DNA of 64,000 nt. It comes from an uncultured Dokdonia sp. GTDB taxonomy: Bacteria > Bacteroidota > Bacteroidia > Flavobacteriales > Flavobacteriaceae. The translations under genes and the position numbers were made by a program. The first letter of the stretch is position 1, and every line of letters begins with the position of its first letter. This document shows, piece after piece, positions 1-64,000 of this stretch. Location of the stretch: assembly GCA_947503305.1 (NCBI GenBank), contig CANNDF010000005.1, positions 1 through 64,000 of the forward strand. Reading direction: 5' to 3'. Under the pieces are notes generated by a model. That model worked only from the letters and a program-made list of their open reading frames with translations, was not told the origin of the DNA and did not search any database.

Positions 1-68
1 CCCGCGACTTGCATGTGTTAAGCCTGCCGCTAGCGTTCATCCTGAGCCAGGATCAAACTCTTCATCGT
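1..68 (-). rRNA. rrs: 16S ribosomal RNA, 5' end (partial)
   Basis: The reverse complement of this stretch contains the universal 16S 5' sequence AGAGTTTGATCCTGGCTCAG followed by ATGAACGCTAGCGGCAGGC, typical of Bacteroidetes. Aligning TGAAGAG to E. coli positions 5-11 puts mature base 1 near position 68. Only the first 68 or so bases are inside the window; the gene runs off its left edge. Confidence 0.97.
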
Positions 69-421
69 GTGTCTTATATATATTTCAACTCACAATAAAT
101 AAGAAATTAATCGTCTCAAAATTTAAAATTCTAGTCTTCAATTCTTTTATAGTTCCTAATCCTAAAATTAGAAACTTGCATTACATACCGAAATATAAAA
201 CCTCAGTAGTAATACGCGCTGTCAATTCAATATGTCAATGAACTTATAATTACTCTTACTTATAAAGTAACCATAAAATATAACCTATATCACTATAAAT
301 TATATGCTGTTAAACGAAAAGGAATCGAACCTCTTTTTATAATACCAATCGAATAATATAATCAATGAACTAAATACCCTACTCCCAACTCAACATCCAT
401 ACCCCCCTCGCAAAGCGGGTG
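69..421 (-). other. 16S rRNA leader (pre-rRNA spacer)
   Basis: AT-rich stretch with no open reading frame lying between the predicted rRNA promoter and the 16S 5' end, so it should be the transcribed leader. The minus strand near 308-316 reads CGTTTAACA, similar to the boxA antitermination element TCTTTAACA (7 of 9 bases). This is weak evidence. A tRNA T-arm-like stretch lies at about 318-336 without the rest of a tRNA. Confidence 0.5.
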
Positions 422-455
422 CAAATATACAACACATTTTTAATTCTAAACAAAA
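422..455 (-). promoter_or_regulatory. Predicted rRNA operon promoter
   Basis: On the minus strand TTTTG (451-455) and TATATTTG (422-429) are separated by 21 bases. This matches the Bacteroidetes housekeeping promoter TTTG-N17-23-TAnnTTTG. It faces the 16S gene and would give a leader of about 350 nt. Confidence 0.65.
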
Positions 456-656
456 AAGAAAAGAAAAAAATTAATGTTTTTTTTGAAAACTATAAATCCC
501 TAAAATTATATAGAAATTAATATGAACATATCCACCAAAAGCGGACGGCAAAGATAATACGAGATTTGGAATCTGCAAGCATTTGTTGATAAGTTGATCG
601 TATTTTTTTTACATAAAGGCAAAAAATATTACAAACAACTCACAGTCAAAAACATA

Positions 657-1340
657 CTAGTTACTAACTGTTGGATTAGACTTCCATTTATTTGATAATT
701 CCCAATATTCAAAATCCAAGACAGATTCTTTCCTTTCTAATATTCCTGATTGGAATGAACGCTGTAGAATATCTTCTATCAAATAATCTTCTTCTTGATT
801 TACAGGGTCAAATTCTCTCTTTAATGATATATCAAAAGCACTTGCTGTTGTGTTATACCAAAATGCTTTCCATCCACTTCGCAATCTTTTGATTAATTCA
901 AAGGCTGTTTCTCCTGTCTGTCTATGGATAAGTTTTATGAGTATCTGCCCTTCTGTACGTGTCAGCTTTTTTAGCTCACTAGAGAACTCATTTTCTAGAT
1001 ATCTATGAATAATCTTTGTATAGCGTTTGCGATCATTTTTATTTTCAATAGCTGTTAATCGTTCATTTAAAGTGACCAAACGTTCTGCAGCCAGTTTTGC
1101 ATAGGGATACACTTTGCGGGTTTTTCTTCGCAAGATGAGATAGCGTCTTCTTTCTTCTTTAGAATTAAATTTTAATCGCTTGAATACAATTACCTCATTT
1201 AAATCTATTGCACTTCTAGGTATTGTATCTCCCTCTATTATATAATAGTCATAGTTTTCTTGTTCAGGCGTAACAATAGTATCCTGTCCATAACTGATAA
1301 AGGATAAAAATATAAATGCTATAATTATTGGTATACGCAT
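657..1340 (-). CDS. DUF4294 domain-containing exported protein
   Basis: 227-residue protein starting MRIPIIIAFIFLSFISYGQ, a Sec signal peptide with the usual flavobacterial YGQ end, so it is probably periplasmic. The mature part carries the compact KVYPYAKLAAERL...ENEFSSELKKLTRTEGQILIKLIHRQTG core that I recognise as DUF4294, a family found across Flavobacteriales and of unknown function. A TAATTTTG -7-like box lies on the minus strand at 1373-1380, about 32 bases before the start codon. The gene stands alone between the rRNA operon and a divergent peptidase gene. The family call is from recognition, not from a search. Confidence 0.8.
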   Translation of the reverse strand: MRIPIIIAFIFLSFISYGQDTIVTPEQENYDYYIIEGDTIPRSAIDLNEVIVFKRLKFNSKEERRRYLILRRKTRKVYPYAKLAAERLVTLNERLTAIENKNDRKRYTKIIHRYLENEFSSELKKLTRTEGQILIKLIHRQTGETAFELIKRLRSGWKAFWYNTTASAFDISLKREFDPVNQEEDYLIEDILQRSFQSGILERKESVLDFEYWELSNKWKSNPTVSN

Positions 1341-1448
1341 GAGTTACATTTCGCTTTAAGCTAAAATCATTCCAAAATTAAATATTCCATTTTTATAACG
1401 TGGTTAACTTCCTATTAATATTCTTATTTTTATGAAAAAATATTTTTA

Positions 1449-2537
1449 ATGGCAACAAAAAGCATTCTCAACAAAAAATCACTTACTTTTTTAGAATCAT
1501 ATTTAAACAATGCAGCTCCTACCGGTTACGAATGGGATGGTCAGAAAATCTGGATGGATTATCTCACTCCCTATGTAGATGAATTTATTACAGACACCTA
1601 TGGTACGGCTGTAGCTGTTATTAACCCAAAAGCAACTTATAAGGTAGTCATAGAAGGACATGCTGATGAAATTTCATGGTATGTCAACTATATTTCTGAA
1701 AACGGACTACTCTATGTAATACGTAACGGGGGTAGTGACCATCAAATTGCTCCTTCTAAAATCGTAAATATTCATACCAAAAAAGGCATTGTCAAAGGGG
1801 TTTTTGGATGGCCAGCCATTCATACACGTAATCGTGCTAAAGAAGAACCACCAAAACCTGAAAATATATTTATAGATGTAGGCGCAAAAGACAAAAATGA
1901 GGTAGAAAAAATGGGAATTCACATTGGGTGTGTAATTACATATCCTGATGAATTCCATATTCTTAATGATGATAAGTTTGTGTGTCGTGCTATAGATAAT
2001 CGTGCTGGAGGTTTTATGATTGCCGAAGTAGCACGTTTATTACATAAGAATAAGGTAAAACTTCCTTTTGGATTGTATATCACAAATTCTGTACAGGAGG
2101 AGATAGGGTTACGAGGAGCACAAATGATTGCAGATCGTATCCAACCCAATGTTGCAATTGTAACTGATGTCACTCATGATACGACAACTCCAATGATAGA
2201 TCAAAAGGTGCAAGGATCTGCCGAAATAGGTAAAGGTCCTGTTATTGCATATGCTCCTGCAGTACAACAAAAACTAAGAGATCGTATTACAGAAACTGCT
2301 GAGGACAAAAAAATCCCTTTCCAGCGTGCCGCTCTATCAAGAGCTACTGGTACTGATACTGATGCTTTTGCATATAGTAATGGCGGTGTAGCCTCTGCAC
2401 TTATATCCTTACCTTTACGTTATATGCATACTACTGTAGAAATGGTACATCGAGAGGATGTAGAAAATGTGATCAAATTAATTTACGAAACTCTACTTAC
2501 TATTAAAGAAGGGGAAACCTTTAGTTATTTTGAATAG
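1449..2537 (+). CDS. M42 family metallopeptidase (aminopeptidase/FrvX type)
   Basis: 362-residue cytosolic dinuclear metal aminopeptidase of family M42. The metal and catalytic set is visible: H71 and D73 in GHADEI, bridging D183 in AIDNRAGG, the E217-E218 pair in QEEIGLRGA, D240 in VTDVTHD, and H327 in RYMHTTVE. Length is normal for the family. These enzymes trim N-terminal residues from peptides; substrate preference cannot be read from the sequence. Transcription is divergent from the DUF4294 gene, and a perfect 14-bp palindrome and a rho-independent terminator follow the stop codon. Confidence 0.9.
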   Translation: MATKSILNKKSLTFLESYLNNAAPTGYEWDGQKIWMDYLTPYVDEFITDTYGTAVAVINPKATYKVVIEGHADEISWYVNYISENGLLYVIRNGGSDHQIAPSKIVNIHTKKGIVKGVFGWPAIHTRNRAKEEPPKPENIFIDVGAKDKNEVEKMGIHIGCVITYPDEFHILNDDKFVCRAIDNRAGGFMIAEVARLLHKNKVKLPFGLYITNSVQEEIGLRGAQMIADRIQPNVAIVTDVTHDTTTPMIDQKVQGSAEIGKGPVIAYAPAVQQKLRDRITETAEDKKIPFQRAALSRATGTDTDAFAYSNGGVASALISLPLRYMHTTVEMVHREDVENVIKLIYETLLTIKEGETFSYFE

Positions 2538-2540
2538 TAC

Positions 2541-2554
2541 GCTTTCGCGAAAGC
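2541..2554. repeat. GCTTTCGCGAAAGC palindrome, copy 1
   Basis: Perfect 14-bp copy, intergenic, 3 bases after the M42 peptidase stop and just before its terminator. Confidence 0.9.
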
Positions 2555-2564
2555 ATATACCTAC

Positions 2565-2597
2565 AAAAGCCAAGTCATAATATTTCTTGGCTTTTTT
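2565..2597 (+). terminator. Rho-independent terminator of the M42 gene
   Basis: Stem AAAAGCCAAG / CTTGGCTTTT around an 11-base loop, followed by a T-run. Confidence 0.85.
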
Positions 2598-2807
2598 TAA
2601 TATGGAAAAACAGGGGTATTTACCTATTTTTCATTCATTCATTAGCAATACCTTTGTTTTTTGTTTATTTTTGAACTAATCTTTCTGATTAAGAAATGGT
2701 TATCAAATTAATTCATGTTAAAAGAAATTAATATTATCATAATGTATAGGCAATAAAATAAGTCTATTTTTGTGAATCAAAACTTTACTTTAATATTCAA
2801 AACAATT

Positions 2808-4250
2808 ATGAAAAAATTACTAGCCCTATTTTGCTTTACAATGCTATGTATTGCATGTAGTACTGAAGAAAATTTAGATACAACAGATTCTACAAATTTT
2901 GGCACAGAGACAGTATTTGAAGAAAGTGTAACCCTACCTGATAATTATAAAGGGGTATTTACTACCGCAAATGGTCAACACCGAGGAACTTTAGATGTTG
3001 TAATCGCAACGGATAACAGATCTGCTACGGCAAACTTGACCCTATCTACAAATGAAGTAGTTTCAATTACTACTACCAATATTACGGATTTAGGAAACTC
3101 GAAAGAAATACAATTTTCTTCTACTGAGTTATCATTTGTAATGACAACAGAAGCAGAGGGAATCGCTTATGCTATAGAAGATGTGACCTTTAGAGGTATG
3201 GATAGTGGATTGCTAATGGCTAAAAACACAGAAAGAGCTCCAGCAGCTCCTTTTGATGGGACTTACCTATGTACGACGTGTGCTTCTCCAGTGGATAACT
3301 CACAAACACAGGTATTTAACTTTATGTTTGTAACTGCAGATGGTAATAGTACGATCGCTACACAAACTACATTAAATACAACTATTTATAATGGTATCGG
3401 GGTTCAGGATAACTGTGTCGATAACTCTAATCAAAGAACCTGTGACATTACCAGCGGTGATGGAATGACTACTGTGGGATATACTGCCGGTGGTGGTGAT
3501 GTAACATGGTCTGGAACGCATCGATTCAATACTGAGGCTACAGGTCCTAATGATTGTTCTGAATTTTCAGGAACATGGCAGTGGACCTCTCCTGTAGTAG
3601 GCACCCTAGATGGTACATTTACCAGTGATGGCACATGCCCTCCTGCATCATCACCTCCATTAATTTTTGAAGATTTTGAAGATGCTATGGTAACATACGC
3701 AATAAACTTCCCAGAAGAAGTATCACCAAATGGCGAAGATTTTTATACAAGAACTGACGGGACAAATATTACTTCTGCTTATAATGTATCTAATGTTCAG
3801 GGAGACTGGTGGTTTGCCATGATGGATACAGATGGAACTCTTACAAATGACAATAATAATGTTACATTAACATGGGCAGGTATCCCAGTATCTGGACTTA
3901 CTGATATAGATGTTTCAATTTTATTTGCTGAAGATGATTCTTCTGATGGAAATGAAGATTGGGATGGCGGAGATACACTAAGAGTAGAATACTCATTTAC
4001 AGGTGGTGCTCCATGGACACCTATCATAGCCTTTGCAAATATAACTGGAACAACAAATGGTGCTCCTGCATTAGATACAGATTTTAATGGACTAGGTGAT
4101 TCTACGTTATTAACGCCTACTCTTTCAGAATTTACTGCTAGCTTTACAAATCCAGGTTCCTCAACACTATCTGTACGTATTATTTCTAACTCTCTAAGTC
4201 AAGGAGATGTAGATATTTCTTTTGATAATGTTACTATAAGTGGAAACTAA
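2808..4250 (+). CDS. Surface lipoprotein, shares N-terminal domain with the 15.9 and 22.2 kb lipoproteins
   Basis: I start at ATG 2808 rather than the in-frame GTG at 2772, because ATG gives a clean lipoprotein signal, MKKLLALFCFTMLCIAC, with lipobox C17. This makes 480 residues. After a Thr/Glu-rich linker, the segment DNYKGVFTTANGQHRGTLDV matches the MYKGVFTTTDSEQRGVVEIKV segment of the two larger lipoproteins further right. A Cys-containing region (CTTC, C-x-C pairs) follows with the same TWSGTHRF/TWTGSHTF motif. The last 190 residues look like a beta-sandwich ending in DVDISFDNVTISGN. Probably exported to the outer membrane; function unknown. A TATTTTTG -7 box lies at 2765-2772. Confidence 0.75.
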   Translation: MKKLLALFCFTMLCIACSTEENLDTTDSTNFGTETVFEESVTLPDNYKGVFTTANGQHRGTLDVVIATDNRSATANLTLSTNEVVSITTTNITDLGNSKEIQFSSTELSFVMTTEAEGIAYAIEDVTFRGMDSGLLMAKNTERAPAAPFDGTYLCTTCASPVDNSQTQVFNFMFVTADGNSTIATQTTLNTTIYNGIGVQDNCVDNSNQRTCDITSGDGMTTVGYTAGGGDVTWSGTHRFNTEATGPNDCSEFSGTWQWTSPVVGTLDGTFTSDGTCPPASSPPLIFEDFEDAMVTYAINFPEEVSPNGEDFYTRTDGTNITSAYNVSNVQGDWWFAMMDTDGTLTNDNNNVTLTWAGIPVSGLTDIDVSILFAEDDSSDGNEDWDGGDTLRVEYSFTGGAPWTPIIAFANITGTTNGAPALDTDFNGLGDSTLLTPTLSEFTASFTNPGSSTLSVRIISNSLSQGDVDISFDNVTISGN

Positions 4251-4280
4251 ACAGTATACTAAAACAGTATAATTATAAAT

Positions 4281-4316
4281 AAAAGGGTTACCTATTCTGG
4301 TAGCCCTTTTACTTTT
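4281..4316 (+). terminator. Rho-independent terminator
   Basis: A 12-bp stem (4281-4292 with 4299-4310, one G-T pair) around TATTCT, then a T-rich stretch. It ends the lipoprotein transcript before the MBOAT gene. Confidence 0.85.
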
Positions 4317-4380
4317 ATAGAAAACTACGCTACTAGTCATTTTCCTAGTATTTTTTATCTTCGCTCCCAAAGCCGTTTCT

Positions 4381-5820
4381 GTGTTATTTAATTCTTTTGA
4401 TTTTGGATTATTCTTGCCTATTGTATTTATCTTATACTGGTGGATAGGTGGTAAAAGAATTCGGTTTCAAAATATTCTTCTACTTATTGCCAGTTATTTC
4501 TTTTATGGGGTTTGGGACTGGCGTTTCTTACTTTTAATCTTTGCTAGCTCCTTAGTTGATTTTTATGCCGGGCGATCTATTGCTTTGGCGAAAGTAGAAA
4601 AAAGAAAAAAAGCAGCTGTTTATGTGAGCGTATTCTGGAATCTAGGCGTTCTTTTCGTTTTTAAATACTATAATTTCTTTCTGGATACGATAAAATCTCT
4701 TTTTGAAATCCCAGAGAATACCTTTACGACACTAGATATCATCATACCAGTAGGTCTCAGCTTCTATACTTTTCAGACCATTGGATATACGATAGATGTA
4801 TATCGTAAGAAAATCAACCCTTCAAACGATCTATTGCAATTCTTGTGCTTTGTAAGTTTTTTTCCTCAACTTGTAGCTGGTCCTATAGAAAGAGCTAGTA
4901 AGCTATTACCACAATTTAAAATTCAGCGCGTTTTTAAATATGAAGCTGCCAAAGATGGTTTACGTCAATTATTATGGGGACTCTTTAAAAAAATTGTAGT
5001 TGCAGATAATATCGGGGTTGCTGTTTATGCTATTTATGCACATCCCGAAAATTACGGTTCTATTACCATTATTTATGGAGCATTACTGTTTCTATTTCAA
5101 TTGTACGCCGATTTTTCAGGATATTCGGATATTGCAATAGGTACTGCCAAATTATTTGGTTTTAACCTAAGCACAAACTTTAGGTTACCTTATATAGCAA
5201 ATAGCGTAACTGACTTCTGGAGACGGTGGCATATTACTTTATCCAAATGGTTTCAGGACTATGTGTATTTCCCTTTTGTGAGGAATACTTCAATCCGTGG
5301 AATCTCAAAAAGCAATAGAAAAGTATTGGGACTTATTTTTACCATGAGCCTTGTCGGACTATGGCACGGAGCTAACTGGACATATCTTATTTTTGGTATT
5401 TTACACGGCTTGCTCATTGCAATTGAAGCGATACCTATTTACAAGAGAGGTAAAAGAATAAAACTACACCAATGGTTGGATTCTGGAGTGTTGTTATCTA
5501 AACCTTATACCATCACCTTTCTTGTGATCTCCTTAATATTTTTTAGAGCAAACTCTATTGAGAGTGCTGGTACTATGATACTGGAAATTTTTACACAGAA
5601 TATTCCATTTTTTGATTTTAGTTTTATTATTGGAAAAAAAATCTTATTCCTCGTTATTATGATTATTGCCGAATTATGGAGAAGAGATTATATACATCCA
5701 TTTAAAAATATAGAAACCGTTATTCCTAAAGTTATAAGATGGGGAATTTACTATTTTTTAATTTTTGCAATTATACGTTATGGAAGACCTGATGAAGCAT
5801 TTATTTATTTTCAATTTTGA
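4381..5820 (+). CDS. MBOAT family O-acyltransferase (AlgI/DltB-like)
   Basis: 479-residue polytopic membrane protein using a GTG start that gives the family's standard opening MLFNSFDFGLFLPIVF. Family landmarks in order: YFFYGVWDWRFLLL, SFFPQLVAGPIERASKLLPQ, DFWRRWHITLSKWFQDYVYFP and SLVGLWHGANWTYLIFG with the presumed catalytic His at residue 329. Members move acetyl groups across the inner membrane onto exopolysaccharide or cell-wall polymers. The next gene, an SGNH-type protein, overlaps by one base (TGATG), which is the usual AlgI plus AlgJ/X-like pairing. The polymer being modified is not apparent from the neighbours. Confidence 0.9.
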   Translation: MLFNSFDFGLFLPIVFILYWWIGGKRIRFQNILLLIASYFFYGVWDWRFLLLIFASSLVDFYAGRSIALAKVEKRKKAAVYVSVFWNLGVLFVFKYYNFFLDTIKSLFEIPENTFTTLDIIIPVGLSFYTFQTIGYTIDVYRKKINPSNDLLQFLCFVSFFPQLVAGPIERASKLLPQFKIQRVFKYEAAKDGLRQLLWGLFKKIVVADNIGVAVYAIYAHPENYGSITIIYGALLFLFQLYADFSGYSDIAIGTAKLFGFNLSTNFRLPYIANSVTDFWRRWHITLSKWFQDYVYFPFVRNTSIRGISKSNRKVLGLIFTMSLVGLWHGANWTYLIFGILHGLLIAIEAIPIYKRGKRIKLHQWLDSGVLLSKPYTITFLVISLIFFRANSIESAGTMILEIFTQNIPFFDFSFIIGKKILFLVIMIIAELWRRDYIHPFKNIETVIPKVIRWGIYYFLIFAIIRYGRPDEAFIYFQF

Positions 5821-6749
5821 TGATTAAAAAATTTAGTCTACATACCCTCCTTTTTTTAATTCCAGTGGTCATTGCCTATGGAATAGTAGAACAATACACT
5901 CGAAGTTTACCTCTTTCTCCAAAGATAAAATCTGATTACCTCAACACCCATCACAATGATATTGAAACTCTAGTACTAGGAGCTTCCCAAAATAGAGATG
6001 CTATTAATCCTGAATTCTTATCATCAAGGACCCTAAACCTTGCGTACCCTGATCAAGATTATCATGTAAGCTATAAGGTTCTTAAAGAATTGAGTAGTCG
6101 ATTACCAAAGCTAAAGACTGTTATCATTCCGATATCATATGGCCATTTTGAAACTGCATCGAGTCAGACAGACACATGGAAAAATAGTATGTATAAATAT
6201 TATTTTGAAGTGACTGTTTCTGATAAGTTTACTTACTTTAAAGAAAACCTACTGTACATTAGTTATCCAAACTATTACACCTCTAAAATAAAGGAACATC
6301 GTAAAGGAAAAAGCTCATTAGATTTTAATGATTATGGGTATAATAACGACATATCTTATGGCAAATTTTATAAGCTAAATTATGACAGTTTGAGTATTGC
6401 CAAAAGTTCTATTCATAGTACTCCGGAAAAAGAAAACATCTCTTTTGTTTCAGAAAACACAGAGAAATTAAAAGCAATTATCGCATATTGTAAATCAAAT
6501 GAGTACACCCCTGTTTTTGTAATTACCCCTACTACAAAACGCTTTAGAGATCAACGAATTCCTGGTGTATTGCATCGTAGAGATAGTATAGTCTCTCTGA
6601 TGAAGTCATTGTACGACATTAAACTACTAGATGCTGAGAATGGAGATGCTTACGAGCTTACAGATTATAGAGATGATAATCATTTAAGCCCTAGTGGTGC
6701 CAAAATATTCACAAAACGTCTCAATGTTTTTTTGCAGAAGTATAAGTAA
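5820..6749 (+). CDS. Membrane-anchored SGNH-like partner of the MBOAT acyltransferase
   Basis: ATG at 5820 overlaps the MBOAT stop by one base; the TTG three bases earlier is less likely. 309 residues: an N-terminal membrane anchor (about residues 8-24), then an extracytoplasmic domain. LVLGASQNRD gives a block-I nucleophile candidate S56, and YRDDNHLSPSG gives the Asp-x-x-His pair D285/H288. These are SGNH-hydrolase features, as in AlgJ/AlgX/DltD-type partners that transfer the acyl group to the final polymer. Translational coupling with the MBOAT gene supports one acetylation machine. Exact family and substrate are inference. Confidence 0.75.
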   Translation: MIKKFSLHTLLFLIPVVIAYGIVEQYTRSLPLSPKIKSDYLNTHHNDIETLVLGASQNRDAINPEFLSSRTLNLAYPDQDYHVSYKVLKELSSRLPKLKTVIIPISYGHFETASSQTDTWKNSMYKYYFEVTVSDKFTYFKENLLYISYPNYYTSKIKEHRKGKSSLDFNDYGYNNDISYGKFYKLNYDSLSIAKSSIHSTPEKENISFVSENTEKLKAIIAYCKSNEYTPVFVITPTTKRFRDQRIPGVLHRRDSIVSLMKSLYDIKLLDAENGDAYELTDYRDDNHLSPSGAKIFTKRLNVFLQKYK

Positions 6750-6753
6750 CTAT

Positions 6754-7593
6754 TTATGGAATCCACTTTTTATCAAAATTTGGTTTTCTTTTTTCTAAAA
6801 ATGCATTTCTTCCTTCTTTTGCTTCTTCTGTCATATAAGCAAGTCGAGTAGCTTCGCCTGCAAAGACTTGTTGTCCTACCATACCATCATCAGTAAGGTT
6901 CATTGCAAATTTGAGCATCTTAATAGATATAGGCGATTTAGCCAGAATTTCTTGCGCCCATTCATAAGCAGTATCCTCTAGTTCATCATGAGGAATTACA
7001 GCATTGACCATTCCCATCTCATAGGCTTCCTGAGCAGAGTAATTACGGCCTAAAAAGAAAATCTCACGGGCTTTTTTCTGTCCTACCATTTTGGCTAAAT
7101 ATGCAGATCCGTACCCCCCATCAAAGCTTGTTACATCTGCATCTGTCTGTTTAAAAATTGCATGCTCTTTACTGGCTAATGTAAGATCACACACAACATG
7201 TAAACTATGTCCTCCTCCTACTGCCCATCCAGGAACTACAGCAATCACTGCTTTAGGCATAAAACGTATCAATCGTTGTACTTCTAATATATTAAGTCTA
7301 TGATATCCATCCTCTCCTACATAGCCTTCTTTTCCTCTTGCTCTTTGATCGCCTCCACTACAAAAGCTATAGATTCCATCTCTTGAAGATGGACCCTCGG
7401 CAGATAATAATACAACTCCAATACTTGTATCTTCATTGGCATCATAAAAAGCATCATATAATTCACTTGTTGTTTTAGGACGAAATGCATTACGTACATC
7501 TGGCCTATTGAAGGCTATTCGTGCTACTCCATTGCACTTTGTATAGGTAATATCTATATATTCTTTGGCAGTTTTCCAATCTGGCTGACTCAT
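6754..7593 (-). CDS. menB: 1,4-dihydroxy-2-naphthoyl-CoA synthase
   Basis: 279-residue crotonase-fold enzyme that closes the naphthoate ring from o-succinylbenzoyl-CoA in menaquinone synthesis. Diagnostic stretches are FNRPDVRNAFRPKT, the oxyanion-hole segment FCSGGDQRARG, the GWAVGGGHSLHVVCDLTLAS core and the SFDGGYGSAYLA active-site loop, all typical of MenB rather than general enoyl-CoA hydratases. Length is normal. The other men genes in the window (menF, menD, thioesterase) lie about 4-7 kb away in the same orientation but are separated by unrelated genes. It is divergent from the C1 peptidase with 43 bases between the starts. Confidence 0.95.
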   Translation of the reverse strand: MSQPDWKTAKEYIDITYTKCNGVARIAFNRPDVRNAFRPKTTSELYDAFYDANEDTSIGVVLLSAEGPSSRDGIYSFCSGGDQRARGKEGYVGEDGYHRLNILEVQRLIRFMPKAVIAVVPGWAVGGGHSLHVVCDLTLASKEHAIFKQTDADVTSFDGGYGSAYLAKMVGQKKAREIFFLGRNYSAQEAYEMGMVNAVIPHDELEDTAYEWAQEILAKSPISIKMLKFAMNLTDDGMVGQQVFAGEATRLAYMTEEAKEGRNAFLEKRKPNFDKKWIP

Positions 7594-7636
7594 AAATACT
7601 ATTTTAGCGTAAAAATAACCCTTTATTATAAAAAAA

Positions 7637-8770
7637 ATGAAAAATATACTGCTTTGTATTATGGTTGTATTTGCTTTCGCGAAAGCAGGATTATCACAAG
7701 AAACAACTGCTCCTTATACCTTTACAGATATTATTGATTTAGAAACTACCCCAGTAATTAGTCAAGGAAGAACTGGAACTTGCTGGAGTTTTTCTACTTC
7801 ATCATTTTTAGAAAGCGAAATTACTCGTTTAACAGGGAAAACAGTAGATCTTTCTGAAATGTATACTGTACGCAATACATATCCTATCAAAGCTACTAAT
7901 TATGTAATGCGTCAAGGAAAAGCACAGTTCAGTCAAGGTGGGCTTGCTCATGATGTGATCCATAGCGTATCTCAATATGGCCTTGTCCCTGTAGATGCCT
8001 ATACGGGGCTTGCTCCTACCGAAAATAGTCATGACCATGCAGAAATGGTCGCTGTTATTCAAGCAATGCTAGATACGTATGTAGATAACCCAGGTAGAAA
8101 ACTTAGTAAGAAATGGAAAAGTGCTGTAGATGGTGTACTTGATATTTATTTAGGTAAGAATCTAAAAGAGTTTACTTATGAAGGAAAAAGTTATACACCT
8201 CAACGTTTTACGAAGGCTATGAAGATAGATCCCAAAGCTTATGTAAGTCTAACATCTTTTAAACAAGCTCCATTTTACGCATCTTTTATATTGAATATTC
8301 CTGATAATTTTTCAAATGGCGCTTTCTATAATGTACCGCTAGACGAATTTGTACAAACCATAGATAATGCATTAGAAAATGGATATACGGTGACGCTAGA
8401 TTGTGATGTGAGCGAAAAATCTTTTTCTTCAAAACAAGGAGTTGCTGTAATTCCTGCAGATGCTTCCAAAGCAAAATTGTCTGTTTTGGGACCAGAAAAA
8501 GAAAAAACTATCAATCAACAATACCGACAAGATGAATTTGAAAATTATAATACTACGGATGATCATTTAATGCATATCACGGGTAAAGCTAAAGATCAAA
8601 ATGGTACTATTTATTATAAGGTTAAAAATTCTTGGGGCACACATCCAGATAGAACAAACTATGAAGGATATGTATATATGAGCACTTCATATATACGATT
8701 AAAAGCTATTTCTATATTATTACATAAAGATGCACTTCCAAAGACGATTAAGAAAAATTTAAACTTATAG
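7637..8770 (+). CDS. Secreted C1 family cysteine peptidase (bleomycin hydrolase-like)
   Basis: 377 residues with signal peptide MKNILLCIMVVFAFAKAGLSQ. The papain-like catalytic Cys is C49 in QGRTGTCWSFSTSSFLESE, the His is near residue 313 in DDHLMHITG, and the Asn is near residue 331 in VKNSWG. The order and the large middle insertion resemble aminopeptidase C/bleomycin hydrolase (C1B), here exported rather than cytosolic. The signal peptide encodes AFAKA, which comes from a perfect copy of the repeated 14-bp palindrome. No dedicated terminator is obvious; the gap to the next gene holds a 30-bp palindrome. Confidence 0.88.
   Translation: MKNILLCIMVVFAFAKAGLSQETTAPYTFTDIIDLETTPVISQGRTGTCWSFSTSSFLESEITRLTGKTVDLSEMYTVRNTYPIKATNYVMRQGKAQFSQGGLAHDVIHSVSQYGLVPVDAYTGLAPTENSHDHAEMVAVIQAMLDTYVDNPGRKLSKKWKSAVDGVLDIYLGKNLKEFTYEGKSYTPQRFTKAMKIDPKAYVSLTSFKQAPFYASFILNIPDNFSNGAFYNVPLDEFVQTIDNALENGYTVTLDCDVSEKSFSSKQGVAVIPADASKAKLSVLGPEKEKTINQQYRQDEFENYNTTDDHLMHITGKAKDQNGTIYYKVKNSWGTHPDRTNYEGYVYMSTSYIRLKAISILLHKDALPKTIKKNLNL
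7673..7686. repeat. GCTTTCGCGAAAGC palindrome, copy 2
   Basis: Perfect copy inside the signal-peptide codons of the C1 peptidase, read as AFAKA. Confidence 0.9.
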
Positions 8771-8824
8771 TATATTTCTAAAATATTGCTTTACATCCTA
8801 TTAACAACTATATCGTTATAGGTT

Positions 8825-8854
8825 AATATTTACTATGCATGCATAGTAAATATT
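8825..8854. promoter_or_regulatory. 30-bp perfect palindrome, candidate operator
   Basis: Perfect inverted repeat centred between 8839 and 8840, core TACTATGCATGCATAGTA, extended by ATTTA/TAAAT arms. Its right edge lies 10 bases before the -7 box of the following gene, so it covers the -33 region. No T-run of terminator type follows closely, so an operator reading is preferred. Confidence 0.6.
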
Positions 8855-8864
8855 TTATTTTGAG

Positions 8865-8872
8865 TATTTTTG
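8865..8872 (+). promoter_or_regulatory. Promoter -7 box (TATTTTTG)
   Basis: Matches TAnnTTTG, followed by C as is common, 20 bases before the ATG at 8893. Confidence 0.6.
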
Positions 8873-8892
8873 CACCCTCAAAATTTAGAGAT

Positions 8893-9306
8893 ATGTATTT
8901 ACTTGAAACTGTGTCTAGAAAAGAAATTAAAAAAATTCATATTCTTAAAGCTGGTCCTGTATACGTTTTTGATACCTATATAGTATCCGAATTCAATGAA
9001 GGTGCATTGATTGATTATAGTTGCTTTATAGAATTGTATAGTCTTCTTGATATCTATAGTAATAACAACGATACCTATGGATATATTTCACATCGTAAAA
9101 ACACCTATGCTGTTAAAGCTGCCGATTTTTTAAAGGTTCAAAGTGTTATTGATAAAAAATATCCGGTAGCTGTTGTCACATATAATGAAGATGCTTCAAA
9201 GATGTTTGAATTTGAAAAACAACTTTATAAATGTGATGCTTCTTTATTTAACTCTCTTGATAAAGCAATGACATGGTTATCACAATCTTTTACAAAAGCA
9301 TGTTAA
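8893..9306 (+). CDS. STAS/SpoIIAA-like small cytosolic protein
   Basis: I choose ATG 8893 (MYLLETVSRKEIKKIHIL) because upstream in-frame codons would place the -7 box and palindrome inside the gene. 137 residues, no signal or membrane segment. The alternating beta/alpha pattern and the SRKNTYAVKAADF- and ALFNSLDKAMTWL-type segments resemble the SpoIIAA/STAS-fold proteins common in Flavobacteriaceae, whose role is unknown. The call is from fold resemblance only. It is likely controlled by the 30-bp palindrome upstream. Confidence 0.55.
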   Translation: MYLLETVSRKEIKKIHILKAGPVYVFDTYIVSEFNEGALIDYSCFIELYSLLDIYSNNNDTYGYISHRKNTYAVKAADFLKVQSVIDKKYPVAVVTYNEDASKMFEFEKQLYKCDASLFNSLDKAMTWLSQSFTKAC

Positions 9307-9358
9307 TTATGGTGTGATTTTTGTGACTATGGTGTACATTAGTACAAAATATCCTACT

Positions 9359-9793
9359 ATGATAAAGTTACGTTTCGTTTTCCTATTACTCTTACCTTTA
9401 AGTACTTTTGGACAAGGTTTAGATTTTGAAACCACTGGATTTGAGATAAAGGCAACTACCCTTACCAATGTAACAAGATCATTACTTTCTTATGATTTAA
9501 ACTCAGAAGAGATTCCAACACAGTTCAAAAAATTTGATTCTAGAAGTAGGGAAGATATCTACAATATGCAACAGCCTATGGTATTTGCAACGCATAAGGG
9601 ATTTACTGATAAAAATACAAATAACCCTTCCATTCAGATAGCTCCTTTTAATGCTAATACGGTATATGCGTTTGGAGATGATGGGGGTATTAATGGGGTT
9701 AAAAATATTGCTTATAAACCTTCTAGAGGGCAAAACATTTATGGAGCATATTGTGCTGCTGTATATGCTGCTAATAATCCTATACGTAACTAG
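9359..9793 (+). CDS. Small exported protein of unknown function
   Basis: ATG 9359 gives a signal peptide, MIKLRFVFLLLLPLSTFGQ; the earlier in-frame start at 9314 would precede it with an unlikely extension. 144 residues, about 125 after cleavage. The mature chain is polar and Asn-rich with no Cys except one near the C-terminus (YGAYCAAVYAANN) and no motif I recognise. It follows the STAS-like gene by 52 bases and is convergent with the CvfB gene, with 6 bases between the stops and no clear terminator. Confidence 0.6.
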   Translation: MIKLRFVFLLLLPLSTFGQGLDFETTGFEIKATTLTNVTRSLLSYDLNSEEIPTQFKKFDSRSREDIYNMQQPMVFATHKGFTDKNTNNPSIQIAPFNANTVYAFGDDGGINGVKNIAYKPSRGQNIYGAYCAAVYAANNPIRN

Positions 9794-9799
9794 TCATGA

Positions 9800-10633
9800 C
9801 TATTCTGTGAGGTAAATTCCATCTTCTTTTATAAGAATTTTTCGATCCTTATAAAGTGTCCCTATAGCTTTCTTAAAACTTTTTTTACTCAATCCTAATT
9901 GTGACTGAATATCTTCAGGAGCAGATTTATCATGTAGCGGTAAAAAACCATTATTGGATTCTAGCTCTTCAAAAATATACTGCGCATTAGGTTCTATACT
10001 TTTATACCCCTCTTCTTGAAGCACTATATCTATCTTTCCATCTGCGCGGATTTTTTTTACCCAACCCTCTAACTGATCCCCTGTACGTATATCTTCAAAT
10101 ATATCTTCTTTATAGATTAGTCCTCTATGTTTACTATTAACAATCGCATTTGCACCTCGATCTGTAATATGAGATATAAGAATATGCACCTTATCAAACT
10201 TTGCAAGTGTTATAGTATCATTTGACAGGTATTTCATTGTTTTGCTTGTTGCTGCAAGCCTATTTGTTTTTTCATCCAGATACATATAAACGATGTACCA
10301 ACTACCTACTTTCATAGGACGTGCTTGTTGTGCAAAAGGGACAAATAGTTCTTTTTCCAATCCCCAGTCCATAAATGCACCCACACTAGATACAGTAGTG
10401 CAACGTAAATATCCAAAGTTATTAAGTTCTATAAATGGTTTTAGTGTTGTGGCAACTGGGCGTTCTTCATGATCTAGATATACATATACATCCAGTTCAT
10501 CCCAAATTTTATATTCTTCTGGGACATATTTATTAGGTAACAAGACGTCATCACCCGCTTCATTGGATAGAAAAAGACCTGGTTCTGTCTCCCTATCTAT
10601 ACGCATTTTATGGTATTTCCCTATTTCTAGCAT
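9800..10633 (-). CDS. CvfB-type S1 RNA-binding protein
   Basis: 277-residue cytosolic protein with tandem S1-like domains and a C-terminal winged-helix segment, the CvfB/YitL architecture. Seen directly: LFLSNEAGDDVLLPNKYVPE near the N-terminus, the S1-type SSVGAFMDWGLEKELFVPF in the middle, LEGWVKKIRADGKIDI later, and the GLSKKSFKKAIGTLYKDRKI helix-turn-helix end. In Firmicutes CvfB binds RNA and affects virulence-gene expression; its function in Bacteroidetes is not established. A TACTTTTG -7 box 17 bases before the start implies a short leader. Confidence 0.85.
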   Translation of the reverse strand: MLEIGKYHKMRIDRETEPGLFLSNEAGDDVLLPNKYVPEEYKIWDELDVYVYLDHEERPVATTLKPFIELNNFGYLRCTTVSSVGAFMDWGLEKELFVPFAQQARPMKVGSWYIVYMYLDEKTNRLAATSKTMKYLSNDTITLAKFDKVHILISHITDRGANAIVNSKHRGLIYKEDIFEDIRTGDQLEGWVKKIRADGKIDIVLQEEGYKSIEPNAQYIFEELESNNGFLPLHDKSAPEDIQSQLGLSKKSFKKAIGTLYKDRKILIKEDGIYLTE

Positions 10634-10650
10634 AATTTTTAATCTGGATG

Positions 10651-10658
10651 CAAAAGTA
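10651..10658 (-). promoter_or_regulatory. Promoter -7 box of the cvfB-like gene
   Basis: TACTTTTG on the minus strand fits TAnnTTTG and lies 17 bases upstream of the ATG. No clear -33 TTTG is visible. Confidence 0.5.
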
Positions 10659-10671
10659 CAATTACTTCCAT

Positions 10672-10706
10672 AAAAAAACGCTTTGTTATAATACTATATC
10701 AAAGCG
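10672..10706 (-). terminator. Rho-independent terminator of the DUF2853 gene
   Basis: CGCTTTG / CAAAGCG stem with a run of seven T on the minus strand after the stem. Confidence 0.75.
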
Positions 10707-10738
10707 CTCCAAATAGGTTGGTTAGTTATAGTCCTATT

Positions 10739-11080
10739 TTATTTGTAAACAGATTCTTTATTAAAGTGTTTTGTAAGCATATAATATACTACGGCACGAT
10801 ATTTATTACGATTAGATTTTCCGTAGGTTTCAATGACGCTAGCAATTCCTTTATCAAGATCAGAACTATCACTTAATCCTAATTTTTTGATTAAAAAGTT
10901 ATTTTTAACGGTGGCAAGCTCACTCTCATCACTTCCAGATACTGTTGCTGCATCAGCATTATAAATTGATGGCCCACAGCCTATAGTTACCTTCGTAAGA
11001 AGATCCATATCTGGAGTCATCCCACACTTGTTTTTTAAATCATCTGCATACTTTGCGATGAGATCATCTCTTTTGCTCAT
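10739..11080 (-). CDS. DUF2853 family protein
   Basis: 113-residue soluble protein beginning MSKRDDLIAKYADDLKNKCG and containing TKVTIGCGPSIYNADAATVSGSDESEL and a basic C-terminal half (GKSNRNKYRAVVYYMLTKHF). I recognise this as the DUF2853 family of small alpha-helical proteins, function unknown. It sits alone between cvfB and the menaquinone operon, with its own terminator. The short length is normal for the family. Confidence 0.85.
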   Translation of the reverse strand: MSKRDDLIAKYADDLKNKCGMTPDMDLLTKVTIGCGPSIYNADAATVSGSDESELATVKNNFLIKKLGLSDSSDLDKGIASVIETYGKSNRNKYRAVVYYMLTKHFNKESVYK

Positions 11081-11159
11081 AATTATTTAAGTTACTTGTT
11101 GGTTTAACATTTAATGCTCTTAAAGATAAAATATTTTCTAATACTTCCCCAATTAATTT

Positions 11160-12878
11160 TTATTTGATGTATTTAAAGTAATTTATCAGCACTTCATCGT
11201 TGATTTTGCGCGGTGTAAAGATTTCTAGCAACATAGGTTGCACATTGGATGCATATAATTTTGCTACTGCAAAAGTACATTCTTCTTCACTTGTCGCAGA
11301 TAAATATGTAAAATCATACATCTCACATAATTGTTTTGCTGTGAGTTCATGTGTGGTTTCAAAAAAAGTGTCAAAATTTTCAGTATTTTTTTCACGATTA
11401 GGTAATATTCTAAAGATACCTCCTCCATTATTATTAATGACAATGAGCTTAAAATTATTTGGGATGTATTTATTCCATAAAGCATTACTGTCATAAAAAA
11501 AACTTAGATCTCCTGTAATAAATGTAGTAGGTTTATGAGAAGCTACTGCTGCTCCTATTGCAGTACTCGTACTCCCGTCGATCCCGCTGGTTCCTCGATT
11601 ACAATATACTTCTAATGTTTTGTTTAAGTCAAAAAGTTGTGCATATCGTATAGCGCTACTATTTCCTATTTGTAACATAGAATTATCAGGGATAGAAGAT
11701 AATATGCCATCAAATACTTTAAAATCACACCAAGGCATCTTGCTTATATATTGAGAGTGTTGTGTGTCTCGTTTTCCTCTTATATCTAGCCATTTTGATC
11801 TGTACCCCTCTTTTACTGTAGAAATTTCAGATAAAAGCTGTTTAAAAAAGTAATTGGGTGTGACTTCAAAATGTTTGTTTAAACAAAAGTAGGTATCGTA
11901 TGCTTTTTTTGGATCTATATGCCAATGTTGTTGGGGTTGATAATTTCTCAAAAATGCCTTTATCTTTTTTGAGATAACCATTCCTCCAAAAGTAACTAAT
12001 ATCTCTGGCTGTAAGTCTTTAAATCCTTTTTCATCTAATGAGCCTATCATATTATCAATACGGGTAAAAAAATGTGGATGTGCAAGATTTGATGTAGTTT
12101 CTGTAAATACAATAACAGAAGAATCCCTCCCTAACAGTTGTAGTATTTTTTCCTCTATGGTATGAGGAGGTAATACACCTATAAGAATCATTTTTCTTGT
12201 AGCATTATTCCATGCTTGCACAAAGGGCTCTAGTTCTATGTCTGTAAGTTCTTGCTCTATATAATGTGGGGCAATATGTATTGGGGATACCGTCATTTGA
12301 TCCACCATTTCATACAGAGGTTCATAAAAAGGAGCATTTATATGTACTGGTCCACTTTGTTCTAAAGCGACATTGAGGGCTTTATTTATTTCTTGCTCAT
12401 TATGTCGTTGGCTTTCGGTAATTTTTTGTTGTACTTTTTTATCGGTTACTACGGTATCTGGAACGATCTCCGAGTATAGATTTGCTGTATATAAAATATG
12501 ATTTTCAAATACATTTTTTTGTCGGATGGTCTGTCCATCTCCTATATCTATACGTTCGACAGGGCGATCTGCGCTTATCACAACGAGAGGAATATCACTA
12601 TAAAAAGCTTCTGCAATGGCAGGATAATAATTAAGTAATGCACTTCCTGAGGTACATACTAGCGCTACAGGTTTTCTTTTTTGTTGGGCGATTCCAAGTC
12701 CAAAAAAAGCGGCACAACGCTCATCAACGATACTGTATGCCGCTATTTGTTTATTTTTTGTAAACTCTATCGTAAGGGGTGCATTACGAGATCCTGGAGA
12801 GATCACAACTTGATCAATACCTTTACTTAGACATAGACTTACAATAGACTGGGCAACAGGAATTTTTGAATGTTTCAT
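11160..12878 (-). CDS. menD: 2-succinyl-5-enolpyruvyl-6-hydroxy-3-cyclohexene-1-carboxylate synthase
   Basis: 572-residue thiamine-diphosphate enzyme that joins isochorismate and 2-oxoglutarate, the second committed step of menaquinone synthesis. The N-terminus VISPGSRNAPLTIEF and the DERCAAFFGLGIAQ segment carry the catalytic Glu region; VVISADRPVE and NRGTSGIDGSTSTAIGAA are MenD hallmarks; GDLSFFYDSNALWN with a following NNGGGIF provides the Mg/ThDP binding motif. Length is typical. It is the last gene of the thioesterase-menF-menD operon, 41 bases after menF. Confidence 0.96.
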   Translation of the reverse strand: MKHSKIPVAQSIVSLCLSKGIDQVVISPGSRNAPLTIEFTKNKQIAAYSIVDERCAAFFGLGIAQQKRKPVALVCTSGSALLNYYPAIAEAFYSDIPLVVISADRPVERIDIGDGQTIRQKNVFENHILYTANLYSEIVPDTVVTDKKVQQKITESQRHNEQEINKALNVALEQSGPVHINAPFYEPLYEMVDQMTVSPIHIAPHYIEQELTDIELEPFVQAWNNATRKMILIGVLPPHTIEEKILQLLGRDSSVIVFTETTSNLAHPHFFTRIDNMIGSLDEKGFKDLQPEILVTFGGMVISKKIKAFLRNYQPQQHWHIDPKKAYDTYFCLNKHFEVTPNYFFKQLLSEISTVKEGYRSKWLDIRGKRDTQHSQYISKMPWCDFKVFDGILSSIPDNSMLQIGNSSAIRYAQLFDLNKTLEVYCNRGTSGIDGSTSTAIGAAVASHKPTTFITGDLSFFYDSNALWNKYIPNNFKLIVINNNGGGIFRILPNREKNTENFDTFFETTHELTAKQLCEMYDFTYLSATSEEECTFAVAKLYASNVQPMLLEIFTPRKINDEVLINYFKYIK

Positions 12879-12919
12879 TTGTGGAGGTAAAAATACGACA
12901 CTCTCTTATTAATTCAGAA

Positions 12920-14032
12920 TTAAACGAGTACTTTTCCCATGGTCGCCAGTTTACTTACAGTTTCTTCCCACTCTGCTTCGGGAAGGCTATCTATTGTGAT
13001 CCCACCACCTACATATACACATGCCGTATCTTTTATGAGTTCCATACATCGTAGGTTTACAAAAAGATGTGTATTTGGTTTTACTGTTTTATAAGCGAGA
13101 TTTTCGACATTACGTCGTGTAGCAGAACGAAACTGCTCTGTTTTAAGGTTGAGCTCTCCTAAATATCCTGTGTAGTAGGTACGTTTATAGTTTTCATGCT
13201 GTTGTATAAAATCTCTTGCAGCCTTTCTTGGTAGTCCGCATACAGCAGGTGTGGGATGTAATGTGTGTATAAGAGACCCAATAGTTATAGTAGGGTCTAT
13301 ACTTCCTTGAATATCTGTTTTGAGATGTAATAGTGTTCCAGCTCTATGCGTATGTACATCGCCTACCTTTAAGGTAGGAATCATAGTTTGTAACCGTTTT
13401 ACAATTTCGGCAGTAACAAGTTGTTGTTCATGCATTTCTTTGGATCCCCATACTACATCTGTGATCCCCCTATAGGGTTGTGTTCCTGCTAGAGACATTG
13501 TTTTAAATCTTCTATGATTTGCTTGTATTAATGTCTCCGGAGTAGCACCCATCCATAGGCCTACTTTAGGATGATACCACAGGTATACCATGGCGGTAGG
13601 GTAACTTGATAAGAGTTCTTTAAAAATTGTAGATGGAGCTTTGCGTATGTTTTTTATAGGTTGCTTTCGCGAAAGCACAACTTTATGAATCCCTCCTTTT
13701 TTAATTGTAGCAATCCCTTTAGATACTAAGTTGATATGAGTTTCCTTTTCTGTTTTTAATGATGATACTTTGGATTTTGGAATCTTTTTTTCTAAAGAAA
13801 CTGGCTTCCCTATACTATAGGTTTTTGCTTTCTCTCCAGGAATCAGTACAGTATGCTGTTTATCATCAAAAGGAGCAAATACAAAACCGCACTCTGAATA
13901 ATCGATTACGTAATGTAAGGTATCATCATCCTGAAAAAAATGGAGTACTTCGTTTTCTTCTGGTTTTCTATAAAACACACAAGGGAGGTTGTAGAGGAGT
14001 GCTTGTTCTATTTTTTCTAGAAGTTCTTCCAT
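12920..14032 (-). CDS. menF: Isochorismate synthase
   Basis: 370-residue chorismate-utilising enzyme that isomerises chorismate to isochorismate at the head of the menaquinone pathway. Seen: IKKGGIHKVVLSRKQ (the general-acid Lys motif), YLWYHPKVGLWMGATPETLI, TMSLAGTQPYRG, HTHRAGTLLHLKTDIQG, LHPTPAVCGLPRKAARDFI and GGGITIDSLPEAEWEET, all standard for the MenF/EntC/PabB fold. The start codon overlaps the stop of the thioesterase by one base (TAATG), so the two are translationally coupled. Part of the conserved VVLSRK motif is encoded by a perfect copy of the 14-bp palindrome. EntC-type siderophore use is unlikely given menD next door. Confidence 0.94.
   Translation of the reverse strand: MEELLEKIEQALLYNLPCVFYRKPEENEVLHFFQDDDTLHYVIDYSECGFVFAPFDDKQHTVLIPGEKAKTYSIGKPVSLEKKIPKSKVSSLKTEKETHINLVSKGIATIKKGGIHKVVLSRKQPIKNIRKAPSTIFKELLSSYPTAMVYLWYHPKVGLWMGATPETLIQANHRRFKTMSLAGTQPYRGITDVVWGSKEMHEQQLVTAEIVKRLQTMIPTLKVGDVHTHRAGTLLHLKTDIQGSIDPTITIGSLIHTLHPTPAVCGLPRKAARDFIQQHENYKRTYYTGYLGELNLKTEQFRSATRRNVENLAYKTVKPNTHLFVNLRCMELIKDTACVYVGGGITIDSLPEAEWEETVSKLATMGKVLV
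13663..13676. repeat. GCTTTCGCGAAAGC palindrome, copy 3
   Basis: Perfect copy inside menF, where it encodes LSRK of the conserved KVVLSRK motif. Confidence 0.9.
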
Positions 14033-14454
14033 TATTTTTTAGGGAGAGCGATTGTGGTAAGTTTTACTTTTGAAATTAATTGCTCTTCTTCATCTACTAC
14101 ATCAATATTCCAGAGTTGCGTTGTACGGCCTTTATGAATAAACGTTGCTTTTGCATAGACCATTCCTTCTTTTTTGGATTTTACATGATTTGCAGAAATT
14201 TCTATCCCTCTCACGTACTGGTTTTGACTGTCTAAAAACATAAAACTGGCGGCACTCCCTACACTCTCTGCTAAGGCTACCATTGCACCACCATGCAATA
14301 CTCCATCGGGTTGATGAACTCTAGGTGTAACTGGCATTTGTGCTACCAGATAGTCTTCCCCAAAATCAATATATTTGATTTCCAGGGTCTCCATTAGTGT
14401 ATTTTTACAACTTTGTGCAAGTCTTTCCAATATTTGCTCTTTAGTCAAATTCAT
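14032..14454 (-). CDS. PaaI/MenI-like hotdog thioesterase (probable DHNA-CoA thioesterase)
   Basis: 140-residue hotdog-fold enzyme: VHQPDGVLHGGAMVALAESVGSAAS is the classic helix with the catalytic acid, and EISANHVKSKKEGMVYAKATFIHKGRTTQLWNIDV completes the sheet. Position as first gene of the menF-menD operon suggests it hydrolyses 1,4-dihydroxy-2-naphthoyl-CoA, the MenB product, but hotdog thioesterases are often broad and the sequence alone does not fix the substrate. It is divergent from the GNAT gene with only 32 bases between the two ATG codons. Confidence 0.85.
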   Translation of the reverse strand: MNLTKEQILERLAQSCKNTLMETLEIKYIDFGEDYLVAQMPVTPRVHQPDGVLHGGAMVALAESVGSAASFMFLDSQNQYVRGIEISANHVKSKKEGMVYAKATFIHKGRTTQLWNIDVVDEEEQLISKVKLTTIALPKK

Positions 14455-14486
14455 TGCCGTATTTTTATAAAACGAAGATACAATTT

Positions 14487-15068
14487 ATGAAAGCAAAGAC
14501 CTTAGAAAATAAACGTGCAAAGCTATTGCCTTTGGAAGCTTTTCATTATCGAGATTTACTACCTCTTTCTAAGCAAGTGGACTTGTATCAATATGGGTCT
14601 TCAGATATATCTACTCCCTATAAACTTAAAGCATATATGAATGAAGCCTTTGTAAAAAAAGAACAAGGCCTTGCATTACCTTATATTATATATGATAAAA
14701 ACCTAGAGCGGTTTGGGGGGAGTACTCGCTTTGGAAATATTGACAAAAAGAACAAGGTGGTTCACATAGGCTGGACGTGGTTGGGTGACGATTTTCGCGG
14801 AAGCGGTCTTAATCAACATATTAAATTCCTCATGCTTCAATATGCTTTTGAACCTATGGGGTATGAGAAAGTAGCGTTCAGAATTGATGAACGTAATGCT
14901 CGCTCCCGGAGAGCTGTAGAAAAAATAGGTGGCAAACTTGAGGGTATTTTACGTAAAAACGTGATAACTAAAAATGATTTCAGGCGAAGTTCTGCCTGCT
15001 ATGGGATTTTAAGAGAAGAATGGCCTATTATTAAGGACACTATTTTTAAAGATATTATGATTGAATAA
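14487..15068 (+). CDS. GNAT family N-acetyltransferase (RimJ/RimL type)
   Basis: I start at ATG 14487 (MKAKTLENKRAKLLPLEAFHY) rather than TTG 14454, which would overlap the divergent thioesterase start. 193 residues with an acetyl-CoA loop region HIGWTWLGDDFRGSGLNQHIKF and KVAFRIDERNARSRRAVEKIGG, the pattern of RimJ/RimL-like enzymes that acetylate protein N-termini or small amines. Substrate unknown. The bases encoding DDFRGS resemble the 14-bp palindrome but differ at one core base, so they are not counted as a copy. Confidence 0.85.
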   Translation: MKAKTLENKRAKLLPLEAFHYRDLLPLSKQVDLYQYGSSDISTPYKLKAYMNEAFVKKEQGLALPYIIYDKNLERFGGSTRFGNIDKKNKVVHIGWTWLGDDFRGSGLNQHIKFLMLQYAFEPMGYEKVAFRIDERNARSRRAVEKIGGKLEGILRKNVITKNDFRRSSACYGILREEWPIIKDTIFKDIMIE

Positions 15069-15124
15069 GCCTTTTATATACTAATTATAATGTATTATTC
15101 GGTTTTGCTAAAAATTTATCCAGA

Positions 15125-15769
15125 ATGACAGAAAATAAAATTTCATATACACATACAAACACCTATACGACACTTAACTCTTTTACGACCTCTACCAAAA
15201 ATGTTTGGTTAGTTTTTCATGGTATGGGTTATCTTACCAAATATTTTATAAAACATTTTGAGGGTCTGGATAAAGAAGAAAACTATATTATCGCACCTCA
15301 AGCTCCCAGTAAATATTACCAAGACAAGCGCTTTAAATATGTAGGTGCAAGCTGGCTCACCAAAGAAAACACAGTGCTAGAAAAAGAAAATATTCTTAGA
15401 TATATAGACGCTGTTTGGAAAATAGAGTCTAAAAAATGGGAAGAGCAAGATATAAAGCTCATCCTTATGGGGTACTCCCAAGGAGTTTCTATTGTCACAC
15501 GATGGGCAAGCAGTAGATATATAGATTGTAAACATCTTTTGCTACACTCTGGTGCTATTCCTCATGAATTAACACCATCAGATTTTGAATACCTCTCCCC
15601 TATTACAACAGTTACGTATCTCTATGGTGATAAAGATGAATATATCAATGAAGCCCGTAAAACAGAGCAACAATTAAAAGGAACTGCGCTGTTTGGAGAG
15701 CGGTTGTTCATAGAGGTTTTTGATGGCGTTCATGAGGTACATGAAGCATTTATTAATCGTATACAATAG
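15125..15769 (+). CDS. Alpha/beta hydrolase of the phospholipase/carboxylesterase type
   Basis: 214-residue cytosolic serine esterase. The nucleophile is S118 in LILMGYSQGVSI; an oxyanion VFHGMGY lies at 30-36; the acid is D169 or D171 in YLYGDKDEYI; the His is H203 or H206 in DGVHEVHEAF. Size and order fit the Abhydrolase_2 (YpfH/EstB-like) family. Physiological substrate unknown. It follows the GNAT gene by 56 bases and is convergent with the large lipoprotein. Confidence 0.85.
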   Translation: MTENKISYTHTNTYTTLNSFTTSTKNVWLVFHGMGYLTKYFIKHFEGLDKEENYIIAPQAPSKYYQDKRFKYVGASWLTKENTVLEKENILRYIDAVWKIESKKWEEQDIKLILMGYSQGVSIVTRWASSRYIDCKHLLLHSGAIPHELTPSDFEYLSPITTVTYLYGDKDEYINEARKTEQQLKGTALFGERLFIEVFDGVHEVHEAFINRIQ

Positions 15770-15840
15770 GTATAACTCTGAGCTCATTATCATTTAAAGT
15801 ATAGCTTGTTTTAAAAGATTAAGTCTAATAGCATAGGTTG

Positions 15841-15875
15841 TAAAAAAGCCTGTCATATTTACACATGACAGGCTT
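15841..15875 (-). terminator. Rho-independent terminator of the 15.9 kb lipoprotein gene
   Basis: 11-bp perfect stem AAGCCTGTCAT / ATGACAGGCTT, followed on the minus strand by six T. Confidence 0.88.
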
Positions 15876-15895
15876 ATATAATTTATAAAATATAT

Positions 15896-18049
15896 TTATT
15901 TATTATTCTCTTCTATCCATTGACGCTTACGTTCTGCATAGAGTCTTTCTCTTTCTCTAGCCGCTTGAAGCATTGCATCATTACTGCTTCTTGTAGCTGT
16001 GCTATTATTTTCAGGTGCAAATGATGGGTCTGGAATATCTCCATCACAGAAACTAATAGACCATGAGGTAACATCATTCCCTAAATCAGTCTCATCACAT
16101 ACAGTCAATGTCCAGTCTCCTGTCACAGATTCTCCATCAAAGGCAGTCGCAAAAGTTCCTCCTGAAGGTTGTATCTCTCCGGTTGCTACATTTGCTGGAT
16201 TTCCACCATCACGATAGATAGCAGATATATCATCATTAGCATTTACAGAACTAGCTAGATCTAACGATGTACCAGCAGGAGATGTTAATGTTATATTTAC
16301 GATAGGAGTAGAGAATGCACTATTTATATACGCTACACTAACATTATCAATATCTGCATCCGTACCTATAGTACCTGTTGCTGTTGAAGTAGCTACAAAA
16401 TCAGTACCTGTAGGACATCCCGCTACAGTTCCTGTTGCTCCCACAAAATCTGTAGTAGTACCACCACATACTGGTGCAGGATCTACACAAGTCACTGCGA
16501 TACTATACGATCCAGACTGCGTCGAAAATGCCTCTACTACAATAATATATTCTACACCTAAAGAGGCAGTAAAAGTAAGCTGTGAATTTCCTCCTGGACC
16601 ACATGCTATAAAATTGTCATCATTACCAATTATCTCTGTTCCTCCACAACTGTCTAAAACTCGTAAACGAGTATCATATCCTGATCCACAAAGAGAAACT
16701 GTTACAAATTGACCTTCTACTGTTGGAGTAAAGGAATAGAATACATCATTTCCTGAAGCTCCTGTAGAATCTGTCGCTAATAATGTACTTCCACTATCTG
16801 TCTCACCACATGCTATCGGGAATGCATCCATACACAAGTCATTTCCTGGTACTGTAGGTATAGACGCTTCTGCAAGACAGAATCCTGTTGTTTCAGACGT
16901 TATATTTGTAATTTGTATAATTAATGGATCTCCAACTACCCAGCCAGAAAGCGTTGTTCCTCCAAAGAGACTTCCTTGTACACATGTAATAAATGCACCT
17001 GTAGTATCTCTTATAATAATATCTTCGCTAGCGTTTTGACTTATTTGCTCTGCTCTATATACTAAGGCTTCTGTAGTAGATGTCCAGCTATAGAAAATAT
17101 CTGCTCCTGTAGAAAGGAAACATGTTGTATCGTCATTAAGACCACTATTTGTAAATCCTGTAAAATCCACAACAAAGTTTGGTGTCTCACAAGTATCTGC
17201 AGTTCCTTCTGCCGTTGGCACAATTGGAATCGCAGTCTGTAAATAGTCTCCTGGTGTTGTACATACATTATCTGTAGTCCATGTTCCTGATGATATTCCA
17301 GCTGTCCATGTACCTACTGCTGAAGAACAATCAGAAAGATCTAAAAACGTATGAGATCCTGTCCATGTAATTGCTACACCTTGTGATGTATAAGAACCTC
17401 CTATTGTACACGTTGTTACACTATCTACTGAATTACATCCACTTTGCTCATTTCCTGTAGCAGATCCATAATCGATTGCATTAAATATAGATTGAGTCGT
17501 GATGTCTGTATTATCACCTTCATCCGATCCTGTATTAAATACAATATTCCAGGTACCTATTTCACCAATTGAAGATTCAAAAGTTCCTGTAAGCGGAGTT
17601 ACTGCTCCTCTGGTATTTTCTTTTATTACTGTAATTAAAGATGCTTTTGCATTTGAATTTGCATTTGATACTGTAGGAGCGCTTCCATCTTGCCCTACTT
17701 CAAAATCAAATGATGAAGTCCGAGATACAAACGAAATCTTCATACTCAAGTCTTGTTGTACAATCTTACCTCTAAATCCTTCAATGTTTCCATCAACATA
17801 TTTAATAGTAGCTCTTGCTACTTCTTCATTGATTACTTTGATTTCTACAACCCCTCTTTGCTCACTATCTGTTGTAGTAAATACCCCTTTATACATTCCT
17901 AAAGGAGAGTTTTGATAGCTACTTAAATCGGCAACTAAATCTAGCGCTTCTCCAGTATCTGGATTGTCAATAATTGTGTCTTCTTCAGAACAAGAAAATA
18001 GGATCCCAACTAGTGCCAGGATCATCCATAGTTTGGTTAATTTCATCAT
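15896..18049 (-). CDS. Surface lipoprotein with PPC-like and proprotein-convertase P-like domains, paralog A
   Basis: 717 residues. The signal MMKLTKLWMILALVGILFSC has a lipobox Cys at 20, then acidic residues (SEEDT), suggesting surface export. Order: a shared N-terminal domain (about 50-270) containing YKGVFTTTDSEQRG and TWTGSHTFL; a domain from about 290 with NFVVDFTGFTNSGLNDDTTC; a pre-peptidase C-like domain around 405-520 (NDLCMDAFPIACGETDSG, GNDVFYSFTP, TFTASLGVEYIIVVEA); a P-domain-like beta-sandwich around 530-675 with ITLTSPAGTSLDLASS and GDWTLTVCDE; and a basic tail rich in Arg/Glu. No peptidase domain is present. It is almost identical to the 22.2 kb gene. Function unknown. Confidence 0.8.
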   Translation of the reverse strand: MMKLTKLWMILALVGILFSCSEEDTIIDNPDTGEALDLVADLSSYQNSPLGMYKGVFTTTDSEQRGVVEIKVINEEVARATIKYVDGNIEGFRGKIVQQDLSMKISFVSRTSSFDFEVGQDGSAPTVSNANSNAKASLITVIKENTRGAVTPLTGTFESSIGEIGTWNIVFNTGSDEGDNTDITTQSIFNAIDYGSATGNEQSGCNSVDSVTTCTIGGSYTSQGVAITWTGSHTFLDLSDCSSAVGTWTAGISSGTWTTDNVCTTPGDYLQTAIPIVPTAEGTADTCETPNFVVDFTGFTNSGLNDDTTCFLSTGADIFYSWTSTTEALVYRAEQISQNASEDIIIRDTTGAFITCVQGSLFGGTTLSGWVVGDPLIIQITNITSETTGFCLAEASIPTVPGNDLCMDAFPIACGETDSGSTLLATDSTGASGNDVFYSFTPTVEGQFVTVSLCGSGYDTRLRVLDSCGGTEIIGNDDNFIACGPGGNSQLTFTASLGVEYIIVVEAFSTQSGSYSIAVTCVDPAPVCGGTTTDFVGATGTVAGCPTGTDFVATSTATGTIGTDADIDNVSVAYINSAFSTPIVNITLTSPAGTSLDLASSVNANDDISAIYRDGGNPANVATGEIQPSGGTFATAFDGESVTGDWTLTVCDETDLGNDVTSWSISFCDGDIPDPSFAPENNSTATRSSNDAMLQAARERERLYAERKRQWIEENNK

Positions 18050-18480
18050 GTTTTAGTTTAAATGTGTTTGCATTCGAAGTGTATCATTTTTTAAATTCAC
18101 TCCTCTTTTTGTTTTTAATTGTACTTGAAATTGATCTATCATTTCGGTTTCTATTATGGATAGATTTCACGTACTATAATCTGTATATCTTTCTGCAACT
18201 AAACATACATTTAATTACATCTATAGACTATTATTTTTAATAATCGACAAACAGCACTATTTAATAGATATATTAAATTTTGATGGTATTTTTATGCCTT
18301 TTTAAGAGAAGAATAGCTATTCCTTATCGTTAATTTTTACTCGATATAATACACCTTGCTCTAAAAAAAGCCCTCTAAGAAGAAAACATAGAAAGGAATT
18401 TGTAATACCAACATATCTATTCATCTATGGGTGAGGTACTACACGATTTTTCTAGTGGTATTATTGACTTTTATATAGCT

Positions 18481-18636
18481 ATACCATTTACAAATTGAAT
18501 TTACCGCAATAAAACGCCCTTTTTTCCTTTCTTCTTCATTTAAAAAAGAAGCCATAGAAGCTACACTTGATTTTTTGAACTCAAATAAAAAAAATCATCA
18601 TTTTCTTTTACAGTAAATTCAAATTATAAATGGTAT
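18481..18636. mobile_element. Possible MITE-like element with 26-bp terminal inverted repeats
   Basis: In the 680-bp gap upstream of paralog A, 18481-18506 and 18611-18636 are inverted copies matching at 23 of 26 positions (outer end ATACCATTTA / TAAATGGTAT). The 104-bp interior has no full gene. A 10-bp direct repeat TGGTATTATT is present at 18456-18465 and 18631-18640, but no clean target duplication is seen. It may instead be a structured intergenic RNA or a remnant. The rest of the gap (18050-18480) shows no gene. Confidence 0.45.
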
Positions 18637-18652
18637 TATTTTTTATGTATTC

Positions 18653-18666
18653 GCTTTCGCGAAAGC
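18653..18666. repeat. GCTTTCGCGAAAGC palindrome, copy 4 (within a 42-bp perfect palindrome)
   Basis: The 14-bp core is extended to a perfect palindrome covering 18639-18680, ending in T6/A6 tracts and adjoining the terminator of the FG-GAP gene. Confidence 0.9.
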
Positions 18667-18674
18667 GAATACAT

Positions 18675-18703
18675 AAAAAAGAGGGTATGAAAATCATACC
18701 CTC
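18675..18703 (-). terminator. Rho-independent terminator of the FG-GAP lipoprotein gene
   Basis: GAGGGTATG / CATACCCTC stem (18681-18689 with 18695-18703) around AAAAT; on the minus strand six T follow. Confidence 0.88.
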
Positions 18704-18732
18704 TACTTTATATCCTTAGTACGATACTTACT

Positions 18733-21700
18733 TTAAAATGTAAATACGTCTAAAGGTGCATTATTACTTACTACAATATAATGAGGTTCTCCATTGACGA
18801 CAATCGTCTCGATATCTTTAGAATCTCTATCTATAAAGGGTTCATATCTTTTTGTATATTCAAAATTACCTTGACCATCTCCCAATAAAACGTACCCATA
18901 ATTACTGTCATATCTAATGGTTTCTACCTCGGCATCATAGATTGCTCCTATACCCATAATATCAAGGTTCCCATCGTTATTAATATCCTGACTCAACAAT
19001 GACATTGTAGGTCCTGTTTGAGCTTGATTAGGAAGTTTTAATACTGTAAAATCATCATTGCTATTATTTTGAAGGTAAACAGTTTCAAACGTATAGGCTT
19101 GTAATTCATATGCTCCTTTCAACCTATCTTCACCATAGATATCTTTAATCTCTAGGTTTGCAAATTCTTTATAAGTACCTATTTCTTGAAGCAAGAAGGG
19201 GTTTTGTTCTGAACTACATTCTTTTCCACGTACAGGGACCGTCCTACCATTGGAAATTTTTGTTAAAGCAACATCAAAAGTTCCATTGTTATCAAAATCT
19301 TTACCATATATAGAAATAGGTTTTTTTGCTTTAGGTTGAAATTTATTATTCTTTCCTACGTTTCCAATCACATAATCTTGATCTCCATCTTTATCAAAAT
19401 CTCCTGCCACCACACTAAACCACCACCCTTCTGTTTGTTCTAATCCTAATACATTAGCCTTATCGAAAGATCCTTGATCATTCCTAAAAAACGTAGGCTG
19501 CATCCATTCTCCGACCACCAATAAATCCAAATCTTTGTCATTATCATAATCGGTAAATAACGCTTCTGATACCATCCCTACTTCTGCCAGAGTAGCATTT
19601 GTTGTGGTATCATCTACAAATCGTCCATTTTTATTATTAAGTAAATATGATCTAGGTGCTATGGGATACTTTCCTGACACAACATTTCCTCCTATAAATA
19701 AATCAAGGTCTCCATCCTCATCATAGTCTCCAGCAATTACACTTTTACCTGAAGTCAACATTTTAGGTAATGCATTGGGATCTTTTGTAAAATTTCCTTG
19801 ACCATCATTTATATAAATACGATCTTGTAACAGTGGACTATTTTCAGAAAGTTCATACCCTGCGCTTACTACATATAGATCTTGATCCCCATCATTATCC
19901 GTATCTACAAACAATGCATTAGCATCTTCATACTTGGCTTCACTCTGCCATAATTTTTGATTGGTCTTTACAAAAGTACCGTTAGTATTTTGGACAAAAA
20001 GAGAGGCTTCGGCACCAAGAGCATTCCCAACAAATATATCTTCTAAACCATCATTATTCACATCTCCTTTTGCAATCCCAGTACCTTTAGTGGATTGTTT
20101 CTGAGGAAGCAACAACTGTTTATCGTAGTCATTAAAGTTATTTTCTATATGCGTATAGTCCAGACCAAGAGATATAGCGTTCTTAGTTACTTTTGTAGAG
20201 GAATATTCCTTGATAACAGTATTACTATCGTCATAGACAGCATCCTTGTAACTTATGTTAATATTTTTGTTGGCAGTGACTTGATTTAAAACAGTTCTCT
20301 TTCCATCTGGCCATAGCGCGATAATTTCTTCTACCTGTGTCGATTCTCCCAATCCAAAATGGATAAGTGGACTTACGGAAGATTGGAATCCACGGGTCAT
20401 ATATAGTTTTTGAAATTGAGTTTGGCCTCCACTCTTTATAGATACTTGAGTACCTATACCTAATTTATTTTGAGAAGGACCATCTAATGTTATTTGAATA
20501 GTATTTACATTGGCATTATTCTTATAAAGACCTATTTCATCATTGACATTATTTACAATAAGATCTAGATCTCCATCATTATCAAAATCGGCATAGGCTG
20601 CTCCATTTGAAAAGTTTGGATCTTCTAACCCCCATTCTTTTATAGATTTTTGAAATGTTAGATCTCCATTATTTTTGTAGATATAATTGTCCAATTTTTC
20701 TGAAGGCATCATATCTAATATAGATTTTAATGATACTGGTTTACCTTCCTTATCTACTTCCAGTAATTGTGCTCTAAAATCCTGATTATGATAATCTTTA
20801 TACACACCGTTTGATACGAATATATCTTTCAACCCATCATTGTCAAAATCGGCAAGAAGCGGTGCCCAACTCCAGTCTGTTTTTACAACACCACTTAATT
20901 GCCCAGTTTCTTTAAACTTTCCATTACCTTCATTAAAATGTAGCATATTTGCCATATAAGCATGATGATACCCAACCCGAACTAATGTATTAAAGTTTTC
21001 TGTACTCATTGCCTTCATATTCTCTTTACTTCTTGCATAATTTTCGGCAAGCATATCTACAGTAACAAGATCTGCAAATCCATCATTATTTAAATCTGCA
21101 TAATCCGACCCCATACTATTAAAAGAAATATGATTTAATCTTAAGTTTGATTCATTCTTAAATGTTCCATCTCTCTGATTGATATACATCATATCAGGTT
21201 CTAAGTAATCATTAGATACATAAATATCATCCCAGCCGTCATTATTAAAATCGCCTACAGCTCCCGACAAGCCCCATGCTTTATTATAAATACCAGCTTG
21301 ATGAGTAACTTTTACAAAATGACTCCCGTCATTACGATATAGTTGATCACTTGTTACTTCTTCTTTTGCTCTTTGTATGGCTCCACTAATAGCTACATTA
21401 TTCTTAAAATCATATCTATAATTTAAAACATATAGATCTAAATCTCCATCCTTATCATAATCTAAGGAATAGGCCTGAGTACTATAACCAGGGTCATCAA
21501 CTCCCCATTTTTTGGCTTCTTCTTTAAAAATTCCATTTCCTTGATTTACATAGAGTTTATTTCTTCTGCCATCGTCGTTATCGAGAGATCCGGCTTTTGA
21601 CACATAGATATCTAACCACCCATCATTATTGATATCTAACATGGTCGCCCCTGTAGTAAAACCAGTCTCATCTGCAAGTTGTGCACTATCAGTGATATCC

Positions 21701-22035
21701 TGAAATTGAAAATCACCAACATTCCTATATAATTTATTGGACCCAAAGTTTGATGTTAAATAAATGTCATCCCATCCATCATTGTCAATATCTCCTACAG
21801 CAACCCCAGCACCGGTGTACAAATACGGATAGTTTAGAAAATTATAGCCTAGGTCTTCCCGTATTATATTTTTAAAAGTTATACCACTGGCAACTGTTTC
21901 TACTTTGGTAAATAAGGTGTTTGCATTATCTGTATATACACCATCCTTTAGTATAGCTTTTTTATTTTCTGAACAAGAGCACACTAAAAACAGATACCCT
22001 ACCAGAGCTATTATATTCTTACACCTCACATTCAT
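18733..22035 (-). CDS. FG-GAP/VCBS repeat lipoprotein with ASPIC/UnbV domain
   Basis: 1100-residue lipoprotein (signal MNVRCKNIIALVGYLFLVCSC, lipobox Cys near 21). Many FG-GAP repeats of the form GDIDNDGWDDIYLTSNFG, DFNNDGWDDIYVSNDY and DFDNDGDLDLIVNNV, each with Ca-binding DxDxDG-type loops, form two beta-propeller blocks. Between them, near residue 510-600, lies an ASPIC/UnbV-type stretch (GFQSSVSPLIHFGLGES, IIALWPDGKRTVLNQV). This architecture is common in Bacteroidetes outer-membrane lipoproteins near glycan or protein uptake loci, but no SusC/SusD genes are seen here. It sits between two near-identical lipoproteins with its own terminator. Confidence 0.9.
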   Translation of the reverse strand: MNVRCKNIIALVGYLFLVCSCSENKKAILKDGVYTDNANTLFTKVETVASGITFKNIIREDLGYNFLNYPYLYTGAGVAVGDIDNDGWDDIYLTSNFGSNKLYRNVGDFQFQDITDSAQLADETGFTTGATMLDINNDGWLDIYVSKAGSLDNDDGRRNKLYVNQGNGIFKEEAKKWGVDDPGYSTQAYSLDYDKDGDLDLYVLNYRYDFKNNVAISGAIQRAKEEVTSDQLYRNDGSHFVKVTHQAGIYNKAWGLSGAVGDFNNDGWDDIYVSNDYLEPDMMYINQRDGTFKNESNLRLNHISFNSMGSDYADLNNDGFADLVTVDMLAENYARSKENMKAMSTENFNTLVRVGYHHAYMANMLHFNEGNGKFKETGQLSGVVKTDWSWAPLLADFDNDGLKDIFVSNGVYKDYHNQDFRAQLLEVDKEGKPVSLKSILDMMPSEKLDNYIYKNNGDLTFQKSIKEWGLEDPNFSNGAAYADFDNDGDLDLIVNNVNDEIGLYKNNANVNTIQITLDGPSQNKLGIGTQVSIKSGGQTQFQKLYMTRGFQSSVSPLIHFGLGESTQVEEIIALWPDGKRTVLNQVTANKNINISYKDAVYDDSNTVIKEYSSTKVTKNAISLGLDYTHIENNFNDYDKQLLLPQKQSTKGTGIAKGDVNNDGLEDIFVGNALGAEASLFVQNTNGTFVKTNQKLWQSEAKYEDANALFVDTDNDGDQDLYVVSAGYELSENSPLLQDRIYINDGQGNFTKDPNALPKMLTSGKSVIAGDYDEDGDLDLFIGGNVVSGKYPIAPRSYLLNNKNGRFVDDTTTNATLAEVGMVSEALFTDYDNDKDLDLLVVGEWMQPTFFRNDQGSFDKANVLGLEQTEGWWFSVVAGDFDKDGDQDYVIGNVGKNNKFQPKAKKPISIYGKDFDNNGTFDVALTKISNGRTVPVRGKECSSEQNPFLLQEIGTYKEFANLEIKDIYGEDRLKGAYELQAYTFETVYLQNNSNDDFTVLKLPNQAQTGPTMSLLSQDINNDGNLDIMGIGAIYDAEVETIRYDSNYGYVLLGDGQGNFEYTKRYEPFIDRDSKDIETIVVNGEPHYIVVSNNAPLDVFTF

Positions 22036-22147
22036 TGTGTTATTTATTCTATTATTTTTTGGGAACTAAATATATTAAAATTAATTATAAAAGTTTAGAA
22101 AGAAATTTCCTTTTCATCTCTGTATAAAGGGATACTTACTAAAACTA

Positions 22148-22173
22148 AAAGCCCGTCATATATGACGGGCTTT
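22148..22173 (-). terminator. Rho-independent terminator of paralog B
   Basis: Perfect 26-bp palindrome with core GCCCGTCATATATGACGGGC; a T-rich tail follows on the minus strand. Confidence 0.85.
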
Positions 22174-22204
22174 ATTTACTTTTTACAATAAGTAAGATAT
22201 TCTC

Positions 22205-24370
22205 TTATTTATTACTTTCTTCTATCCATTTATGCTTACGTTCTTCATATAAGCGCGCTCTTTCTCTTCTTCTTTCTCGGGTTGCTTGAAGTGTTGCATT
22301 ATTGTTACTTCTTGTTGCAGTGTTATTTCCATCTGGTGCAAATGATGGGTCAGGAATATCTCCATCACAGAAACCAATAGACCATGCAGTTACATCTTGT
22401 GATACATCATTCTCATCACAAACAGAAAGTGTCCAATCCCCTGTCACAGACTCACCACCAAAGGCTGCTGCAAAAGTACCTCCAGAAGGCTGTACTTCTC
22501 CTGATGCAACACTTGCAGGGTTTCCTCCGTCACGATATGTAACTTCTAAGTTATCAAAAGCATCTACTGAGCTAGCTAGGTCTAACGATGTCCCAGCTGG
22601 AGATGTTAACGTTATATTTACAATAGGAGTAGAGAATGTAGTATTTATATACGTTACAGTCACATTATCAATATCTGCATCCGTACCTATAGTACCTGTT
22701 TCTGCTGAAGTAGCTACAAAATCAGTTCCTGTAGGACAAGCACTTACAGTACCCGTTGCTCCCGCAACATCTGTTGTTACACCACCACATGTAGGTGCAG
22801 GATCTACACAAGTCACTGCGATACTATACGATCCTGACTGTGTCGTAAAGGCCTCTACCACAAAGATATAATCTACGCCAAGCGAAGCTGTAAATGTAAG
22901 TTGCGAATTTCCTCCTGGACCACATGCCGCAGCATTATCATCATTTTGATCAAGTTCTGTTCCTCCACAACCGTCTAATAAACGTAAACGAGTATCATAT
23001 CCTGATCCACAAAGAGAAACTGTTACTGCCTGACCTTCTACTGTTGGAGTAAAGGAATAGAATACATCATTTCCTGAAGCTCCTGTAGAATCTGTCGCTA
23101 ATAATGTACTTCCACTATCTGTCTCACCACATGCTATCGGGAATGCATCCATACATAGATCATTTGCTGGAACGGTAGGTACAGACGCTTCTGCAAGACA
23201 GAATCCTGTTGTTTCAGACGTTATATTTGTAATTTGTATAATTAATGGATCTCCAACTACCCAGCCAGAAAGCGTTGTTCCTCCAAAGAAACTTCCATCT
23301 GCACATGTAATAAATGCACCTGTAGTATCTCTTATAATAATATCTTCGCCAGTGTTTCCATTTATTTGCTCTGCTCTATATACTAAGGCATCTGTAGTAG
23401 ATGTCCAGCTATAGAAAATATCTGCTCCTGTAGAAGGGGCACATGTTGTATCGTCATTAAGACCACTATTTGTAAATCCTGTAAAATCCACAACAAAGTT
23501 TGGTGTCTCACAAGTATCTGCAGTTCCTTCTGCCGTTGGTACAATTGGAATCGCAGTCTGGAAATAGTCTCCTGGTGTTGTACATACATTATCTGTAGTC
23601 CATGTTCCTGATGATATTCCAGCTGTCCATGTACCTACTGCTGAAGAACAATCAGAAAGATCTAAAAACGTATGAGATCCTGTCCATGTAATTGCTACAC
23701 CTTGTGATGTATAAGAACCTCCTATATCACAGGTGGTAACACTATCTACAGACATACATCCACTTTGTGAACTCCCAGTTGCAGATCCATAATCGATTGC
23801 ATTAAATATAGATTGAGTCGTGATGTCTGTATTATCACCTTCATCCGATCCTGTATTAAATACAATATTCCAGGTACCTATTCCACCAATTGAAGATTCA
23901 AAAGTTCCTGTAAGCGGAGTTACTGCTCCTCTGGTATTTTCTTTTATTACTGTAATTAAAGATGCTTTTGCATTTGAATTTGCATTTGATACTGTAGGAG
24001 CGCTTCCATCTTGCCCTACTTCAAAATCAAATGATGAAGTCCGAGATACAAACGAAATCTTCATACTCAAGTCTTGTTGTACAATCTTTCCTCTAAATCC
24101 TTCAATGTTTCCATCAACATATTTAATAGTAGCTCTTGCTACTTCTTCATTGATTACTTTGATTTCTACAACCCCTCTTTGCTCACTATCTGTTGTAGTA
24201 AATACCCCTTTATACATTCCTAAAGGAGAGTTTTGATAGCTACTTAAATCGGCAACTAAATCTAGCGCCTCTCCAGTATCTGGATTGTCAATAATTGTGT
24301 CTTCTTCCGAACACGAAAATAGGACCCCAACAAGCGCTAGGACCATACATAGTTTGGTTAATTTCATCAT
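22205..24370 (-). CDS. Surface lipoprotein with PPC-like and P-like domains, paralog B
   Basis: 721 residues, same domain order as paralog A at 15.9 kb, with lipobox Cys at 20. Residues 17-160 are identical between the two proteins; differences cluster at the signal peptide (positions 8, 10, 16), around 200-220 (SATGSSQSGCMSV versus SATGNEQSGCNSV), and in the C-terminal P-like domain (about 550-700). Nucleotide identity in the first 500 bp of coding sequence is almost complete, even at silent sites. Upstream similarity extends only about 50 bases past the start, then the promoters differ: paralog B has the 21-bp-period direct repeats. Function unknown; probably surface exposed. Confidence 0.8.
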   Translation of the reverse strand: MMKLTKLCMVLALVGVLFSCSEEDTIIDNPDTGEALDLVADLSSYQNSPLGMYKGVFTTTDSEQRGVVEIKVINEEVARATIKYVDGNIEGFRGKIVQQDLSMKISFVSRTSSFDFEVGQDGSAPTVSNANSNAKASLITVIKENTRGAVTPLTGTFESSIGGIGTWNIVFNTGSDEGDNTDITTQSIFNAIDYGSATGSSQSGCMSVDSVTTCDIGGSYTSQGVAITWTGSHTFLDLSDCSSAVGTWTAGISSGTWTTDNVCTTPGDYFQTAIPIVPTAEGTADTCETPNFVVDFTGFTNSGLNDDTTCAPSTGADIFYSWTSTTDALVYRAEQINGNTGEDIIIRDTTGAFITCADGSFFGGTTLSGWVVGDPLIIQITNITSETTGFCLAEASVPTVPANDLCMDAFPIACGETDSGSTLLATDSTGASGNDVFYSFTPTVEGQAVTVSLCGSGYDTRLRLLDGCGGTELDQNDDNAAACGPGGNSQLTFTASLGVDYIFVVEAFTTQSGSYSIAVTCVDPAPTCGGVTTDVAGATGTVSACPTGTDFVATSAETGTIGTDADIDNVTVTYINTTFSTPIVNITLTSPAGTSLDLASSVDAFDNLEVTYRDGGNPASVASGEVQPSGGTFAAAFGGESVTGDWTLSVCDENDVSQDVTAWSIGFCDGDIPDPSFAPDGNNTATRSNNNATLQATRERRRERARLYEERKHKWIEESNK

Positions 24371-24454
24371 GTCTTAGTTTAAATGTATTTACTCTCGAAA
24401 TATATCAATTTTTTAACATTAACATTATGACGAATACAATTTTTATTGTTAAAT

Positions 24455-24485
24455 CGATGAAATACACAAAAATAACGACAAAATG
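24455..24485 (-). promoter_or_regulatory. Direct-repeat motif with 21-bp period upstream of paralog B
   Basis: CGATGAAAT at 24455 and CGACAAAAT at 24476 are direct repeats spaced exactly 21 bp (two helical turns). The whole 32-base block matches a block upstream of the adhesin operon (32102-32133) with 3 differences. Placement about 85-115 bases before the start fits an activator site. The rest of the 380-bp gap (24371-24750) holds a palindrome copy and a terminator; I see no gene. Confidence 0.55.
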
Positions 24486-24672
24486 GTCATGTAATAACTA
24501 TTTTTAGTGGTTTATATAAGAAAAAATCTACATCATCAACTCATTTTTAAGCAGTTATATATCCCATATATGCCTTAAAAAAGCAGATATCGTTAATTGT
24601 GTTAATGAAACCTTAATAATTGATTAAAATTATATGGTTTTTTAAATGTTTTTTTTGAATAAGTAAATGTAC

Positions 24673-24686
24673 GCTTTCGCGAAAGC
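24673..24686. repeat. GCTTTCGCGAAAGC palindrome, copy 5
   Basis: Perfect core. The 28 bases 24673-24700 are identical to 18653-18680, including the A-run, and again adjoin a terminator. Confidence 0.9.
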
Positions 24687-24693
24687 GAATACA

Positions 24694-24727
24694 TAAAAAA
24701 TCCCTATAACTAAGGTCATAGGGATTT
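24694..24727 (-). terminator. Rho-independent terminator of the adhesin/porP/ompA operon
   Basis: AAATCCCTAT (24698-24707) pairs with ATAGGGATTT (24718-24727); six T follow on the minus strand. Confidence 0.85.
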
Positions 24728-24750
24728 ATACTTTAAAGTGTTATTCTGCA

Positions 24751-26772
24751 TTAATAACCCGTTATTTCAAATTCTGATCGGCGGTTTAATTGATGTTGCT
24801 CTTCATCACAAACTCCTGCCGGACATTTGATCACTGGCTGTGTATCTCCATATCCTTGATACTCAACTCGGGATGGATCAATCCCTTTGGCTACGAGATA
24901 CTCAAATGTAGATTTTGCTCTTCGTTCAGATAACGGAATATTATACGCATCTGGCCCTCTACTATCTGTATGAGATCGTATTTTAATACGGATACGTTTA
25001 TACTTAGTGAGTTTATTAGCCAATTCGTCTAAGACCGTTTGAGAATCTTCTCGTATGTCCCATAAATCAAAATCAAAATATATAGGTGCTACATCTATAA
25101 AAAGTTTTCCGTCTTTTTCTACAACTTGAGGTGCTTGTTGATCTGTAAGTAATTCAAAGCGACTTGGGTCTTTTTCTTTTAAATCCTTATCTATATTTTT
25201 TTGATTGATAATGGCAAGTTCGCTATCCGTAAAAATTTGTTTTAAATATATTGTAAATACTTGTCCATTTTCGGGTTGTACTTCAATAGGATCTCGGGAT
25301 TCTTTATAATTTTCTCCAGAAGCTATAAACGTATAATCATCTACAGGTAGTTTTGTTTTAAAAACACCTTCTCCTCTGGTAGTATTGGAATACACCTGCT
25401 TTTCCTCATAACCTAATATTTTAATATTGGCATTTGTGATTAGTTTTCTAGTATCTACATCTCTAATTTCAAACTTAATATCAAACTCTCGTTCAATAAT
25501 CTTGTCTGTCTGAACAAAACTATATACTTGATCGTTCATTTTATTACGATTAGAGGCTACAAATCCGTCGGTTCCATTATAGTAGGTCAAGCTAAAATCA
25601 TCATAAGGAGAGTTGATAGGTGCGCCTAGGTTGGTAGGTGTTAAATAGCCTTTAACACTTAGAGGGCTCACAAAAACATCAAGTAATCCTAGACCTAAAT
25701 GTCCATTTGATGAAAAGTAGATATCGCCTCGATCCGATACAAAGGGAAACTGTTCCCGATTAGGAGTATTAATGACTTCTCCTGCATTTACAGGAGCGCT
25801 AAAACTTCCATCATTAAATACCTGCACATAGTAGATATCGTAACTTCCATATCCTCCTTCTATATCTGATGAAAAATAAAGGCGTTTCCCATCAGGAGTT
25901 AATGCGGGATGTTGATACGTGTATCCATCTTTTACAAAAGAAAGCTTTTCTGCTTCTCTCCATTTTCCATCTATTTTTACTGTTTTATAGAGTTGTACCA
26001 GATTACTTTTATCCTCATTAAATACTTTTTTTCCTTCATCATAATTACTTCGGGATAGATACATCACATCTCCATCTTTACTAAAACAGAAATTACCATC
26101 ATGTAAATTTGTATTAATGACTGTACTTAGTGCCTTAACATTTCCTATTGTATCATTATTAGATTTTACACGTACACTGTAAATGTCTAAAAATGCTTTT
26201 CGAGTCCATTTAAAACGTTTTCCAAATAATTGTTTTAAAATATTTTCGCTAGGCCTATCGGAAGTAAAAAACACGCTATCCCCGACTTTTACAGCTCCAA
26301 ACTCATTGGATTCTGAATTAAGATTACTCTCTCTAATGGTAAAAGAAGGTTTTGAGTCTGTAAGATTCTGAAGCTTTTTTAGTGTTGCTTCTTTGTCAAA
26401 GCTATTACCTTGCCCTACTTCATATTTTTCCAGATATGTAAGTGCTTCTTCTTGCTTGCCTTGAGCTAGTAAGACCTCAAACATTCTAAAGTTGGCGCTA
26501 TTATCATACTCCTTAACTGGGTCTGTATAACGACCATTTAATAATAAGCGCAGTGTTCTCTCTGTTTTATTATAATCGGATACGTTGTAATAACTATTTG
26601 CTAAACGCTCCATAGATTGCTTGGAGAGTCCATCATCTAATGATGCTTCATAATATTTTATAGCTCCTGTAAAATCGTTTTTTTCATAAAAACGATCGCC
26701 TCTGCTTTTTTGCTCTTGCCCGAAGACTAACTGTACGGTACAAAGCGCGAGTAGTATAAATGCTTTTCTCAT
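24751..26772 (-). CDS. OmpA family protein with TPR and WD40-like (PD40) repeats
   Basis: 673 residues with signal peptide MRKAFILLALCTVQLVFGQ. Order: TPR-like helices (about 20-130, FYEKNDFTGAIKYYEASL), a PD40/WD40-like propeller (about 170-420: HPALTPDGKRLYFSSDIEGGYGSYDIYYV, QFPFVSDRGDIYFSSNG), a carboxypeptidase-regulatory-like beta domain (about 440-520), and a C-terminal OmpA peptidoglycan-binding domain (IRIKIRSHTDSRGPDAYNIPLSERRA). It resembles the PorE-type or SprF-associated OmpA proteins that anchor T9SS/gliding machinery to the wall. Starts 2 bases after the porP/sprF stop. Confidence 0.9.
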   Translation of the reverse strand: MRKAFILLALCTVQLVFGQEQKSRGDRFYEKNDFTGAIKYYEASLDDGLSKQSMERLANSYYNVSDYNKTERTLRLLLNGRYTDPVKEYDNSANFRMFEVLLAQGKQEEALTYLEKYEVGQGNSFDKEATLKKLQNLTDSKPSFTIRESNLNSESNEFGAVKVGDSVFFTSDRPSENILKQLFGKRFKWTRKAFLDIYSVRVKSNNDTIGNVKALSTVINTNLHDGNFCFSKDGDVMYLSRSNYDEGKKVFNEDKSNLVQLYKTVKIDGKWREAEKLSFVKDGYTYQHPALTPDGKRLYFSSDIEGGYGSYDIYYVQVFNDGSFSAPVNAGEVINTPNREQFPFVSDRGDIYFSSNGHLGLGLLDVFVSPLSVKGYLTPTNLGAPINSPYDDFSLTYYNGTDGFVASNRNKMNDQVYSFVQTDKIIEREFDIKFEIRDVDTRKLITNANIKILGYEEKQVYSNTTRGEGVFKTKLPVDDYTFIASGENYKESRDPIEVQPENGQVFTIYLKQIFTDSELAIINQKNIDKDLKEKDPSRFELLTDQQAPQVVEKDGKLFIDVAPIYFDFDLWDIREDSQTVLDELANKLTKYKRIRIKIRSHTDSRGPDAYNIPLSERRAKSTFEYLVAKGIDPSRVEYQGYGDTQPVIKCPAGVCDEEQHQLNRRSEFEITGY

Positions 26773-26774
26773 AA

Positions 26775-27686
26775 TTAGTAAAATCTTGGGGATGTATATC
26801 GTTTGCTTAATCCTAAAATATCAAATGTATATAATAGCACAACTTCATGACTTCCATTATTAAAATCCTGTAGTTCGCTTGTATTAAAATCATAACTGTA
26901 CCCTATCTTTAAATCTGGTGTTATATGAAATCCTGCTAAGGCGGCTACGGCGTCTTGATATCTATAGGATACTCCTAGTTCAAAACGACTATCGTATAAT
27001 GCATTCAGAGATACATCAAATGTAAGAGGAGCTCCAGTAATCCATTTTGCCACTGCCGATGGTTTTATTTTAATTTTATCATCGAGATCATAGACATAAC
27101 CTCCTATCAAATAAAAAGTAGGATCTTTTTTATACACCTCTGTATCAAAGGCAGTGCTTAAACTATTTGGAATAATATTAGGGGAACTTATTCCGACATA
27201 ATAGTTTTGATCAAAAAGGAAAGCGCCCACGCCTATATCAATTGTTGTCTCCTGTGAATTCTGAAATGCAAGATCCTGTCCTAAGTCTTGTTGAGAGAAA
27301 TCCAGACTTACATTGTCAACTCCTAATTTTATTCCAAAAGAGAGGTTTGTTGTTCTCCCCACATTAATACGGTAAGCTGCATTAATATTGAAATAATTCT
27401 GATCTACAACATCACCTATTTGATCATTTACATAATTTACACCTAGTTCTATTTTCTCATTAAGAGGAATGTTTGCAAAGACATTAGCCGTTTGAGGCGC
27501 ACCGTCTAATCCTACCCATTGCGAGCGGTATAAACTTCCTACTTTAATAAGTCCTGGTTCATTCAGCATATATGCTGGGTTTACAACTCCAATATTATAT
27601 TGAAATTGGGTATACTGTGGTTCTTGTTGGGCAAACGTAGATACACTACAAAGCGCCGCGATTATAAGTACTCTTATCTTCATCAT
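26775..27686 (-). CDS. Type IX secretion membrane protein, PorP/SprF family
   Basis: 303-residue outer-membrane beta-barrel protein with signal MMKIRVLIIAALCSVSTFAQ. Family hallmarks: QEPQYTQFQYNIGVVNPAYMLNEPGLIKVGSLYRSQWVGLDGAPQT at the N-terminus, then alternating barrel strands and the end HEVVLLYTFDILGLSKRYTSPRFY. In Flavobacterium johnsoniae SprF is needed for secretion of the adhesin encoded next to it. Here the adhesin is the upstream gene (13-base gap) and the OmpA protein the downstream one, the typical sprB-sprF-like arrangement. Confidence 0.93.
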   Translation of the reverse strand: MMKIRVLIIAALCSVSTFAQQEPQYTQFQYNIGVVNPAYMLNEPGLIKVGSLYRSQWVGLDGAPQTANVFANIPLNEKIELGVNYVNDQIGDVVDQNYFNINAAYRINVGRTTNLSFGIKLGVDNVSLDFSQQDLGQDLAFQNSQETTIDIGVGAFLFDQNYYVGISSPNIIPNSLSTAFDTEVYKKDPTFYLIGGYVYDLDDKIKIKPSAVAKWITGAPLTFDVSLNALYDSRFELGVSYRYQDAVAALAGFHITPDLKIGYSYDFNTSELQDFNNGSHEVVLLYTFDILGLSKRYTSPRFY

Positions 27687-27699
27687 TACTTATTTTTTG

Positions 27700-30600
27700 T
27701 TATCTACTTAAATAAAAATTACCATCAAAAGCTTGAGTGACTCCGTCTCTGGGGTCAAATATGTAGAAGTACACTCCCGTTGGAAGTCTATTTCCGAAGG
27801 TTATTCCGGTATTTGACTCTCCATTGAATAATGGTGTACTTTGATTCCCTTCATATACAATACTTCCATATCTATTAAAAATCTTGATTTCAAAATTTGG
27901 AAAAGCTACGGGTAACGTTCCTAGTTCTAACTCATCATTGGTTCCGTCATCGTTATCTGAAACTCCATCTGATATACCATCATCACATGTAGCATCACTT
28001 AATGGAAGAATATTTGCAATAAAAGAAACACGTTCAGATTCACACCCATTCTCATCTATTGCATTTACAAAATAGTCTTCTCCATTTACAAGTACTGTAG
28101 ATAATGGTAATTCGACTGTATCATTAATCGTATCATACCATGCGAAGTTGATTGTATTTGCAACTTCGAGATCCCCGAGAGTCACTCCTTCATTAATACA
28201 AAAGGGAGTGCTGTTTACTATAGGAGGTGCTACAGCTGTTATAGTTATAGAGATAAGTATTGAATCCTCAGTACAACTGCCATTAGAAGCAATATATGTG
28301 TATGTAAAGTCTCCTGTTCCTAATACTCCTACATCTACAATACCATTAGGTACAGTTACTGAAGTGGCTAGATCTATAAATTCTCCGCCTGTATCAACAT
28401 TTGTATCTAATAATGTAGTAAGATCAAAATCATAATCTCCAGGACAAAGGAAAGTTGATATATCTTCACCTACGTTAGGCAATTGTGATACCGTTACTGT
28501 AATTGTACTAGAAACACTAGGGCATACTCCGTTTGCAGTAATTTCATATACATAGTCGCCACTTTGATTAGTAGCTGGATTTAAAACAGCATTGACTCCT
28601 GCTGCTGTATATCCATTAGGTCCTGTCCAGGTCCCATCGGTATCTGGAGTTCCTGACAAAAGGTCAAACAAATTAAATACTCCCTGATCTACACAAATCT
28701 CAATAGTGGTTCCTGCTCCTGCATCTCCAGATTCAAAAACTGTAAATGTGAGTGTAGATTGATCATCACAACCATTGGCCGTTGTTGTATCGTATTGAAA
28801 ATTAAATGCCTGTTGCCCCGTAATCACAGGAATCACAAATGGGTTTGTAATTGTAGCTCCTGTATCGGTATCTGTCCATACACCTGAAGTAAAAATGGTA
28901 TCTACGCCATTGGTATCTAATAAGGTAATCAAATCTATCGAACCTACACTTTCACATACCTCAACTCCAGTTGTATCTTCTCCTGCATAATTGACATCAA
29001 AAAACATTACTGTAACTGTTGCTTGAGCTTCATCACACACTCCATTTGAAGGTACCGTATAGATATAATTACCTTCTTCATTTATTGCGGGATCAAAAGG
29101 AGCGTTATTTGTTGATGATGTATATCCTCCAGGACCCGTCCATGTTCCATTGGTATCTGGAGTTCCTGCAAGTGAATCAAATAAATCTATACTTACGCCA
29201 TCTGGACAAATCTCTATCGTAGCATCCATGCCTGCTTCAAATTGCTCAAAGATGGTAAACATAAGAGTAGCCTGATCTTCACAACCATTGGCCGTTGTCG
29301 TATTGTATTGAAAATTAAATGTCTGTTGCCCCGTAATTGTAGGAATCACAAATGGATTTGTAATCGTAACTCCTGTATCGATATCTGTCCATACACCTGA
29401 AGTAAAAATAGTATCTACGCCATTGGTATCTAATAAGGTAATCAAATCTATCGAACCTACACTTTCACATACCTCAACTCCAGTTGTATCTTCTCCTGCA
29501 TAATTGACATCAAAAAACATTACTGTAACTGTTGCTTGAGCTTCATCACACACTCCATTTGAAGGTACCGTATAGATATAATTACCTTCTTCATTTATTG
29601 CGGGATCAAAAGGAGCGTTATTTGTTGATGATGTATATCCTCCAGGACCCGTCCATGTTCCATTGGTATCTGGAGTTCCTGCAAGTGAATCAAATAAATC
29701 TATACTTACGCCATCTGGACAAATCTCTATCGTAGCATCTGTGCCTGCTTCAAATTGCTCAAAGATGGTAAACATAAGAGTAGCCTGATCTTCACAACCA
29801 TTGGCCGTTGTTGTATTGTATTGAAAATTAAATGTCTGTTGCCCCGTAATTGTAGGAATCACAAATGGATTTGTAATCGTAACTCCTGTATCGATATCTG
29901 TCCACACACCTTCTGGGCCTACAAAAACTATATCCACGCCATTAGTATCTAGCAAGGTAATCAAGTCAATAGGTGCCGTTATATTTGAAGTACAAAATTC
30001 AAGATCTGCTGTATCTTCTCCTGCATAAAAGACTTCTGCTAGAGTAACAGTAACTGTTGCTTGATCTCCTGGACATAATACATTATCTGGAACTGTATAT
30101 ATATAATCTCCCTCTACATCTACAGAAGGATCAAAAGGTGCATTATTAGTAGCAGAGGTATATCCTGCTGGTCCCGTCCATGACCCGTTATCATTAGGAT
30201 CTCCTGTAAGTAAATCAAATAAGTCTACAATCCCTCCATCTGGACAAATAGCCAAAGGAGCATCATCTCCTGCATTGTATTGCTCGTACACCGTAAATGA
30301 TAAGGTAGATTGATCCGTACATCCTGCAGTAGTCGTTGTATTATATTCAAAATTAAATGTTTGTTGATCTGTAATCTCTGGAAGTGTAAATGGGTTTGTA
30401 ATGATTGCACCCGTATCTATATCTGTCCATATACCTTCTGGTCCTTCATACACGGGATCATCTATTCCATTTGTTTCTAAAAGATCTATAAGATTAAACG
30501 GAGATGTAAGCTCTGTTTCACAAAATTCTAAACCACTTGTGGGTTCTCCTGCATAGTTAATAGGGTTTACCACAATAGTAATTAAAGTAGAGTGGCTTTC

Positions 30601-32031
30601 ACAAGGATGTTCTGTATCATTATTTGCAATACATCCATCTGGAGTCGAATGAATCACCTCAGGGTTTGTAGCACAATGATAATTATCATCTACAGTAAAT
30701 CTGAATACATAAGTACCAGCGCCTTCATTTGTTGTAATTTGAGAAAGATCTATCGTCCCCTGACTTGTATAATTAGGGTCGCCATCTAGAGAACATATAT
30801 CTCCAAGATTAGAAACCAATCCAAGATTAGAAGGTCCAGAAACAAACTCCCAATTGGTACAAGAATCATCTGGGTAGTCATATAACACGCCATTTTCAGT
30901 AGTAAATTCGACTAAGTCATATAAGTTTATAGTTCCTTGCGTAGGTTCATCTACGCAAAATTCTGGAACAGTATTCTGGGTAAAAGGTCTTATAAATTCA
31001 TAAAAAGTAAATGATACTACAGAGGTTTGATCTGGACAAACTGTCGAACGACTTTCTACAAAATAAGGAAACTCAAATGTCTGGCATCCAAAACGTTGAT
31101 TTGAAGCGTATAATTGATCATAGATTTCTGAGAGATTAATGACAGAATCTCCTGGTCCTGATATTTGTCCCGTAGGCTCATCTAGCCAAATTCCTTCTAT
31201 GTTTTCATTTACGAGATAGGCATCATCAGTAAGGTCAATAGGAATATCAAAATCTCCTGCAATCAATGAAGTTTCACATATATTAATATTGTTTGCAAAT
31301 CCTGCAAAGGGTTCTCTTACTACAGAGACCGTAATAAAGGTTTGTTGTTCGGGAGCACATGGTGATATTCCAGGTACGGTATATACCATCTCAAAAGTTT
31401 CTTCATCCACAAGTGGTGGTCCTGGTGAATATGGTACACTTACTTCCAGAAAACGATTGGAATTAATCGCAATAAAATTTGGACTTGTTCCCGTATATGA
31501 CCATGTCCCATTAATATGGGGACTCGGGTTAGAAAGCAATGTTTCAAATAAATTAATATTGGTCGTTGTGCCGCAAGGATCTGCATCACTTACTTGACAT
31601 ACTTGTAAGTTTACCCCTCCTGCTGTCGTAGATGCTGCATCTCCAGAATAGGGTCCTATGACCACATTCAAAAGAATCAAAATGTCATCTGGACAGGTTG
31701 ATGTAAAGGCGACAAACTCAAATTGATAATCCTCAATAGCTTCTGAGGCATTATCTAAGTCCCAAGTAAATAAATCTCCGGTTACTACATCCAGTGCAAA
31801 GTTAAAGCCTGGATCAAACCACATTCCATCTGCAGGAGTTATTGGTGTCACTCCCGGTAAGGCATTATACTGATCAAACAGATTAATAATACCATCTGGA
31901 TTACCGTCCATATCACCGTCTTCAACTGTAATGTCGCAAACGCTGATCGTTTCTACCATTGCACACTGACCATATAAGGTGACAGTTGTGAATAGCAATG
32001 TTCCTAAAAAAGTAAGTAATTTCCCTCTCAA
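27700..32031 (-). CDS. Giant repetitive adhesin with gliding-motility CHU_C (T9SS type B) C-terminal domain
   Basis: 1443 residues with signal MRGKLLTFLGTLLFTTVTLYGQ, then tandem beta-sandwich modules of Cys-poor adhesin type built from ICPDGVSIDLFDSLAGTP and FVIPTITGQQTFNFQYNTTT cassettes. The last 65 residues (EIKIFNRYGSIVYEGNQ ... LPTGVYFYIFDPRDG) are a gliding-motility-associated C-terminal domain, the type B signal for T9SS export. With PorP/SprF and OmpA genes directly behind it, this is a SprB-like adhesin operon on a reduced scale. Two 171-residue modules are nearly identical. Whether this strain glides cannot be judged from this locus. Confidence 0.92.
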   Translation of the reverse strand: MRGKLLTFLGTLLFTTVTLYGQCAMVETISVCDITVEDGDMDGNPDGIINLFDQYNALPGVTPITPADGMWFDPGFNFALDVVTGDLFTWDLDNASEAIEDYQFEFVAFTSTCPDDILILLNVVIGPYSGDAASTTAGGVNLQVCQVSDADPCGTTTNINLFETLLSNPSPHINGTWSYTGTSPNFIAINSNRFLEVSVPYSPGPPLVDEETFEMVYTVPGISPCAPEQQTFITVSVVREPFAGFANNINICETSLIAGDFDIPIDLTDDAYLVNENIEGIWLDEPTGQISGPGDSVINLSEIYDQLYASNQRFGCQTFEFPYFVESRSTVCPDQTSVVSFTFYEFIRPFTQNTVPEFCVDEPTQGTINLYDLVEFTTENGVLYDYPDDSCTNWEFVSGPSNLGLVSNLGDICSLDGDPNYTSQGTIDLSQITTNEGAGTYVFRFTVDDNYHCATNPEVIHSTPDGCIANNDTEHPCESHSTLITIVVNPINYAGEPTSGLEFCETELTSPFNLIDLLETNGIDDPVYEGPEGIWTDIDTGAIITNPFTLPEITDQQTFNFEYNTTTTAGCTDQSTLSFTVYEQYNAGDDAPLAICPDGGIVDLFDLLTGDPNDNGSWTGPAGYTSATNNAPFDPSVDVEGDYIYTVPDNVLCPGDQATVTVTLAEVFYAGEDTADLEFCTSNITAPIDLITLLDTNGVDIVFVGPEGVWTDIDTGVTITNPFVIPTITGQQTFNFQYNTTTANGCEDQATLMFTIFEQFEAGTDATIEICPDGVSIDLFDSLAGTPDTNGTWTGPGGYTSSTNNAPFDPAINEEGNYIYTVPSNGVCDEAQATVTVMFFDVNYAGEDTTGVEVCESVGSIDLITLLDTNGVDTIFTSGVWTDIDTGVTITNPFVIPTITGQQTFNFQYNTTTANGCEDQATLMFTIFEQFEAGMDATIEICPDGVSIDLFDSLAGTPDTNGTWTGPGGYTSSTNNAPFDPAINEEGNYIYTVPSNGVCDEAQATVTVMFFDVNYAGEDTTGVEVCESVGSIDLITLLDTNGVDTIFTSGVWTDTDTGATITNPFVIPVITGQQAFNFQYDTTTANGCDDQSTLTFTVFESGDAGAGTTIEICVDQGVFNLFDLLSGTPDTDGTWTGPNGYTAAGVNAVLNPATNQSGDYVYEITANGVCPSVSSTITVTVSQLPNVGEDISTFLCPGDYDFDLTTLLDTNVDTGGEFIDLATSVTVPNGIVDVGVLGTGDFTYTYIASNGSCTEDSILISITITAVAPPIVNSTPFCINEGVTLGDLEVANTINFAWYDTINDTVELPLSTVLVNGEDYFVNAIDENGCESERVSFIANILPLSDATCDDGISDGVSDNDDGTNDELELGTLPVAFPNFEIKIFNRYGSIVYEGNQSTPLFNGESNTGITFGNRLPTGVYFYIFDPRDGVTQAFDGNFYLSR
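28766..29910 (-). repeat. Tandem 513-bp repeats in the adhesin gene
   Basis: Sequence around 28941-29250 recurs at 29454-29763 with an exact 513-bp offset and nearly no changes; a third, more diverged copy begins near 29790. The unit encodes 171 residues, two beta-sandwich cassettes. Confidence 0.9.
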
Positions 32032-32072
32032 TGTATTAGTATTTAGTTAGGGGCAATATAGCTAAGCTTTAT

Positions 32073-32134
32073 CGATAAACAACACAAAAAGACAAAAAAA
32101 TATCGATAAAATACACAAAAACAACGACGAAATA
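32073..32134 (-). promoter_or_regulatory. CGAY direct repeats upstream of the adhesin operon
   Basis: CGATAAA at 32073 and 32104 and CGACGAAAT at 32125; the last two are 21 bp apart, and each of these two is followed by TACACAAA. The block 32102-32133 matches the block upstream of paralog B. It lies 40-100 bases before the adhesin start. The remaining gap (32135-32463) holds the palindrome at 32399 and no gene. Confidence 0.55.
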
Positions 32135-32398
32135 CACAAACCCCTTGAAAATACTGGGCCTGAGCTTTGGCGTCAAAAATTAAAAAAATGTGTATTTTAA
32201 CGATAAATTATTTTCAAATATACGTGAAAACCGTATATTATGTAAGAAAAATAGTACTGTTTTTAATAGCAAATCTGCTTATATCATCAGACTAGAGCTT
32301 ACTTTCACGTCATTATCCATAATACTATTCATCTAGTTAATTAATAAAATTAGTCCTTTTTTTATTCTATAAATACATAATAAAACTCTTGGTAATTT

Positions 32399-32412
32399 GC
32401 TTTCGCGAAAGC
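32399..32412. repeat. GCTTTCGCGAAAGC palindrome, copy 6
   Basis: Perfect copy, intergenic, about 50 bases beyond the stop of the secreted FG-GAP gene. Confidence 0.9.
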
Positions 32413-32463
32413 GGTATACCCATTAAGAATATATCGCTCATTATACTTATACAACCCTTATGT

Positions 32464-34236
32464 TTAGTTTTTAATAATCTTATAGATTTTAGATTTTCGG
32501 GCATGAGTCATTCTAAGAAAGTATATCCCTTTTTTAAACGTAGACAGATCTATTTCTAAGGTATGGGAATCAATACGGCCAGTCTGGGAAACTCTTCCTA
32601 AACTATCAAATAGTGAATATACACCATCATTAAATTCTTGAATATTGAAAGCATGAATTTTAGATACTGTGGGGTTAGGATATATTTTTATTTGATCTAT
32701 ATTCTGATTTACTATAGATAAAGGACTTTGTCCTTCTTGGATAGATATAGTTTGATTAATGGTTACATTTTCTATACGATCAATCAGACCACTTGGCCAA
32801 TGAACTTCTACCGCATCAATATTTGCTGCACTACCTAGCCCAAAAAACTCTGTTCCGCTGTTTTGACTTATATACCCTTCTCCACATAGCGTATAATTAT
32901 GATATACCTGTTCTCCTTCATAGACCTTAATCAGAGCCCCTATTCCCATTCGATTACTTTGTACCCCTGTTAATCTTACTTTAAGCCACGAATTCTCATT
33001 TGACACCGTATTTTCTAATAGGTATATAGGATCGTTTACAATATTAAGGACAATTATATCTGGAAATCCGTCATTATTAATATCGCCTATAGCACTTCCA
33101 AAACTAAATGCAGTATCCTCCTCAAGTCCTGTATTAGTAGGGATTATAAATTGCCCGTTTTGTTCCTGTTCATAATAGGTTGTTAGTTGTGTATTTGATG
33201 TATTATTATTTGAGGAACATACTAACAGGTCTTTATCCCCATCATTATCTGCATCTAAAAAAGAAGCTCCCCATGCTATACCACTAAAGCTAGTCCCGTT
33301 ATCAGAAGCTATTTCTGTATAGGTTGTATCTCCATTATTTGATAAAAAAGCATTCCCTATAGTACTTGTTTCTTCTGTACAGGTATCACTTATATTTGTC
33401 ACATATATATCTAAATCTCCATCGTCATCATAATCGTCAATTGTGGTTGACATTGCTAGTATTGCAAGATTTACACCTGCTTCACTACTTGCATTTGTAA
33501 ATGTTCCATCTCCATTATTTTTATAAAGAACATTTTCCCAAGGACAAAAGTCATTAGCAGAATATATATCTACATCTCCGTCATTATCGTAATCAAAAAA
33601 AGAGGAGCAAAATGTATTAATCCCCTCAACTTCTATACCTGCTTCAACACTTACGTCTGTAAATGTCCCATCCCCATTATTATGAAATAATAGACTAGGT
33701 GATGCACTGCTCCACACACTAAGAAAGACATCTAAAAAACCATCATTATCGTAATCTCCCCATGAAGAGCTCCACAAATCTTCTTGCGCAACTCCAGTAA
33801 AACCAGCACTGTCAGTAATATTGGTATAATTTGAATTTCCGTCATTACGATATAACCATATCATTCCTTCATCACTTACGCCAAAAAAATCTACATCGCT
33901 ATCATTATCAAAATCTACCCAAATAACTTGTTTTGCAGGAACATCATTACTAGAAATAGGTAAATCAATAGCCGTAAATACTCCATTTATATTTCTAAAA
34001 AATTGAAAATCTTTGTTGGTTGAAGCTGGCAATGTAATATCATCCCAACCATCATTATCAAAATCGTAAAAAGAGATTCCCGCCCCAAATACCGTATCAT
34101 CTCCATAGATAGCACCTTCACCTGAGATAAGAGTAGATTCTCTTTTTGTAAATATGCTTTGAGCAGTATTTGAAAAAGAAGTGAAAAGAAAAAAAAGAGT
34201 CAGAAGGTATGACAAATATGTAGTAGTTTCTTTCAT
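32464..34236 (-). CDS. Secreted FG-GAP/ASPIC protein with T9SS type A sorting domain
   Basis: I start at ATG 34236 (MKETTTYLSYLLTLFFLFTSFSNTAQS, a signal peptide); the earlier start at 34278 adds a 14-residue leader unlike a signal. 590 residues: FG-GAP repeats (SFYDFDNDGWDDITLP, DYDNDGFLDVFLS, DADNDGDKDLLVC), an ASPIC/UnbV-like segment near 420-490 (GVQSNRMGIGALIKVYEGE, FGLGSAANIDAVEVHWPSG), and a C-terminal Por_Secre_tail (IKIYPNPTVSKIHAF ... FKKGIYFLRMT). Export by T9SS to the cell surface or medium is expected. Ligand unknown. Confidence 0.9.
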   Translation of the reverse strand: MKETTTYLSYLLTLFFLFTSFSNTAQSIFTKRESTLISGEGAIYGDDTVFGAGISFYDFDNDGWDDITLPASTNKDFQFFRNINGVFTAIDLPISSNDVPAKQVIWVDFDNDSDVDFFGVSDEGMIWLYRNDGNSNYTNITDSAGFTGVAQEDLWSSSWGDYDNDGFLDVFLSVWSSASPSLLFHNNGDGTFTDVSVEAGIEVEGINTFCSSFFDYDNDGDVDIYSANDFCPWENVLYKNNGDGTFTNASSEAGVNLAILAMSTTIDDYDDDGDLDIYVTNISDTCTEETSTIGNAFLSNNGDTTYTEIASDNGTSFSGIAWGASFLDADNDGDKDLLVCSSNNNTSNTQLTTYYEQEQNGQFIIPTNTGLEEDTAFSFGSAIGDINNDGFPDIIVLNIVNDPIYLLENTVSNENSWLKVRLTGVQSNRMGIGALIKVYEGEQVYHNYTLCGEGYISQNSGTEFFGLGSAANIDAVEVHWPSGLIDRIENVTINQTISIQEGQSPLSIVNQNIDQIKIYPNPTVSKIHAFNIQEFNDGVYSLFDSLGRVSQTGRIDSHTLEIDLSTFKKGIYFLRMTHARKSKIYKIIKN

Positions 34237-34382
34237 AAAGCAAGAGGTATATATAATAATATACTTGTATATCGTCATACCGTAAAAGGGTTGCGTTGTT
34301 TAGATAACTAATATTATAAACTCTTGTAATATAATACACTCGCGTACCCTATACAAGATAGGTATTTATCATGACGTAAAAT

Positions 34383-34411
34383 AAAAATCCCCGTAACAGA
34401 AGTTACAGGGA
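34383..34411 (-). terminator. Rho-independent terminator of dnaK
   Basis: Stem TCCC/GGGA plus GTAAC/GTTAC with one mismatch around AGAA; a T-run follows on the minus strand. Confidence 0.8.
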
Positions 34412-34454
34412 CTTTTTATATACATCTATGATTCGCTTTAAATGCGAAATATAG

Positions 34455-36368
34455 TTACTTCACTTCTTCGAAGTCTACATCTTCTACATCACTAGACTCT
34501 GCAGTAGCATCACCTCCAGCCTGTGCGTCAGGTCCTGGTTGTGCTTCTCCTGCGCCTTGTGCTTCTGCCTGAGCTTTATACATCTCTTCAGAAGCTGCTT
34601 TCCATGCTTCGTTTATAGCATCTAATTTAGGCTGAATGGTATCTACATCTTTTGTTTCAAAAGCTGTTTTTAACTCAGCAAGTGCATCTTCGATAGGTTT
34701 TTTCTTATCGTCAGAAAGCTTTTCTCCAAACTCTTTTAACTGCTTTTCTGTTTGGAAAATCATTCCATCTGCTTCATTAATTTTATCTGCAGTCTCTTTT
34801 GCTTTTGCATCTGCATCTGCATTTGCTTCGGCTTCGGCTTTCATCTTAGCGATTTCTTCTTCTGTAAGTCCAGAAGAGGCTTCAATACGGATATCCTGAG
34901 ATTTATTAGTCGCTTTATCGGTAGCGCTTACTTTGATAATTCCGTTTGCATCTATATCAAATGTTACTTCAATTTGTGGTGTACCGCGTTGTGCTGGTGG
35001 AATTCCATCAAGGTGAAAACGTCCAATCGTTTTATTGTCTGCTGCCATAGCACGCTCTCCTTGTAATACATGGATTTCTACAGATGGTTGATTATCTGCA
35101 GCAGTAGAGAATACTTGTGACTTCTTTGTAGGAATTGTTGTATTAGCCTCGATAAGTTTTGTAAATACATTCCCCATCGTTTCAATTCCTAAAGAAAGTG
35201 GCGTTACATCAAGAAGTAAAACATCTTTTACATCTCCGGTAAGTACACCTCCTTGTATTGCAGCTCCTACTGCAACAACCTCATCTGGGTTTACTCCTTT
35301 TGATGGTGCTTTCCCAAAGAATTTTTCTACCGCTTCCTGTACAGCAGGGATACGAGTAGAACCTCCTACAAGAATAATCTCATCGATATCTCCCGTACTT
35401 AATCCTGCAGCTTTTAATGCTGTCTGACAAGGCTCAATGGTTCTCTTTACTAGATCGTCTATTAATGCTTCAAATTTTGCACGGCTTAAGGTACGTACTA
35501 AGTGTTTTGGTCCACTTGCAGTAGCTGTTACATAAGGTAAGTTGATCTCTGTTTGTGAAGAAGAAGAAAGCTCAATTTTTGCTTTTTCTGCAGCTTCTTT
35601 AAGACGTTGTAAAGCCATAGGATCTTCACGTAAGTCCATGTTTTCATCTGCTTTAAACTCTTCTGCAAGCCAGTTGATAATCTTTTGGTCTACGTCATCC
35701 CCTCCTAAGTGTGTATCTCCATCTGTAGCAAGTACTTCAAATACACCATCTCCTAATTCTAGAATAGATACATCATGTGTTCCTCCTCCAAAATCAAAAA
35801 CAACTATTTTCTGATCACTATCTTTCTTATCAAGTCCATAAGCAAGTGCTGCTGCTGTAGGTTCATTGATAATACGTTCTACTTTAAGACCTGCAATCTC
35901 TCCAGCTTCTTTTGTTGCTTGACGTTGACTATCGTTAAAATAAGCAGGTACTGTAATTACAGCACGTGTTACATCTTGACCTAGATAATCTTCGGCCGTT
36001 TTCTTCATTTTTTGAAGTGTCATTGCACTTAATTCCTGAGGTGTATATAGACGACCATCAATATCCACACGTGGTGTATTGTTGTCTCCTTTTACTACTT
36101 TATATGCAGCACGATCTGCTTCTTTAGCACTCTCAGAATATTTGTTCCCCATAAAACGTTTGATAGACGCTATGGTTTTTGTTGGGTTTGTTACAGCTTG
36201 GCGTTTTGCAGGATCTCCTACTTTAATTTCCCCGCCTTCTACAAAAGCAATTACTGATGGTGTGGTACGTTTACCCTCAGCATTAGGGATTACTGTAGGC
36301 TCATTCCCTTCCATTACGGCTACGCACGAATTGGTAGTCCCTAAGTCAATACCTATTATTTTACTCAT
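34455..36368 (-). CDS. dnaK: Chaperone DnaK (Hsp70)
   Basis: 637-residue Hsp70. The ATPase domain opens [21 protein letters not shown], with [48 protein letters not shown] and [13 protein letters not shown]; the substrate-binding domain begins after [16 protein letters not shown]; the tail ends in an acidic [11 protein letters not shown] motif. Length is standard. It is encoded alone, without grpE or dnaJ in the window, which is usual for Bacteroidetes. No CIRCE element (TTAGCACTC repeats) is seen upstream. Confidence 0.98.
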
Positions 36369-36493
36369 TATATATGTGTTTAAGTGTTATTTATAATTTT
36401 ATACAACTCACTATAGTCAATCATTATGCCACTGACAAAAGTGTGACAAGGTGTCATTCTATTGTATAATACCTCTGATATGTGACTTTTTAC

Positions 36494-36507
36494 GCTTTCG
36501 CGAAAGC
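36494..36507. repeat. GCTTTCGCGAAAGC palindrome, copy 7
   Basis: Perfect copy in the dnaK/glycine-zipper intergenic gap; the palindrome extends to TACGC...GCGTA. Confidence 0.9.
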
Positions 36508-36591
36508 GTACTCATTTTTTTAATTTTACACGAGACCAAAGGTTTCTAATGACTATCTTGACCTTTATATATATCATTACTTCCAAATAGT

Positions 36592-36780
36592 ATGCAAGAA
36601 AAAAAGAAAAAACAACAATCTTCTAAGGGTAACGGGATAGGAATTGGCGCGGGTATAGGAGTTGCGCTAGGAGCTGCCTATGGCCTTACTACAGATGATA
36701 GTTCTCAAAGTATCGCGATAGGACTTGCCATAGGTACAGCTATAGGGGCCATTTTTGATTATGTAAGAAGAAAAAAATAG
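36592..36780 (+). CDS. Small glycine-zipper protein
   Basis: 62 residues: a Lys/Gln-rich N-terminus, then two hydrophobic segments with regular Gly/Ala spacing (GIGIGAGIGVALGAAYG and IAIGLAIGTAIGAIFDY) separated by a short polar loop, ending RRKK. This is a two-helix membrane hairpin of glycine-zipper type. Similar peptides occur widely in Flavobacteriaceae; role unknown. It lies between dnaK and the convergent umuC gene, 19 bases from the umuC stop. The coding call rests on ORF integrity and composition. Confidence 0.6.
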   Translation: MQEKKKKQQSSKGNGIGIGAGIGVALGAAYGLTTDDSSQSIAIGLAIGTAIGAIFDYVRRKK

Positions 36781-36799
36781 GGGTTTATTACACGTATAT

Positions 36800-38074
36800 T
36801 TAATGAACTGCCTTTACAGTGAGTAATTCTCCCCATTGTGTTGTATATCGAGGACTACGTTCACGCTTGATCAACTCCCATTCGTCTACTCGTGTTCCAA
36901 TCATAGCAGATGCTATTGTTGATTTTCCAAACTTCATATTAAGCTTATCTAAAGTTGCAATAAGTCGTTTATCATTGAATTTAGAACGTTGTTGAAAAAG
37001 GTTGCCTTGTACATACTCCTGAGGAATAATACCACTCAAATTAACGCCTACTTTTTTATAACGATATCCTGGTTTATAAATATGGTGTAATGCTTTTCGG
37101 GCTTCGGAGATCAAAGCAAATGTGTCGTTTGTAGGAATAGGCATGGTCACTGTAGTACCCTTAGAGTATTGTTTATCTATTTTACTATGGTAATTGGTAT
37201 GTAAGAATACTTGTATATAGGTTGCACATGAATTTTGAGCCCGTAGGACTTCTGCTACTTCGGTAATATAGTATGCGCATGCTTCTTCTATACGTCCTAA
37301 ATCTCGAAGCTTCTGTCCAAATGATTTTGCAGTTCCAATTGCCTTTTTAGGTTTAGGCATTGTCATAAACTCCAAACAAGATTCTCCTTGTAATTCTTTC
37401 CACAAACGTTCTCCTACGATCGTCATCTCTTTACGCACCCATGCAAGTGGCAGTCGTACAAAATCTATTGCCTTAAAAACACCTACTTGATGAAGTCGCA
37501 TTACATGTTTTCTTCCAATACCCCATATATCTCCGATTTCTGCCCATGCCAATGCTTCTAATCGTTTTTCTTCAGTATCCATTATATATACATGATGGTG
37601 GGATGCTATTTTTTTAGACATTCGATTTGCCAGTTTTGCCAGTACCTTTGTAGGGGCTACCCCTACTCCTACGGGAAGTCCTGTCTCCTTATAGATACGC
37701 TCTTTAATATTATGCCCATATGCTTTTAGATCTAGATGCTCCATTCCTCCAACATCTACAAATGCCTCATCAATACTATATACCTCTACATGAGGGGAAA
37801 ATGTCCCTAAAATATTCATCACCCGTTGTGACATCTCGCCATACAATGTATAATTAGATGAAAAGAAGGTGACATTATTTTTGATTAAGGCATCCTTAAT
37901 TTTATAGACAGCTTCAAACATAGGAATATGTGCTAGCCGTTTTGCCTCAGCATTGGCCGCAATTACACATCCATCATTATTACTCAATACAACAACAGGT
38001 TTCCCCCATAGATCAGGGCGAAATACTTGCTCACATGAAGCATAAAAACTATTGCAGTCTACCATTGCAATCAT
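36800..38074 (-). CDS. umuC: Y-family DNA polymerase V catalytic subunit
   Basis: I start at ATG 38074, giving the standard opening MIAMVDCNSFYASCEQVF; the longer start adds 12 residues absent from the family. 424 residues. Catalytic acids D6 (VDCNSFYASCE) and D102-E103 (VYSIDEAFVDVGG) are present, as are the fingers VVVLSNNDGCVIAANAEAK and the thumb motif IGDIWGIGRKHVMRLHQ. The polymerase performs error-prone lesion bypass with the UmuD partner. The start overlaps the umuD-like stop by 4 bases. The polymerase itself looks intact although its partner appears proteolytically dead. Confidence 0.95.
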   Translation of the reverse strand: MIAMVDCNSFYASCEQVFRPDLWGKPVVVLSNNDGCVIAANAEAKRLAHIPMFEAVYKIKDALIKNNVTFFSSNYTLYGEMSQRVMNILGTFSPHVEVYSIDEAFVDVGGMEHLDLKAYGHNIKERIYKETGLPVGVGVAPTKVLAKLANRMSKKIASHHHVYIMDTEEKRLEALAWAEIGDIWGIGRKHVMRLHQVGVFKAIDFVRLPLAWVRKEMTIVGERLWKELQGESCLEFMTMPKPKKAIGTAKSFGQKLRDLGRIEEACAYYITEVAEVLRAQNSCATYIQVFLHTNYHSKIDKQYSKGTTVTMPIPTNDTFALISEARKALHHIYKPGYRYKKVGVNLSGIIPQEYVQGNLFQQRSKFNDKRLIATLDKLNMKFGKSTIASAMIGTRVDEWELIKRERSPRYTTQWGELLTVKAVH

Positions 38075-38439
38075 CGGGCGTAATGTATAATATAGGTGAT
38101 CACTCCCCAAAGTGTACAGATATCTTTACATCCTCCAAAAGGAATACGCATTACTTTAAAAGTGGCATCTTGTACAACTAAAGCTAGATCTTCAAAATTA
38201 GGCTTGAGAGAACGATCTACGATAAGAACATCTTTATGTAAGATATTATATGATTTCCATTCATTTCCTTCTACACGTATATAAAAAGTTGCATCCTGAT
38301 GAATCGTAAGTTCCTTATGTAAATCAATAGGCGCTTCCATATAGTGTGTAGCAGCACTAGGAAATCCCGTTTGTTTTGAAACTTCTGCCGTATGCGCATC
38401 ATTTACCTTCTTTATTTTCCCTGAATACTGTATTTCCAT
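38071..38439 (-). CDS. umuD: UmuD-like protein lacking the self-cleavage residues
   Basis: 122 residues that align to E. coli UmuD with no gap from the cleavage site on: GFPSAATHYMEAPIDL against GFPSPAADYVEQRIDL, and KDVLIVDRS against GDLLIVDSA. However, position 24 is Thr instead of Cys (cleavage bond T24-G25), position 60 is Glu instead of the nucleophile Ser (EGNEWKS against SGDSMID), and position 97 is Met instead of the general-base Lys (TFKVMRI against EFTVKKL). The frame is intact and coupled to umuC, so it is probably expressed, yet it should not self-process under RecA control. It may act directly as a UmuC partner. Confidence 0.85.
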   Translation of the reverse strand: MEIQYSGKIKKVNDAHTAEVSKQTGFPSAATHYMEAPIDLHKELTIHQDATFYIRVEGNEWKSYNILHKDVLIVDRSLKPNFEDLALVVQDATFKVMRIPFGGCKDICTLWGVITYIIHYAR

Positions 38440-38443
38440 ATAT

Positions 38444-38451
38444 CAAAAATA
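38444..38451 (-). promoter_or_regulatory. -7 box very close to the umuD start
   Basis: TATTTTTG on the minus strand with only 4 bases between it and the ATG, implying a leaderless or near-leaderless mRNA. It sits inside a CCATAT-N7-ATATGG dyad that also covers the start codon. No good -33 element, so confidence is modest. Confidence 0.4.
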
Positions 38452-38666
38452 TGGAAAAAATACTATTAAATGGATATTTTCCCAATACTATTGTATTAAA
38501 AACAGTCTTACCATCGACATATGCTGTAAAACTCCGTATTTATACGTATAAATACCTCTAGTAATTCTTAGACATTTGACAAACACTATACGTTTGAGTA
38601 TGTGTTATAACTAAGAAATAATACTCAGTTTCTATTCTGTAGATCTGGCAACATAAATCATATATT

Positions 38667-39281
38667 ATGGATATTGAAATCACTTTTATTAACAATTCGA
38701 ATGATATGAACAACTCTAGTGTTGTTATCTTTCAGAAAAATGTCGCTACAGATTTTGACTCGACTACTATTGCTTGGAAAGTCATAAAAAATTGTGGGCG
38801 TAATTGGAGTCATAAATTTACATACCCGATGTCATTTGATGTAGGCGCTGCCGATTGTTATGGAAATGTATCAGATATACAAGCAGCCTTCAATGGTCAA
38901 AAATGGGAAGTCGTACGTTCTAGCTCAGGAGATGTTCTACAATTATCTGCAACTCCTAGTGCCAACCCCAATGAAGTCGAAATAAAAAACAATCTTTCTA
39001 TGGGTTCTATAGATGCCCTCATCTATAAGAGTGGAAGCATTCTTGCTTCCAAAACTGGGGTGTCTCCTGGAGAAAAAGCGGTATTCCAATTTCAACCTGA
39101 AATCTATGTGGGTGTAAATTCTCAAATAGAACAAGGACAGGTTATCAACTCTGCTATTTTAAATGATTTTAATCAAAAGTTCTCTTTATATGGGCTTACC
39201 AAAGCAAACCTCATTATGACGGGAGGAGGCACAGGTCCTACTGCAACTCCTTTTACTTTTGATCTTATACCTACATCTTAA
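38667..39281 (+). CDS. Unknown 204-residue cytosolic protein
   Basis: 204 residues with no signal peptide or membrane segment, beginning MDIEITFINNSNDMNNSSVVIFQKN. Seen: a beta-rich pattern, AWKVIKNCGRNWSHKFTYP, FDVGAADCYGN, and a Gly/Thr-rich end GGGTGPTATPFTFDLIP. The FINNS...VVIFQKN opening recalls a family of bacterial proteins of unknown function sometimes mislabelled as ring-opening dioxygenase; I do not rely on that. The next gene follows after 14 bases, so the two probably form an operon. A TATTA-rich upstream region shows no clear -7 box. Confidence 0.6.
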   Translation: MDIEITFINNSNDMNNSSVVIFQKNVATDFDSTTIAWKVIKNCGRNWSHKFTYPMSFDVGAADCYGNVSDIQAAFNGQKWEVVRSSSGDVLQLSATPSANPNEVEIKNNLSMGSIDALIYKSGSILASKTGVSPGEKAVFQFQPEIYVGVNSQIEQGQVINSAILNDFNQKFSLYGLTKANLIMTGGGTGPTATPFTFDLIPTS

Positions 39282-39295
39282 TATATAGATAGATC

Positions 39296-39640
39296 ATGTT
39301 ATACACTTATGCATTAGAAATTTGTGATGGAAAGCAATTTGTTTTTGAATTTACTTTTGAGAACTCATCTGAGCAAAATTGTGATACTCAAAATTCACAT
39401 GAAGTTTCCTATAAGCTATATCGAAGAGACAAACCAGATAATACTTATACATGGAATGGGTGCTTATCTTCAGATAGCACTATTCCCTTTGAACTTTTAT
39501 ACGAAGATCAAGTTAATATCAAAGGAACTATGACTCTTTATAAAGGCATGCAAAGAGCCTTTATATGGATAGACACTTCCTATTGTTATGAGCTAAGTAG
39601 GCATTTTGAGGGTAATATTATAGAAATACCTAATGAATAA
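39296..39640 (+). CDS. Unknown 114-residue protein, partner of the preceding gene
   Basis: 114 residues, acidic, beta-rich, no signal peptide: MLYTYALEICDGKQFVFEFTF, a Cys-containing middle (QNCDTQNSHEVSYKLYRRD, WNGCLSSDS) and a conserved-looking end AFIWIDTSYCYELSRHFEGN. I do not recognise the family. Tight spacing to the 204-residue gene suggests they act together. A 140-base gap without a gene follows. Confidence 0.55.
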   Translation: MLYTYALEICDGKQFVFEFTFENSSEQNCDTQNSHEVSYKLYRRDKPDNTYTWNGCLSSDSTIPFELLYEDQVNIKGTMTLYKGMQRAFIWIDTSYCYELSRHFEGNIIEIPNE

Positions 39641-39780
39641 ATTATAGTAGAGGAACAAGTCATAATCGCATGTTGATATATATCTATATGCTATGTCTTT
39701 TTAAAGGTCTAAACGAGTTCCATAAGAAATACGTAACAATTCAATAGTTTTACATACATATTTCTGTATACCAAAACTAT

Positions 39781-40446
39781 ATGACCTCAAGCCAAAAGAC
39801 GCGCTTACTTTTTATTACATATGCCAGATTATGGGGACTTTATATTCTCTTTTTTCTTGTAATGGGTATATTGAGTATCTGGCTTCCTGAGTTAAAGGAT
39901 AATGATTATGAACAAACAGCTATTACAGAACTATTACAGAACAACCATTTAAAGTTATTTGTTCTGGCATGTATCTTTGCTCCTGTTGTCGAAGAGATGA
40001 TGTTTCGTACCCTTATAGTTCCTAGTCATACAGATATCATACTTTTTATAAGTTCGTGGCCTGTATTTATAGGCTTACGATTCCTCCCAAAAGATGTGCA
40101 TTGGGTTGTACTTATGGCATTTGGAGCCATCGTCCTTTTTACATTATACTATATTTTAAAACAGTTAATCCCGCCTATAAGAACACAACGTATACAAACA
40201 TTTTTACACAAACACACCCTAGTAGTTCTTATAGGTGCATCTCTCATTTTTGGGTTGGTACACATCAATAATTACGTAGATACCTTTACCTTAAATTTCG
40301 CCCTTTTTATGCTCATCATCCCTAGAATACTATCAGGATATATGATGGGATGGATTAAAATTAAGAACCAAGGACTTATCTGGGCGATGGGATTGCATTT
40401 TTTAAATAATGCATTTGTAGTTGCCATTGGGATTTTAGCAAGTTAA
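39781..40446 (+). CDS. CPBP family intramembrane glutamic endopeptidase
   Basis: 221 residues with about six membrane segments. The CPBP/Rce1 motifs are present: the Glu-Glu pair near residues 71-72 in APVVEEMMFRTLIVP, a His in SLIFGLVHINNY, and HFLNNAFVVAIG near the end. Bacterial members include bacteriocin-immunity and anti-sigma processing proteases; the target here is unknown. Followed 33 bases later by the GNAT gene. Confidence 0.85.
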   Translation: MTSSQKTRLLFITYARLWGLYILFFLVMGILSIWLPELKDNDYEQTAITELLQNNHLKLFVLACIFAPVVEEMMFRTLIVPSHTDIILFISSWPVFIGLRFLPKDVHWVVLMAFGAIVLFTLYYILKQLIPPIRTQRIQTFLHKHTLVVLIGASLIFGLVHINNYVDTFTLNFALFMLIIPRILSGYMMGWIKIKNQGLIWAMGLHFLNNAFVVAIGILAS

Positions 40447-40479
40447 AACAGTAGTATATTTATTACACAAATGTGACTC

Positions 40480-40992
40480 ATGGAATTGATTCCTATTTCT
40501 CATACAGATATAGATACCCTTCAAGATCTTGCGATACGCACATACACTGCTGCTTTTGGTCATAAAAATAAACCTGGGGTATTGGAGGTGTATTGTGATT
40601 CCGCTTTCGCGAAAGCGGTAATACTAAAACAACTCTCTCACCCCGAATCGTATTGGTACTTTGTCAAGGATAAAGAGCACATTCTAGGCTATTTAAAACT
40701 TAATATAGGTAATGCACAGACAGAGTTTAAAGAGCCCGATGGATTAGAAATAGAACGTATCTATGTAGATCTTCCATATATGGGAAAAGGAATAGGAAAA
40801 GAATTAATAGATTTCTCAATTTCTAAAGCCTGCAAACTAGAAAAAAGCTACATTTGGTTAGGCGTTTGGGAAGAAAACCCTGATGCCATCAGATTTTATA
40901 AAAAACATGGATTTGAGATTATAGGCACCCATCAATACGATATGATTGCCGAAATCCAAACCGATTATATAATGAGACGCAAGCTCTTATGA
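40480..40992 (+). CDS. GNAT family N-acetyltransferase
   Basis: 170 residues. The acetyl-CoA binding segment is IERIYVDLPYMGKGIGKELIDFSI, followed by WLGVWEENPDAIRFYKKHGFEIIG, classic GNAT motifs A and B. Substrate unknown; spermidine-acetyltransferase-like proteins (PaiA) have a similar outline. Its stop overlaps the start of the L-serine dehydratase gene by 4 bases. A perfect copy of the 14-bp palindrome lies within it, encoding SAFAKAV. Confidence 0.88.
   Translation: MELIPISHTDIDTLQDLAIRTYTAAFGHKNKPGVLEVYCDSAFAKAVILKQLSHPESYWYFVKDKEHILGYLKLNIGNAQTEFKEPDGLEIERIYVDLPYMGKGIGKELIDFSISKACKLEKSYIWLGVWEENPDAIRFYKKHGFEIIGTHQYDMIAEIQTDYIMRRKLL
40603..40616. repeat. GCTTTCGCGAAAGC palindrome, copy 8
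   Basis: Perfect copy inside the GNAT gene, read as AFAKA; the symmetry extends to CCGC...GCGG. Confidence 0.9.
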
Positions 40993-42422
40993 AACAAATA
41001 GAATGTATTTCGGTATTTGACATGCTCAAAATAGGTGTAGGTCCTTCTAGCTCTCATACGTTAGGGCCTTGGCGTGCCGCACGACGTTTTCTTAAAAAAC
41101 TAAAAGAGTCTGATCTAATGTCACAACTAGAGACAATAGATGTAGATCTCTACGGCTCGCTATCGCTTACAGGAAAAGGGCATGCTACAGATGTAGCCGT
41201 TATGATGGGGCTTATGGGAGCCGACCCTCAAACATGTCGTATCGAAGGAATCCCAACAGAAATTCAAAATATCAAAGATGAAAAAACCATTCATATAGAT
41301 CAAACACTGTATATTCCTTTCGACCCGGAAAATCATATTCAATTTCACAGAGAATTTCTAGACTACCATCCTAATGGGATTCGATTTAATGCACACCTTA
41401 CCAATGGAAGCATTATCCGTGAAACTTTCTATTCTATAGGAGGAGGATTTGTAGTACAGGAAGAACGTAAACGATCTGAAAAAAAACGTATTAGTTTTGA
41501 ATGCTTTCCTAGACCTATAGAAAAAGCGACAGACTTACTTACATTTTGTAAAAATGAGCAGAAATCGATCTCTCAAATTGTTCTGGAAAATGAATTATAC
41601 CTACACTCAGAAAAAGAAGTCAATGACCGCCTTAAAATGATCTGGGATGTTATGTTAGACTCTATGTATGTAGGATGTCATACGGAAGGTACATTACCTG
41701 GCGGTCTCAATGTACGAAGACGGGCATTTGATAGTCATCAGAAGCTACAAAAAGGAGCTATATATAATGATAAATATGAATGGATAGAAGCGATACGAAG
41801 TACTGAAGTTCGCTTTCGCGAAATATTAAAATGGGTCTCTTGCTTTGCCCTTGCTGTCAACGAGGTAAATGCCTCTCTCGGTCGTGTTGTCACAGCCCCT
41901 ACTAATGGAAGTGCAGGTGTTATTCCAGCAGTAATGATGTACTATATGGTTATTGAAAATCATGATGCAAATTTTGAAGATATTAGAAAGTATATGCTGG
42001 TCGCAGGAGAGATCGGGAGCCTCTTTAAAAAAGGAGCCACTATCTCTGCCGCTATGGGAGGATGTCAAGCAGAAATAGGCGTATCTAGCGCTATGGCAGC
42101 GGGAGCGCTTACAGAACTTATGGGAGGCACCCCTGAACAAGTACTAATGGCTGCAGAAATTGCTATGGAACACCATTTAGGATTGACATGTGACCCTATA
42201 GGAGGACTTGTACAGATACCATGTATAGAACGCAACGCTATGGGGGCTATAAAAGCTATCAATGCATGTGAAATGGCATTAGACACTGATGCTGCAAATG
42301 CAAAAGTCCCCTTAGATAAAGTTATAGATACGATGTGGCAAACCGCACAGGATATGAACACTAAGTATAAAGAAACAAGTGAAGGCGGACTTGCAATCAA
42401 TGTAGGAATGTCTGATTGTTAA
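40989..42422 (+). CDS. sdaA: L-serine ammonia-lyase (iron-sulfur L-serine dehydratase)
   Basis: 477-residue single-chain enzyme converting L-serine to pyruvate and ammonia with a 4Fe-4S cluster. The beta domain opens with SVFDMLKIGVGPSSSHTLGPWRAA; the alpha domain contains VTAPTNGSAGVIPAVMMYY, GGCQAEIGVSSAMAAGALTELMGG and LGLTCDPIGGLVQIPCIERNA with the cluster cysteines. Length fits the fused form. It overlaps the GNAT gene by 4 bases. A truncated palindrome copy (41812-41823) lies in it. Confidence 0.95.
   Translation: MKQIECISVFDMLKIGVGPSSSHTLGPWRAARRFLKKLKESDLMSQLETIDVDLYGSLSLTGKGHATDVAVMMGLMGADPQTCRIEGIPTEIQNIKDEKTIHIDQTLYIPFDPENHIQFHREFLDYHPNGIRFNAHLTNGSIIRETFYSIGGGFVVQEERKRSEKKRISFECFPRPIEKATDLLTFCKNEQKSISQIVLENELYLHSEKEVNDRLKMIWDVMLDSMYVGCHTEGTLPGGLNVRRRAFDSHQKLQKGAIYNDKYEWIEAIRSTEVRFREILKWVSCFALAVNEVNASLGRVVTAPTNGSAGVIPAVMMYYMVIENHDANFEDIRKYMLVAGEIGSLFKKGATISAAMGGCQAEIGVSSAMAAGALTELMGGTPEQVLMAAEIAMEHHLGLTCDPIGGLVQIPCIERNAMGAIKAINACEMALDTDAANAKVPLDKVIDTMWQTAQDMNTKYKETSEGGLAINVGMSDC
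41812..41823. repeat. Truncated palindrome copy (GCTTTCGCGAAA)
   Basis: 12 of 14 bases, inside the serine dehydratase gene, read as RFREI. Confidence 0.75.
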
Positions 42423-42464
42423 TCTATAATTAAAGTACCATAAACTAAGTAGAAACCTATTTGT

Positions 42465-42764
42465 ATGCAAGCCAAAATCAGGTATCATTTTACAGCCCAA
42501 TTATGGCAAGACACCTCCTCGGGAAGTTGGGTCTTTGTCTCACTCCCCAATGACATTTCAAAAGAGATAAGAGAACATTTACAATGGCAAGAAGAAGGGT
42601 GGGGACGAATGAAAGCTACGGCTATTATAGGAGAATTAGAATGGGAAACCGCTATTTGGTTTGACAGAAAACGAAAAACATATCTTCTCCCAATAAAAGC
42701 AATTATCCGTAAAAAAGCGAGTCTTGTAGTAAACGAAAAGATTGATATACACCTCTTAGTTTAA
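42465..42764 (+). CDS. DUF1905 domain-containing protein
   Basis: 99 residues. YHFTAQLWQDTSSGSWVFVSLPNDISKEIREHL and GRMKATAIIGELEWETAIWFDRKRKTYLLPIKAIIRKK match the small beta-barrel DUF1905 family, of unknown function, often found as the N-terminal half of longer YdeI-like proteins. Here it stands alone, without the C-terminal part. It precedes the WYL regulator by 5 bases, suggesting co-transcription. Confidence 0.85.
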   Translation: MQAKIRYHFTAQLWQDTSSGSWVFVSLPNDISKEIREHLQWQEEGWGRMKATAIIGELEWETAIWFDRKRKTYLLPIKAIIRKKASLVVNEKIDIHLLV

Positions 42765-42769
42765 ACAAC

Positions 42770-43453
42770 ATGAATAGGCTAAAAAGAATAACAGCCATTT
42801 TAATTCAATTGCAGTCAAAAAAGATAGTTACTGCAAAAGAAATAGCTGCACGATTTGAAATTAGTTTACGTACAGTATACAGAGACATTAAAACATTACA
42901 AGATGCTGGAGTACCTATCGGGTCTGAAAATGGTGTAGGGTATTTTATTGTAGATGGTTACCGCTTACCACCTATATCATTGACCGAAGAAGAAGCAAAC
43001 ACTCTAATTATTCTGGAGGAATTTATTAAAGGGCAAGGAGATATATCACTCATCAAAAATTTTGATTCATTACTTATTAAAATAAAAGCGACCCTAAAAA
43101 ACTTCCAGAAAGACCATGTCGAACTACTCTCATCACGCACACAAACTTTTAATAAAGGAAATATTATTAAAAGTGATTGGCTTACAGAAATACAAAAAGG
43201 GATATCAAATAAAACAGTACTTGAGATAAACTATCGCTCTATTTACAAAGAGCAACTTACAAACCGTACTATTGAACCACAAGCTGTTTATTTTACAAAT
43301 AATGTATGGATTGCAATTGCTTATTGTCAACTCAGAGCTGATTTAAGAGAATTTAGATTAGATAGAATCAGTCAACTGACTACAACCCAAAAACCATTTG
43401 TATCCAATATCCCATTTAATCTTCAAAAATATTTTGAAAGTTTTAAAACCTAG
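42770..43453 (+). CDS. WYL domain transcriptional regulator (YafY type)
   Basis: 227 residues: an N-terminal winged helix-turn-helix (about 1-60: VTAKEIAARFEISLRTVYRDIKTLQDAGVPIG) and a C-terminal WYL domain (about 135-215: LEINYRSIYKEQLTNRTIEPQAVYFTNNVWIAIAYCQLRADLREFRLDRI). These regulators sense nucleic-acid or small ligands through the WYL domain. The next gene, a small lipoprotein with an antibiotic-monooxygenase-like fold, starts 40 bases downstream and is a likely target or partner. Confidence 0.92.
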   Translation: MNRLKRITAILIQLQSKKIVTAKEIAARFEISLRTVYRDIKTLQDAGVPIGSENGVGYFIVDGYRLPPISLTEEEANTLIILEEFIKGQGDISLIKNFDSLLIKIKATLKNFQKDHVELLSSRTQTFNKGNIIKSDWLTEIQKGISNKTVLEINYRSIYKEQLTNRTIEPQAVYFTNNVWIAIAYCQLRADLREFRLDRISQLTTTQKPFVSNIPFNLQKYFESFKT

Positions 43454-43493
43454 TTGACATAGGGTTGTCACTGCCCCATTTTACTTTTGACCT

Positions 43494-43877
43494 ATGAGAG
43501 AAATAATCATAAGTTTAATTGTATTGATAACATGTAGCTGTAATCAATCAGACATTAAAGAAAGTAAAATGAAACAAGCAAAAATTATTGAAATGGTGTT
43601 ATGGAACTCCAAAGAAGGAGTAAGCCCTGAAAACACAAAAAAATCTATTACAAAGTTAAATGATTTTGTTAAAGAACAACCTGGATTCATCGCAAGAAAA
43701 ACAGCAATGGCAGAAGATGGTAGGTTTTTAGATATCGTGTACTGGACCGATTTAGTATCGGCAAAAACAGCTTCAGAGAGAGCAATGAAGAACGAAGAAT
43801 TGATTGCGATTTTTAGTCTTATTGATGAAAAGAAAATGATTTTCCAACATTTCGAAATCTTCAATAGTATAGACTAA
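43494..43877 (+). CDS. Small lipoprotein with ABM-like (dimeric alpha/beta barrel) domain
   Basis: 127 residues with a lipoprotein signal, MREIIISLIVLITCSC (Cys at 14 or 16), then an ABM-like ferredoxin fold: AKIIEMVLWNSKEGVSPENTKKSITKLNDFVKEQPGFIARKTAMAEDGRFLDIVYWTDL. An internal Met (MKQAKIIEM) could start a cytosolic version without the signal. The fold is used for small-molecule oxidation or binding; the role here is unknown. Probably co-regulated with the WYL gene. Confidence 0.7.
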   Translation: MREIIISLIVLITCSCNQSDIKESKMKQAKIIEMVLWNSKEGVSPENTKKSITKLNDFVKEQPGFIARKTAMAEDGRFLDIVYWTDLVSAKTASERAMKNEELIAIFSLIDEKKMIFQHFEIFNSID

Positions 43878-43895
43878 TCAAACATTGTATAACCT

Positions 43896-43949
43896 AAAAG
43901 CGACAGCAATTTGAGCAAATTCTCAAGTCGCTATCGCTTTATACTTATT
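43896..43949 (+). terminator. Probable terminator of the WYL/ABM transcript
   Basis: AAAAGCGA pairs with TCGCTTT and an inner TTGAG pairs with CTCAA; a T-containing tail follows. Confidence 0.55.
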
Positions 43950-43970
43950 TATTTCATCAATTTTAATTGT

Positions 43971-44006
43971 AAAAAAGCCAAGAAGAGCAAAACTCTCCTC
44001 AGCTTT
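43971..44006 (-). terminator. Probable terminator of the beta-propeller lipoprotein gene
   Basis: AAAGC/GCTTT and AGAG/CTCT stems with an internal loop, six T following on the minus strand. Confidence 0.5.
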
Positions 44007-44035
44007 CAAATTAAAATCAAACAAACTTCAAATTA

Positions 44036-45439
44036 TTAGATAGCAACAATACCTTGTGTATTGGTATCTGGTAAATTATTCGACTCTTCAGAGATAAACT
44101 CCAGTGATTGTCCGTTTACTCTATAAATTCCTATAGTCCCATCCAGTCCATATAGTTGATATAAATACTGTCCATCATCAGAAATCCACATATCTATCCA
44201 TCCATCTGTATTGGCAAAAGCAGTCGCCCCATCTTGTGTATCACCTGTACCTGTTCCTACTGCTGCAGTTTGATCTATTAACGTTACAGTCCCATTGTTA
44301 AAACTATAAGAAGCAAGACCAGCTTCGATAGCGTTTGACACGAAGAACGTATTCCCATCGGCTGTAAAATCTAACCAACAAGCTGTTCTACCCGTATTTC
44401 CTTCACCTGAACGTACATCTAATGATAGTGGAGTTAAACTTCCATCGGCTTCTATTTGCCATGTAGATACAGATCCATCTTGTAATGCTGGGAAAGCTGG
44501 TGGTGCACCATCTGGTTGAAATTCACGTGCTTCGGTAACTACTACATAATTATTTCCTACCACCTGAAATCCTATGGCTGATGGCAAATTTCTACCCTCT
44601 GCATTACCTCGTAAAGTAGATGTAGCTGTTCCCCATTGATTTGTACTTAATGTACCATCTGGACTTACTCCATAAACAACTACTTCATCTTCATTTCCAT
44701 TTGCAAGACCAGAAGCACCTGCATTAATAGAGGTTACTACTAAAAAGTTTCCATCTGGGGAAAACTGAACCGCAGAAGGACGATTATTAAGATCTCGTGT
44801 AGATCCAGCAATGGCTTGTAAAGATCCATCTGCAAGTAGCCAATAACCAGTAACAGTACCTTGTTGTGTTGGCTCTCCTTGAGATAAAAATTCGGGCCGT
44901 GTAATATTAGAAACATATACCAATGCACGTGTACCCTCTACAGTAACTGCTGCGGTTGTAGCAATACTATTTGGTCCTATTGCACCTGTATCAAGAGGAG
45001 TTCCTGCAAGTTCCAGTGAGTAATCATCGGCTATATTAAAAGAAGTAATCGTATTACTTCCAGCATTCACCGCAAGTAAATTTTGATTATCATCTGTTTT
45101 GGTAAGTGCGTATGCTGAGATTAAAGGATCTAAACCTTCCCCTCCATCATAATCACCTCCATCACCTCCAGTTAAAAATGGACCGATAGGAGTTAAAGAA
45201 CCATCTGCTGCTCTTCCATAAGCAATGATCGTATTAGGGCCTTGTACATTGGTTCCTGGTATTTGTCCATCGCCATTTGTCATAGCATATACAGCGCCTA
45301 CAAAATCTGCAGTATCGTCTGTATCATCATTTGTTTCTTCTCCTGTATCTGGTGTAGTCGCATCATCATCAGAACTACAAGAAACTATAGCAAGAGATGC
45401 TATAAAAAATAAAGCGAATAATATGTTATTTTTTTTCAT
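44036..45439 (-). CDS. Lactonase-like beta-propeller lipoprotein
   Basis: 467 residues: lipoprotein signal ending IASLAIVSC (Cys at 21), a Ser/Asp/Thr linker rich in acidic residues, then a seven-bladed propeller-like repeat (AVYAMTNGDGQIPGTNVQ, NRPSAVQFSPDGNFLVVTSIN, ACWLDFTADGNTFFVSNA, DMWISDDGQYLYQLYGLDGTIGIYRV). The pattern resembles the 6-phosphogluconolactonase / 3-carboxymuconate cyclase propellers, here exported. Enzymatic activity is not assured. Its 5' region carries a strong ACAATCAC dyad. Surface location is likely from the acidic residues after the Cys. Confidence 0.8.
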   Translation of the reverse strand: MKKNNILFALFFIASLAIVSCSSDDDATTPDTGEETNDDTDDTADFVGAVYAMTNGDGQIPGTNVQGPNTIIAYGRAADGSLTPIGPFLTGGDGGDYDGGEGLDPLISAYALTKTDDNQNLLAVNAGSNTITSFNIADDYSLELAGTPLDTGAIGPNSIATTAAVTVEGTRALVYVSNITRPEFLSQGEPTQQGTVTGYWLLADGSLQAIAGSTRDLNNRPSAVQFSPDGNFLVVTSINAGASGLANGNEDEVVVYGVSPDGTLSTNQWGTATSTLRGNAEGRNLPSAIGFQVVGNNYVVVTEAREFQPDGAPPAFPALQDGSVSTWQIEADGSLTPLSLDVRSGEGNTGRTACWLDFTADGNTFFVSNAIEAGLASYSFNNGTVTLIDQTAAVGTGTGDTQDGATAFANTDGWIDMWISDDGQYLYQLYGLDGTIGIYRVNGQSLEFISEESNNLPDTNTQGIVAI

Positions 45440-45477
45440 TTTAGTAAATATTAAATTTTTGATTTTTGTTTAATTAC

Positions 45478-45511
45478 ACAACAATCACTGTTGGCCAATT
45501 GTGATTGTTGT
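45478..45511. promoter_or_regulatory. Nested inverted repeat upstream of the propeller lipoprotein
   Basis: ACAACAATCAC (45478-45488) and GTGATTGTTGT (45501-45511) are perfect inverted repeats around TGTTGGCCAATT, which itself contains the palindrome TTGGCCAA. It lies 39-72 bases before the start codon. A second, shorter dyad ACAATC-N7-GATTGT is at 45613-45631. The rest of the 400-bp gap is AT-rich without a gene. Confidence 0.6.
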
Positions 45512-45841
45512 CCTCAAAAAAATAGAATCATTTTTCTGACACTAAATTGGTGTGAAGATTAAATTCCTTCTTACAAGTATCGGATTTCAAAAAGAAGAGT
45601 AAATATATTTTGACAATCACAAACAGATTGTAAATAATTTATAATCAATTATTTAATACACAAAAAGCAATAGGTCACAATTTTACATAAATGTAAAATC
45701 GACCCCTAAAAGTTATTTTTTTAACATTTTTTATGAAAAACTATTTCAAAAAGAGTACCAGTAAATGTTAGCTAGCTTACATAAATTACAAGCAAAGATT
45801 CTAGAAAATAATAATTGGTCTATTTAGTAGTATGACTATAA

Positions 45842-46372
45842 TTACCCTCGTTTAAGCCCACAACCTTCTCGATCACGGGTATCAACTATATAGAAAATCT
45901 TCCATACACCGTCACGTTTAAATAGTTGAAAACTGTTAGTGCCACAATGACTCAACGCGCCATTGATATAAAACGAATAGGGTGTCCATACGTTTGCCAT
46001 TTTTCCATCCATTCTCACTTTATAGCTATCGATACGTTCTTCAAAACTAGTTGACTCGGGAATGGAGCAAATAGATGTCAAAAATCCATTAAAGTCTTGT
46101 TTACTTAATACCACTTCCCCAGTATTATTTTTTCCGATAGATTGCATGAGTACTTTTTCATGGACAACACTTTTGATAAGAATAGAATCTTGAGCATGAA
46201 ACCCTTTAAAGAAAGTTTCTACAATTTTTTGCACCTCTTCTTCCCCAGATTCATTACGGATACGATAATCTATAGGAGCATCTAAAATTTCAATTGAATT
46301 AACAACAGGTTTAGCGAAAGCAAAAATTAAAAAACTAATCGCTATCGTAAAAAAAAGAAATTTAAGCTTCAT
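45842..46372 (-). CDS. Exported NTF2-like (SnoaL-type) protein
   Basis: 176 residues with a signal or anchor segment (MKLKFLFFTIAISFLIFAFAKP), then an NTF2-like fold: EEVQKIVETFFKGFHAQDSILIKSVVHEKVLMQSI, then NVWTPYSFYINGALSHCGTNSFQLFKRDGVWKIFYIVDTRD. This is the nuclear transport factor 2/SnoaL superfamily; such exported members are common in Flavobacteriaceae and of unknown role. Divergent from panB with 59 bases between the ATG codons. Confidence 0.8.
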   Translation of the reverse strand: MKLKFLFFTIAISFLIFAFAKPVVNSIEILDAPIDYRIRNESGEEEVQKIVETFFKGFHAQDSILIKSVVHEKVLMQSIGKNNTGEVVLSKQDFNGFLTSICSIPESTSFEERIDSYKVRMDGKMANVWTPYSFYINGALSHCGTNSFQLFKRDGVWKIFYIVDTRDREGCGLKRG

Positions 46373-46405
46373 GAGATTGTATTTAGTTATAGGTATCTAA
46401 TTTAG

Positions 46406-46413
46406 TATTTTTG
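46406..46413 (+). promoter_or_regulatory. panB promoter -7 box (TATTTTTG)
   Basis: TAnnTTTG match 18 bases before the ATG at 46432. It overlaps an alternative TTG codon, which argues against the longer start. Confidence 0.6.
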
Positions 46414-46431
46414 TTTCATAAAAACTACCAA

Positions 46432-47250
46432 ATGTCAGTTGCTCAAAAACAATATAAACGTATTACCGTAAAATCCCTTACAGAAATGAAGAGCCGTGGA
46501 GAAAAAATCTCTATGCTTACTGCCTATGATTATACCATGGCAAAAATTGTAGATGGCGCTGGGATTGATGTTATATTAGTAGGCGATAGTGCCTCTAATG
46601 TTATGGCTGGGCATGAGACCACGCTACCTATTACTCTTGACCAAATGATCTATCATGCCTCCTCAGTTGTACGAGCCATAGATCGCGCCCTTGTGGTAGT
46701 AGATCTTCCTTTTGGAAGCTATCAGAGTGATCCAAAAGAAGCATTGCGATCTGCCATACGTATTATGAAAGAAAGTGGCGGACATGCAGTAAAATTAGAA
46801 GGTGGAAAAGAAGTAAAAGAAAGTATCAAACGTATATTACATGCAGGGATTCCTGTCATGGGCCATTTAGGTCTTACTCCTCAGAGTATCTACAAATTTG
46901 GCACCTATACAGTACGTGCTAAAGAGGAAGAAGAAGCTGCAAAATTAAAAGAAGATGCCTTGATGCTTGAAAGAGCGGGATGTTTTGGTATTGTACTCGA
47001 AAAAGTGCCAGCAAAGCTTGCAGAGGAAGTAGCAAAAAGTCTTACCATTCCTATCATAGGAATAGGTGCCGGTGGTGGTGTAGACGGTCAAGTACTCGTT
47101 ACGCATGATATGCTAGGAATGACGCATGAGTTTAACCCACGATTTTTAAGAAGGTATCTAGATATGTACTCAGAAATGACAAATGCTTTTGAACAATATG
47201 CAAAAGATGTCAAGGCACAGGATTTTCCAAACGAGTCCGAACAATATTAA
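46432..47250 (+). CDS. panB: 3-methyl-2-oxobutanoate hydroxymethyltransferase
   Basis: 272 residues from ATG 46432. PanB transfers a hydroxymethyl group from methylene-tetrahydrofolate to ketoisovalerate, the first step to pantothenate. Seen: [45 protein letters not shown], the Mg-binding region DLPFGSYQ, and [18 protein letters not shown] and [24 protein letters not shown], all standard. Length is normal. No other pan gene is nearby in the window. Promoter box directly upstream. Confidence 0.97.
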
Positions 47251-47411
47251 ACTTTATTTATAAAAACTACTTGAATAATAATAATCAGTAATGACTCATC
47301 TGTATTATTTTTCTTTTTTCAATAATACATGACATATAGCTTAAGCGCTTCAATAAAAAATAGTATAATAAGCAAAAACGATAGCTATAAAATAGTATAC
47401 ATTTCAATCCA

Positions 47412-47753
47412 ATGAAAGAATATTTATTCTCCTATGGAACCTTACAACTAGAGCAAGTACAGCGTAGCTCTTTTGATAGAGTGTTAAAAGGAGTTCCAGA
47501 TATTCTAATAGGATATAAATTAAAACAAGTACGTATCGCAGACCCAGAAGTACTAGCAACAAGTGACCAAGAGTTCCACCCTATTGCCATCTATACAGGC
47601 AAAGATGAACATCAAATCAAAGGGGTAATTTTTGAAATTACAGCAGAAGAACTCTTGCAAGCAGATCAATATGAAGTAGATGATTACCAGCGTATAAAAG
47701 CTTCTTTCCTATCTGGAAAACAAGCATGGGTGTATGTGCAAGCCTATAAATAA
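47412..47753 (+). CDS. Gamma-glutamylcyclotransferase-like (AIG2/GGCT) protein
   Basis: 113 residues. YLFSYGTLQLEQVQRSSF holds the YGTL substrate-binding motif of the GGCT fold, with IKGVIFEITAEELLQADQYEVDDYQRIKASF carrying the usual catalytic Glu region (E in FEITAEELLQAD). Length fits. Members convert gamma-glutamyl-amines or act on related amides; exact substrate unknown. It ends 83 bases before the thioredoxin-like gene but has no obvious terminator. Confidence 0.88.
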   Translation: MKEYLFSYGTLQLEQVQRSSFDRVLKGVPDILIGYKLKQVRIADPEVLATSDQEFHPIAIYTGKDEHQIKGVIFEITAEELLQADQYEVDDYQRIKASFLSGKQAWVYVQAYK

Positions 47754-47770
47754 ATTATTTTTTATATAAA

Positions 47771-47803
47771 TTGGTTAGGATTCCTAATTAATTTATATAT
47801 TTG
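47771..47803 (+). promoter_or_regulatory. Promoter of the thioredoxin-like gene with MarR-type operator
   Basis: TTG at 47771-47773 and TATATTTG at 47796-47803 are separated by 22 bases. The spacer contains the perfect palindrome TTAGGATTCCTAA (47775-47787), whose symmetry extends with AAATT/AATTT arms (47768-47794). A repressor bound here would block the promoter. The same motif lies at the MarR gene promoter. Confidence 0.7.
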
Positions 47804-47836
47804 CATTGTATTTTAATTTATAAAACAAAAATAATC

Positions 47837-48070
47837 ATGAGTAAATCCATTTTTTATCACGCAGGATGTCCTGTATGCGTTAGTGCAGAACATGACATTG
47901 TAAAATTAATAGGAAATGACAATGTAACTATTGTAAACATCGGTGAAGACAGAAACCGAATTCCAGAAGCACAAAACGCAGGAATACAATCAGTACCTGC
48001 ATTAGTAACCCCTACAGGAAATGTATTGCATATTAATTTTGGTGCTTCTATGAACGACGTTATCGGTTAA
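47837..48070 (+). CDS. Small thioredoxin-like protein with CPVC motif
   Basis: I choose ATG 47837 (MSKSIFYHAGCPVCVSAEHDIV) because the earlier start would lie at the promoter. 77 residues: CPVC at residues 11-14 directly after the first strand, the usual thioredoxin/glutaredoxin active-site position, then IVNIGEDRNRIPEAQNAGIQSVPALVTPTG with the cis-Pro (SVPAL). Cytosolic. Likely a thiol-disulfide protein or a metal/arsenate-type redox carrier; target unknown. Promoter carries a MarR-type operator. Confidence 0.82.
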   Translation: MSKSIFYHAGCPVCVSAEHDIVKLIGNDNVTIVNIGEDRNRIPEAQNAGIQSVPALVTPTGNVLHINFGASMNDVIG

Positions 48071-48089
48071 TATATTTTTTATTATTAAT

Positions 48090-48129
48090 AGTTAGGACTC
48101 CTTTCTTTATAATTAAAAGAGTCCTAACT
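48090..48129. promoter_or_regulatory. TTAGGA-type inverted repeat before the unknown exported gene
   Basis: AGTTAGGACTC (48090-48100) and GAGTCCTAACT (48119-48129) are perfect inverted repeats around an 18-base loop. Each arm also resembles the TTAGGA-N-TCCTAA operator (9-10 of 13). No T-run follows in either direction, so a regulatory or attenuator role is more likely than a terminator. Confidence 0.5.
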
Positions 48130-48144
48130 TAAAATCAAACCATT

Positions 48145-48873
48145 ATGAAAATAAACATTTTAATACTGACATTTTTACTATTTACTGGACTATCTACATC
48201 TGCATGTACAGGTAAGAAAGGGCCTTATGAAAATGATGACTTTGCAATTACTAGTGTATCTGTAATACATGATAGTCAGTTACAGATGACTATCTGGGAG
48301 ATTATTGTAAAGGGAAAAGCTGGTCATACCACACCTACTCCAGTAGGACAACTAGATGGGGCTCCCGTACTAGCTTATGTATTTCCTACTAATTTAAAAC
48401 CTACAGATGTTGGTTTTAATAATACTGAAGGTATTGTAGCACTAGGGCTTACATCTCATCCCGATTTTGATGATACGCCATTATGGGATGAAAATAAAGA
48501 TCGCATTTTTAATAATGATGGGATTATATGGCATCCACATTGGGTCATTCTTGTGCCTGATGATCGTGTAGAAGGAGGACTTGCTGTAAAAGAATTTAAA
48601 AAAGAAGATACGACTGTAATACTCCCTCCTACAAATCCAGGAATGCCTATGTATATGGATTCGCCAGGATATCAGGTGATCACTTCTGGAAACACCATTA
48701 AAGTCATGATTCCTGATTACCGAATTGGTAGTACAGACTTCTCATATGATGGAGTAACGTCATTAATGAGAGTCAATACAAGTATAAAAGAAAAGCCATT
48801 ACTAGGAGTCTATAAAGTATACAGCGTAGCTAGTGGGGATCTCTCACTTCCCTATGATGTACAACAAAAATAA
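48145..48873 (+). CDS. Unknown exported protein, probable lipoprotein
   Basis: 242 residues with N-terminal signal MKINILILTFLLFTGLSTSAC; the C21 after TSA fits a lipobox, and KKG follows. The mature part has an unusual stretch HTTPTPVGQLDGAPVLAYVFPTNLKPTDVGF and a motif IIWHPHWVILVPDD, with a beta-rich remainder. I do not recognise the family. It lies between the CPVC thioredoxin-like protein and DUF2024, behind a TTAGGA inverted repeat, suggesting a shared stress or redox role. No other clue to function. Confidence 0.65.
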   Translation: MKINILILTFLLFTGLSTSACTGKKGPYENDDFAITSVSVIHDSQLQMTIWEIIVKGKAGHTTPTPVGQLDGAPVLAYVFPTNLKPTDVGFNNTEGIVALGLTSHPDFDDTPLWDENKDRIFNNDGIIWHPHWVILVPDDRVEGGLAVKEFKKEDTTVILPPTNPGMPMYMDSPGYQVITSGNTIKVMIPDYRIGSTDFSYDGVTSLMRVNTSIKEKPLLGVYKVYSVASGDLSLPYDVQQK

Positions 48874-48879
48874 AATCAT

Positions 48880-49143
48880 ATGAAAGTAAATGTATGGGAT
48901 ACCTATGTCCTAAGAAAAAATGGACAATTAATGCATTTTGATATTCTCGTTCCTATTGAGGTTTCAGAAGAAGAAACTATCTTTCAATATGGGGATGACT
49001 ACCTCTCGACAAAAGATGTGCACATACAATCATTAAGTGCATCAGAATGTCGCTTGTGTCATATCGAAACAGCTCCAGCAGAAGTTATTGCTTCTATAAA
49101 AGGCAAAGGATATCATATTATAGAACTGCAAAATTGCGAATAA
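48880..49143 (+). CDS. DUF2024 family protein
   Basis: 87 residues, soluble: MKVNVWDTYVLRKNGQLMHFDILVPI, then LSASECRLCHIETAPAEVIASIKGKGYHIIEL. This matches the DUF2024 family. The C-x-x-C-H arrangement (CRLCH) could bind metal. Function unknown. Starts 6 bases after the preceding gene, so it is in the same operon. The MarR gene follows with its own promoter. Confidence 0.85.
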   Translation: MKVNVWDTYVLRKNGQLMHFDILVPIEVSEEETIFQYGDDYLSTKDVHIQSLSASECRLCHIETAPAEVIASIKGKGYHIIELQNCE

Positions 49144-49154
49144 TTACAGATTTC

Positions 49155-49184
49155 TTGATCATGTAATTAGGATTACTAACTTTG
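49155..49184 (+). promoter_or_regulatory. marR promoter with overlapping TTAGGA operator
   Basis: TTG (49155-49157) and TAACTTTG (49177-49184) with 19 bases between. TTAGGATTACTAA (49167-49179), one arm mismatch from the palindrome at 47775, overlaps the -7 box, consistent with autorepression. Confidence 0.65.
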
Positions 49185-49212
49185 CCCATAGAACCCATCG
49201 CATCTATGGGCA
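49183..49212 (+). other. Hairpin at the 5' end of the marR mRNA
   Basis: TGCCCATAGA (49183-49192) and TCTATGGGCA (49203-49212) are perfect inverted repeats with a 10-base loop. The stem lies at the expected transcript 5' end and finishes 10 bases before ATG 49223. Confidence 0.55.
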
Positions 49213-49222
49213 TTTGTATGCT

Positions 49223-49843
49223 ATGAAAAAAACAATTTTTAATAACGCCTATCAAAACGATATTACCAATAAAGTAGTTGTAGGTTTAGAACGAATTTCC
49301 GAAGCATTTAAAGTACTTCTCTGGGAACATGCAAAAGTCGTAGGATTAAGCCCTATACAGATCCAAATCATACTATTTATAGCACACCATAAGATCGATT
49401 TATGTACCGTTAGTTATCTTGCACAAGAGTTTAATGTAACAAAACCTACTATAAGTGATGCGGTACGAGTATTACTCAAAAAAGAGTTGATTGAAAAGAA
49501 AACTGCTTCGTCAGATAATAGAAGTTATGCCATAGCATTAACACCTATAGGAGAAGAATTACTTCACAAAATAGAAGATTTTGCCTCGCCCATAAAAAGT
49601 CAGTTACTATCTATAGATCCCGATGAGGTAAAACAAATATATCATACCATTACAAAACTCATTTATGGATTAAATAAATCAGGAATCCTCAACATACAAC
49701 GTAATTGTTATAGTTGTTCCTTTTATGAGCAAAATGAAGGCAATCATTATTGTAACTACTTAAAAATGCCTTTAAAAAATCATGAAATTCGCATAGATTG
49801 CCCAGAGTACGAAGAGAAACCTACAGGAACATTTCATTCATGA
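49223..49843 (+). CDS. MarR family transcriptional regulator with C-terminal four-Cys motif
   Basis: ATG 49223 preferred over TTG 49214. 206 residues: an N-terminal MarR winged helix (about 20-140) with LAQEFNVTKPTISDAVRVLLKKELIEKK as the recognition region, and a C-terminal extension holding C162-x2-C165-x11-C177-x15-C193. The four Cys could hold a zinc or iron-sulfur site, or act as a thiol switch. Its promoter holds a TTAGGATTACTAA operator, suggesting autoregulation. Stop overlaps the RluA start (ATGA). Confidence 0.9.
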   Translation: MKKTIFNNAYQNDITNKVVVGLERISEAFKVLLWEHAKVVGLSPIQIQIILFIAHHKIDLCTVSYLAQEFNVTKPTISDAVRVLLKKELIEKKTASSDNRSYAIALTPIGEELLHKIEDFASPIKSQLLSIDPDEVKQIYHTITKLIYGLNKSGILNIQRNCYSCSFYEQNEGNHYCNYLKMPLKNHEIRIDCPEYEEKPTGTFHS

Positions 49844-50544
49844 AACACATGCACTCTACACCTACAAATCTCCAGGTAATTTATGAAGACAATCACCTCA
49901 TCGTTATTAATAAACGAGCAGGAGATATTGTACAAGGAGATAAAACAGGTGATGCCCCTCTAAGTGATGTTGTAAAAAAATACATCGCTATAAAATACAA
50001 CAAACCGGGCGCTGTTTTTTTAGGAGTTGTTCATCGTTTAGATCGTCCTACATCAGGGATCGTTGTATTTGCCAGAACTAGTAAAGCCCTTACTCGCCTT
50101 AACAAGCTTTTTTCAGAACGTAAAACACAAAAGACCTACTGGGCGCTTGTAAAAAACCACCCTTCTCAAGAAGAGGCGACACTTACTCATTATCTTAAGC
50201 GCAATACAAAACAGAATAAAAGTTACGCTTTCGCGAAAGCGATACCGGATTCCAAAAAAGCAATTTTGGACTATCGAGTTATCAAAAAACTTAAAACCTT
50301 CGCATTACTCGAAATTGATTTACATACAGGAAGACATCATCAAATCCGAAGTCAACTTACAGCTATTGGCAGTCCCATACGCGGTGATTTAAAATATGGT
50401 TTTGATCGATCTAATAAAGATGGAAGCATCAGTTTACATGCACGTAAACTCACATTTGTACACCCTGTGAAAGGAGAAACAATCACATTTATAGCTCCAG
50501 TTCCAAAAAATGACCCCGTTTGGGAAGCCTGTAATAATAACTGA
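49840..50544 (+). CDS. RluA family pseudouridine synthase
   Basis: 234 residues from ATG 49840, which overlaps the MarR stop. The catalytic Asp is in HRLDRPTSG; also seen are YEDNHLIVINKRAG, VVFARTSKALTRLNKLF and DLHTGRHHQIRSQLTAIGSPIRGDLKYG, the RluA core. No S4 domain, consistent with the short RluA/RsuA-like single-domain enzymes acting on rRNA or tRNA. Target position unknown. One perfect palindrome copy lies inside, encoding YAFAKA. Confidence 0.93.
   Translation: MKHMHSTPTNLQVIYEDNHLIVINKRAGDIVQGDKTGDAPLSDVVKKYIAIKYNKPGAVFLGVVHRLDRPTSGIVVFARTSKALTRLNKLFSERKTQKTYWALVKNHPSQEEATLTHYLKRNTKQNKSYAFAKAIPDSKKAILDYRVIKKLKTFALLEIDLHTGRHHQIRSQLTAIGSPIRGDLKYGFDRSNKDGSISLHARKLTFVHPVKGETITFIAPVPKNDPVWEACNNN
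50227..50240. repeat. GCTTTCGCGAAAGC palindrome, copy 9
   Basis: Perfect copy inside the RluA-family gene, read as AFAKA. Confidence 0.9.
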
Positions 50545-50552
50545 GAATATAT

Positions 50553-51626
50553 TTATTGTTTTATAACCTGCTTCACAATACGTATCTGGTCTTTTTCTAG
50601 TGTGAGAATATAGACCCCGCTGGCATACTTAGAGACATCAATTGAGATATCTTCTTCTTGTATGTCTACATTAACCATTTGCTGACCTGTGATCGAATAT
50701 ACCCTTGCTTTTGCCCCTATAAGAGTTGAAGGAATTCGTACTGATATTGTATCTGTAACAGGGTTTGATAAGAGTTGTATATCATCTGATACTACATTAT
50801 CTGCTACAGATAACAAAGGATCTTGAAATACACGTATATAATCTATTTCCAGAGTACTTTCTGTAAAAGAATCTAAAATTTCTGGTAATATAGCAACATT
50901 CAAAAGAATGTATTGATTGGCGTCAAAAGGCCAATTTTCAGCATTTTGCACAGATGGTTCATATGTATAATGTTGTACACCATCTACAGTAAATACCATA
51001 CGATCAGGGGTCCATTCTAACGCATATATATGAAATGCTGATGAAGCTGTGGCAATATTCTGTCCGCCTTTATTTACAGTATCTCCAAAACTAGAAGGCG
51101 TATGCATGGCACTTTGTATAAAATTCTGGTTACTTCCCCAATGTTCCATAATATCTATCTCTCCGCAAGCAGGCCAAGAGACTTCTCCCATTGTCTCATA
51201 CCAATATCCACCAGGTTCTGTTATATTTTGTCCTAATGTCCACATTGCAGGCCAGGTGCCTGCTCCTGTAGGTAGCTTAGCTCGTATCTCTACATACCCA
51301 TATGTAAATGCAAACTTTGAATTTAATCGAGCCGAAGTATGTGATTTTGTAGATCCTTGATCTGTATAGGTTTCTTTTTTAGCTACTATTTTTAAGGTAC
51401 CATTACTTATAAAGGAGTTGTCTATACGATCGGTATAATGTTGTATCTCATTATTGTACCAGCTATCACCATTAGGTAATTGAGTTTGATGATGCCATTT
51501 ATCTGTATCTAAGGCCCCATTTCCATCAAACTCATCAGACCAAACCAATTCATAAGTATCGCCTTGTGCTAAAACAGTGAAACTCATTAAGCCCATCAGT
51601 GCTAGTACTATAAAAATTCTCATCAC
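50553..51626 (-). CDS. Secreted GH16 beta-glucanase (laminarinase-like) with T9SS sorting domain
   Basis: 357 residues with signal MMRIFIVLALMGLMSFTVLAQ. The GH16 catalytic motif GEIDIMEHWG gives E156, D158 and E161 (E-x-D-x-x-E). WHHQTQLPNGDSWYNNEIQHYT and PTGAGTWPAMWTL complete the domain. The C-terminal 75 residues are a Por_Secre_tail-like type A sorting domain (LLSNPVTDTISVRI ... ASGVYILTLEKD). Likely hydrolyses beta-1,3/1,4-glucans such as algal laminarin outside the cell; the exact linkage is inferred from family. Confidence 0.92.
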   Translation of the reverse strand: MMRIFIVLALMGLMSFTVLAQGDTYELVWSDEFDGNGALDTDKWHHQTQLPNGDSWYNNEIQHYTDRIDNSFISNGTLKIVAKKETYTDQGSTKSHTSARLNSKFAFTYGYVEIRAKLPTGAGTWPAMWTLGQNITEPGGYWYETMGEVSWPACGEIDIMEHWGSNQNFIQSAMHTPSSFGDTVNKGGQNIATASSAFHIYALEWTPDRMVFTVDGVQHYTYEPSVQNAENWPFDANQYILLNVAILPEILDSFTESTLEIDYIRVFQDPLLSVADNVVSDDIQLLSNPVTDTISVRIPSTLIGAKARVYSITGQQMVNVDIQEEDISIDVSKYASGVYILTLEKDQIRIVKQVIKQ

Positions 51627-51716
51627 GTCTATCTATTTTAATAAAGGGAAAGATACAATAATAGCTTGTAGATACTCTAAAATAGACCTATACATAAATA
51701 CATCATAGTTATTTTT

Positions 51717-53630
51717 TTAGGTCTCAATACTTGCCGGCCACTGATGAATTAATGGCGCATTATCTTCATCATAATCAATGACAAAATCTCCAATTTTATT
51801 TCTGAAATGTTCAAGAGCTATATTTCTTGGGTCATTCTTATCATCAAAATACAGCTTAGTATCATTCCCTAATAAAGGTAATAAAGGTTCATAAGGTGCA
51901 GAAAAAATAAAAATATAATAGAAGGTCATCATAGAACCTATAGTTCCTGTATTAGGTAAATAATTTAATATATCATTTATAGTAAACTTTTTATCATCTG
52001 GTACAACAATATCTCTTCTCTGTAAACATGGTGGGTAATTGGATACAAAAGATAATCCCGGGCCTAATGATCGTAGTTGTCTGGAATTTCCATGGGCAGC
52101 TACTCTATATATTAAGCTTGTTAATACTCGTTTTAATTCTTTTTTACTACTCATGACTGGTAATCCTCTTACATTTCCTTCTTCTGGATCTGAAGAAGTT
52201 TCTATCCAGTTTTGTAACTGCGTATCATTAAACACTGCTGTATCATCTGCATAAGTAGTATCAACAAAAACATCAGCCATTTTTTCAGAAGCATCCCAAA
52301 AATAAAGTAAATGCTTTACAATGGGGTATCGATTCCAATCTTCGCCATCAGAAAAATCATCTTTGGTTATTCCCAACTTCTCCATAGCAACTCTTGGGTC
52401 ATCATCAAAAAACTCTCGCCCAGTTGCAAAGGTATTTGTAAGTTCCAAGAAAGACTCTGCAGTAGCGAAAGAAGTAGGAGGCCCTATCGTTTTCCAAAGC
52501 AATAATAATGTATCATTAAAACCTATAAGTGATTTTGATTGCGGATCTAATAATTTTCTAAGGTCATGTGATTCATCAACAGTATTAAATAAGGTCATCT
52601 GCATAGGTGCCGATACAATATGCCAATGATATACATGTCCTAACCATATTCCATATACTGTTACTGCTGTTCTCGCAGCGGCAAGTGCATAAATCCAAGT
52701 TGCATCTGTAGTATTTTTATGCGTATAGATGTGAGCTTCTTCTTTATTTGAAATTTGAACACATATAGGGTGTAATTTTTTACTGCTCTTATCCTGCTCT
52801 AGCAAAATAAAAGCGCCTGGTGTCCAGCGATCAAAACCATTGACCTTAGTTGCATCCCAATGATTAAAAATGGTCAGATCGATAGCGTATAACAATCCTT
52901 CTTTATGGATAGGGTCAAGAAGTGTATCCCATTCACTATGAAATGTCTTCTTAACTTTATCTAACGAATCATCTTTTACTTTTTGAAGAAATAATAGATT
53001 ATATGCCAATCCGTTTTCAGCAATCATAGGCCAGAACTGTTTTGTGGCCTCTGTAGCATCTGTAAGAACAGACGCATATTCTTTTCTATGTTTCTTGACA
53101 TTATCTTTATAAATTCCAAAATAATTAGTCCAAGAGATAGAAAAATCTTTAGGGTCATCTAAGAAAAGATCAGTATACGTCTCTCCATTTTTCATAGGTT
53201 TATTCTTATGTGGAGAAAAAGATCCTTTTTCTAAATGGGTTTGTAAGATATTGATGTTTAAGAAGTCTTTTTCTGTTACATTTTCTAATCGTTTTAAAAG
53301 ATCTTCCCTATCTTTTTTTCCTGTATCCACAGGAGTATCATCATATAAAAAAGTGTAGGCATTTTGAGTTTTTCCTTGTATCTTAAATGTGTTACTCAAT
53401 CCATTTTTTGCCATTTTACCTTCCTGTGTTCTCAAACCAAGTTTTACAATAGTCTCCAGAGTTTCAGATATGATAAAAGGGACCGCAGGCATTTCTGTAA
53501 ACCCCATATCTCTGATAGGTAGGTGATGTACTTTTGTGATCTCTTTGATTAGTTTTTTAATTAGATAATATACACAAGCAATCACTGCGATAGCTCCTAT
53601 AATGATAAGAATATACTGCCAAATTTCCAT
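51717..53630 (-). CDS. Membrane-anchored lipoxygenase-like protein
   Basis: 637 residues: an N-terminal transmembrane helix (about 5-27, YILIIIGAIAVIACVYYLI), then a large soluble domain. GHVYHWHIVSAPMQ provides an H-x4-H pair (H332, H337) as in the lipoxygenase iron site, and ESHDLRKLLDP resembles the HPxxxLLxPH segment. Near residue 513, AAHGNSRQL and the following NYPPCLQRRDIVVP recall the HxxxN...PNxPxxxRxxxP region, but the usual Asn ligand at +4 is Arg, and the C-terminal residue is Thr rather than Ile. A divergent lipoxygenase is my best call; activity is uncertain. Confidence 0.5.
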   Translation of the reverse strand: MEIWQYILIIIGAIAVIACVYYLIKKLIKEITKVHHLPIRDMGFTEMPAVPFIISETLETIVKLGLRTQEGKMAKNGLSNTFKIQGKTQNAYTFLYDDTPVDTGKKDREDLLKRLENVTEKDFLNINILQTHLEKGSFSPHKNKPMKNGETYTDLFLDDPKDFSISWTNYFGIYKDNVKKHRKEYASVLTDATEATKQFWPMIAENGLAYNLLFLQKVKDDSLDKVKKTFHSEWDTLLDPIHKEGLLYAIDLTIFNHWDATKVNGFDRWTPGAFILLEQDKSSKKLHPICVQISNKEEAHIYTHKNTTDATWIYALAAARTAVTVYGIWLGHVYHWHIVSAPMQMTLFNTVDESHDLRKLLDPQSKSLIGFNDTLLLLWKTIGPPTSFATAESFLELTNTFATGREFFDDDPRVAMEKLGITKDDFSDGEDWNRYPIVKHLLYFWDASEKMADVFVDTTYADDTAVFNDTQLQNWIETSSDPEEGNVRGLPVMSSKKELKRVLTSLIYRVAAHGNSRQLRSLGPGLSFVSNYPPCLQRRDIVVPDDKKFTINDILNYLPNTGTIGSMMTFYYIFIFSAPYEPLLPLLGNDTKLYFDDKNDPRNIALEHFRNKIGDFVIDYDEDNAPLIHQWPASIET

Positions 53631-53715
53631 GATGATAATTTTTACATCACGAAGCTAATAGACTATCTATTTGAAAAACAGAGTATTTATACTTGTTTTT
53701 CAAAATATCTTACTC

Positions 53716-54582
53716 TTACTTTATTGCTCGTCTACTTTCTACAAAAACGCTTATAAGAATTAAAACCCCTCCGATTACAGTACGTAAACTCGGTATTTCC
53801 TCAAGAAATAAGATCCCTAAAATGATTCCATAAATAGGTTGCGCACTACTCATTAAACTGGCTGTAGTCACTGAAAAATGTTTAAAACTTGACAGAAACA
53901 AAGTATGCCCTATCGTTGTTGTTAACAAGCCTAATAAAGCAAGGTAGGGTAATTGTTCTTTTACAGAAAACCAATCTACGTTCATAAAAAGTACAGGAAT
54001 TAAAAGTGCAGAAACAATCACAATTTGATACCACATCAATACAGTGCCCTCATATTTTTGGACTTTAGTTTTCATAATAAGATTACGAAGTGCATAACAT
54101 AAAGCAGAGATTACACCCAAAATAATAGCAATCGTATAATCGCTTTCCAAACTAAATTCAGGAGCAAGTAGATATAACCCAAAAAGAACTAGAATAGCCA
54201 AGAGAATATGAATTACTTGAAGCTTTGTTTTGAGAAATACTGGTTCTAACAGACTAGTTATAACAGGATATGTAAAGATAGAAAGCATCCCAATTGCAAC
54301 ATTAGATAATTGCAATGCATAAAAATACAATACCCAGTGAGCACCTAAAAATATACCTCCTATGAGTATAGCCATACGATCTTTGGAAGCAATATGCCAT
54401 GATGTTTTACGCCACAGTATAAAAGCTCCTAAAAATAATGCTGCTAGAACTCCTCGAAGTGCTATTGTTAATTCTGGGGGTAATTGAATATACCTACCTA
54501 AAACTCCAGAAGTACTTATAAAAAGCATCGCAAGATTGATCTCTAGAATAGGACCTAGTGTGTATTTTTTATTTGTTGTCAT
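53716..54582 (-). CDS. EamA family (DMT) transporter
   Basis: 288 residues with ten predicted membrane segments in two EamA repeats: GPILEINLAMLFISTSGVLGRY and LGAHWVLYFYALQLSNVAIGMLSIFTYPVITSLLEP in the first, ILGVISALCYALRNLI and SSAQPIYGIILGILFLEEIPSLRTVIGGVLILISV in the second. Members export or import small metabolites; substrate unknown. It sits between the lipoxygenase-like gene and the 520-residue unknown gene, with 44 bases upstream. Confidence 0.9.
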   Translation of the reverse strand: MTTNKKYTLGPILEINLAMLFISTSGVLGRYIQLPPELTIALRGVLAALFLGAFILWRKTSWHIASKDRMAILIGGIFLGAHWVLYFYALQLSNVAIGMLSIFTYPVITSLLEPVFLKTKLQVIHILLAILVLFGLYLLAPEFSLESDYTIAIILGVISALCYALRNLIMKTKVQKYEGTVLMWYQIVIVSALLIPVLFMNVDWFSVKEQLPYLALLGLLTTTIGHTLFLSSFKHFSVTTASLMSSAQPIYGIILGILFLEEIPSLRTVIGGVLILISVFVESRRAIK

Positions 54583-54626
54583 TAGATTGGCTTAGGATTA
54601 CCTGTTTTTCTATAAAATATACACAT

Positions 54627-56189
54627 CTATCGCATCAACCCTTTTGCTTTTGCTTTGATAACATCGGCGACAGGTTTATTTTCTATTTTACTTTCCAACC
54701 ACGATAGAACATCTAGGTATAAGAAGGCTCTTTTTTCATAAGGATCATCTTCATAAACTTTAAGTTGGGCATGTAGTTTTTTAAATTCCTTTTTTAGTTC
54801 ATGAGGATAGATATCTCCTAGTCCACGTACAAATCCTATTATAGCACGTTGTACTTCATGTAGATCATTCATTTTAATAAGAAATTTATACGTACTGAGG
54901 AGTAAGGATTCTAAATGATAATCTTTTCCCGCTTCATAATGAGCAATAAGATTGAGTAAGCGTGCAAAACACATCAAATCTTCTCTGGTTTTAAGACTCT
55001 TGACATTGATAATCTTAGCGAGATATTCAATACATTTTGTATAGTTTTCGGCACCAAAATAGAGACTTGCAATCTTATAGTAAAAGACCATAACATGATG
55101 TTCATCAATCCTATACTTGGGAGATTTAATTCCATCTACAATCTCTTTGACTAGCGTTTCAAAATTTGCAAAATCACCTATCATAAATCGTTTGTTAAGA
55201 CGATTGCTATAGATATATAGAAATAATAACGTATCTAGATTATCTGCTTTAGGAAACTTAGGATGGTCTTTAACACTTTCTAAGTGCTTCAGTGCCTTAT
55301 TAAATTTTGAATTATGTTTGAGATAAAATAAGGATTCTAGTAAGTAATGTTGTCCTTTAAGATAAAAAACAGGATTGCGAGTGATCATTGCAGGTTGCTC
55401 ATCAAATAAGCGTACCCATCTTTCGGAATATTTATAGCAAGAAAGAAAATCTTGAATCAAAAAACTGTACCACAGATGTGCTTTGTACAACCATAGTTTT
55501 TCGCGAAAGCCTAATTTTTCTAATTCATAAGAAGGCATATGCGCATCAAAATAATCGGTTACCTCACGCTTTTCCTTATCACTTTTTACGTATCCAGTTT
55601 TAAGCATCATTCCATATAATTGTAAGGATAGATTACTTAATTTACTGGTAAGTACATTTTGCTCACTTAACGCTTTTGATTGTATAGCCAGGGCTTCGGC
55701 ACGTGTCTCAATACTTCGTGTGATATACTGAGTTTCTATGAGTTTTTCTAACTCAACAATTTCATAGGCTATATTTTTTTCTTCGTTTTCAATAGCCATC
55801 GTTTTGGCTTTGTCAAGTGTTTTAAGGCTCTGTTTATACAGTCCCTTTTGATAAAGAATAGTAGCAAAATCCAATTGCTCACGTATTTGCATACGAATAT
55901 TCTGATGAGAAGGAGTTAAGCGTAAACTGATAAGTAGTTGCTTATATAGATGTGCTTTTAAATTAGAAAGTTGCGTTTTTGTAACAATCCCAGTTTTAAG
56001 AATAGACGTTTCATCATAGGTTTTCATTTTATCCATATGATCAAAAAGTAAAAGAAATTTTGCATCTGTATTTCCTCCCAATCTGCCTACATACAATTTA
56101 AATTGTCGTTTTTCACTTTTGGACAACGACTTGATCAACACAAAAAGTGAATCGCTTTCTCCATTTAGTGTTGTAATGATTTTTCTCAT
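54627..56189 (-). CDS. Conserved alpha-helical protein of unknown function
   Basis: 520 residues, no signal or membrane segment, rich in charged residues, mostly helical: MRKIITTLNGESDSLFVLIKSLSKSEKRQFKLYVG, then repeated helices such as LYKQSLKTLDKAKTMAIENEEKNIAYEIVELEKLIE and FGAENYTKCIEYLAKIINVKSLKTREDLMCFARLLNLIAHYEAG. The pattern is TPR-like. I recognise this as a Flavobacteriia-type conserved protein but not its function. It is divergent from leuA with 118 bases between starts. A truncated palindrome copy lies within it. Confidence 0.7.
   Translation of the reverse strand: MRKIITTLNGESDSLFVLIKSLSKSEKRQFKLYVGRLGGNTDAKFLLLFDHMDKMKTYDETSILKTGIVTKTQLSNLKAHLYKQLLISLRLTPSHQNIRMQIREQLDFATILYQKGLYKQSLKTLDKAKTMAIENEEKNIAYEIVELEKLIETQYITRSIETRAEALAIQSKALSEQNVLTSKLSNLSLQLYGMMLKTGYVKSDKEKREVTDYFDAHMPSYELEKLGFREKLWLYKAHLWYSFLIQDFLSCYKYSERWVRLFDEQPAMITRNPVFYLKGQHYLLESLFYLKHNSKFNKALKHLESVKDHPKFPKADNLDTLLFLYIYSNRLNKRFMIGDFANFETLVKEIVDGIKSPKYRIDEHHVMVFYYKIASLYFGAENYTKCIEYLAKIINVKSLKTREDLMCFARLLNLIAHYEAGKDYHLESLLLSTYKFLIKMNDLHEVQRAIIGFVRGLGDIYPHELKKEFKKLHAQLKVYEDDPYEKRAFLYLDVLSWLESKIENKPVADVIKAKAKGLMR
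55499..55510. repeat. Truncated palindrome copy (TTTCGCGAAAGC)
   Basis: 12 of 14 bases, inside the 520-residue unknown gene, read as GFREK on the minus strand. Confidence 0.75.
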
Positions 56190-56307
56190 AAAAAACTATA
56201 ATACAGCATTTTACACTTTAATAATTAATTGTAAGCATCGTAATCAATAAGGATACAGACGTTGCTTTCCATAAACCAAGATATATATTCGTAATTAAAA
56301 ATAAACT

Positions 56308-57480
56308 ATGTCCAAAGATAAAGTTCAAATCTTCGATACCACATTACGTGATGGGGAGCAAGTCCCAGGTTGTAAACTAGCCACAAAAGAAAAACTAGTC
56401 ATTGCAAAACGTCTGGATGTACTGGGTGTAGATGTTATTGAAGCTGGATTCCCTATATCAAGTCCAGGAGATTTTGGGTCTGTAGAAGAAATTTCAAAAT
56501 TAGTTCAAAATGCTACGGTATGTGGTCTTACCAGAGCTGTAGAAAAAGATATTGAAGTAGCGGCACAAGCACTCACTTATGCAAAGTTTCCTCGTATTCA
56601 TACAGGAATAGGAACGAGTGAATCACATATGAAATACAAGTTCAAGGCTACGCCTGAACAAATTATAGAACGTGCTGTAAAAGCAACAGCATATGCCAAA
56701 AGCTATGTAGAAGATGTAGAATTTTATGCCGAAGATGCTGGACGTACAGATAATGTTTTTCTAGCACGTGTGCTTGAAGAAGTCATTAAGGCAGGAGCAA
56801 CGGTTCTTAATATCCCAGATACAACTGGGTACTGCCTTCCTGATGAATATGGTGCAAAAATGAAATACTTACGAGAAAACGTAAGAGGAATTGAAAATGT
56901 AATTCTATCCTGTCATTGCCATAATGATTTAGGACTCGCTACTGCAAACTCGATTGCTGGTGTACAAAATGGCGCTCGCCAAATTGAGTGTACTATCAAT
57001 GGCATAGGAGAACGAGCTGGAAATACTTCTCTTGAAGAAGTAGTCATGATTTTAAAACAACACCCATACTTAAATCTAGAGACAAATATCAATACCCAAT
57101 TACTCTATAACACAAGCCAAATGGTTAGTGAAAAAATGGGGATGATGGTACAACCTAATAAAGCTATTGTAGGTGCAAATGCTTTTGCTCATAGCTCGGG
57201 AATACATCAAGATGGAGTGATCAAAAATCGCGAGACCTATGAGATTATAGACCCTGCAGAAGTAGGTGTTACAGAAAGTGCCATTGTACTTACCGCTAGA
57301 AGTGGACGTGCAGCACTTGCTTACAGATCTAAAAAAATAGGATATGAACTTACTAAGAACCAACTCGATGTGGCATATCAAAACTTCCTGACTGTTGCAG
57401 ATCAACAGAAAGAAGTAAAAGACAATGATATCCATCGTATTATGGAAGCTGTTCAGATACAAGCTGGTGCGCTCGCATAA
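56308..57480 (+). CDS. leuA: 2-isopropylmalate synthase
   Basis: 390 residues. The catalytic TIM barrel is complete: [19 protein letters not shown], the metal-binding [31 protein letters not shown] and the linker [12 protein letters not shown]. The C-terminal LeuA_dimer allosteric domain (about 120 further residues in the 510-residue enzyme) is absent, a form common in Bacteroidetes, so classical leucine feedback inhibition may be lost or different. First gene of leuACDB; the gap to leuC is 116 bases without an ORF. Confidence 0.95.
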
Positions 57481-57596
57481 TACTTTATCCTATTCTTAAA
57501 TAATTAATAAGGATAAAAAGAAACTTTAGAAACAAAATAATTATCTTTTATAGATCATAGTCATAACCCAAAATACCCGATACTTAGGGCGTATAT

Positions 57597-58982
57597 ATGA
57601 GTAAAACATTATTTGATAAAGTCTGGGATGCCCATGTTGTAGATACAATTCCTGATGGACCACAGATTTTATATATAGACAAACACCTTATACATGAGGT
57701 GACGAGTCCACAGGCATTTAATGAACTTGAAGCCCGAGGAATTCCGATTGCACGACCTGATCAGATTGTGGCAACAGCAGACCATAACACTCCCACCGTA
57801 AATCAACATTTACCTATTAAAGATCCGCTTTCGCGAAATCAACTAGAACAACTCACCAAAAATTGTGAGAAACATGGGATTACCCTTTATGCTCTAGGGC
57901 ATGAATACAACGGTATTGTACATGTGATGGCTCCAGAACTTGGAATCACACAACCTGGAATGACGATGGTATGTGGCGATAGTCATACCAGTACTCATGG
58001 TGCTTTTGGCACTATCGCTTTTGGTATAGGAACCAGTCAGGTAGCTCAGGTATTTGCAAGTCAAAGTCTGTTGCTTAAAAAACCCAAAAGTCTACGTGTC
58101 AATGTAAATGGCACTCTTGCTGCGGGGGTATTACCCAAAGATGTCATCTTATATATTATCTCTCAGATAGGTACGAATGCAGGCACAGGTTATTTCTGTG
58201 AATACGCAGGTAATGTTTTTGAAGAGATGTCTATGGAAGGTCGTATGACCGTATGTAATATGAGTATCGAAATGGGAGCTCGTGGTGGTATGATCGCACC
58301 AGATCAAACTACATTTGATTATATAGAAGGGAAGAAATTTGCTCCGCAAGGAGACGCTTTCGCGAAAGCGGTCTCCTATTGGAAAACCCTACCCACAGAT
58401 CCTGACGCTGTCTTTGACAAAGAATATCATTTTGATGCTGCAGATATTGGCCCTATGCTTACGTATGGTACCAATCCAGGGATGGGAATTAAAATCAATG
58501 CACATATCCCAGAAACGGGAGATATGACATTTGAAAAAGCATTAGAATACATGGATTTTAAAGGAGGTACACAATTACTAGACACCCCTATTAACTATGT
58601 ATTTATAGGAAGTTGTACAAATTCTCGCATTGAAGATTTTAGAGTAGCCGCACATTATATAAAAGGAAAACAAAAAGCCGCACATGTCAATGCATGGCTA
58701 GTACCAGGATCACAACAAGTCGTCAAGCAATTACAAGAAGAAGGGCTGACGCAGGTATTTGAAGCAGCCGGGTTTACGCTAAGAGAACCTGGTTGCTCTG
58801 CTTGCCTTGCCATGAATGATGATAAAATTCCGTCGGGAGAATATTGTGTTTCTACTTCCAATCGAAATTTTGAAGGTCGCCAAGGACAAGGGGCTCGTAC
58901 CATACTTGCCAGTCCTCTAGTAGCCGCAGCAACAGCTATTGAAGGAAAAATAATAGACATTACAAAAACAGTCAAAATCTAA
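57597..58982 (+). CDS. leuC: 3-isopropylmalate dehydratase large subunit
   Basis: 461 residues of the aconitase-fold large subunit. Cluster cysteines are in [12 protein letters not shown] (about 340) and [10 protein letters not shown] (C400, C403); other motifs: [46 protein letters not shown]. With LeuD it isomerises 2-isopropylmalate to 3-isopropylmalate. Stop overlaps the leuD start by one base. Two palindrome copies lie in the gene (one truncated at 57827, one perfect at 58356). Confidence 0.98.
57827..57838. repeat. Truncated palindrome copy (GCTTTCGCGAAA)
   Basis: 12 of 14 bases, inside leuC, read as PLSRN. Confidence 0.75.
58356..58369. repeat. GCTTTCGCGAAAGC palindrome, copy 10
   Basis: Perfect copy inside leuC, read as AFAKA. 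Confidence 0.9.
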
Positions 58983-59587
58983 TGGAAAAATTCAGCACCT
59001 TAATAACGACAGCAGTTCCATTACCTATAGAAAATGTAGATACCGATCAAATTATCCCAGCACGATTTTTAAAAGCTACAGATAAGAAAGGGTTTGGAGA
59101 CAATGTATTCAGAGATTGGAGATATACAAATGACGGAAATAAACATGAAGATTTTCCATTAAACCAACCACAGTATGCAAACGCACAGATATTAGTAGCG
59201 GGTGATAATTTTGGATGTGGTTCCAGTCGTGAGCATGCCGCATGGGCGATTGTCGGATATGGATTTAAAGTAGTGATTTCTAGCTTTTTTGCAGATATCT
59301 TTAAAGGAAATGCACTCAATAATGGCCTCCTTCCTATTCAAGTGTCTCCAGATTTTCTTACTACGCTTTTAAAAGAAGTACAAACGCATCCAGCAACTCC
59401 TATTACTGTAGATCTAGAAGCACAAACAGTTCATTATAAAACATCTGGACAAGAGATCAAAACAACTTTTGAAATAGATCCCTATAAAAAAGTATGCATG
59501 ATCAATGGTTATGATGATATCGATTATCTTGTAAATAGTAAAGAAAAAATAGAAAACTTTGAAAAAGAAAGAGTTATCTTTAAATAA
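58982..59587 (+). CDS. leuD: 3-isopropylmalate dehydratase small subunit
   Basis: 201 residues. [22 protein letters not shown] and the [30 protein letters not shown] core are diagnostic of the LeuD swivelling domain. Length is normal. The start ATG shares its A with the leuC stop (TAATG), ensuring coupled expression of the two subunits. leuB follows after 42 bases. Confidence 0.98.
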
Positions 59588-59629
59588 CACACAAAGAATT
59601 TAGATAAAAATAGAGACGTATACCTGTTT

Positions 59630-60745
59630 ATGAAATACCAAATAGCCATAATTCCAGGAGATGGAATAGGACCTGAAGTCACCGCTCAAGCAAAAAAAGC
59701 ATTGGATGCAATTGCAGATATTTTTGAACATCAATTTACATATACCACTGCTCAGATGGGTGCGTGTGCTATAGATGCTACAGGAAATCCATTACCAGAA
59801 GAAACAATAGATATTTGTGAGGCTTCAGATGCGATCCTTTTTGGGGCGATCGGACACCCAAAATATGATAATGACCCGAATGCTAAAGTACGTCCAGAAC
59901 AAGGACTGTTGCGTTTACGTAAATCTTTAGGACTCTTTTGTAATATACGCCCTGTAAAAGCATATGAACAATTGATTGAAAACTCTCCTCTAAAAAAAGA
60001 TATTATTGCAGGAACAGATATCTCTATCTACAGAGAATTAACCGGAGGTATTTATTTTGGAGAAAAACAATTGAGTGAAGACGGACAAGTAGCTTCTGAT
60101 GGTTGCTCGTATTCTGTAGAAGAAATAAGTCGTATTACCCATCTTGCCTTTAAAGAAGCACAGAATAGACGAAAAAAACTGACGCTGGTAGACAAAGCAA
60201 ATGTATTGGAAACGTCTCGCCTTTGGCGAAAAACAGTAACAGAGATTTCTAAAAACTATCCTGATGTTACATTGGATTTTCTGTTTGTAGATAATGCTGC
60301 CATGCAAATGATCTTACATCCGAAACAGTTTGATGTAATTCTTACCGAAAATTTATTTGGAGATATAATCTCTGATGAAGCGAGTGTTATAGGAGGGTCT
60401 ATAGGTCTACTTGCTTCGGCTTCTGTAGGAGAAGACAATGCTTTGTTTGAACCTATCCACGGCAGTTTTCCGCAAGCAACAGGAAAAGATATTGCAAATC
60501 CGCTTGCCAGTATTCTATCTGCGGCAATGCTATTAAGACATCTAGACCTACATAAAGAAGCTACTTTGGTAGAAGCTGCTGTAGAAAAATCACTAGAGCT
60601 TGGGTTTACAACCTCAGATATCAATCCAGACAATCCTTTTGGGACTTCCAAAGTAGGAGATTTTATTGCTGATTTTATTCTTAACCCAGAAGATCCTAAC
60701 CGTAATTTTCAAAATATATTTGTAGGACAAAGTACAATTATTTAA
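59630..60745 (+). CDS. leuB: 3-isopropylmalate dehydrogenase
   Basis: 371 residues. IAIIPGDGIGPEVTAQAKKAL opens the NAD-binding fold; LLRLRKSLGLFCNIRPVKAY, TGGIYFG, VDKANVLETSRLWRK, DVILTENLFGDIISDEASVIGGSIGLLASAS and EPIHGSFPQATGKDIANP are the substrate and NAD motifs. It oxidises and decarboxylates 3-isopropylmalate to the leucine precursor. Final gene of leuACDB, followed by a strong terminator. Confidence 0.98.
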   Translation: MKYQIAIIPGDGIGPEVTAQAKKALDAIADIFEHQFTYTTAQMGACAIDATGNPLPEETIDICEASDAILFGAIGHPKYDNDPNAKVRPEQGLLRLRKSLGLFCNIRPVKAYEQLIENSPLKKDIIAGTDISIYRELTGGIYFGEKQLSEDGQVASDGCSYSVEEISRITHLAFKEAQNRRKKLTLVDKANVLETSRLWRKTVTEISKNYPDVTLDFLFVDNAAMQMILHPKQFDVILTENLFGDIISDEASVIGGSIGLLASASVGEDNALFEPIHGSFPQATGKDIANPLASILSAAMLLRHLDLHKEATLVEAAVEKSLELGFTTSDINPDNPFGTSKVGDFIADFILNPEDPNRNFQNIFVGQSTII

Positions 60746-60790
60746 GAGCTCACATAGATATAATACTTACGACACAGATCGTATCCTTTT

Positions 60791-60818
60791 AAAAGCCAAA
60801 CGATATGTTTGGCTTTTT
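60791..60818 (+). terminator. Rho-independent terminator of leuACDB
   Basis: 11-bp perfect stem AAAAGCCAAAC / GTTTGGCTTTT around GATAT, followed by T. Confidence 0.9.
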
Positions 60819-60879
60819 CCAGTAGTAGAATAGGTTTTTAGAATAGTATATAGAAAACTCGTAAAATGTATGTGTATTC

Positions 60880-60893
60880 GCTTTCGCGAAAGC
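60880..60893. repeat. GCTTTCGCGAAAGC palindrome, copy 11
   Basis: Perfect intergenic copy between leuB and the OsmC gene; the left flank TGTATTC mirrors the right flank of copies 4 and 5. Confidence 0.9.
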
Positions 60894-60995
60894 GGTATCT
60901 TTTAACATTATATTCTATTAATACCCACATCATTTTTTTGAGATTACAGTACCTTTATAGCCACTCTAGTGTACTTAAACCCATAATCTGTTTAT

Positions 60996-61466
60996 ATGAA
61001 AAGTCACCAATATAACATCAAAGTCGAATGGACAGGAAATCAAGGTAATGGAACTCTCAATTATAAATCATATACAAGAGATCATACAATTACTGGAAAC
61101 GGGAAATATAGCGAAATACGAGCGTCTTCAGATCCATCCTTTCTAGGAGATAAATCAAGATATAATCCTGAAGATCTTTTTCTTTCTTCTCTCGCTGCTT
61201 GCCATATGCTTTGGTACTTACATCTATGTAGTGTTCATAAAATCGTAGTAACTGACTATATCGATCGAGCTACTGGTATTATGGAAGAAGACAAAAATGG
61301 AAGTGGGAAATTTGTCGCAGTAACCTTGCATCCTGAAGTTCATATAGAAGATGAAAGCCATATAAAAAAAGCAAACGAATTACATACTGAGGCAAATAAA
61401 ATGTGCTTTATCGCAAATTCATGTAATTTTAAAATAAAGCATGATCCTAAGACAATCGCTTTATAA
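60996..61466 (+). CDS. OsmC family peroxiredoxin-like protein
   Basis: 156 residues. The two conserved cysteines of OsmC/Ohr proteins are visible: EDLFLSSLAACHMLWYLHLC with the first, and CFIANSCNFKIKH with the second. Members reduce organic hydroperoxides using the Cys pair. Cytosolic, normal size. It carries its own terminator, a 38-bp palindrome, directly after. Confidence 0.92.
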   Translation: MKSHQYNIKVEWTGNQGNGTLNYKSYTRDHTITGNGKYSEIRASSDPSFLGDKSRYNPEDLFLSSLAACHMLWYLHLCSVHKIVVTDYIDRATGIMEEDKNGSGKFVAVTLHPEVHIEDESHIKKANELHTEANKMCFIANSCNFKIKHDPKTIAL

Positions 61467-61563
61467 TTATTTATTAATCTTATAAGAATCAATTATATAC
61501 TTTATTGAACTCTAAGTCAATTTAATAATTAGTATATTAATAGGAGTATTTTTCAAGAGTGTC

Positions 61564-61601
61564 AAAAAATAAAACTTGAATTAATTCAAGTTTTATTTTT
61601 T
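61564..61601 (+). terminator. Terminator after the OsmC gene (38-bp perfect palindrome)
   Basis: Perfect palindrome with core ACTTGAATTAATTCAAGT (61574-61591) flanked by A-run/T-run arms. The same core recurs at 62957-62974. Confidence 0.85.
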
Positions 61602-61670
61602 TATATACCAATAATTTTGGGGTCTTACTATTTACCACCCCCCATCATTAACCATCATTAAATATACACT

Positions 61671-62237
61671 ATGACTAATAATCTTAGAAAAAAGATTGAA
61701 AAATATACCTCAGTAACAGATGAAATGTGGCAATTCATAGAAGAGACCACCGAAGTAATGCATATAAAAAAGAAGGAAGTATTAATAAAATATTCCGAAT
61801 TAAATAAGAATGTATACTTTATAGATTCTGGAAGTTTTGAAATGTCTCTCATCTCTGGAAATGGAGATTCAAAAACGGTCTGGTTTTTTTTAGATGAAAT
61901 ATTCCGTATGGTAAGTGCTATGGATAGTCTTTTTTTAGATGAACCAACTAAATATGAAGTTACTGCATTAGAAGATTCTAAAGTTATTAAATTTAATTAT
62001 AATGCATTAAAAATTTGGGAAGAACGATATCCTGAAATAAATGAGTTTTGCAAGAAGGACTTATTAAATGACTTTATGAATTCTAATGAAATAAGAAATC
62101 ATATGGTATCTCACACCCCTTCTGAGTTTATCGAATATTTAAAAAATAAATATCCATTCCTTTTAGAAAGAATACCTGATAAGAATATTGCATATTTTAT
62201 GGGAATTACGCCAGAATGGTTCTCAAAAATCAAATAA
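61671..62237 (+). CDS. Crp/Fnr-like regulator, tandem paralog 1
   Basis: 188 residues: an N-terminal cyclic-nucleotide-binding beta-roll (about 20-125: VLIKYSELNKNVYFIDSGSFEMSL, SKTVWFFLDEIFRMVSAMDSLF) and a C-terminal helical part ending NIAYFMGITPEWFSKIK, matching the recognition helix NIASYLGITPETLSRIR of Bacteroidetes Crp-like proteins. No wing follows, so the helix-turn-helix is minimal. No ligand-contact RxS pattern of classical Crp is visible, so ligand binding is unproven. Paralog 2 follows after 26 bases. Confidence 0.82.
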   Translation: MTNNLRKKIEKYTSVTDEMWQFIEETTEVMHIKKKEVLIKYSELNKNVYFIDSGSFEMSLISGNGDSKTVWFFLDEIFRMVSAMDSLFLDEPTKYEVTALEDSKVIKFNYNALKIWEERYPEINEFCKKDLLNDFMNSNEIRNHMVSHTPSEFIEYLKNKYPFLLERIPDKNIAYFMGITPEWFSKIK

Positions 62238-62263
62238 AAATAGATATATAATTTATCTCGATT

Positions 62264-62836
62264 ATGAAAGAAGCATTCCGAAAAAAAATAGAGAGACGAG
62301 TACGTATTACAGATGAGATATGGAGTGATATAGAAAAAGACTGTAGCGTCATGTATCTCAAAAAGAAAGATGTCTTAATTAATTATTCAGATATTGATAA
62401 GAATCTATATTTTATTAATTCAGGAAGTTTTGAAATGTCATTAGTATCTGGAAATGGGGATTCAAAAACGGTTTGGTTTTTTTTGGATACTATTTTTAAT
62501 ATGGTAGGAGTAATGGATAGTATAATGTTCAACGAGCCTACAAAATATGAGATAACAGCTTTGGAGGATGCTACAGTTATTAAGTTTAATTTCTATACTG
62601 GAGAATCATGGATGGAAAAATACCCGCAATTAAGTGAATTTGCTAGAAAAGATATCTTACACGATTTTATAGAATCTAGCGAAATAAGACATCATATGAC
62701 GTCACATTCTCCTCATCAATTTATTGAATATTTAAAACATAAATACCCGGAAATATTAGAAAGAATACCCGCTAAAAATATTGCAGGATTTATGGGAATT
62801 ACACCAGAATGGTTTTCTAAGATTAAAAATAAATAA
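62264..62836 (+). CDS. Crp/Fnr-like regulator, tandem paralog 2
   Basis: 190 residues, clearly duplicated from paralog 1: shared ...NSGSFEMSLVSGNGDSKTVWFFLD, NEPTKYEITALEDATVIKFN and KNIAGFMGITPEWFSKIK. About two-thirds of residues match by eye, with the most change in the helix near 125-160. Same minimal recognition helix, so the pair could form homo- or heterodimers. Co-transcribed with paralog 1 and followed by a long palindromic terminator. Confidence 0.82.
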   Translation: MKEAFRKKIERRVRITDEIWSDIEKDCSVMYLKKKDVLINYSDIDKNLYFINSGSFEMSLVSGNGDSKTVWFFLDTIFNMVGVMDSIMFNEPTKYEITALEDATVIKFNFYTGESWMEKYPQLSEFARKDILHDFIESSEIRHHMTSHSPHQFIEYLKHKYPEILERIPAKNIAGFMGITPEWFSKIKNK

Positions 62837-62941
62837 AATACACTCTTTTTTATAAGAGAAGATCCACATTTAATTTCGGTAATTATTCAAATTAGATTAC
62901 AACATTAAAATACCGCTTTAAACTCTCTATATGATATATTA

Positions 62942-62989
62942 AATAAAAAGCAAATCACTTGAATTAATTCAAGTGATTTGCTTTTTATT
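62942..62989 (+). terminator. 48-bp perfect palindromic terminator
   Basis: Perfect palindrome with core ACTTGAATTAATTCAAGT (62957-62974) and arms AAAAAGCAAATC / GATTTGCTTTTT. It ends the Crp-like pair. The other parts of the 323-bp gap (62837-62941, 62990-63159) show no gene and no clear promoter box. Confidence 0.85.
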
Positions 62990-63159
62990 GTTCTTTTCTT
63001 TGAAGTAAGAGAAGGAATAAAGAAAATACATTGCATAAAAATCAAAACTAATACTCACTATATCCCCTACTTAAACAGTCATCTGTTTAGGTATCTGTTT
63101 TGATGCATCCCAACTTTATTTCTTTCAGGAAATAGATTGTAATCATTTAACCAACCACT

Positions 63160-63753
63160 ATGATACAAGAATCGAATCATGAGGATACTCATGGTATGTT
63201 CTATACCAAAAAAGAACCCCGAAAGTCCTTCTCTACTTACATGCGAAATCAAAACAAACTGTATGTCAACTCATTAAATGTGATTGACAGAAAAGCAGCG
63301 ATTATGATTCGTGTGAATGCGACGATTATCTCTGGAATTGTTATTTTTTTTGAGCATATACAAGGAATTCCTCAAGGGCTTACCATAGGACTTGTTATGG
63401 TTATTGCTTCATTTATTTCTTTACTCACTGCATTGAGTGCTTCTAGGCCCAACACATTTTCGGTAATGAAGCGCCATAAGAATACCATTTTTAAAAAGTA
63501 TCCTAAAATAGAAGAGAATATTTTTTTGGTAGGTCTGTATGATAATATTTCACTACAAGAATATGAAGCTGCCTATAGCAAATTAATAAAAAGCCAAGAG
63601 CTCCAAGTAGGGAATCAAATTAGGACTATGTATCTTTTTGAACGTCAATTAAAAAGAGCTTTTATTCTTATTGAAATAGCATACGGTTCATTCATTATCG
63701 GTTTTATCATTGTAGTTCTCACATTCATTATTTCCAACCTAATAAATCAATAA
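63160..63753 (+). CDS. Pycsar-effector-like membrane protein (DUF5706/PycTM type)
   Basis: 197 residues. YVNSLNVIDRKAAIMIRVNATIISGIVIFF starts the first membrane segment, LTIGLVMVIASFISLLTALSASRPNTF the second, and IEIAYGSFIIGFIIVVLTFIISNLI a C-terminal third; in between, NIFLVGLYDNISLQEYEAAYSKLIKSQE. This is the DUF5706/PycTM pattern: in Pycsar defence, nucleotide binding makes PycTM disrupt the membrane. No pyrimidine cyclase lies in the window. The next gene, a metallophosphatase-like lipoprotein, starts 2 bases after the stop. Identity as DUF5706 is from recognition. Confidence 0.75.
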   Translation: MIQESNHEDTHGMFYTKKEPRKSFSTYMRNQNKLYVNSLNVIDRKAAIMIRVNATIISGIVIFFEHIQGIPQGLTIGLVMVIASFISLLTALSASRPNTFSVMKRHKNTIFKKYPKIEENIFLVGLYDNISLQEYEAAYSKLIKSQELQVGNQIRTMYLFERQLKRAFILIEIAYGSFIIGFIIVVLTFIISNLINQ

Positions 63754-63755
63754 TA

Positions 63756-64000
63756 ATGAAAAGCCAACTCATATACGGTCTCTTACTTTTAATTATAAGT
63801 GGATGTGCGACTAAACAACTACGGGTAGATAAGGGTCTCAAAAAAAAGTCTGTTATTAAGAATCAAATTGAACACTCCTTTTTCTTAATAGGGAATACTG
63901 CTGGGGATACAGATGTATTAAATCACTTAGAACAAGAAATACGATCTACAAATGATAACTCAACAGTACTATTTTTGGGAAACAATAGAAATAACACCAA
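63756..64000 (+). CDS. Metallophosphatase-like lipoprotein, partial
   Basis: Only the first 81 residues are inside the window. MKSQLIYGLLLLIISGC gives a lipobox Cys at 17. FFLIGNTAGDTDVLNHLEQE and STVLFLGNNRNNT correspond to the FLIGDAG and LFLGDN motifs of calcineurin-like phosphoesterases, but the metal-binding Asp is Asn at both places. Longer family members in Flavobacteriaceae end in a BamA-like barrel. Only 2 bases separate it from the PycTM-like gene, so they probably form one unit. Confidence 0.55.
   Translation, partial: MKSQLIYGLLLLIISGCATKQLRVDKGLKKKSVIKNQIEHSFFLIGNTAGDTDVLNHLEQEIRSTNDNSTVLFLGNNRNNT

Follow-up and report, generated by a model that had tools for sequence, protein, structure and literature searches.

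The window analysed here, a 64-kb (64,000-nucleotide) stretch from the genome of an uncultured Dokdonia sp. (Flavobacteriaceae), contains 11 perfect copies of GCTTTCGCGAAAGC, a 14-bp perfect palindrome (Table 1). Every coordinate given for these copies in the initial annotation is correct, and the list of open reading frames (ORFs) confirms that they lie both in genes (5 of 11) and between genes (6 of 11). The three shorter copies reported at the same time are also real, one with a single mismatch and two with two mismatches. When up to two mismatches are allowed, the window yields 16 matches, whereas 100 dinucleotide shuffles give 0.06 on average and never more than 1.

Table 1. Copies of GCTTTCGCGAAAGC in the 64-kb window
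Feature	Position	Context
Perfect copy	2541–2554	Intergenic, directly past the stop codon of ORF 1449–2537
Two-mismatch copy	4582–4595	Absent from the initial annotation
Perfect copy	7673–7686	In ORF 7637–8770 (+), papain-like peptidase; reads AFAKA close to the N-terminus; intact in D. sinensis at the orthologous position
Perfect copy	13663–13676	In ORF 12920–14032 (-), chorismate-binding enzyme; reads LSRK; intact in D. sinensis
42-bp perfect palindrome	18639–18680	Intergenic; core 18653–18666 central, extended by 14 bp on each side
Perfect copy	24673–24686	Intergenic
Perfect copy	32399–32412	Intergenic
Perfect copy	36494–36507	Intergenic, upstream of HSP70 (dnaK) gene 34455–36368 (-)
Perfect copy	40603–40616	In ORF 40480–40992 (+), GNAT acetyltransferase; reads AFAKA; D. 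sinensis copy at about the matching place, judged from the coordinate only
Two-mismatch copy	41812–41825
Two-mismatch copy	46308–46321	Absent from the initial annotation
Perfect copy	50227–50240	In ORF 49798–50544 (+), pseudouridine synthase; reads AFAKA; not intact in D. sinensis
Two-mismatch copy	55497–55510
One-mismatch copy	57827–57840	Inside putative leuC
Perfect copy	58356–58369	In aconitase-family gene, putative leuC (57597–58982, +); AFAKA; intact in D. sinensis; built by substitution
Perfect copy	60880–60893	Intergenic

Abundance and distribution of the motif

The whole genome (4,264,867 bp) holds 570 perfect copies of GCTTTCGCGAAAGC and none of the reversed pattern used as a control, which bears out the suspected genome-wide over-representation. 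With one mismatch allowed the count rises to 668, leaving 98 imperfect copies. Fragments of the motif also head the over-represented 8-mers and 12-mers of the four genomes sampled. Confinement to a single window can be excluded, since hundreds of copies (408–857) occur in 6 of 397 genomes of the family, which belong to Dokdonia, Nonlabens and one further genus. The ratios of perfect to one-mismatch copies in these six carriers are 570/98 (the genome of the window), 857/160, 578/87, 664/74 (a Nonlabens genome), 609/103 and 408/128. In a class-wide sample of 395 genomes, the genome of the window is the only one with hundreds of copies. Trees place Nonlabens apart from the other carriers, and the motif is present in at least two separate lineages. 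The 14-mer occurs in none of the papers searched, a coverage that leaves out most subscription journals, and searches on the genera, uptake and palindromes found no published account of the motif. TTTCGCGAAA is mentioned together with palindromes in two papers, one of which deals with absent oligomers (PMC8034619).

Clusters of the motif also occur in otherwise motif-poor genera, where they are located in metal-efflux genes. This location suggests transfer from motif-rich donors, and the motif may double as a tracer of DNA transfer.

Spacing, placement and architecture of the sites

Spacing in the genome of the window was measured on the first 100 of the 570 copies, all on one contig (99 gaps); omission of six gaps longer than 20 kb and addition of the ten gaps from the window left 103 gaps. 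Their CV is 0.456, and 3 gaps are shorter than 2 kb where 22.7 are expected. The spacing is indeed fairly even, as had been remarked for the window. It is most regular in Nonlabens (CV 0.448 versus 1.013 for a null model that preserves the genic/intergenic split), where short and long gaps are both missing and 0 of 80 gaps fall below 1.5 kb (23.3 expected). Spacing in D. sinensis is moderately regular, with a CV of 0.770 (null 1.046) and 17 gaps below 1.5 kb (29.7 expected). We sampled 89 sites in 37 stretches round the chromosome of G190, a single-contig genome, and found 0–5 sites per 20 kb. Neither an ori/ter pattern nor a bare arc was seen in this sample, in which origin and terminus have no firm location. 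Three bare areas sampled in G000, the Dokdonia genome of the window, were also inspected (23 proteins scanned): two contain conjugation genes, and the third contains a secretin and a T2SSE ATPase.

In three of four genomes copies lie preferentially between genes; in G190 this preference is not significant (15/92, p = 0.08). Genic copies occupy all three reading frames, so that the constraint is on DNA. Palindromy, intergenic preference and the 42-bp perfect palindrome in the window could fit a transcription terminator or regulatory operator. However, the flanks are G/T-rich 5' of the core and A/C-rich 3' of it on both strands, opposite to the T run of an intrinsic terminator; copies show no preferred distance from stop codons, and 27 of 52 copies in G000 and 77 of 92 in G190 lie within ORFs. 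This flank polarity and the variable distance to stop codons led us to reject the terminator, and we consider a regulatory role of either kind very improbable. A search for close site pairs as markers of an autoregulated gene yielded nothing.

The conserved sequence reaches beyond the core. In four genomes, the information per side sums to 0.97–3.69 bits from +4 to +19 and to −0.02 to 0.26 bits from +20 to +26, so that conservation ends at about +19. Core and flanks are two-fold symmetric, and the flank consensus differs by genus (GTA in Dokdonia, GRAA in Nonlabens). There is tentative indication of a three-step periodicity of A in the flanks (+4, +7, +10 and so on). Pooled sites between genes of Dokdonia and Nonlabens show this enrichment (Fisher p = 1e-8, n = 91), as does the Nonlabens genome G242 (p = 5e-15, n = 47), and the intergenic sites of G190 show it weakly (p = 0.0017, n = 15). 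G000 on its own does not (p = 0.38, n = 25), nor do frame-1 coding sites of Dokdonia and Nonlabens (p = 0.86, n = 18), and in frame 1 of G190 the direction is reversed (p = 0.001, n = 20).

This architecture bears on the idea that the motif is a HIP1-like palindrome that a DNA methyltransferase or a repair bias would maintain. All methyltransferase or mismatch-repair targets known to us are shorter than the 14-bp core with its flanks to about +19, and repair bias does not predict regular spacing. The motif is nonetheless an iterated, lineage-restricted palindrome, and HIPs have been discussed as a group with ties to methyltransferases (PMC4390886). We regard such maintenance as improbable.

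The copy in leuC shows how a site can arise. Among 30 aligned sequences this one locus differs by substitutions only, with no gap opposite the copy; the leuC copy was born by substitution. High copy number and palindromy would also be expected from a repeat that spreads by mobility or insertion, for example REP/RAYT or a miniature transposon. The gap-free leuC alignment speaks against this origin, as does the end of conservation about 19 bp from the core. In addition, the PF01797 transposase has no match in G000 and G190; the other four carriers (G206, G010, G242 and G394) contain one or more. On these grounds insertion was rejected and can hardly be the source of the motif.

Some sites are conserved between two Dokdonia species. 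Where G000 DNA can be aligned with that of D. sinensis, at 73% identity, 3 of 4 sites are intact, against a background of 648 of 26,060 14-bp windows (2.5%). In the reverse direction, 3 of 10 aligned D. sinensis sites are intact in G000.

A candidate binding site for a symmetric complex

We tentatively favor the explanation that the palindrome forms the core of a two-fold symmetric binding site of approximately 52 bp, recognized by a putative sequence-specific protein complex that organizes or marks the chromosome. That a protein binds, what role it plays, and that selection rather than drive maintains the sites is what we infer from several observations: the two-fold symmetry of core and flanks, the end of flank information at about +19, the large excess of perfect over one-mismatch copies (570 versus 98; 664 versus 74), the regular spacing, the sites left intact in D. 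sinensis, and the frame-independent constraint on DNA. The complex would act on resident DNA inside the cell at intervals of about 4–8 kb. Its most likely task would be to organize the chromosome by anchoring loops or the nucleoid, or to mark it for repair or as the cell's own. Each site could cover several surrounding kilobases, such that a second site nearby would add little and a long site-free stretch would be disfavored. We propose that such a range of action gives rise to the regular spacing.

The main rival is that the motif serves natural transformation as a DNA uptake sequence: site-bearing DNA would be preferred by a surface receptor, recombination would spread the copies, and the machine would be independent of pili and Riemerella-like. 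We consider this doubtful but serious. From perfect to one-mismatch copies, over-representation drops 134–377-fold in the six genomes, if all 42 variants are assumed equally likely. The same drop is reported to be 92-fold in Haemophilus and 82-fold in Neisseria (PMC1939737). Intergenic enrichment and the birth of the leuC copy by substitution also agree with uptake, and the genus-specific flanks resemble dialects. The two long bare regions with conjugation genes have a counterpart in Neisseriaceae, where gaps between uptake sequences coincide with genomic islands (PMC7371117). Uptake also finds some support in gene content. ComEC was found in 28 of 28 genomes, and a gene for a non-specific endonuclease (PF01223) lies near comEC in 6 of 6 motif-rich genomes and 4 of 14 others; this gene is the best among about two dozen clusters compared, is not exclusive to carriers, and is uncorrected for that number. 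No gene in the comEC neighborhood was found in all 6 carriers and in 0 of the 14 others. Two large clusters from this neighborhood, considered as Riemerella uptake genes, proved to encode a DPP IV peptidase and POT transporters.

Several findings oppose uptake. The motif is perfectly palindromic, and we know of no palindromic uptake sequence. Only two of the six motif-rich genomes, and 3 of 22 others, have a T2SSE ATPase that passes the cut-off; the lack of such a match in four carriers counts against the classical uptake reading, and pilus-type uptake was rejected for this reason. Flavobacteria may use another uptake machine. Riemerella is transformable, and four of its essential proteins are reported to have no homologues in known machineries (PMC8459023); the term 'uptake sequence' is absent from the two Riemerella papers searched. 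The density of one site per 4–8 kb is under the one per 0.4–1.1 kb of Neisseriaceae (PMC7371117).

Carriage by phages is also at odds with uptake and suits a function inside the cell. Some phage contigs carry 1–7 copies per record, a count that is biased and non-independent because records were selected for flanks resembling those of the site, as 25 of 132 viral sites have, and several are closely related. This carriage would also fit a Chi-like or self-identity mark that switches off a DNA-degrading enzyme, which phages sharing the mark would evade. The motif is absent from two Nonlabens phages whose annotation includes exonuclease and annealing genes of their own, the Nonlabens spacing lacks short and long gaps, and a palindrome would presumably function from either side of a break. 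Yet the motif-free regions with conjugation genes persist, and no such enzyme was identified. We judge this explanation unlikely.

The binding-site explanation has weaknesses of its own. Comparison of ParB and of the comEC neighborhoods gave no candidate for the reader protein. ParB_N has a single match in each of the six carriers, and by eye its helix-turn-helix region is similar in carriers and non-carriers. We rejected a ParB/Noc reading on account of this one ordinary-looking ParB per carrier and of parS-like sequences at other places. The G190 sample also lacks the position bias relative to origin or terminus of a Noc, SlmA, MatP or parS-type site. Intergenic enrichment, spacing and the gaps at conjugation genes equally fit an uptake sequence, and the biased phage count weakens our argument further, as do the few D. 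sinensis sites intact in G000, the merely moderate D. sinensis spacing and the non-significant intergenic preference in G190. Taken together, the observations agree poorly with insertion elements, terminators, Noc-type sites or pilus-type uptake.

A more far-reaching proposal, which we put forward as a possibility, is a genome-wide spacing system: a putative symmetric complex would read a 52-bp site that recurs every few kilobases, subject to a minimum and a maximum distance. Two or more lineages of marine Flavobacteria may each have gained this system on their own, and some of their phages may have taken over the site to mark DNA as resident. Either main reading, if true, would to our knowledge be new: Bacteroidota would have an uptake sequence that is palindromic and independent of pili, or there would be a genome-wide site that organizes the chromosome or marks it as self and obeys a spacing rule. 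Regular spacing, separate lineages and phage carriage provide strong handles toward the reader protein.

Comparison with known repeated sites

Palindromic sites of DNA-binding proteins spread over the chromosome are known from parS/ParB, NBS/Noc, SBS/SlmA and matS/MatP. These sites occur in tens of copies, and those of Noc, SlmA and MatP follow an ori/ter-related pattern. The motif is likewise palindromic and chromosome-spread, but differs by its hundreds of copies, its sequence, the lack of a visible ori/ter pattern and the single ordinary-looking ParB of each carrier. Chi is, like the motif, a frequent genomic signal with kilobase spacing. Known Chi sites, however, are short, non-palindromic and strand-biased, whereas the motif is palindromic and longer with symmetric flanks, a difference that speaks against a Chi-like role.

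The likeness to HIP1 drawn in the initial annotation holds in part. HIP1 (GCGATCGC) and other highly iterated palindromes of cyanobacteria are also short palindromes in very many copies, restricted to lineages and found in and outside genes. GCTTTCGCGAAAGC departs from HIP1 by its unrelated sequence, longer core, conserved and biased flanks, and regular spacing.

Compared to the DNA uptake sequences of Neisseriaceae (DUS) and Pasteurellaceae (USS), the motif is palindromic and sparser, occurs on some phage contigs, and is found in four of six carriers without T2SSE. It nevertheless shares with them a genome-wide distribution, few imperfect copies, intergenic preference, perhaps gaps at acquired elements, and genus-specific flank variants, and like USS it has conserved positions beyond the core.

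Abundance, anatomy and placement of the motif

All 11 perfect copies of the 14-bp palindrome that the initial annotation had reported in the window were recovered at the same coordinates, and a search tolerating up to two mismatches returned 16 matches against 0.06 expected. The excess that this annotation had proposed extends to the whole genome: the Dokdonia sp. assembly contains 570 perfect copies, and the reversed control none. In stretches from four of the six motif-rich Flavobacteriaceae genomes (363, 326, 400 and 740 kb), the most over-represented 8-mers and 12-mers are fragments of the motif.

The extended consensus reads TNY-core-RNA. Beyond these triplets, the right flank is depleted in G and the left flank in C to about position +19, past which composition returns to background. 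Flank preferences vary between genera, with GTA favoured in Dokdonia and GRAA in Nonlabens (G242). In four of four genomes, flank strength declines from perfect to one-mismatch to two-mismatch copies. Single mismatches fall on core positions 1, 2, 5 or 6, counted from the outside, in 77 of 84 cases.

Intergenic DNA makes up 10-12% of bases in the Dokdonia sp., D. sinensis, Nonlabens G242 and G190 (a carrier from another genus) genomes. The intergenic share of sites is 25/52, 29/86 and 47/83 in the first three, a strongly significant excess, and not significant in G190 (15/92, p = 0.08); these counts require at least 60 bp of flank around a site and take simple ORFs of at least 100 aa as genes. 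Within genes every reading frame is used (frames 0/1/2: Dokdonia sp. 19/4/4, D. sinensis 35/8/14, G190 40/20/17), the peptide AFAKA being the commonest product. Sites lie somewhat farther from start codons than random positions, and we saw no favoured distance from stop codons. The first 75 bp of the ORF hold 4/22, 10/54 and 1/73 genic sites in Dokdonia sp., D. sinensis and G190, respectively. In coding copies near N-termini, such as that at window position 7673, AFAKA frequently ends a signal-peptide-like stretch.

Distribution and turnover

Among 397 genomes of the family, six contain 408-857 copies, 74 contain 1-19 and 317 contain none. In a sample of 395 genomes from the class, 24 had any match and the Dokdonia sp. 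genome alone exceeded four copies. Dokdonia and Nonlabens recur among the 80 matches listed, of at least 107, in a scan of named genomes. The genome of G190 spans 3.16 Mb, with 41-48% G+C per stretch.

With DnaK from 27 genomes, 0 of 200 bootstrap trees united all six carriers in one group, and the starred branches require at least two changes of motif state. Trees of ComEC and of DPP IV, encoded in the comEC region, place G190 with Dokdonia at moderate support (94/89 and 84/82) and Nonlabens apart from both, with a single carrier group again in 0 of 200. As judged from these three trees, in which they never group, the carriers are at least two separate lineages, as would result from two gains or from one gain and several losses.

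At the level of single copies, leuC carries GCT TTC GCG AAA GCG in both Dokdonia sp. and D. sinensis, and GCC TTC GAA AAA GCT at the same place in the near relative G158. The copy is absent from the carrier G190, and none of 30 aligned sequences has a gap opposite the site. Over 29.5 kb aligned between Dokdonia sp. and D. sinensis, 3/4 sites of the former are intact in the latter, compared with 648/26,060 14-bp windows; conversely, 3/10 D. sinensis sites are intact in Dokdonia sp. As far as these small numbers go, motif sites are both retained and turned over. Window positions 15900-34400 lack a match in the D. sinensis stretch, which is syntenic apart from this interval, a difference that likely reflects insertion or loss; a search of the rest of the D. 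sinensis genome with window positions 1-20000 gave weaker matches only.

In low-count genomes, copies frequently lie close to one another. Five stretches (L031, L032, L034, L035 and L090) share an identical motif pair spaced by 933 bp. In L032, the pair lies inside an outer-membrane efflux gene, next to genes for an AcrB-type pump, a CusB-type membrane-fusion protein and a heavy-metal ATPase, the setting of a metal-efflux type operon. Our analysis suggests that this pair moved from a motif-rich donor lineage into other genera. The stretches with the pair come from genera otherwise without the motif, apparently including Altibacter and Aquimarina.

Spacing, phages and possible function

Against a null preserving the numbers of genic and intergenic sites, spacing is more regular than expected in Nonlabens G242 (CV 0.448 vs 1.013; 80 gaps of 1,619 to 9,789 bp), moderately so in D. 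sinensis (0.770 vs 1.046), and also over 164 kb of Dokdonia sp. (0.653 vs 0.976; 21 gaps, P = 0.017).

The motif also occurs at 120 or more loci in a viral scan. Site-like flanks surround 25 of the 132 viral sites listed, in 19 loci; 18 of these lie in 15 records that hold 48 perfect copies per 395,059 bp in all, a selection biased towards high counts. Because several records share identical inter-site gaps (4,480 or 2,958 bp), they are near relatives and not independent. The 20 proteins scanned yielded matches to, among others, families of portal, major head, tape-measure and terminase proteins, DNA primase and Mu-like transposases. Two Nonlabens phages and a Winogradskyella Mu-like phage contain no copy, even with up to two mismatches allowed. 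The annotation of the two Nonlabens phages lists no integrase, and we take them to be lytic.

Given its symmetry, its sharp footprint, its even spacing and its occurrence in chromosomes and phages alike, the motif is best read, tentatively, as the site of a symmetric protein complex that acts on resident DNA. Ordinary ParB sites seem to exist alongside the motif, as parS-like 16-mers of the TGTTYCACGTGRAACA type in a D. pacifica contig and in G190 suggest.

Features of the sampled bare areas and other loci (C1, contig of Dokdonia sp.; L, individual DNA stretches)
Feature	Location	Setting
Conjugative coupling protein		Bare area, C1
TraG ATPase, relaxase, integrase		Bare area, C1
T2SSE ATPase	C1:622010-623128 (L280)	Bare area, C1:602,550-630,280
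Secretin	L298:253-2427	Bare area, C1:602,550-630,280
DncV-like nucleotidyltransferase (CBASS-type cyclase by Pfam)	L291:14172-15263	Dokdonia sp., motif-free region with conjugative coupling protein
PF01223 non-specific endonuclease	L468:17500-18306 and homologues	Near comEC
parS-like 16-mers (TGTTYCACGTGRAACA type)	L112: 2341, 2456, 4355	Dokdonia pacifica contig
parS-like 16-mer	L170: 19052	G190

Only slightly less likely than the protein-complex site, and also tentative, is a DNA uptake sequence that works independently of pili. Three long bare areas were sampled on contig C1 (see table). The pilus- or type II secretion-like genes of one lie within a long motif-free gap and thus may be recently acquired. 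The PF01223 endonuclease provides a lead for uptake within the comEC neighbourhood, being present there in 6/6 motif-rich and 4/14 other genomes. Two points from known systems bear on this reading: uptake sequences typically show gaps at acquired islands (PMC7371117), and Riemerella, assigned to the Flavobacteriaceae by its authors, is transformed with the help of essential proteins described as lacking homologues in known machineries (PMC8459023).
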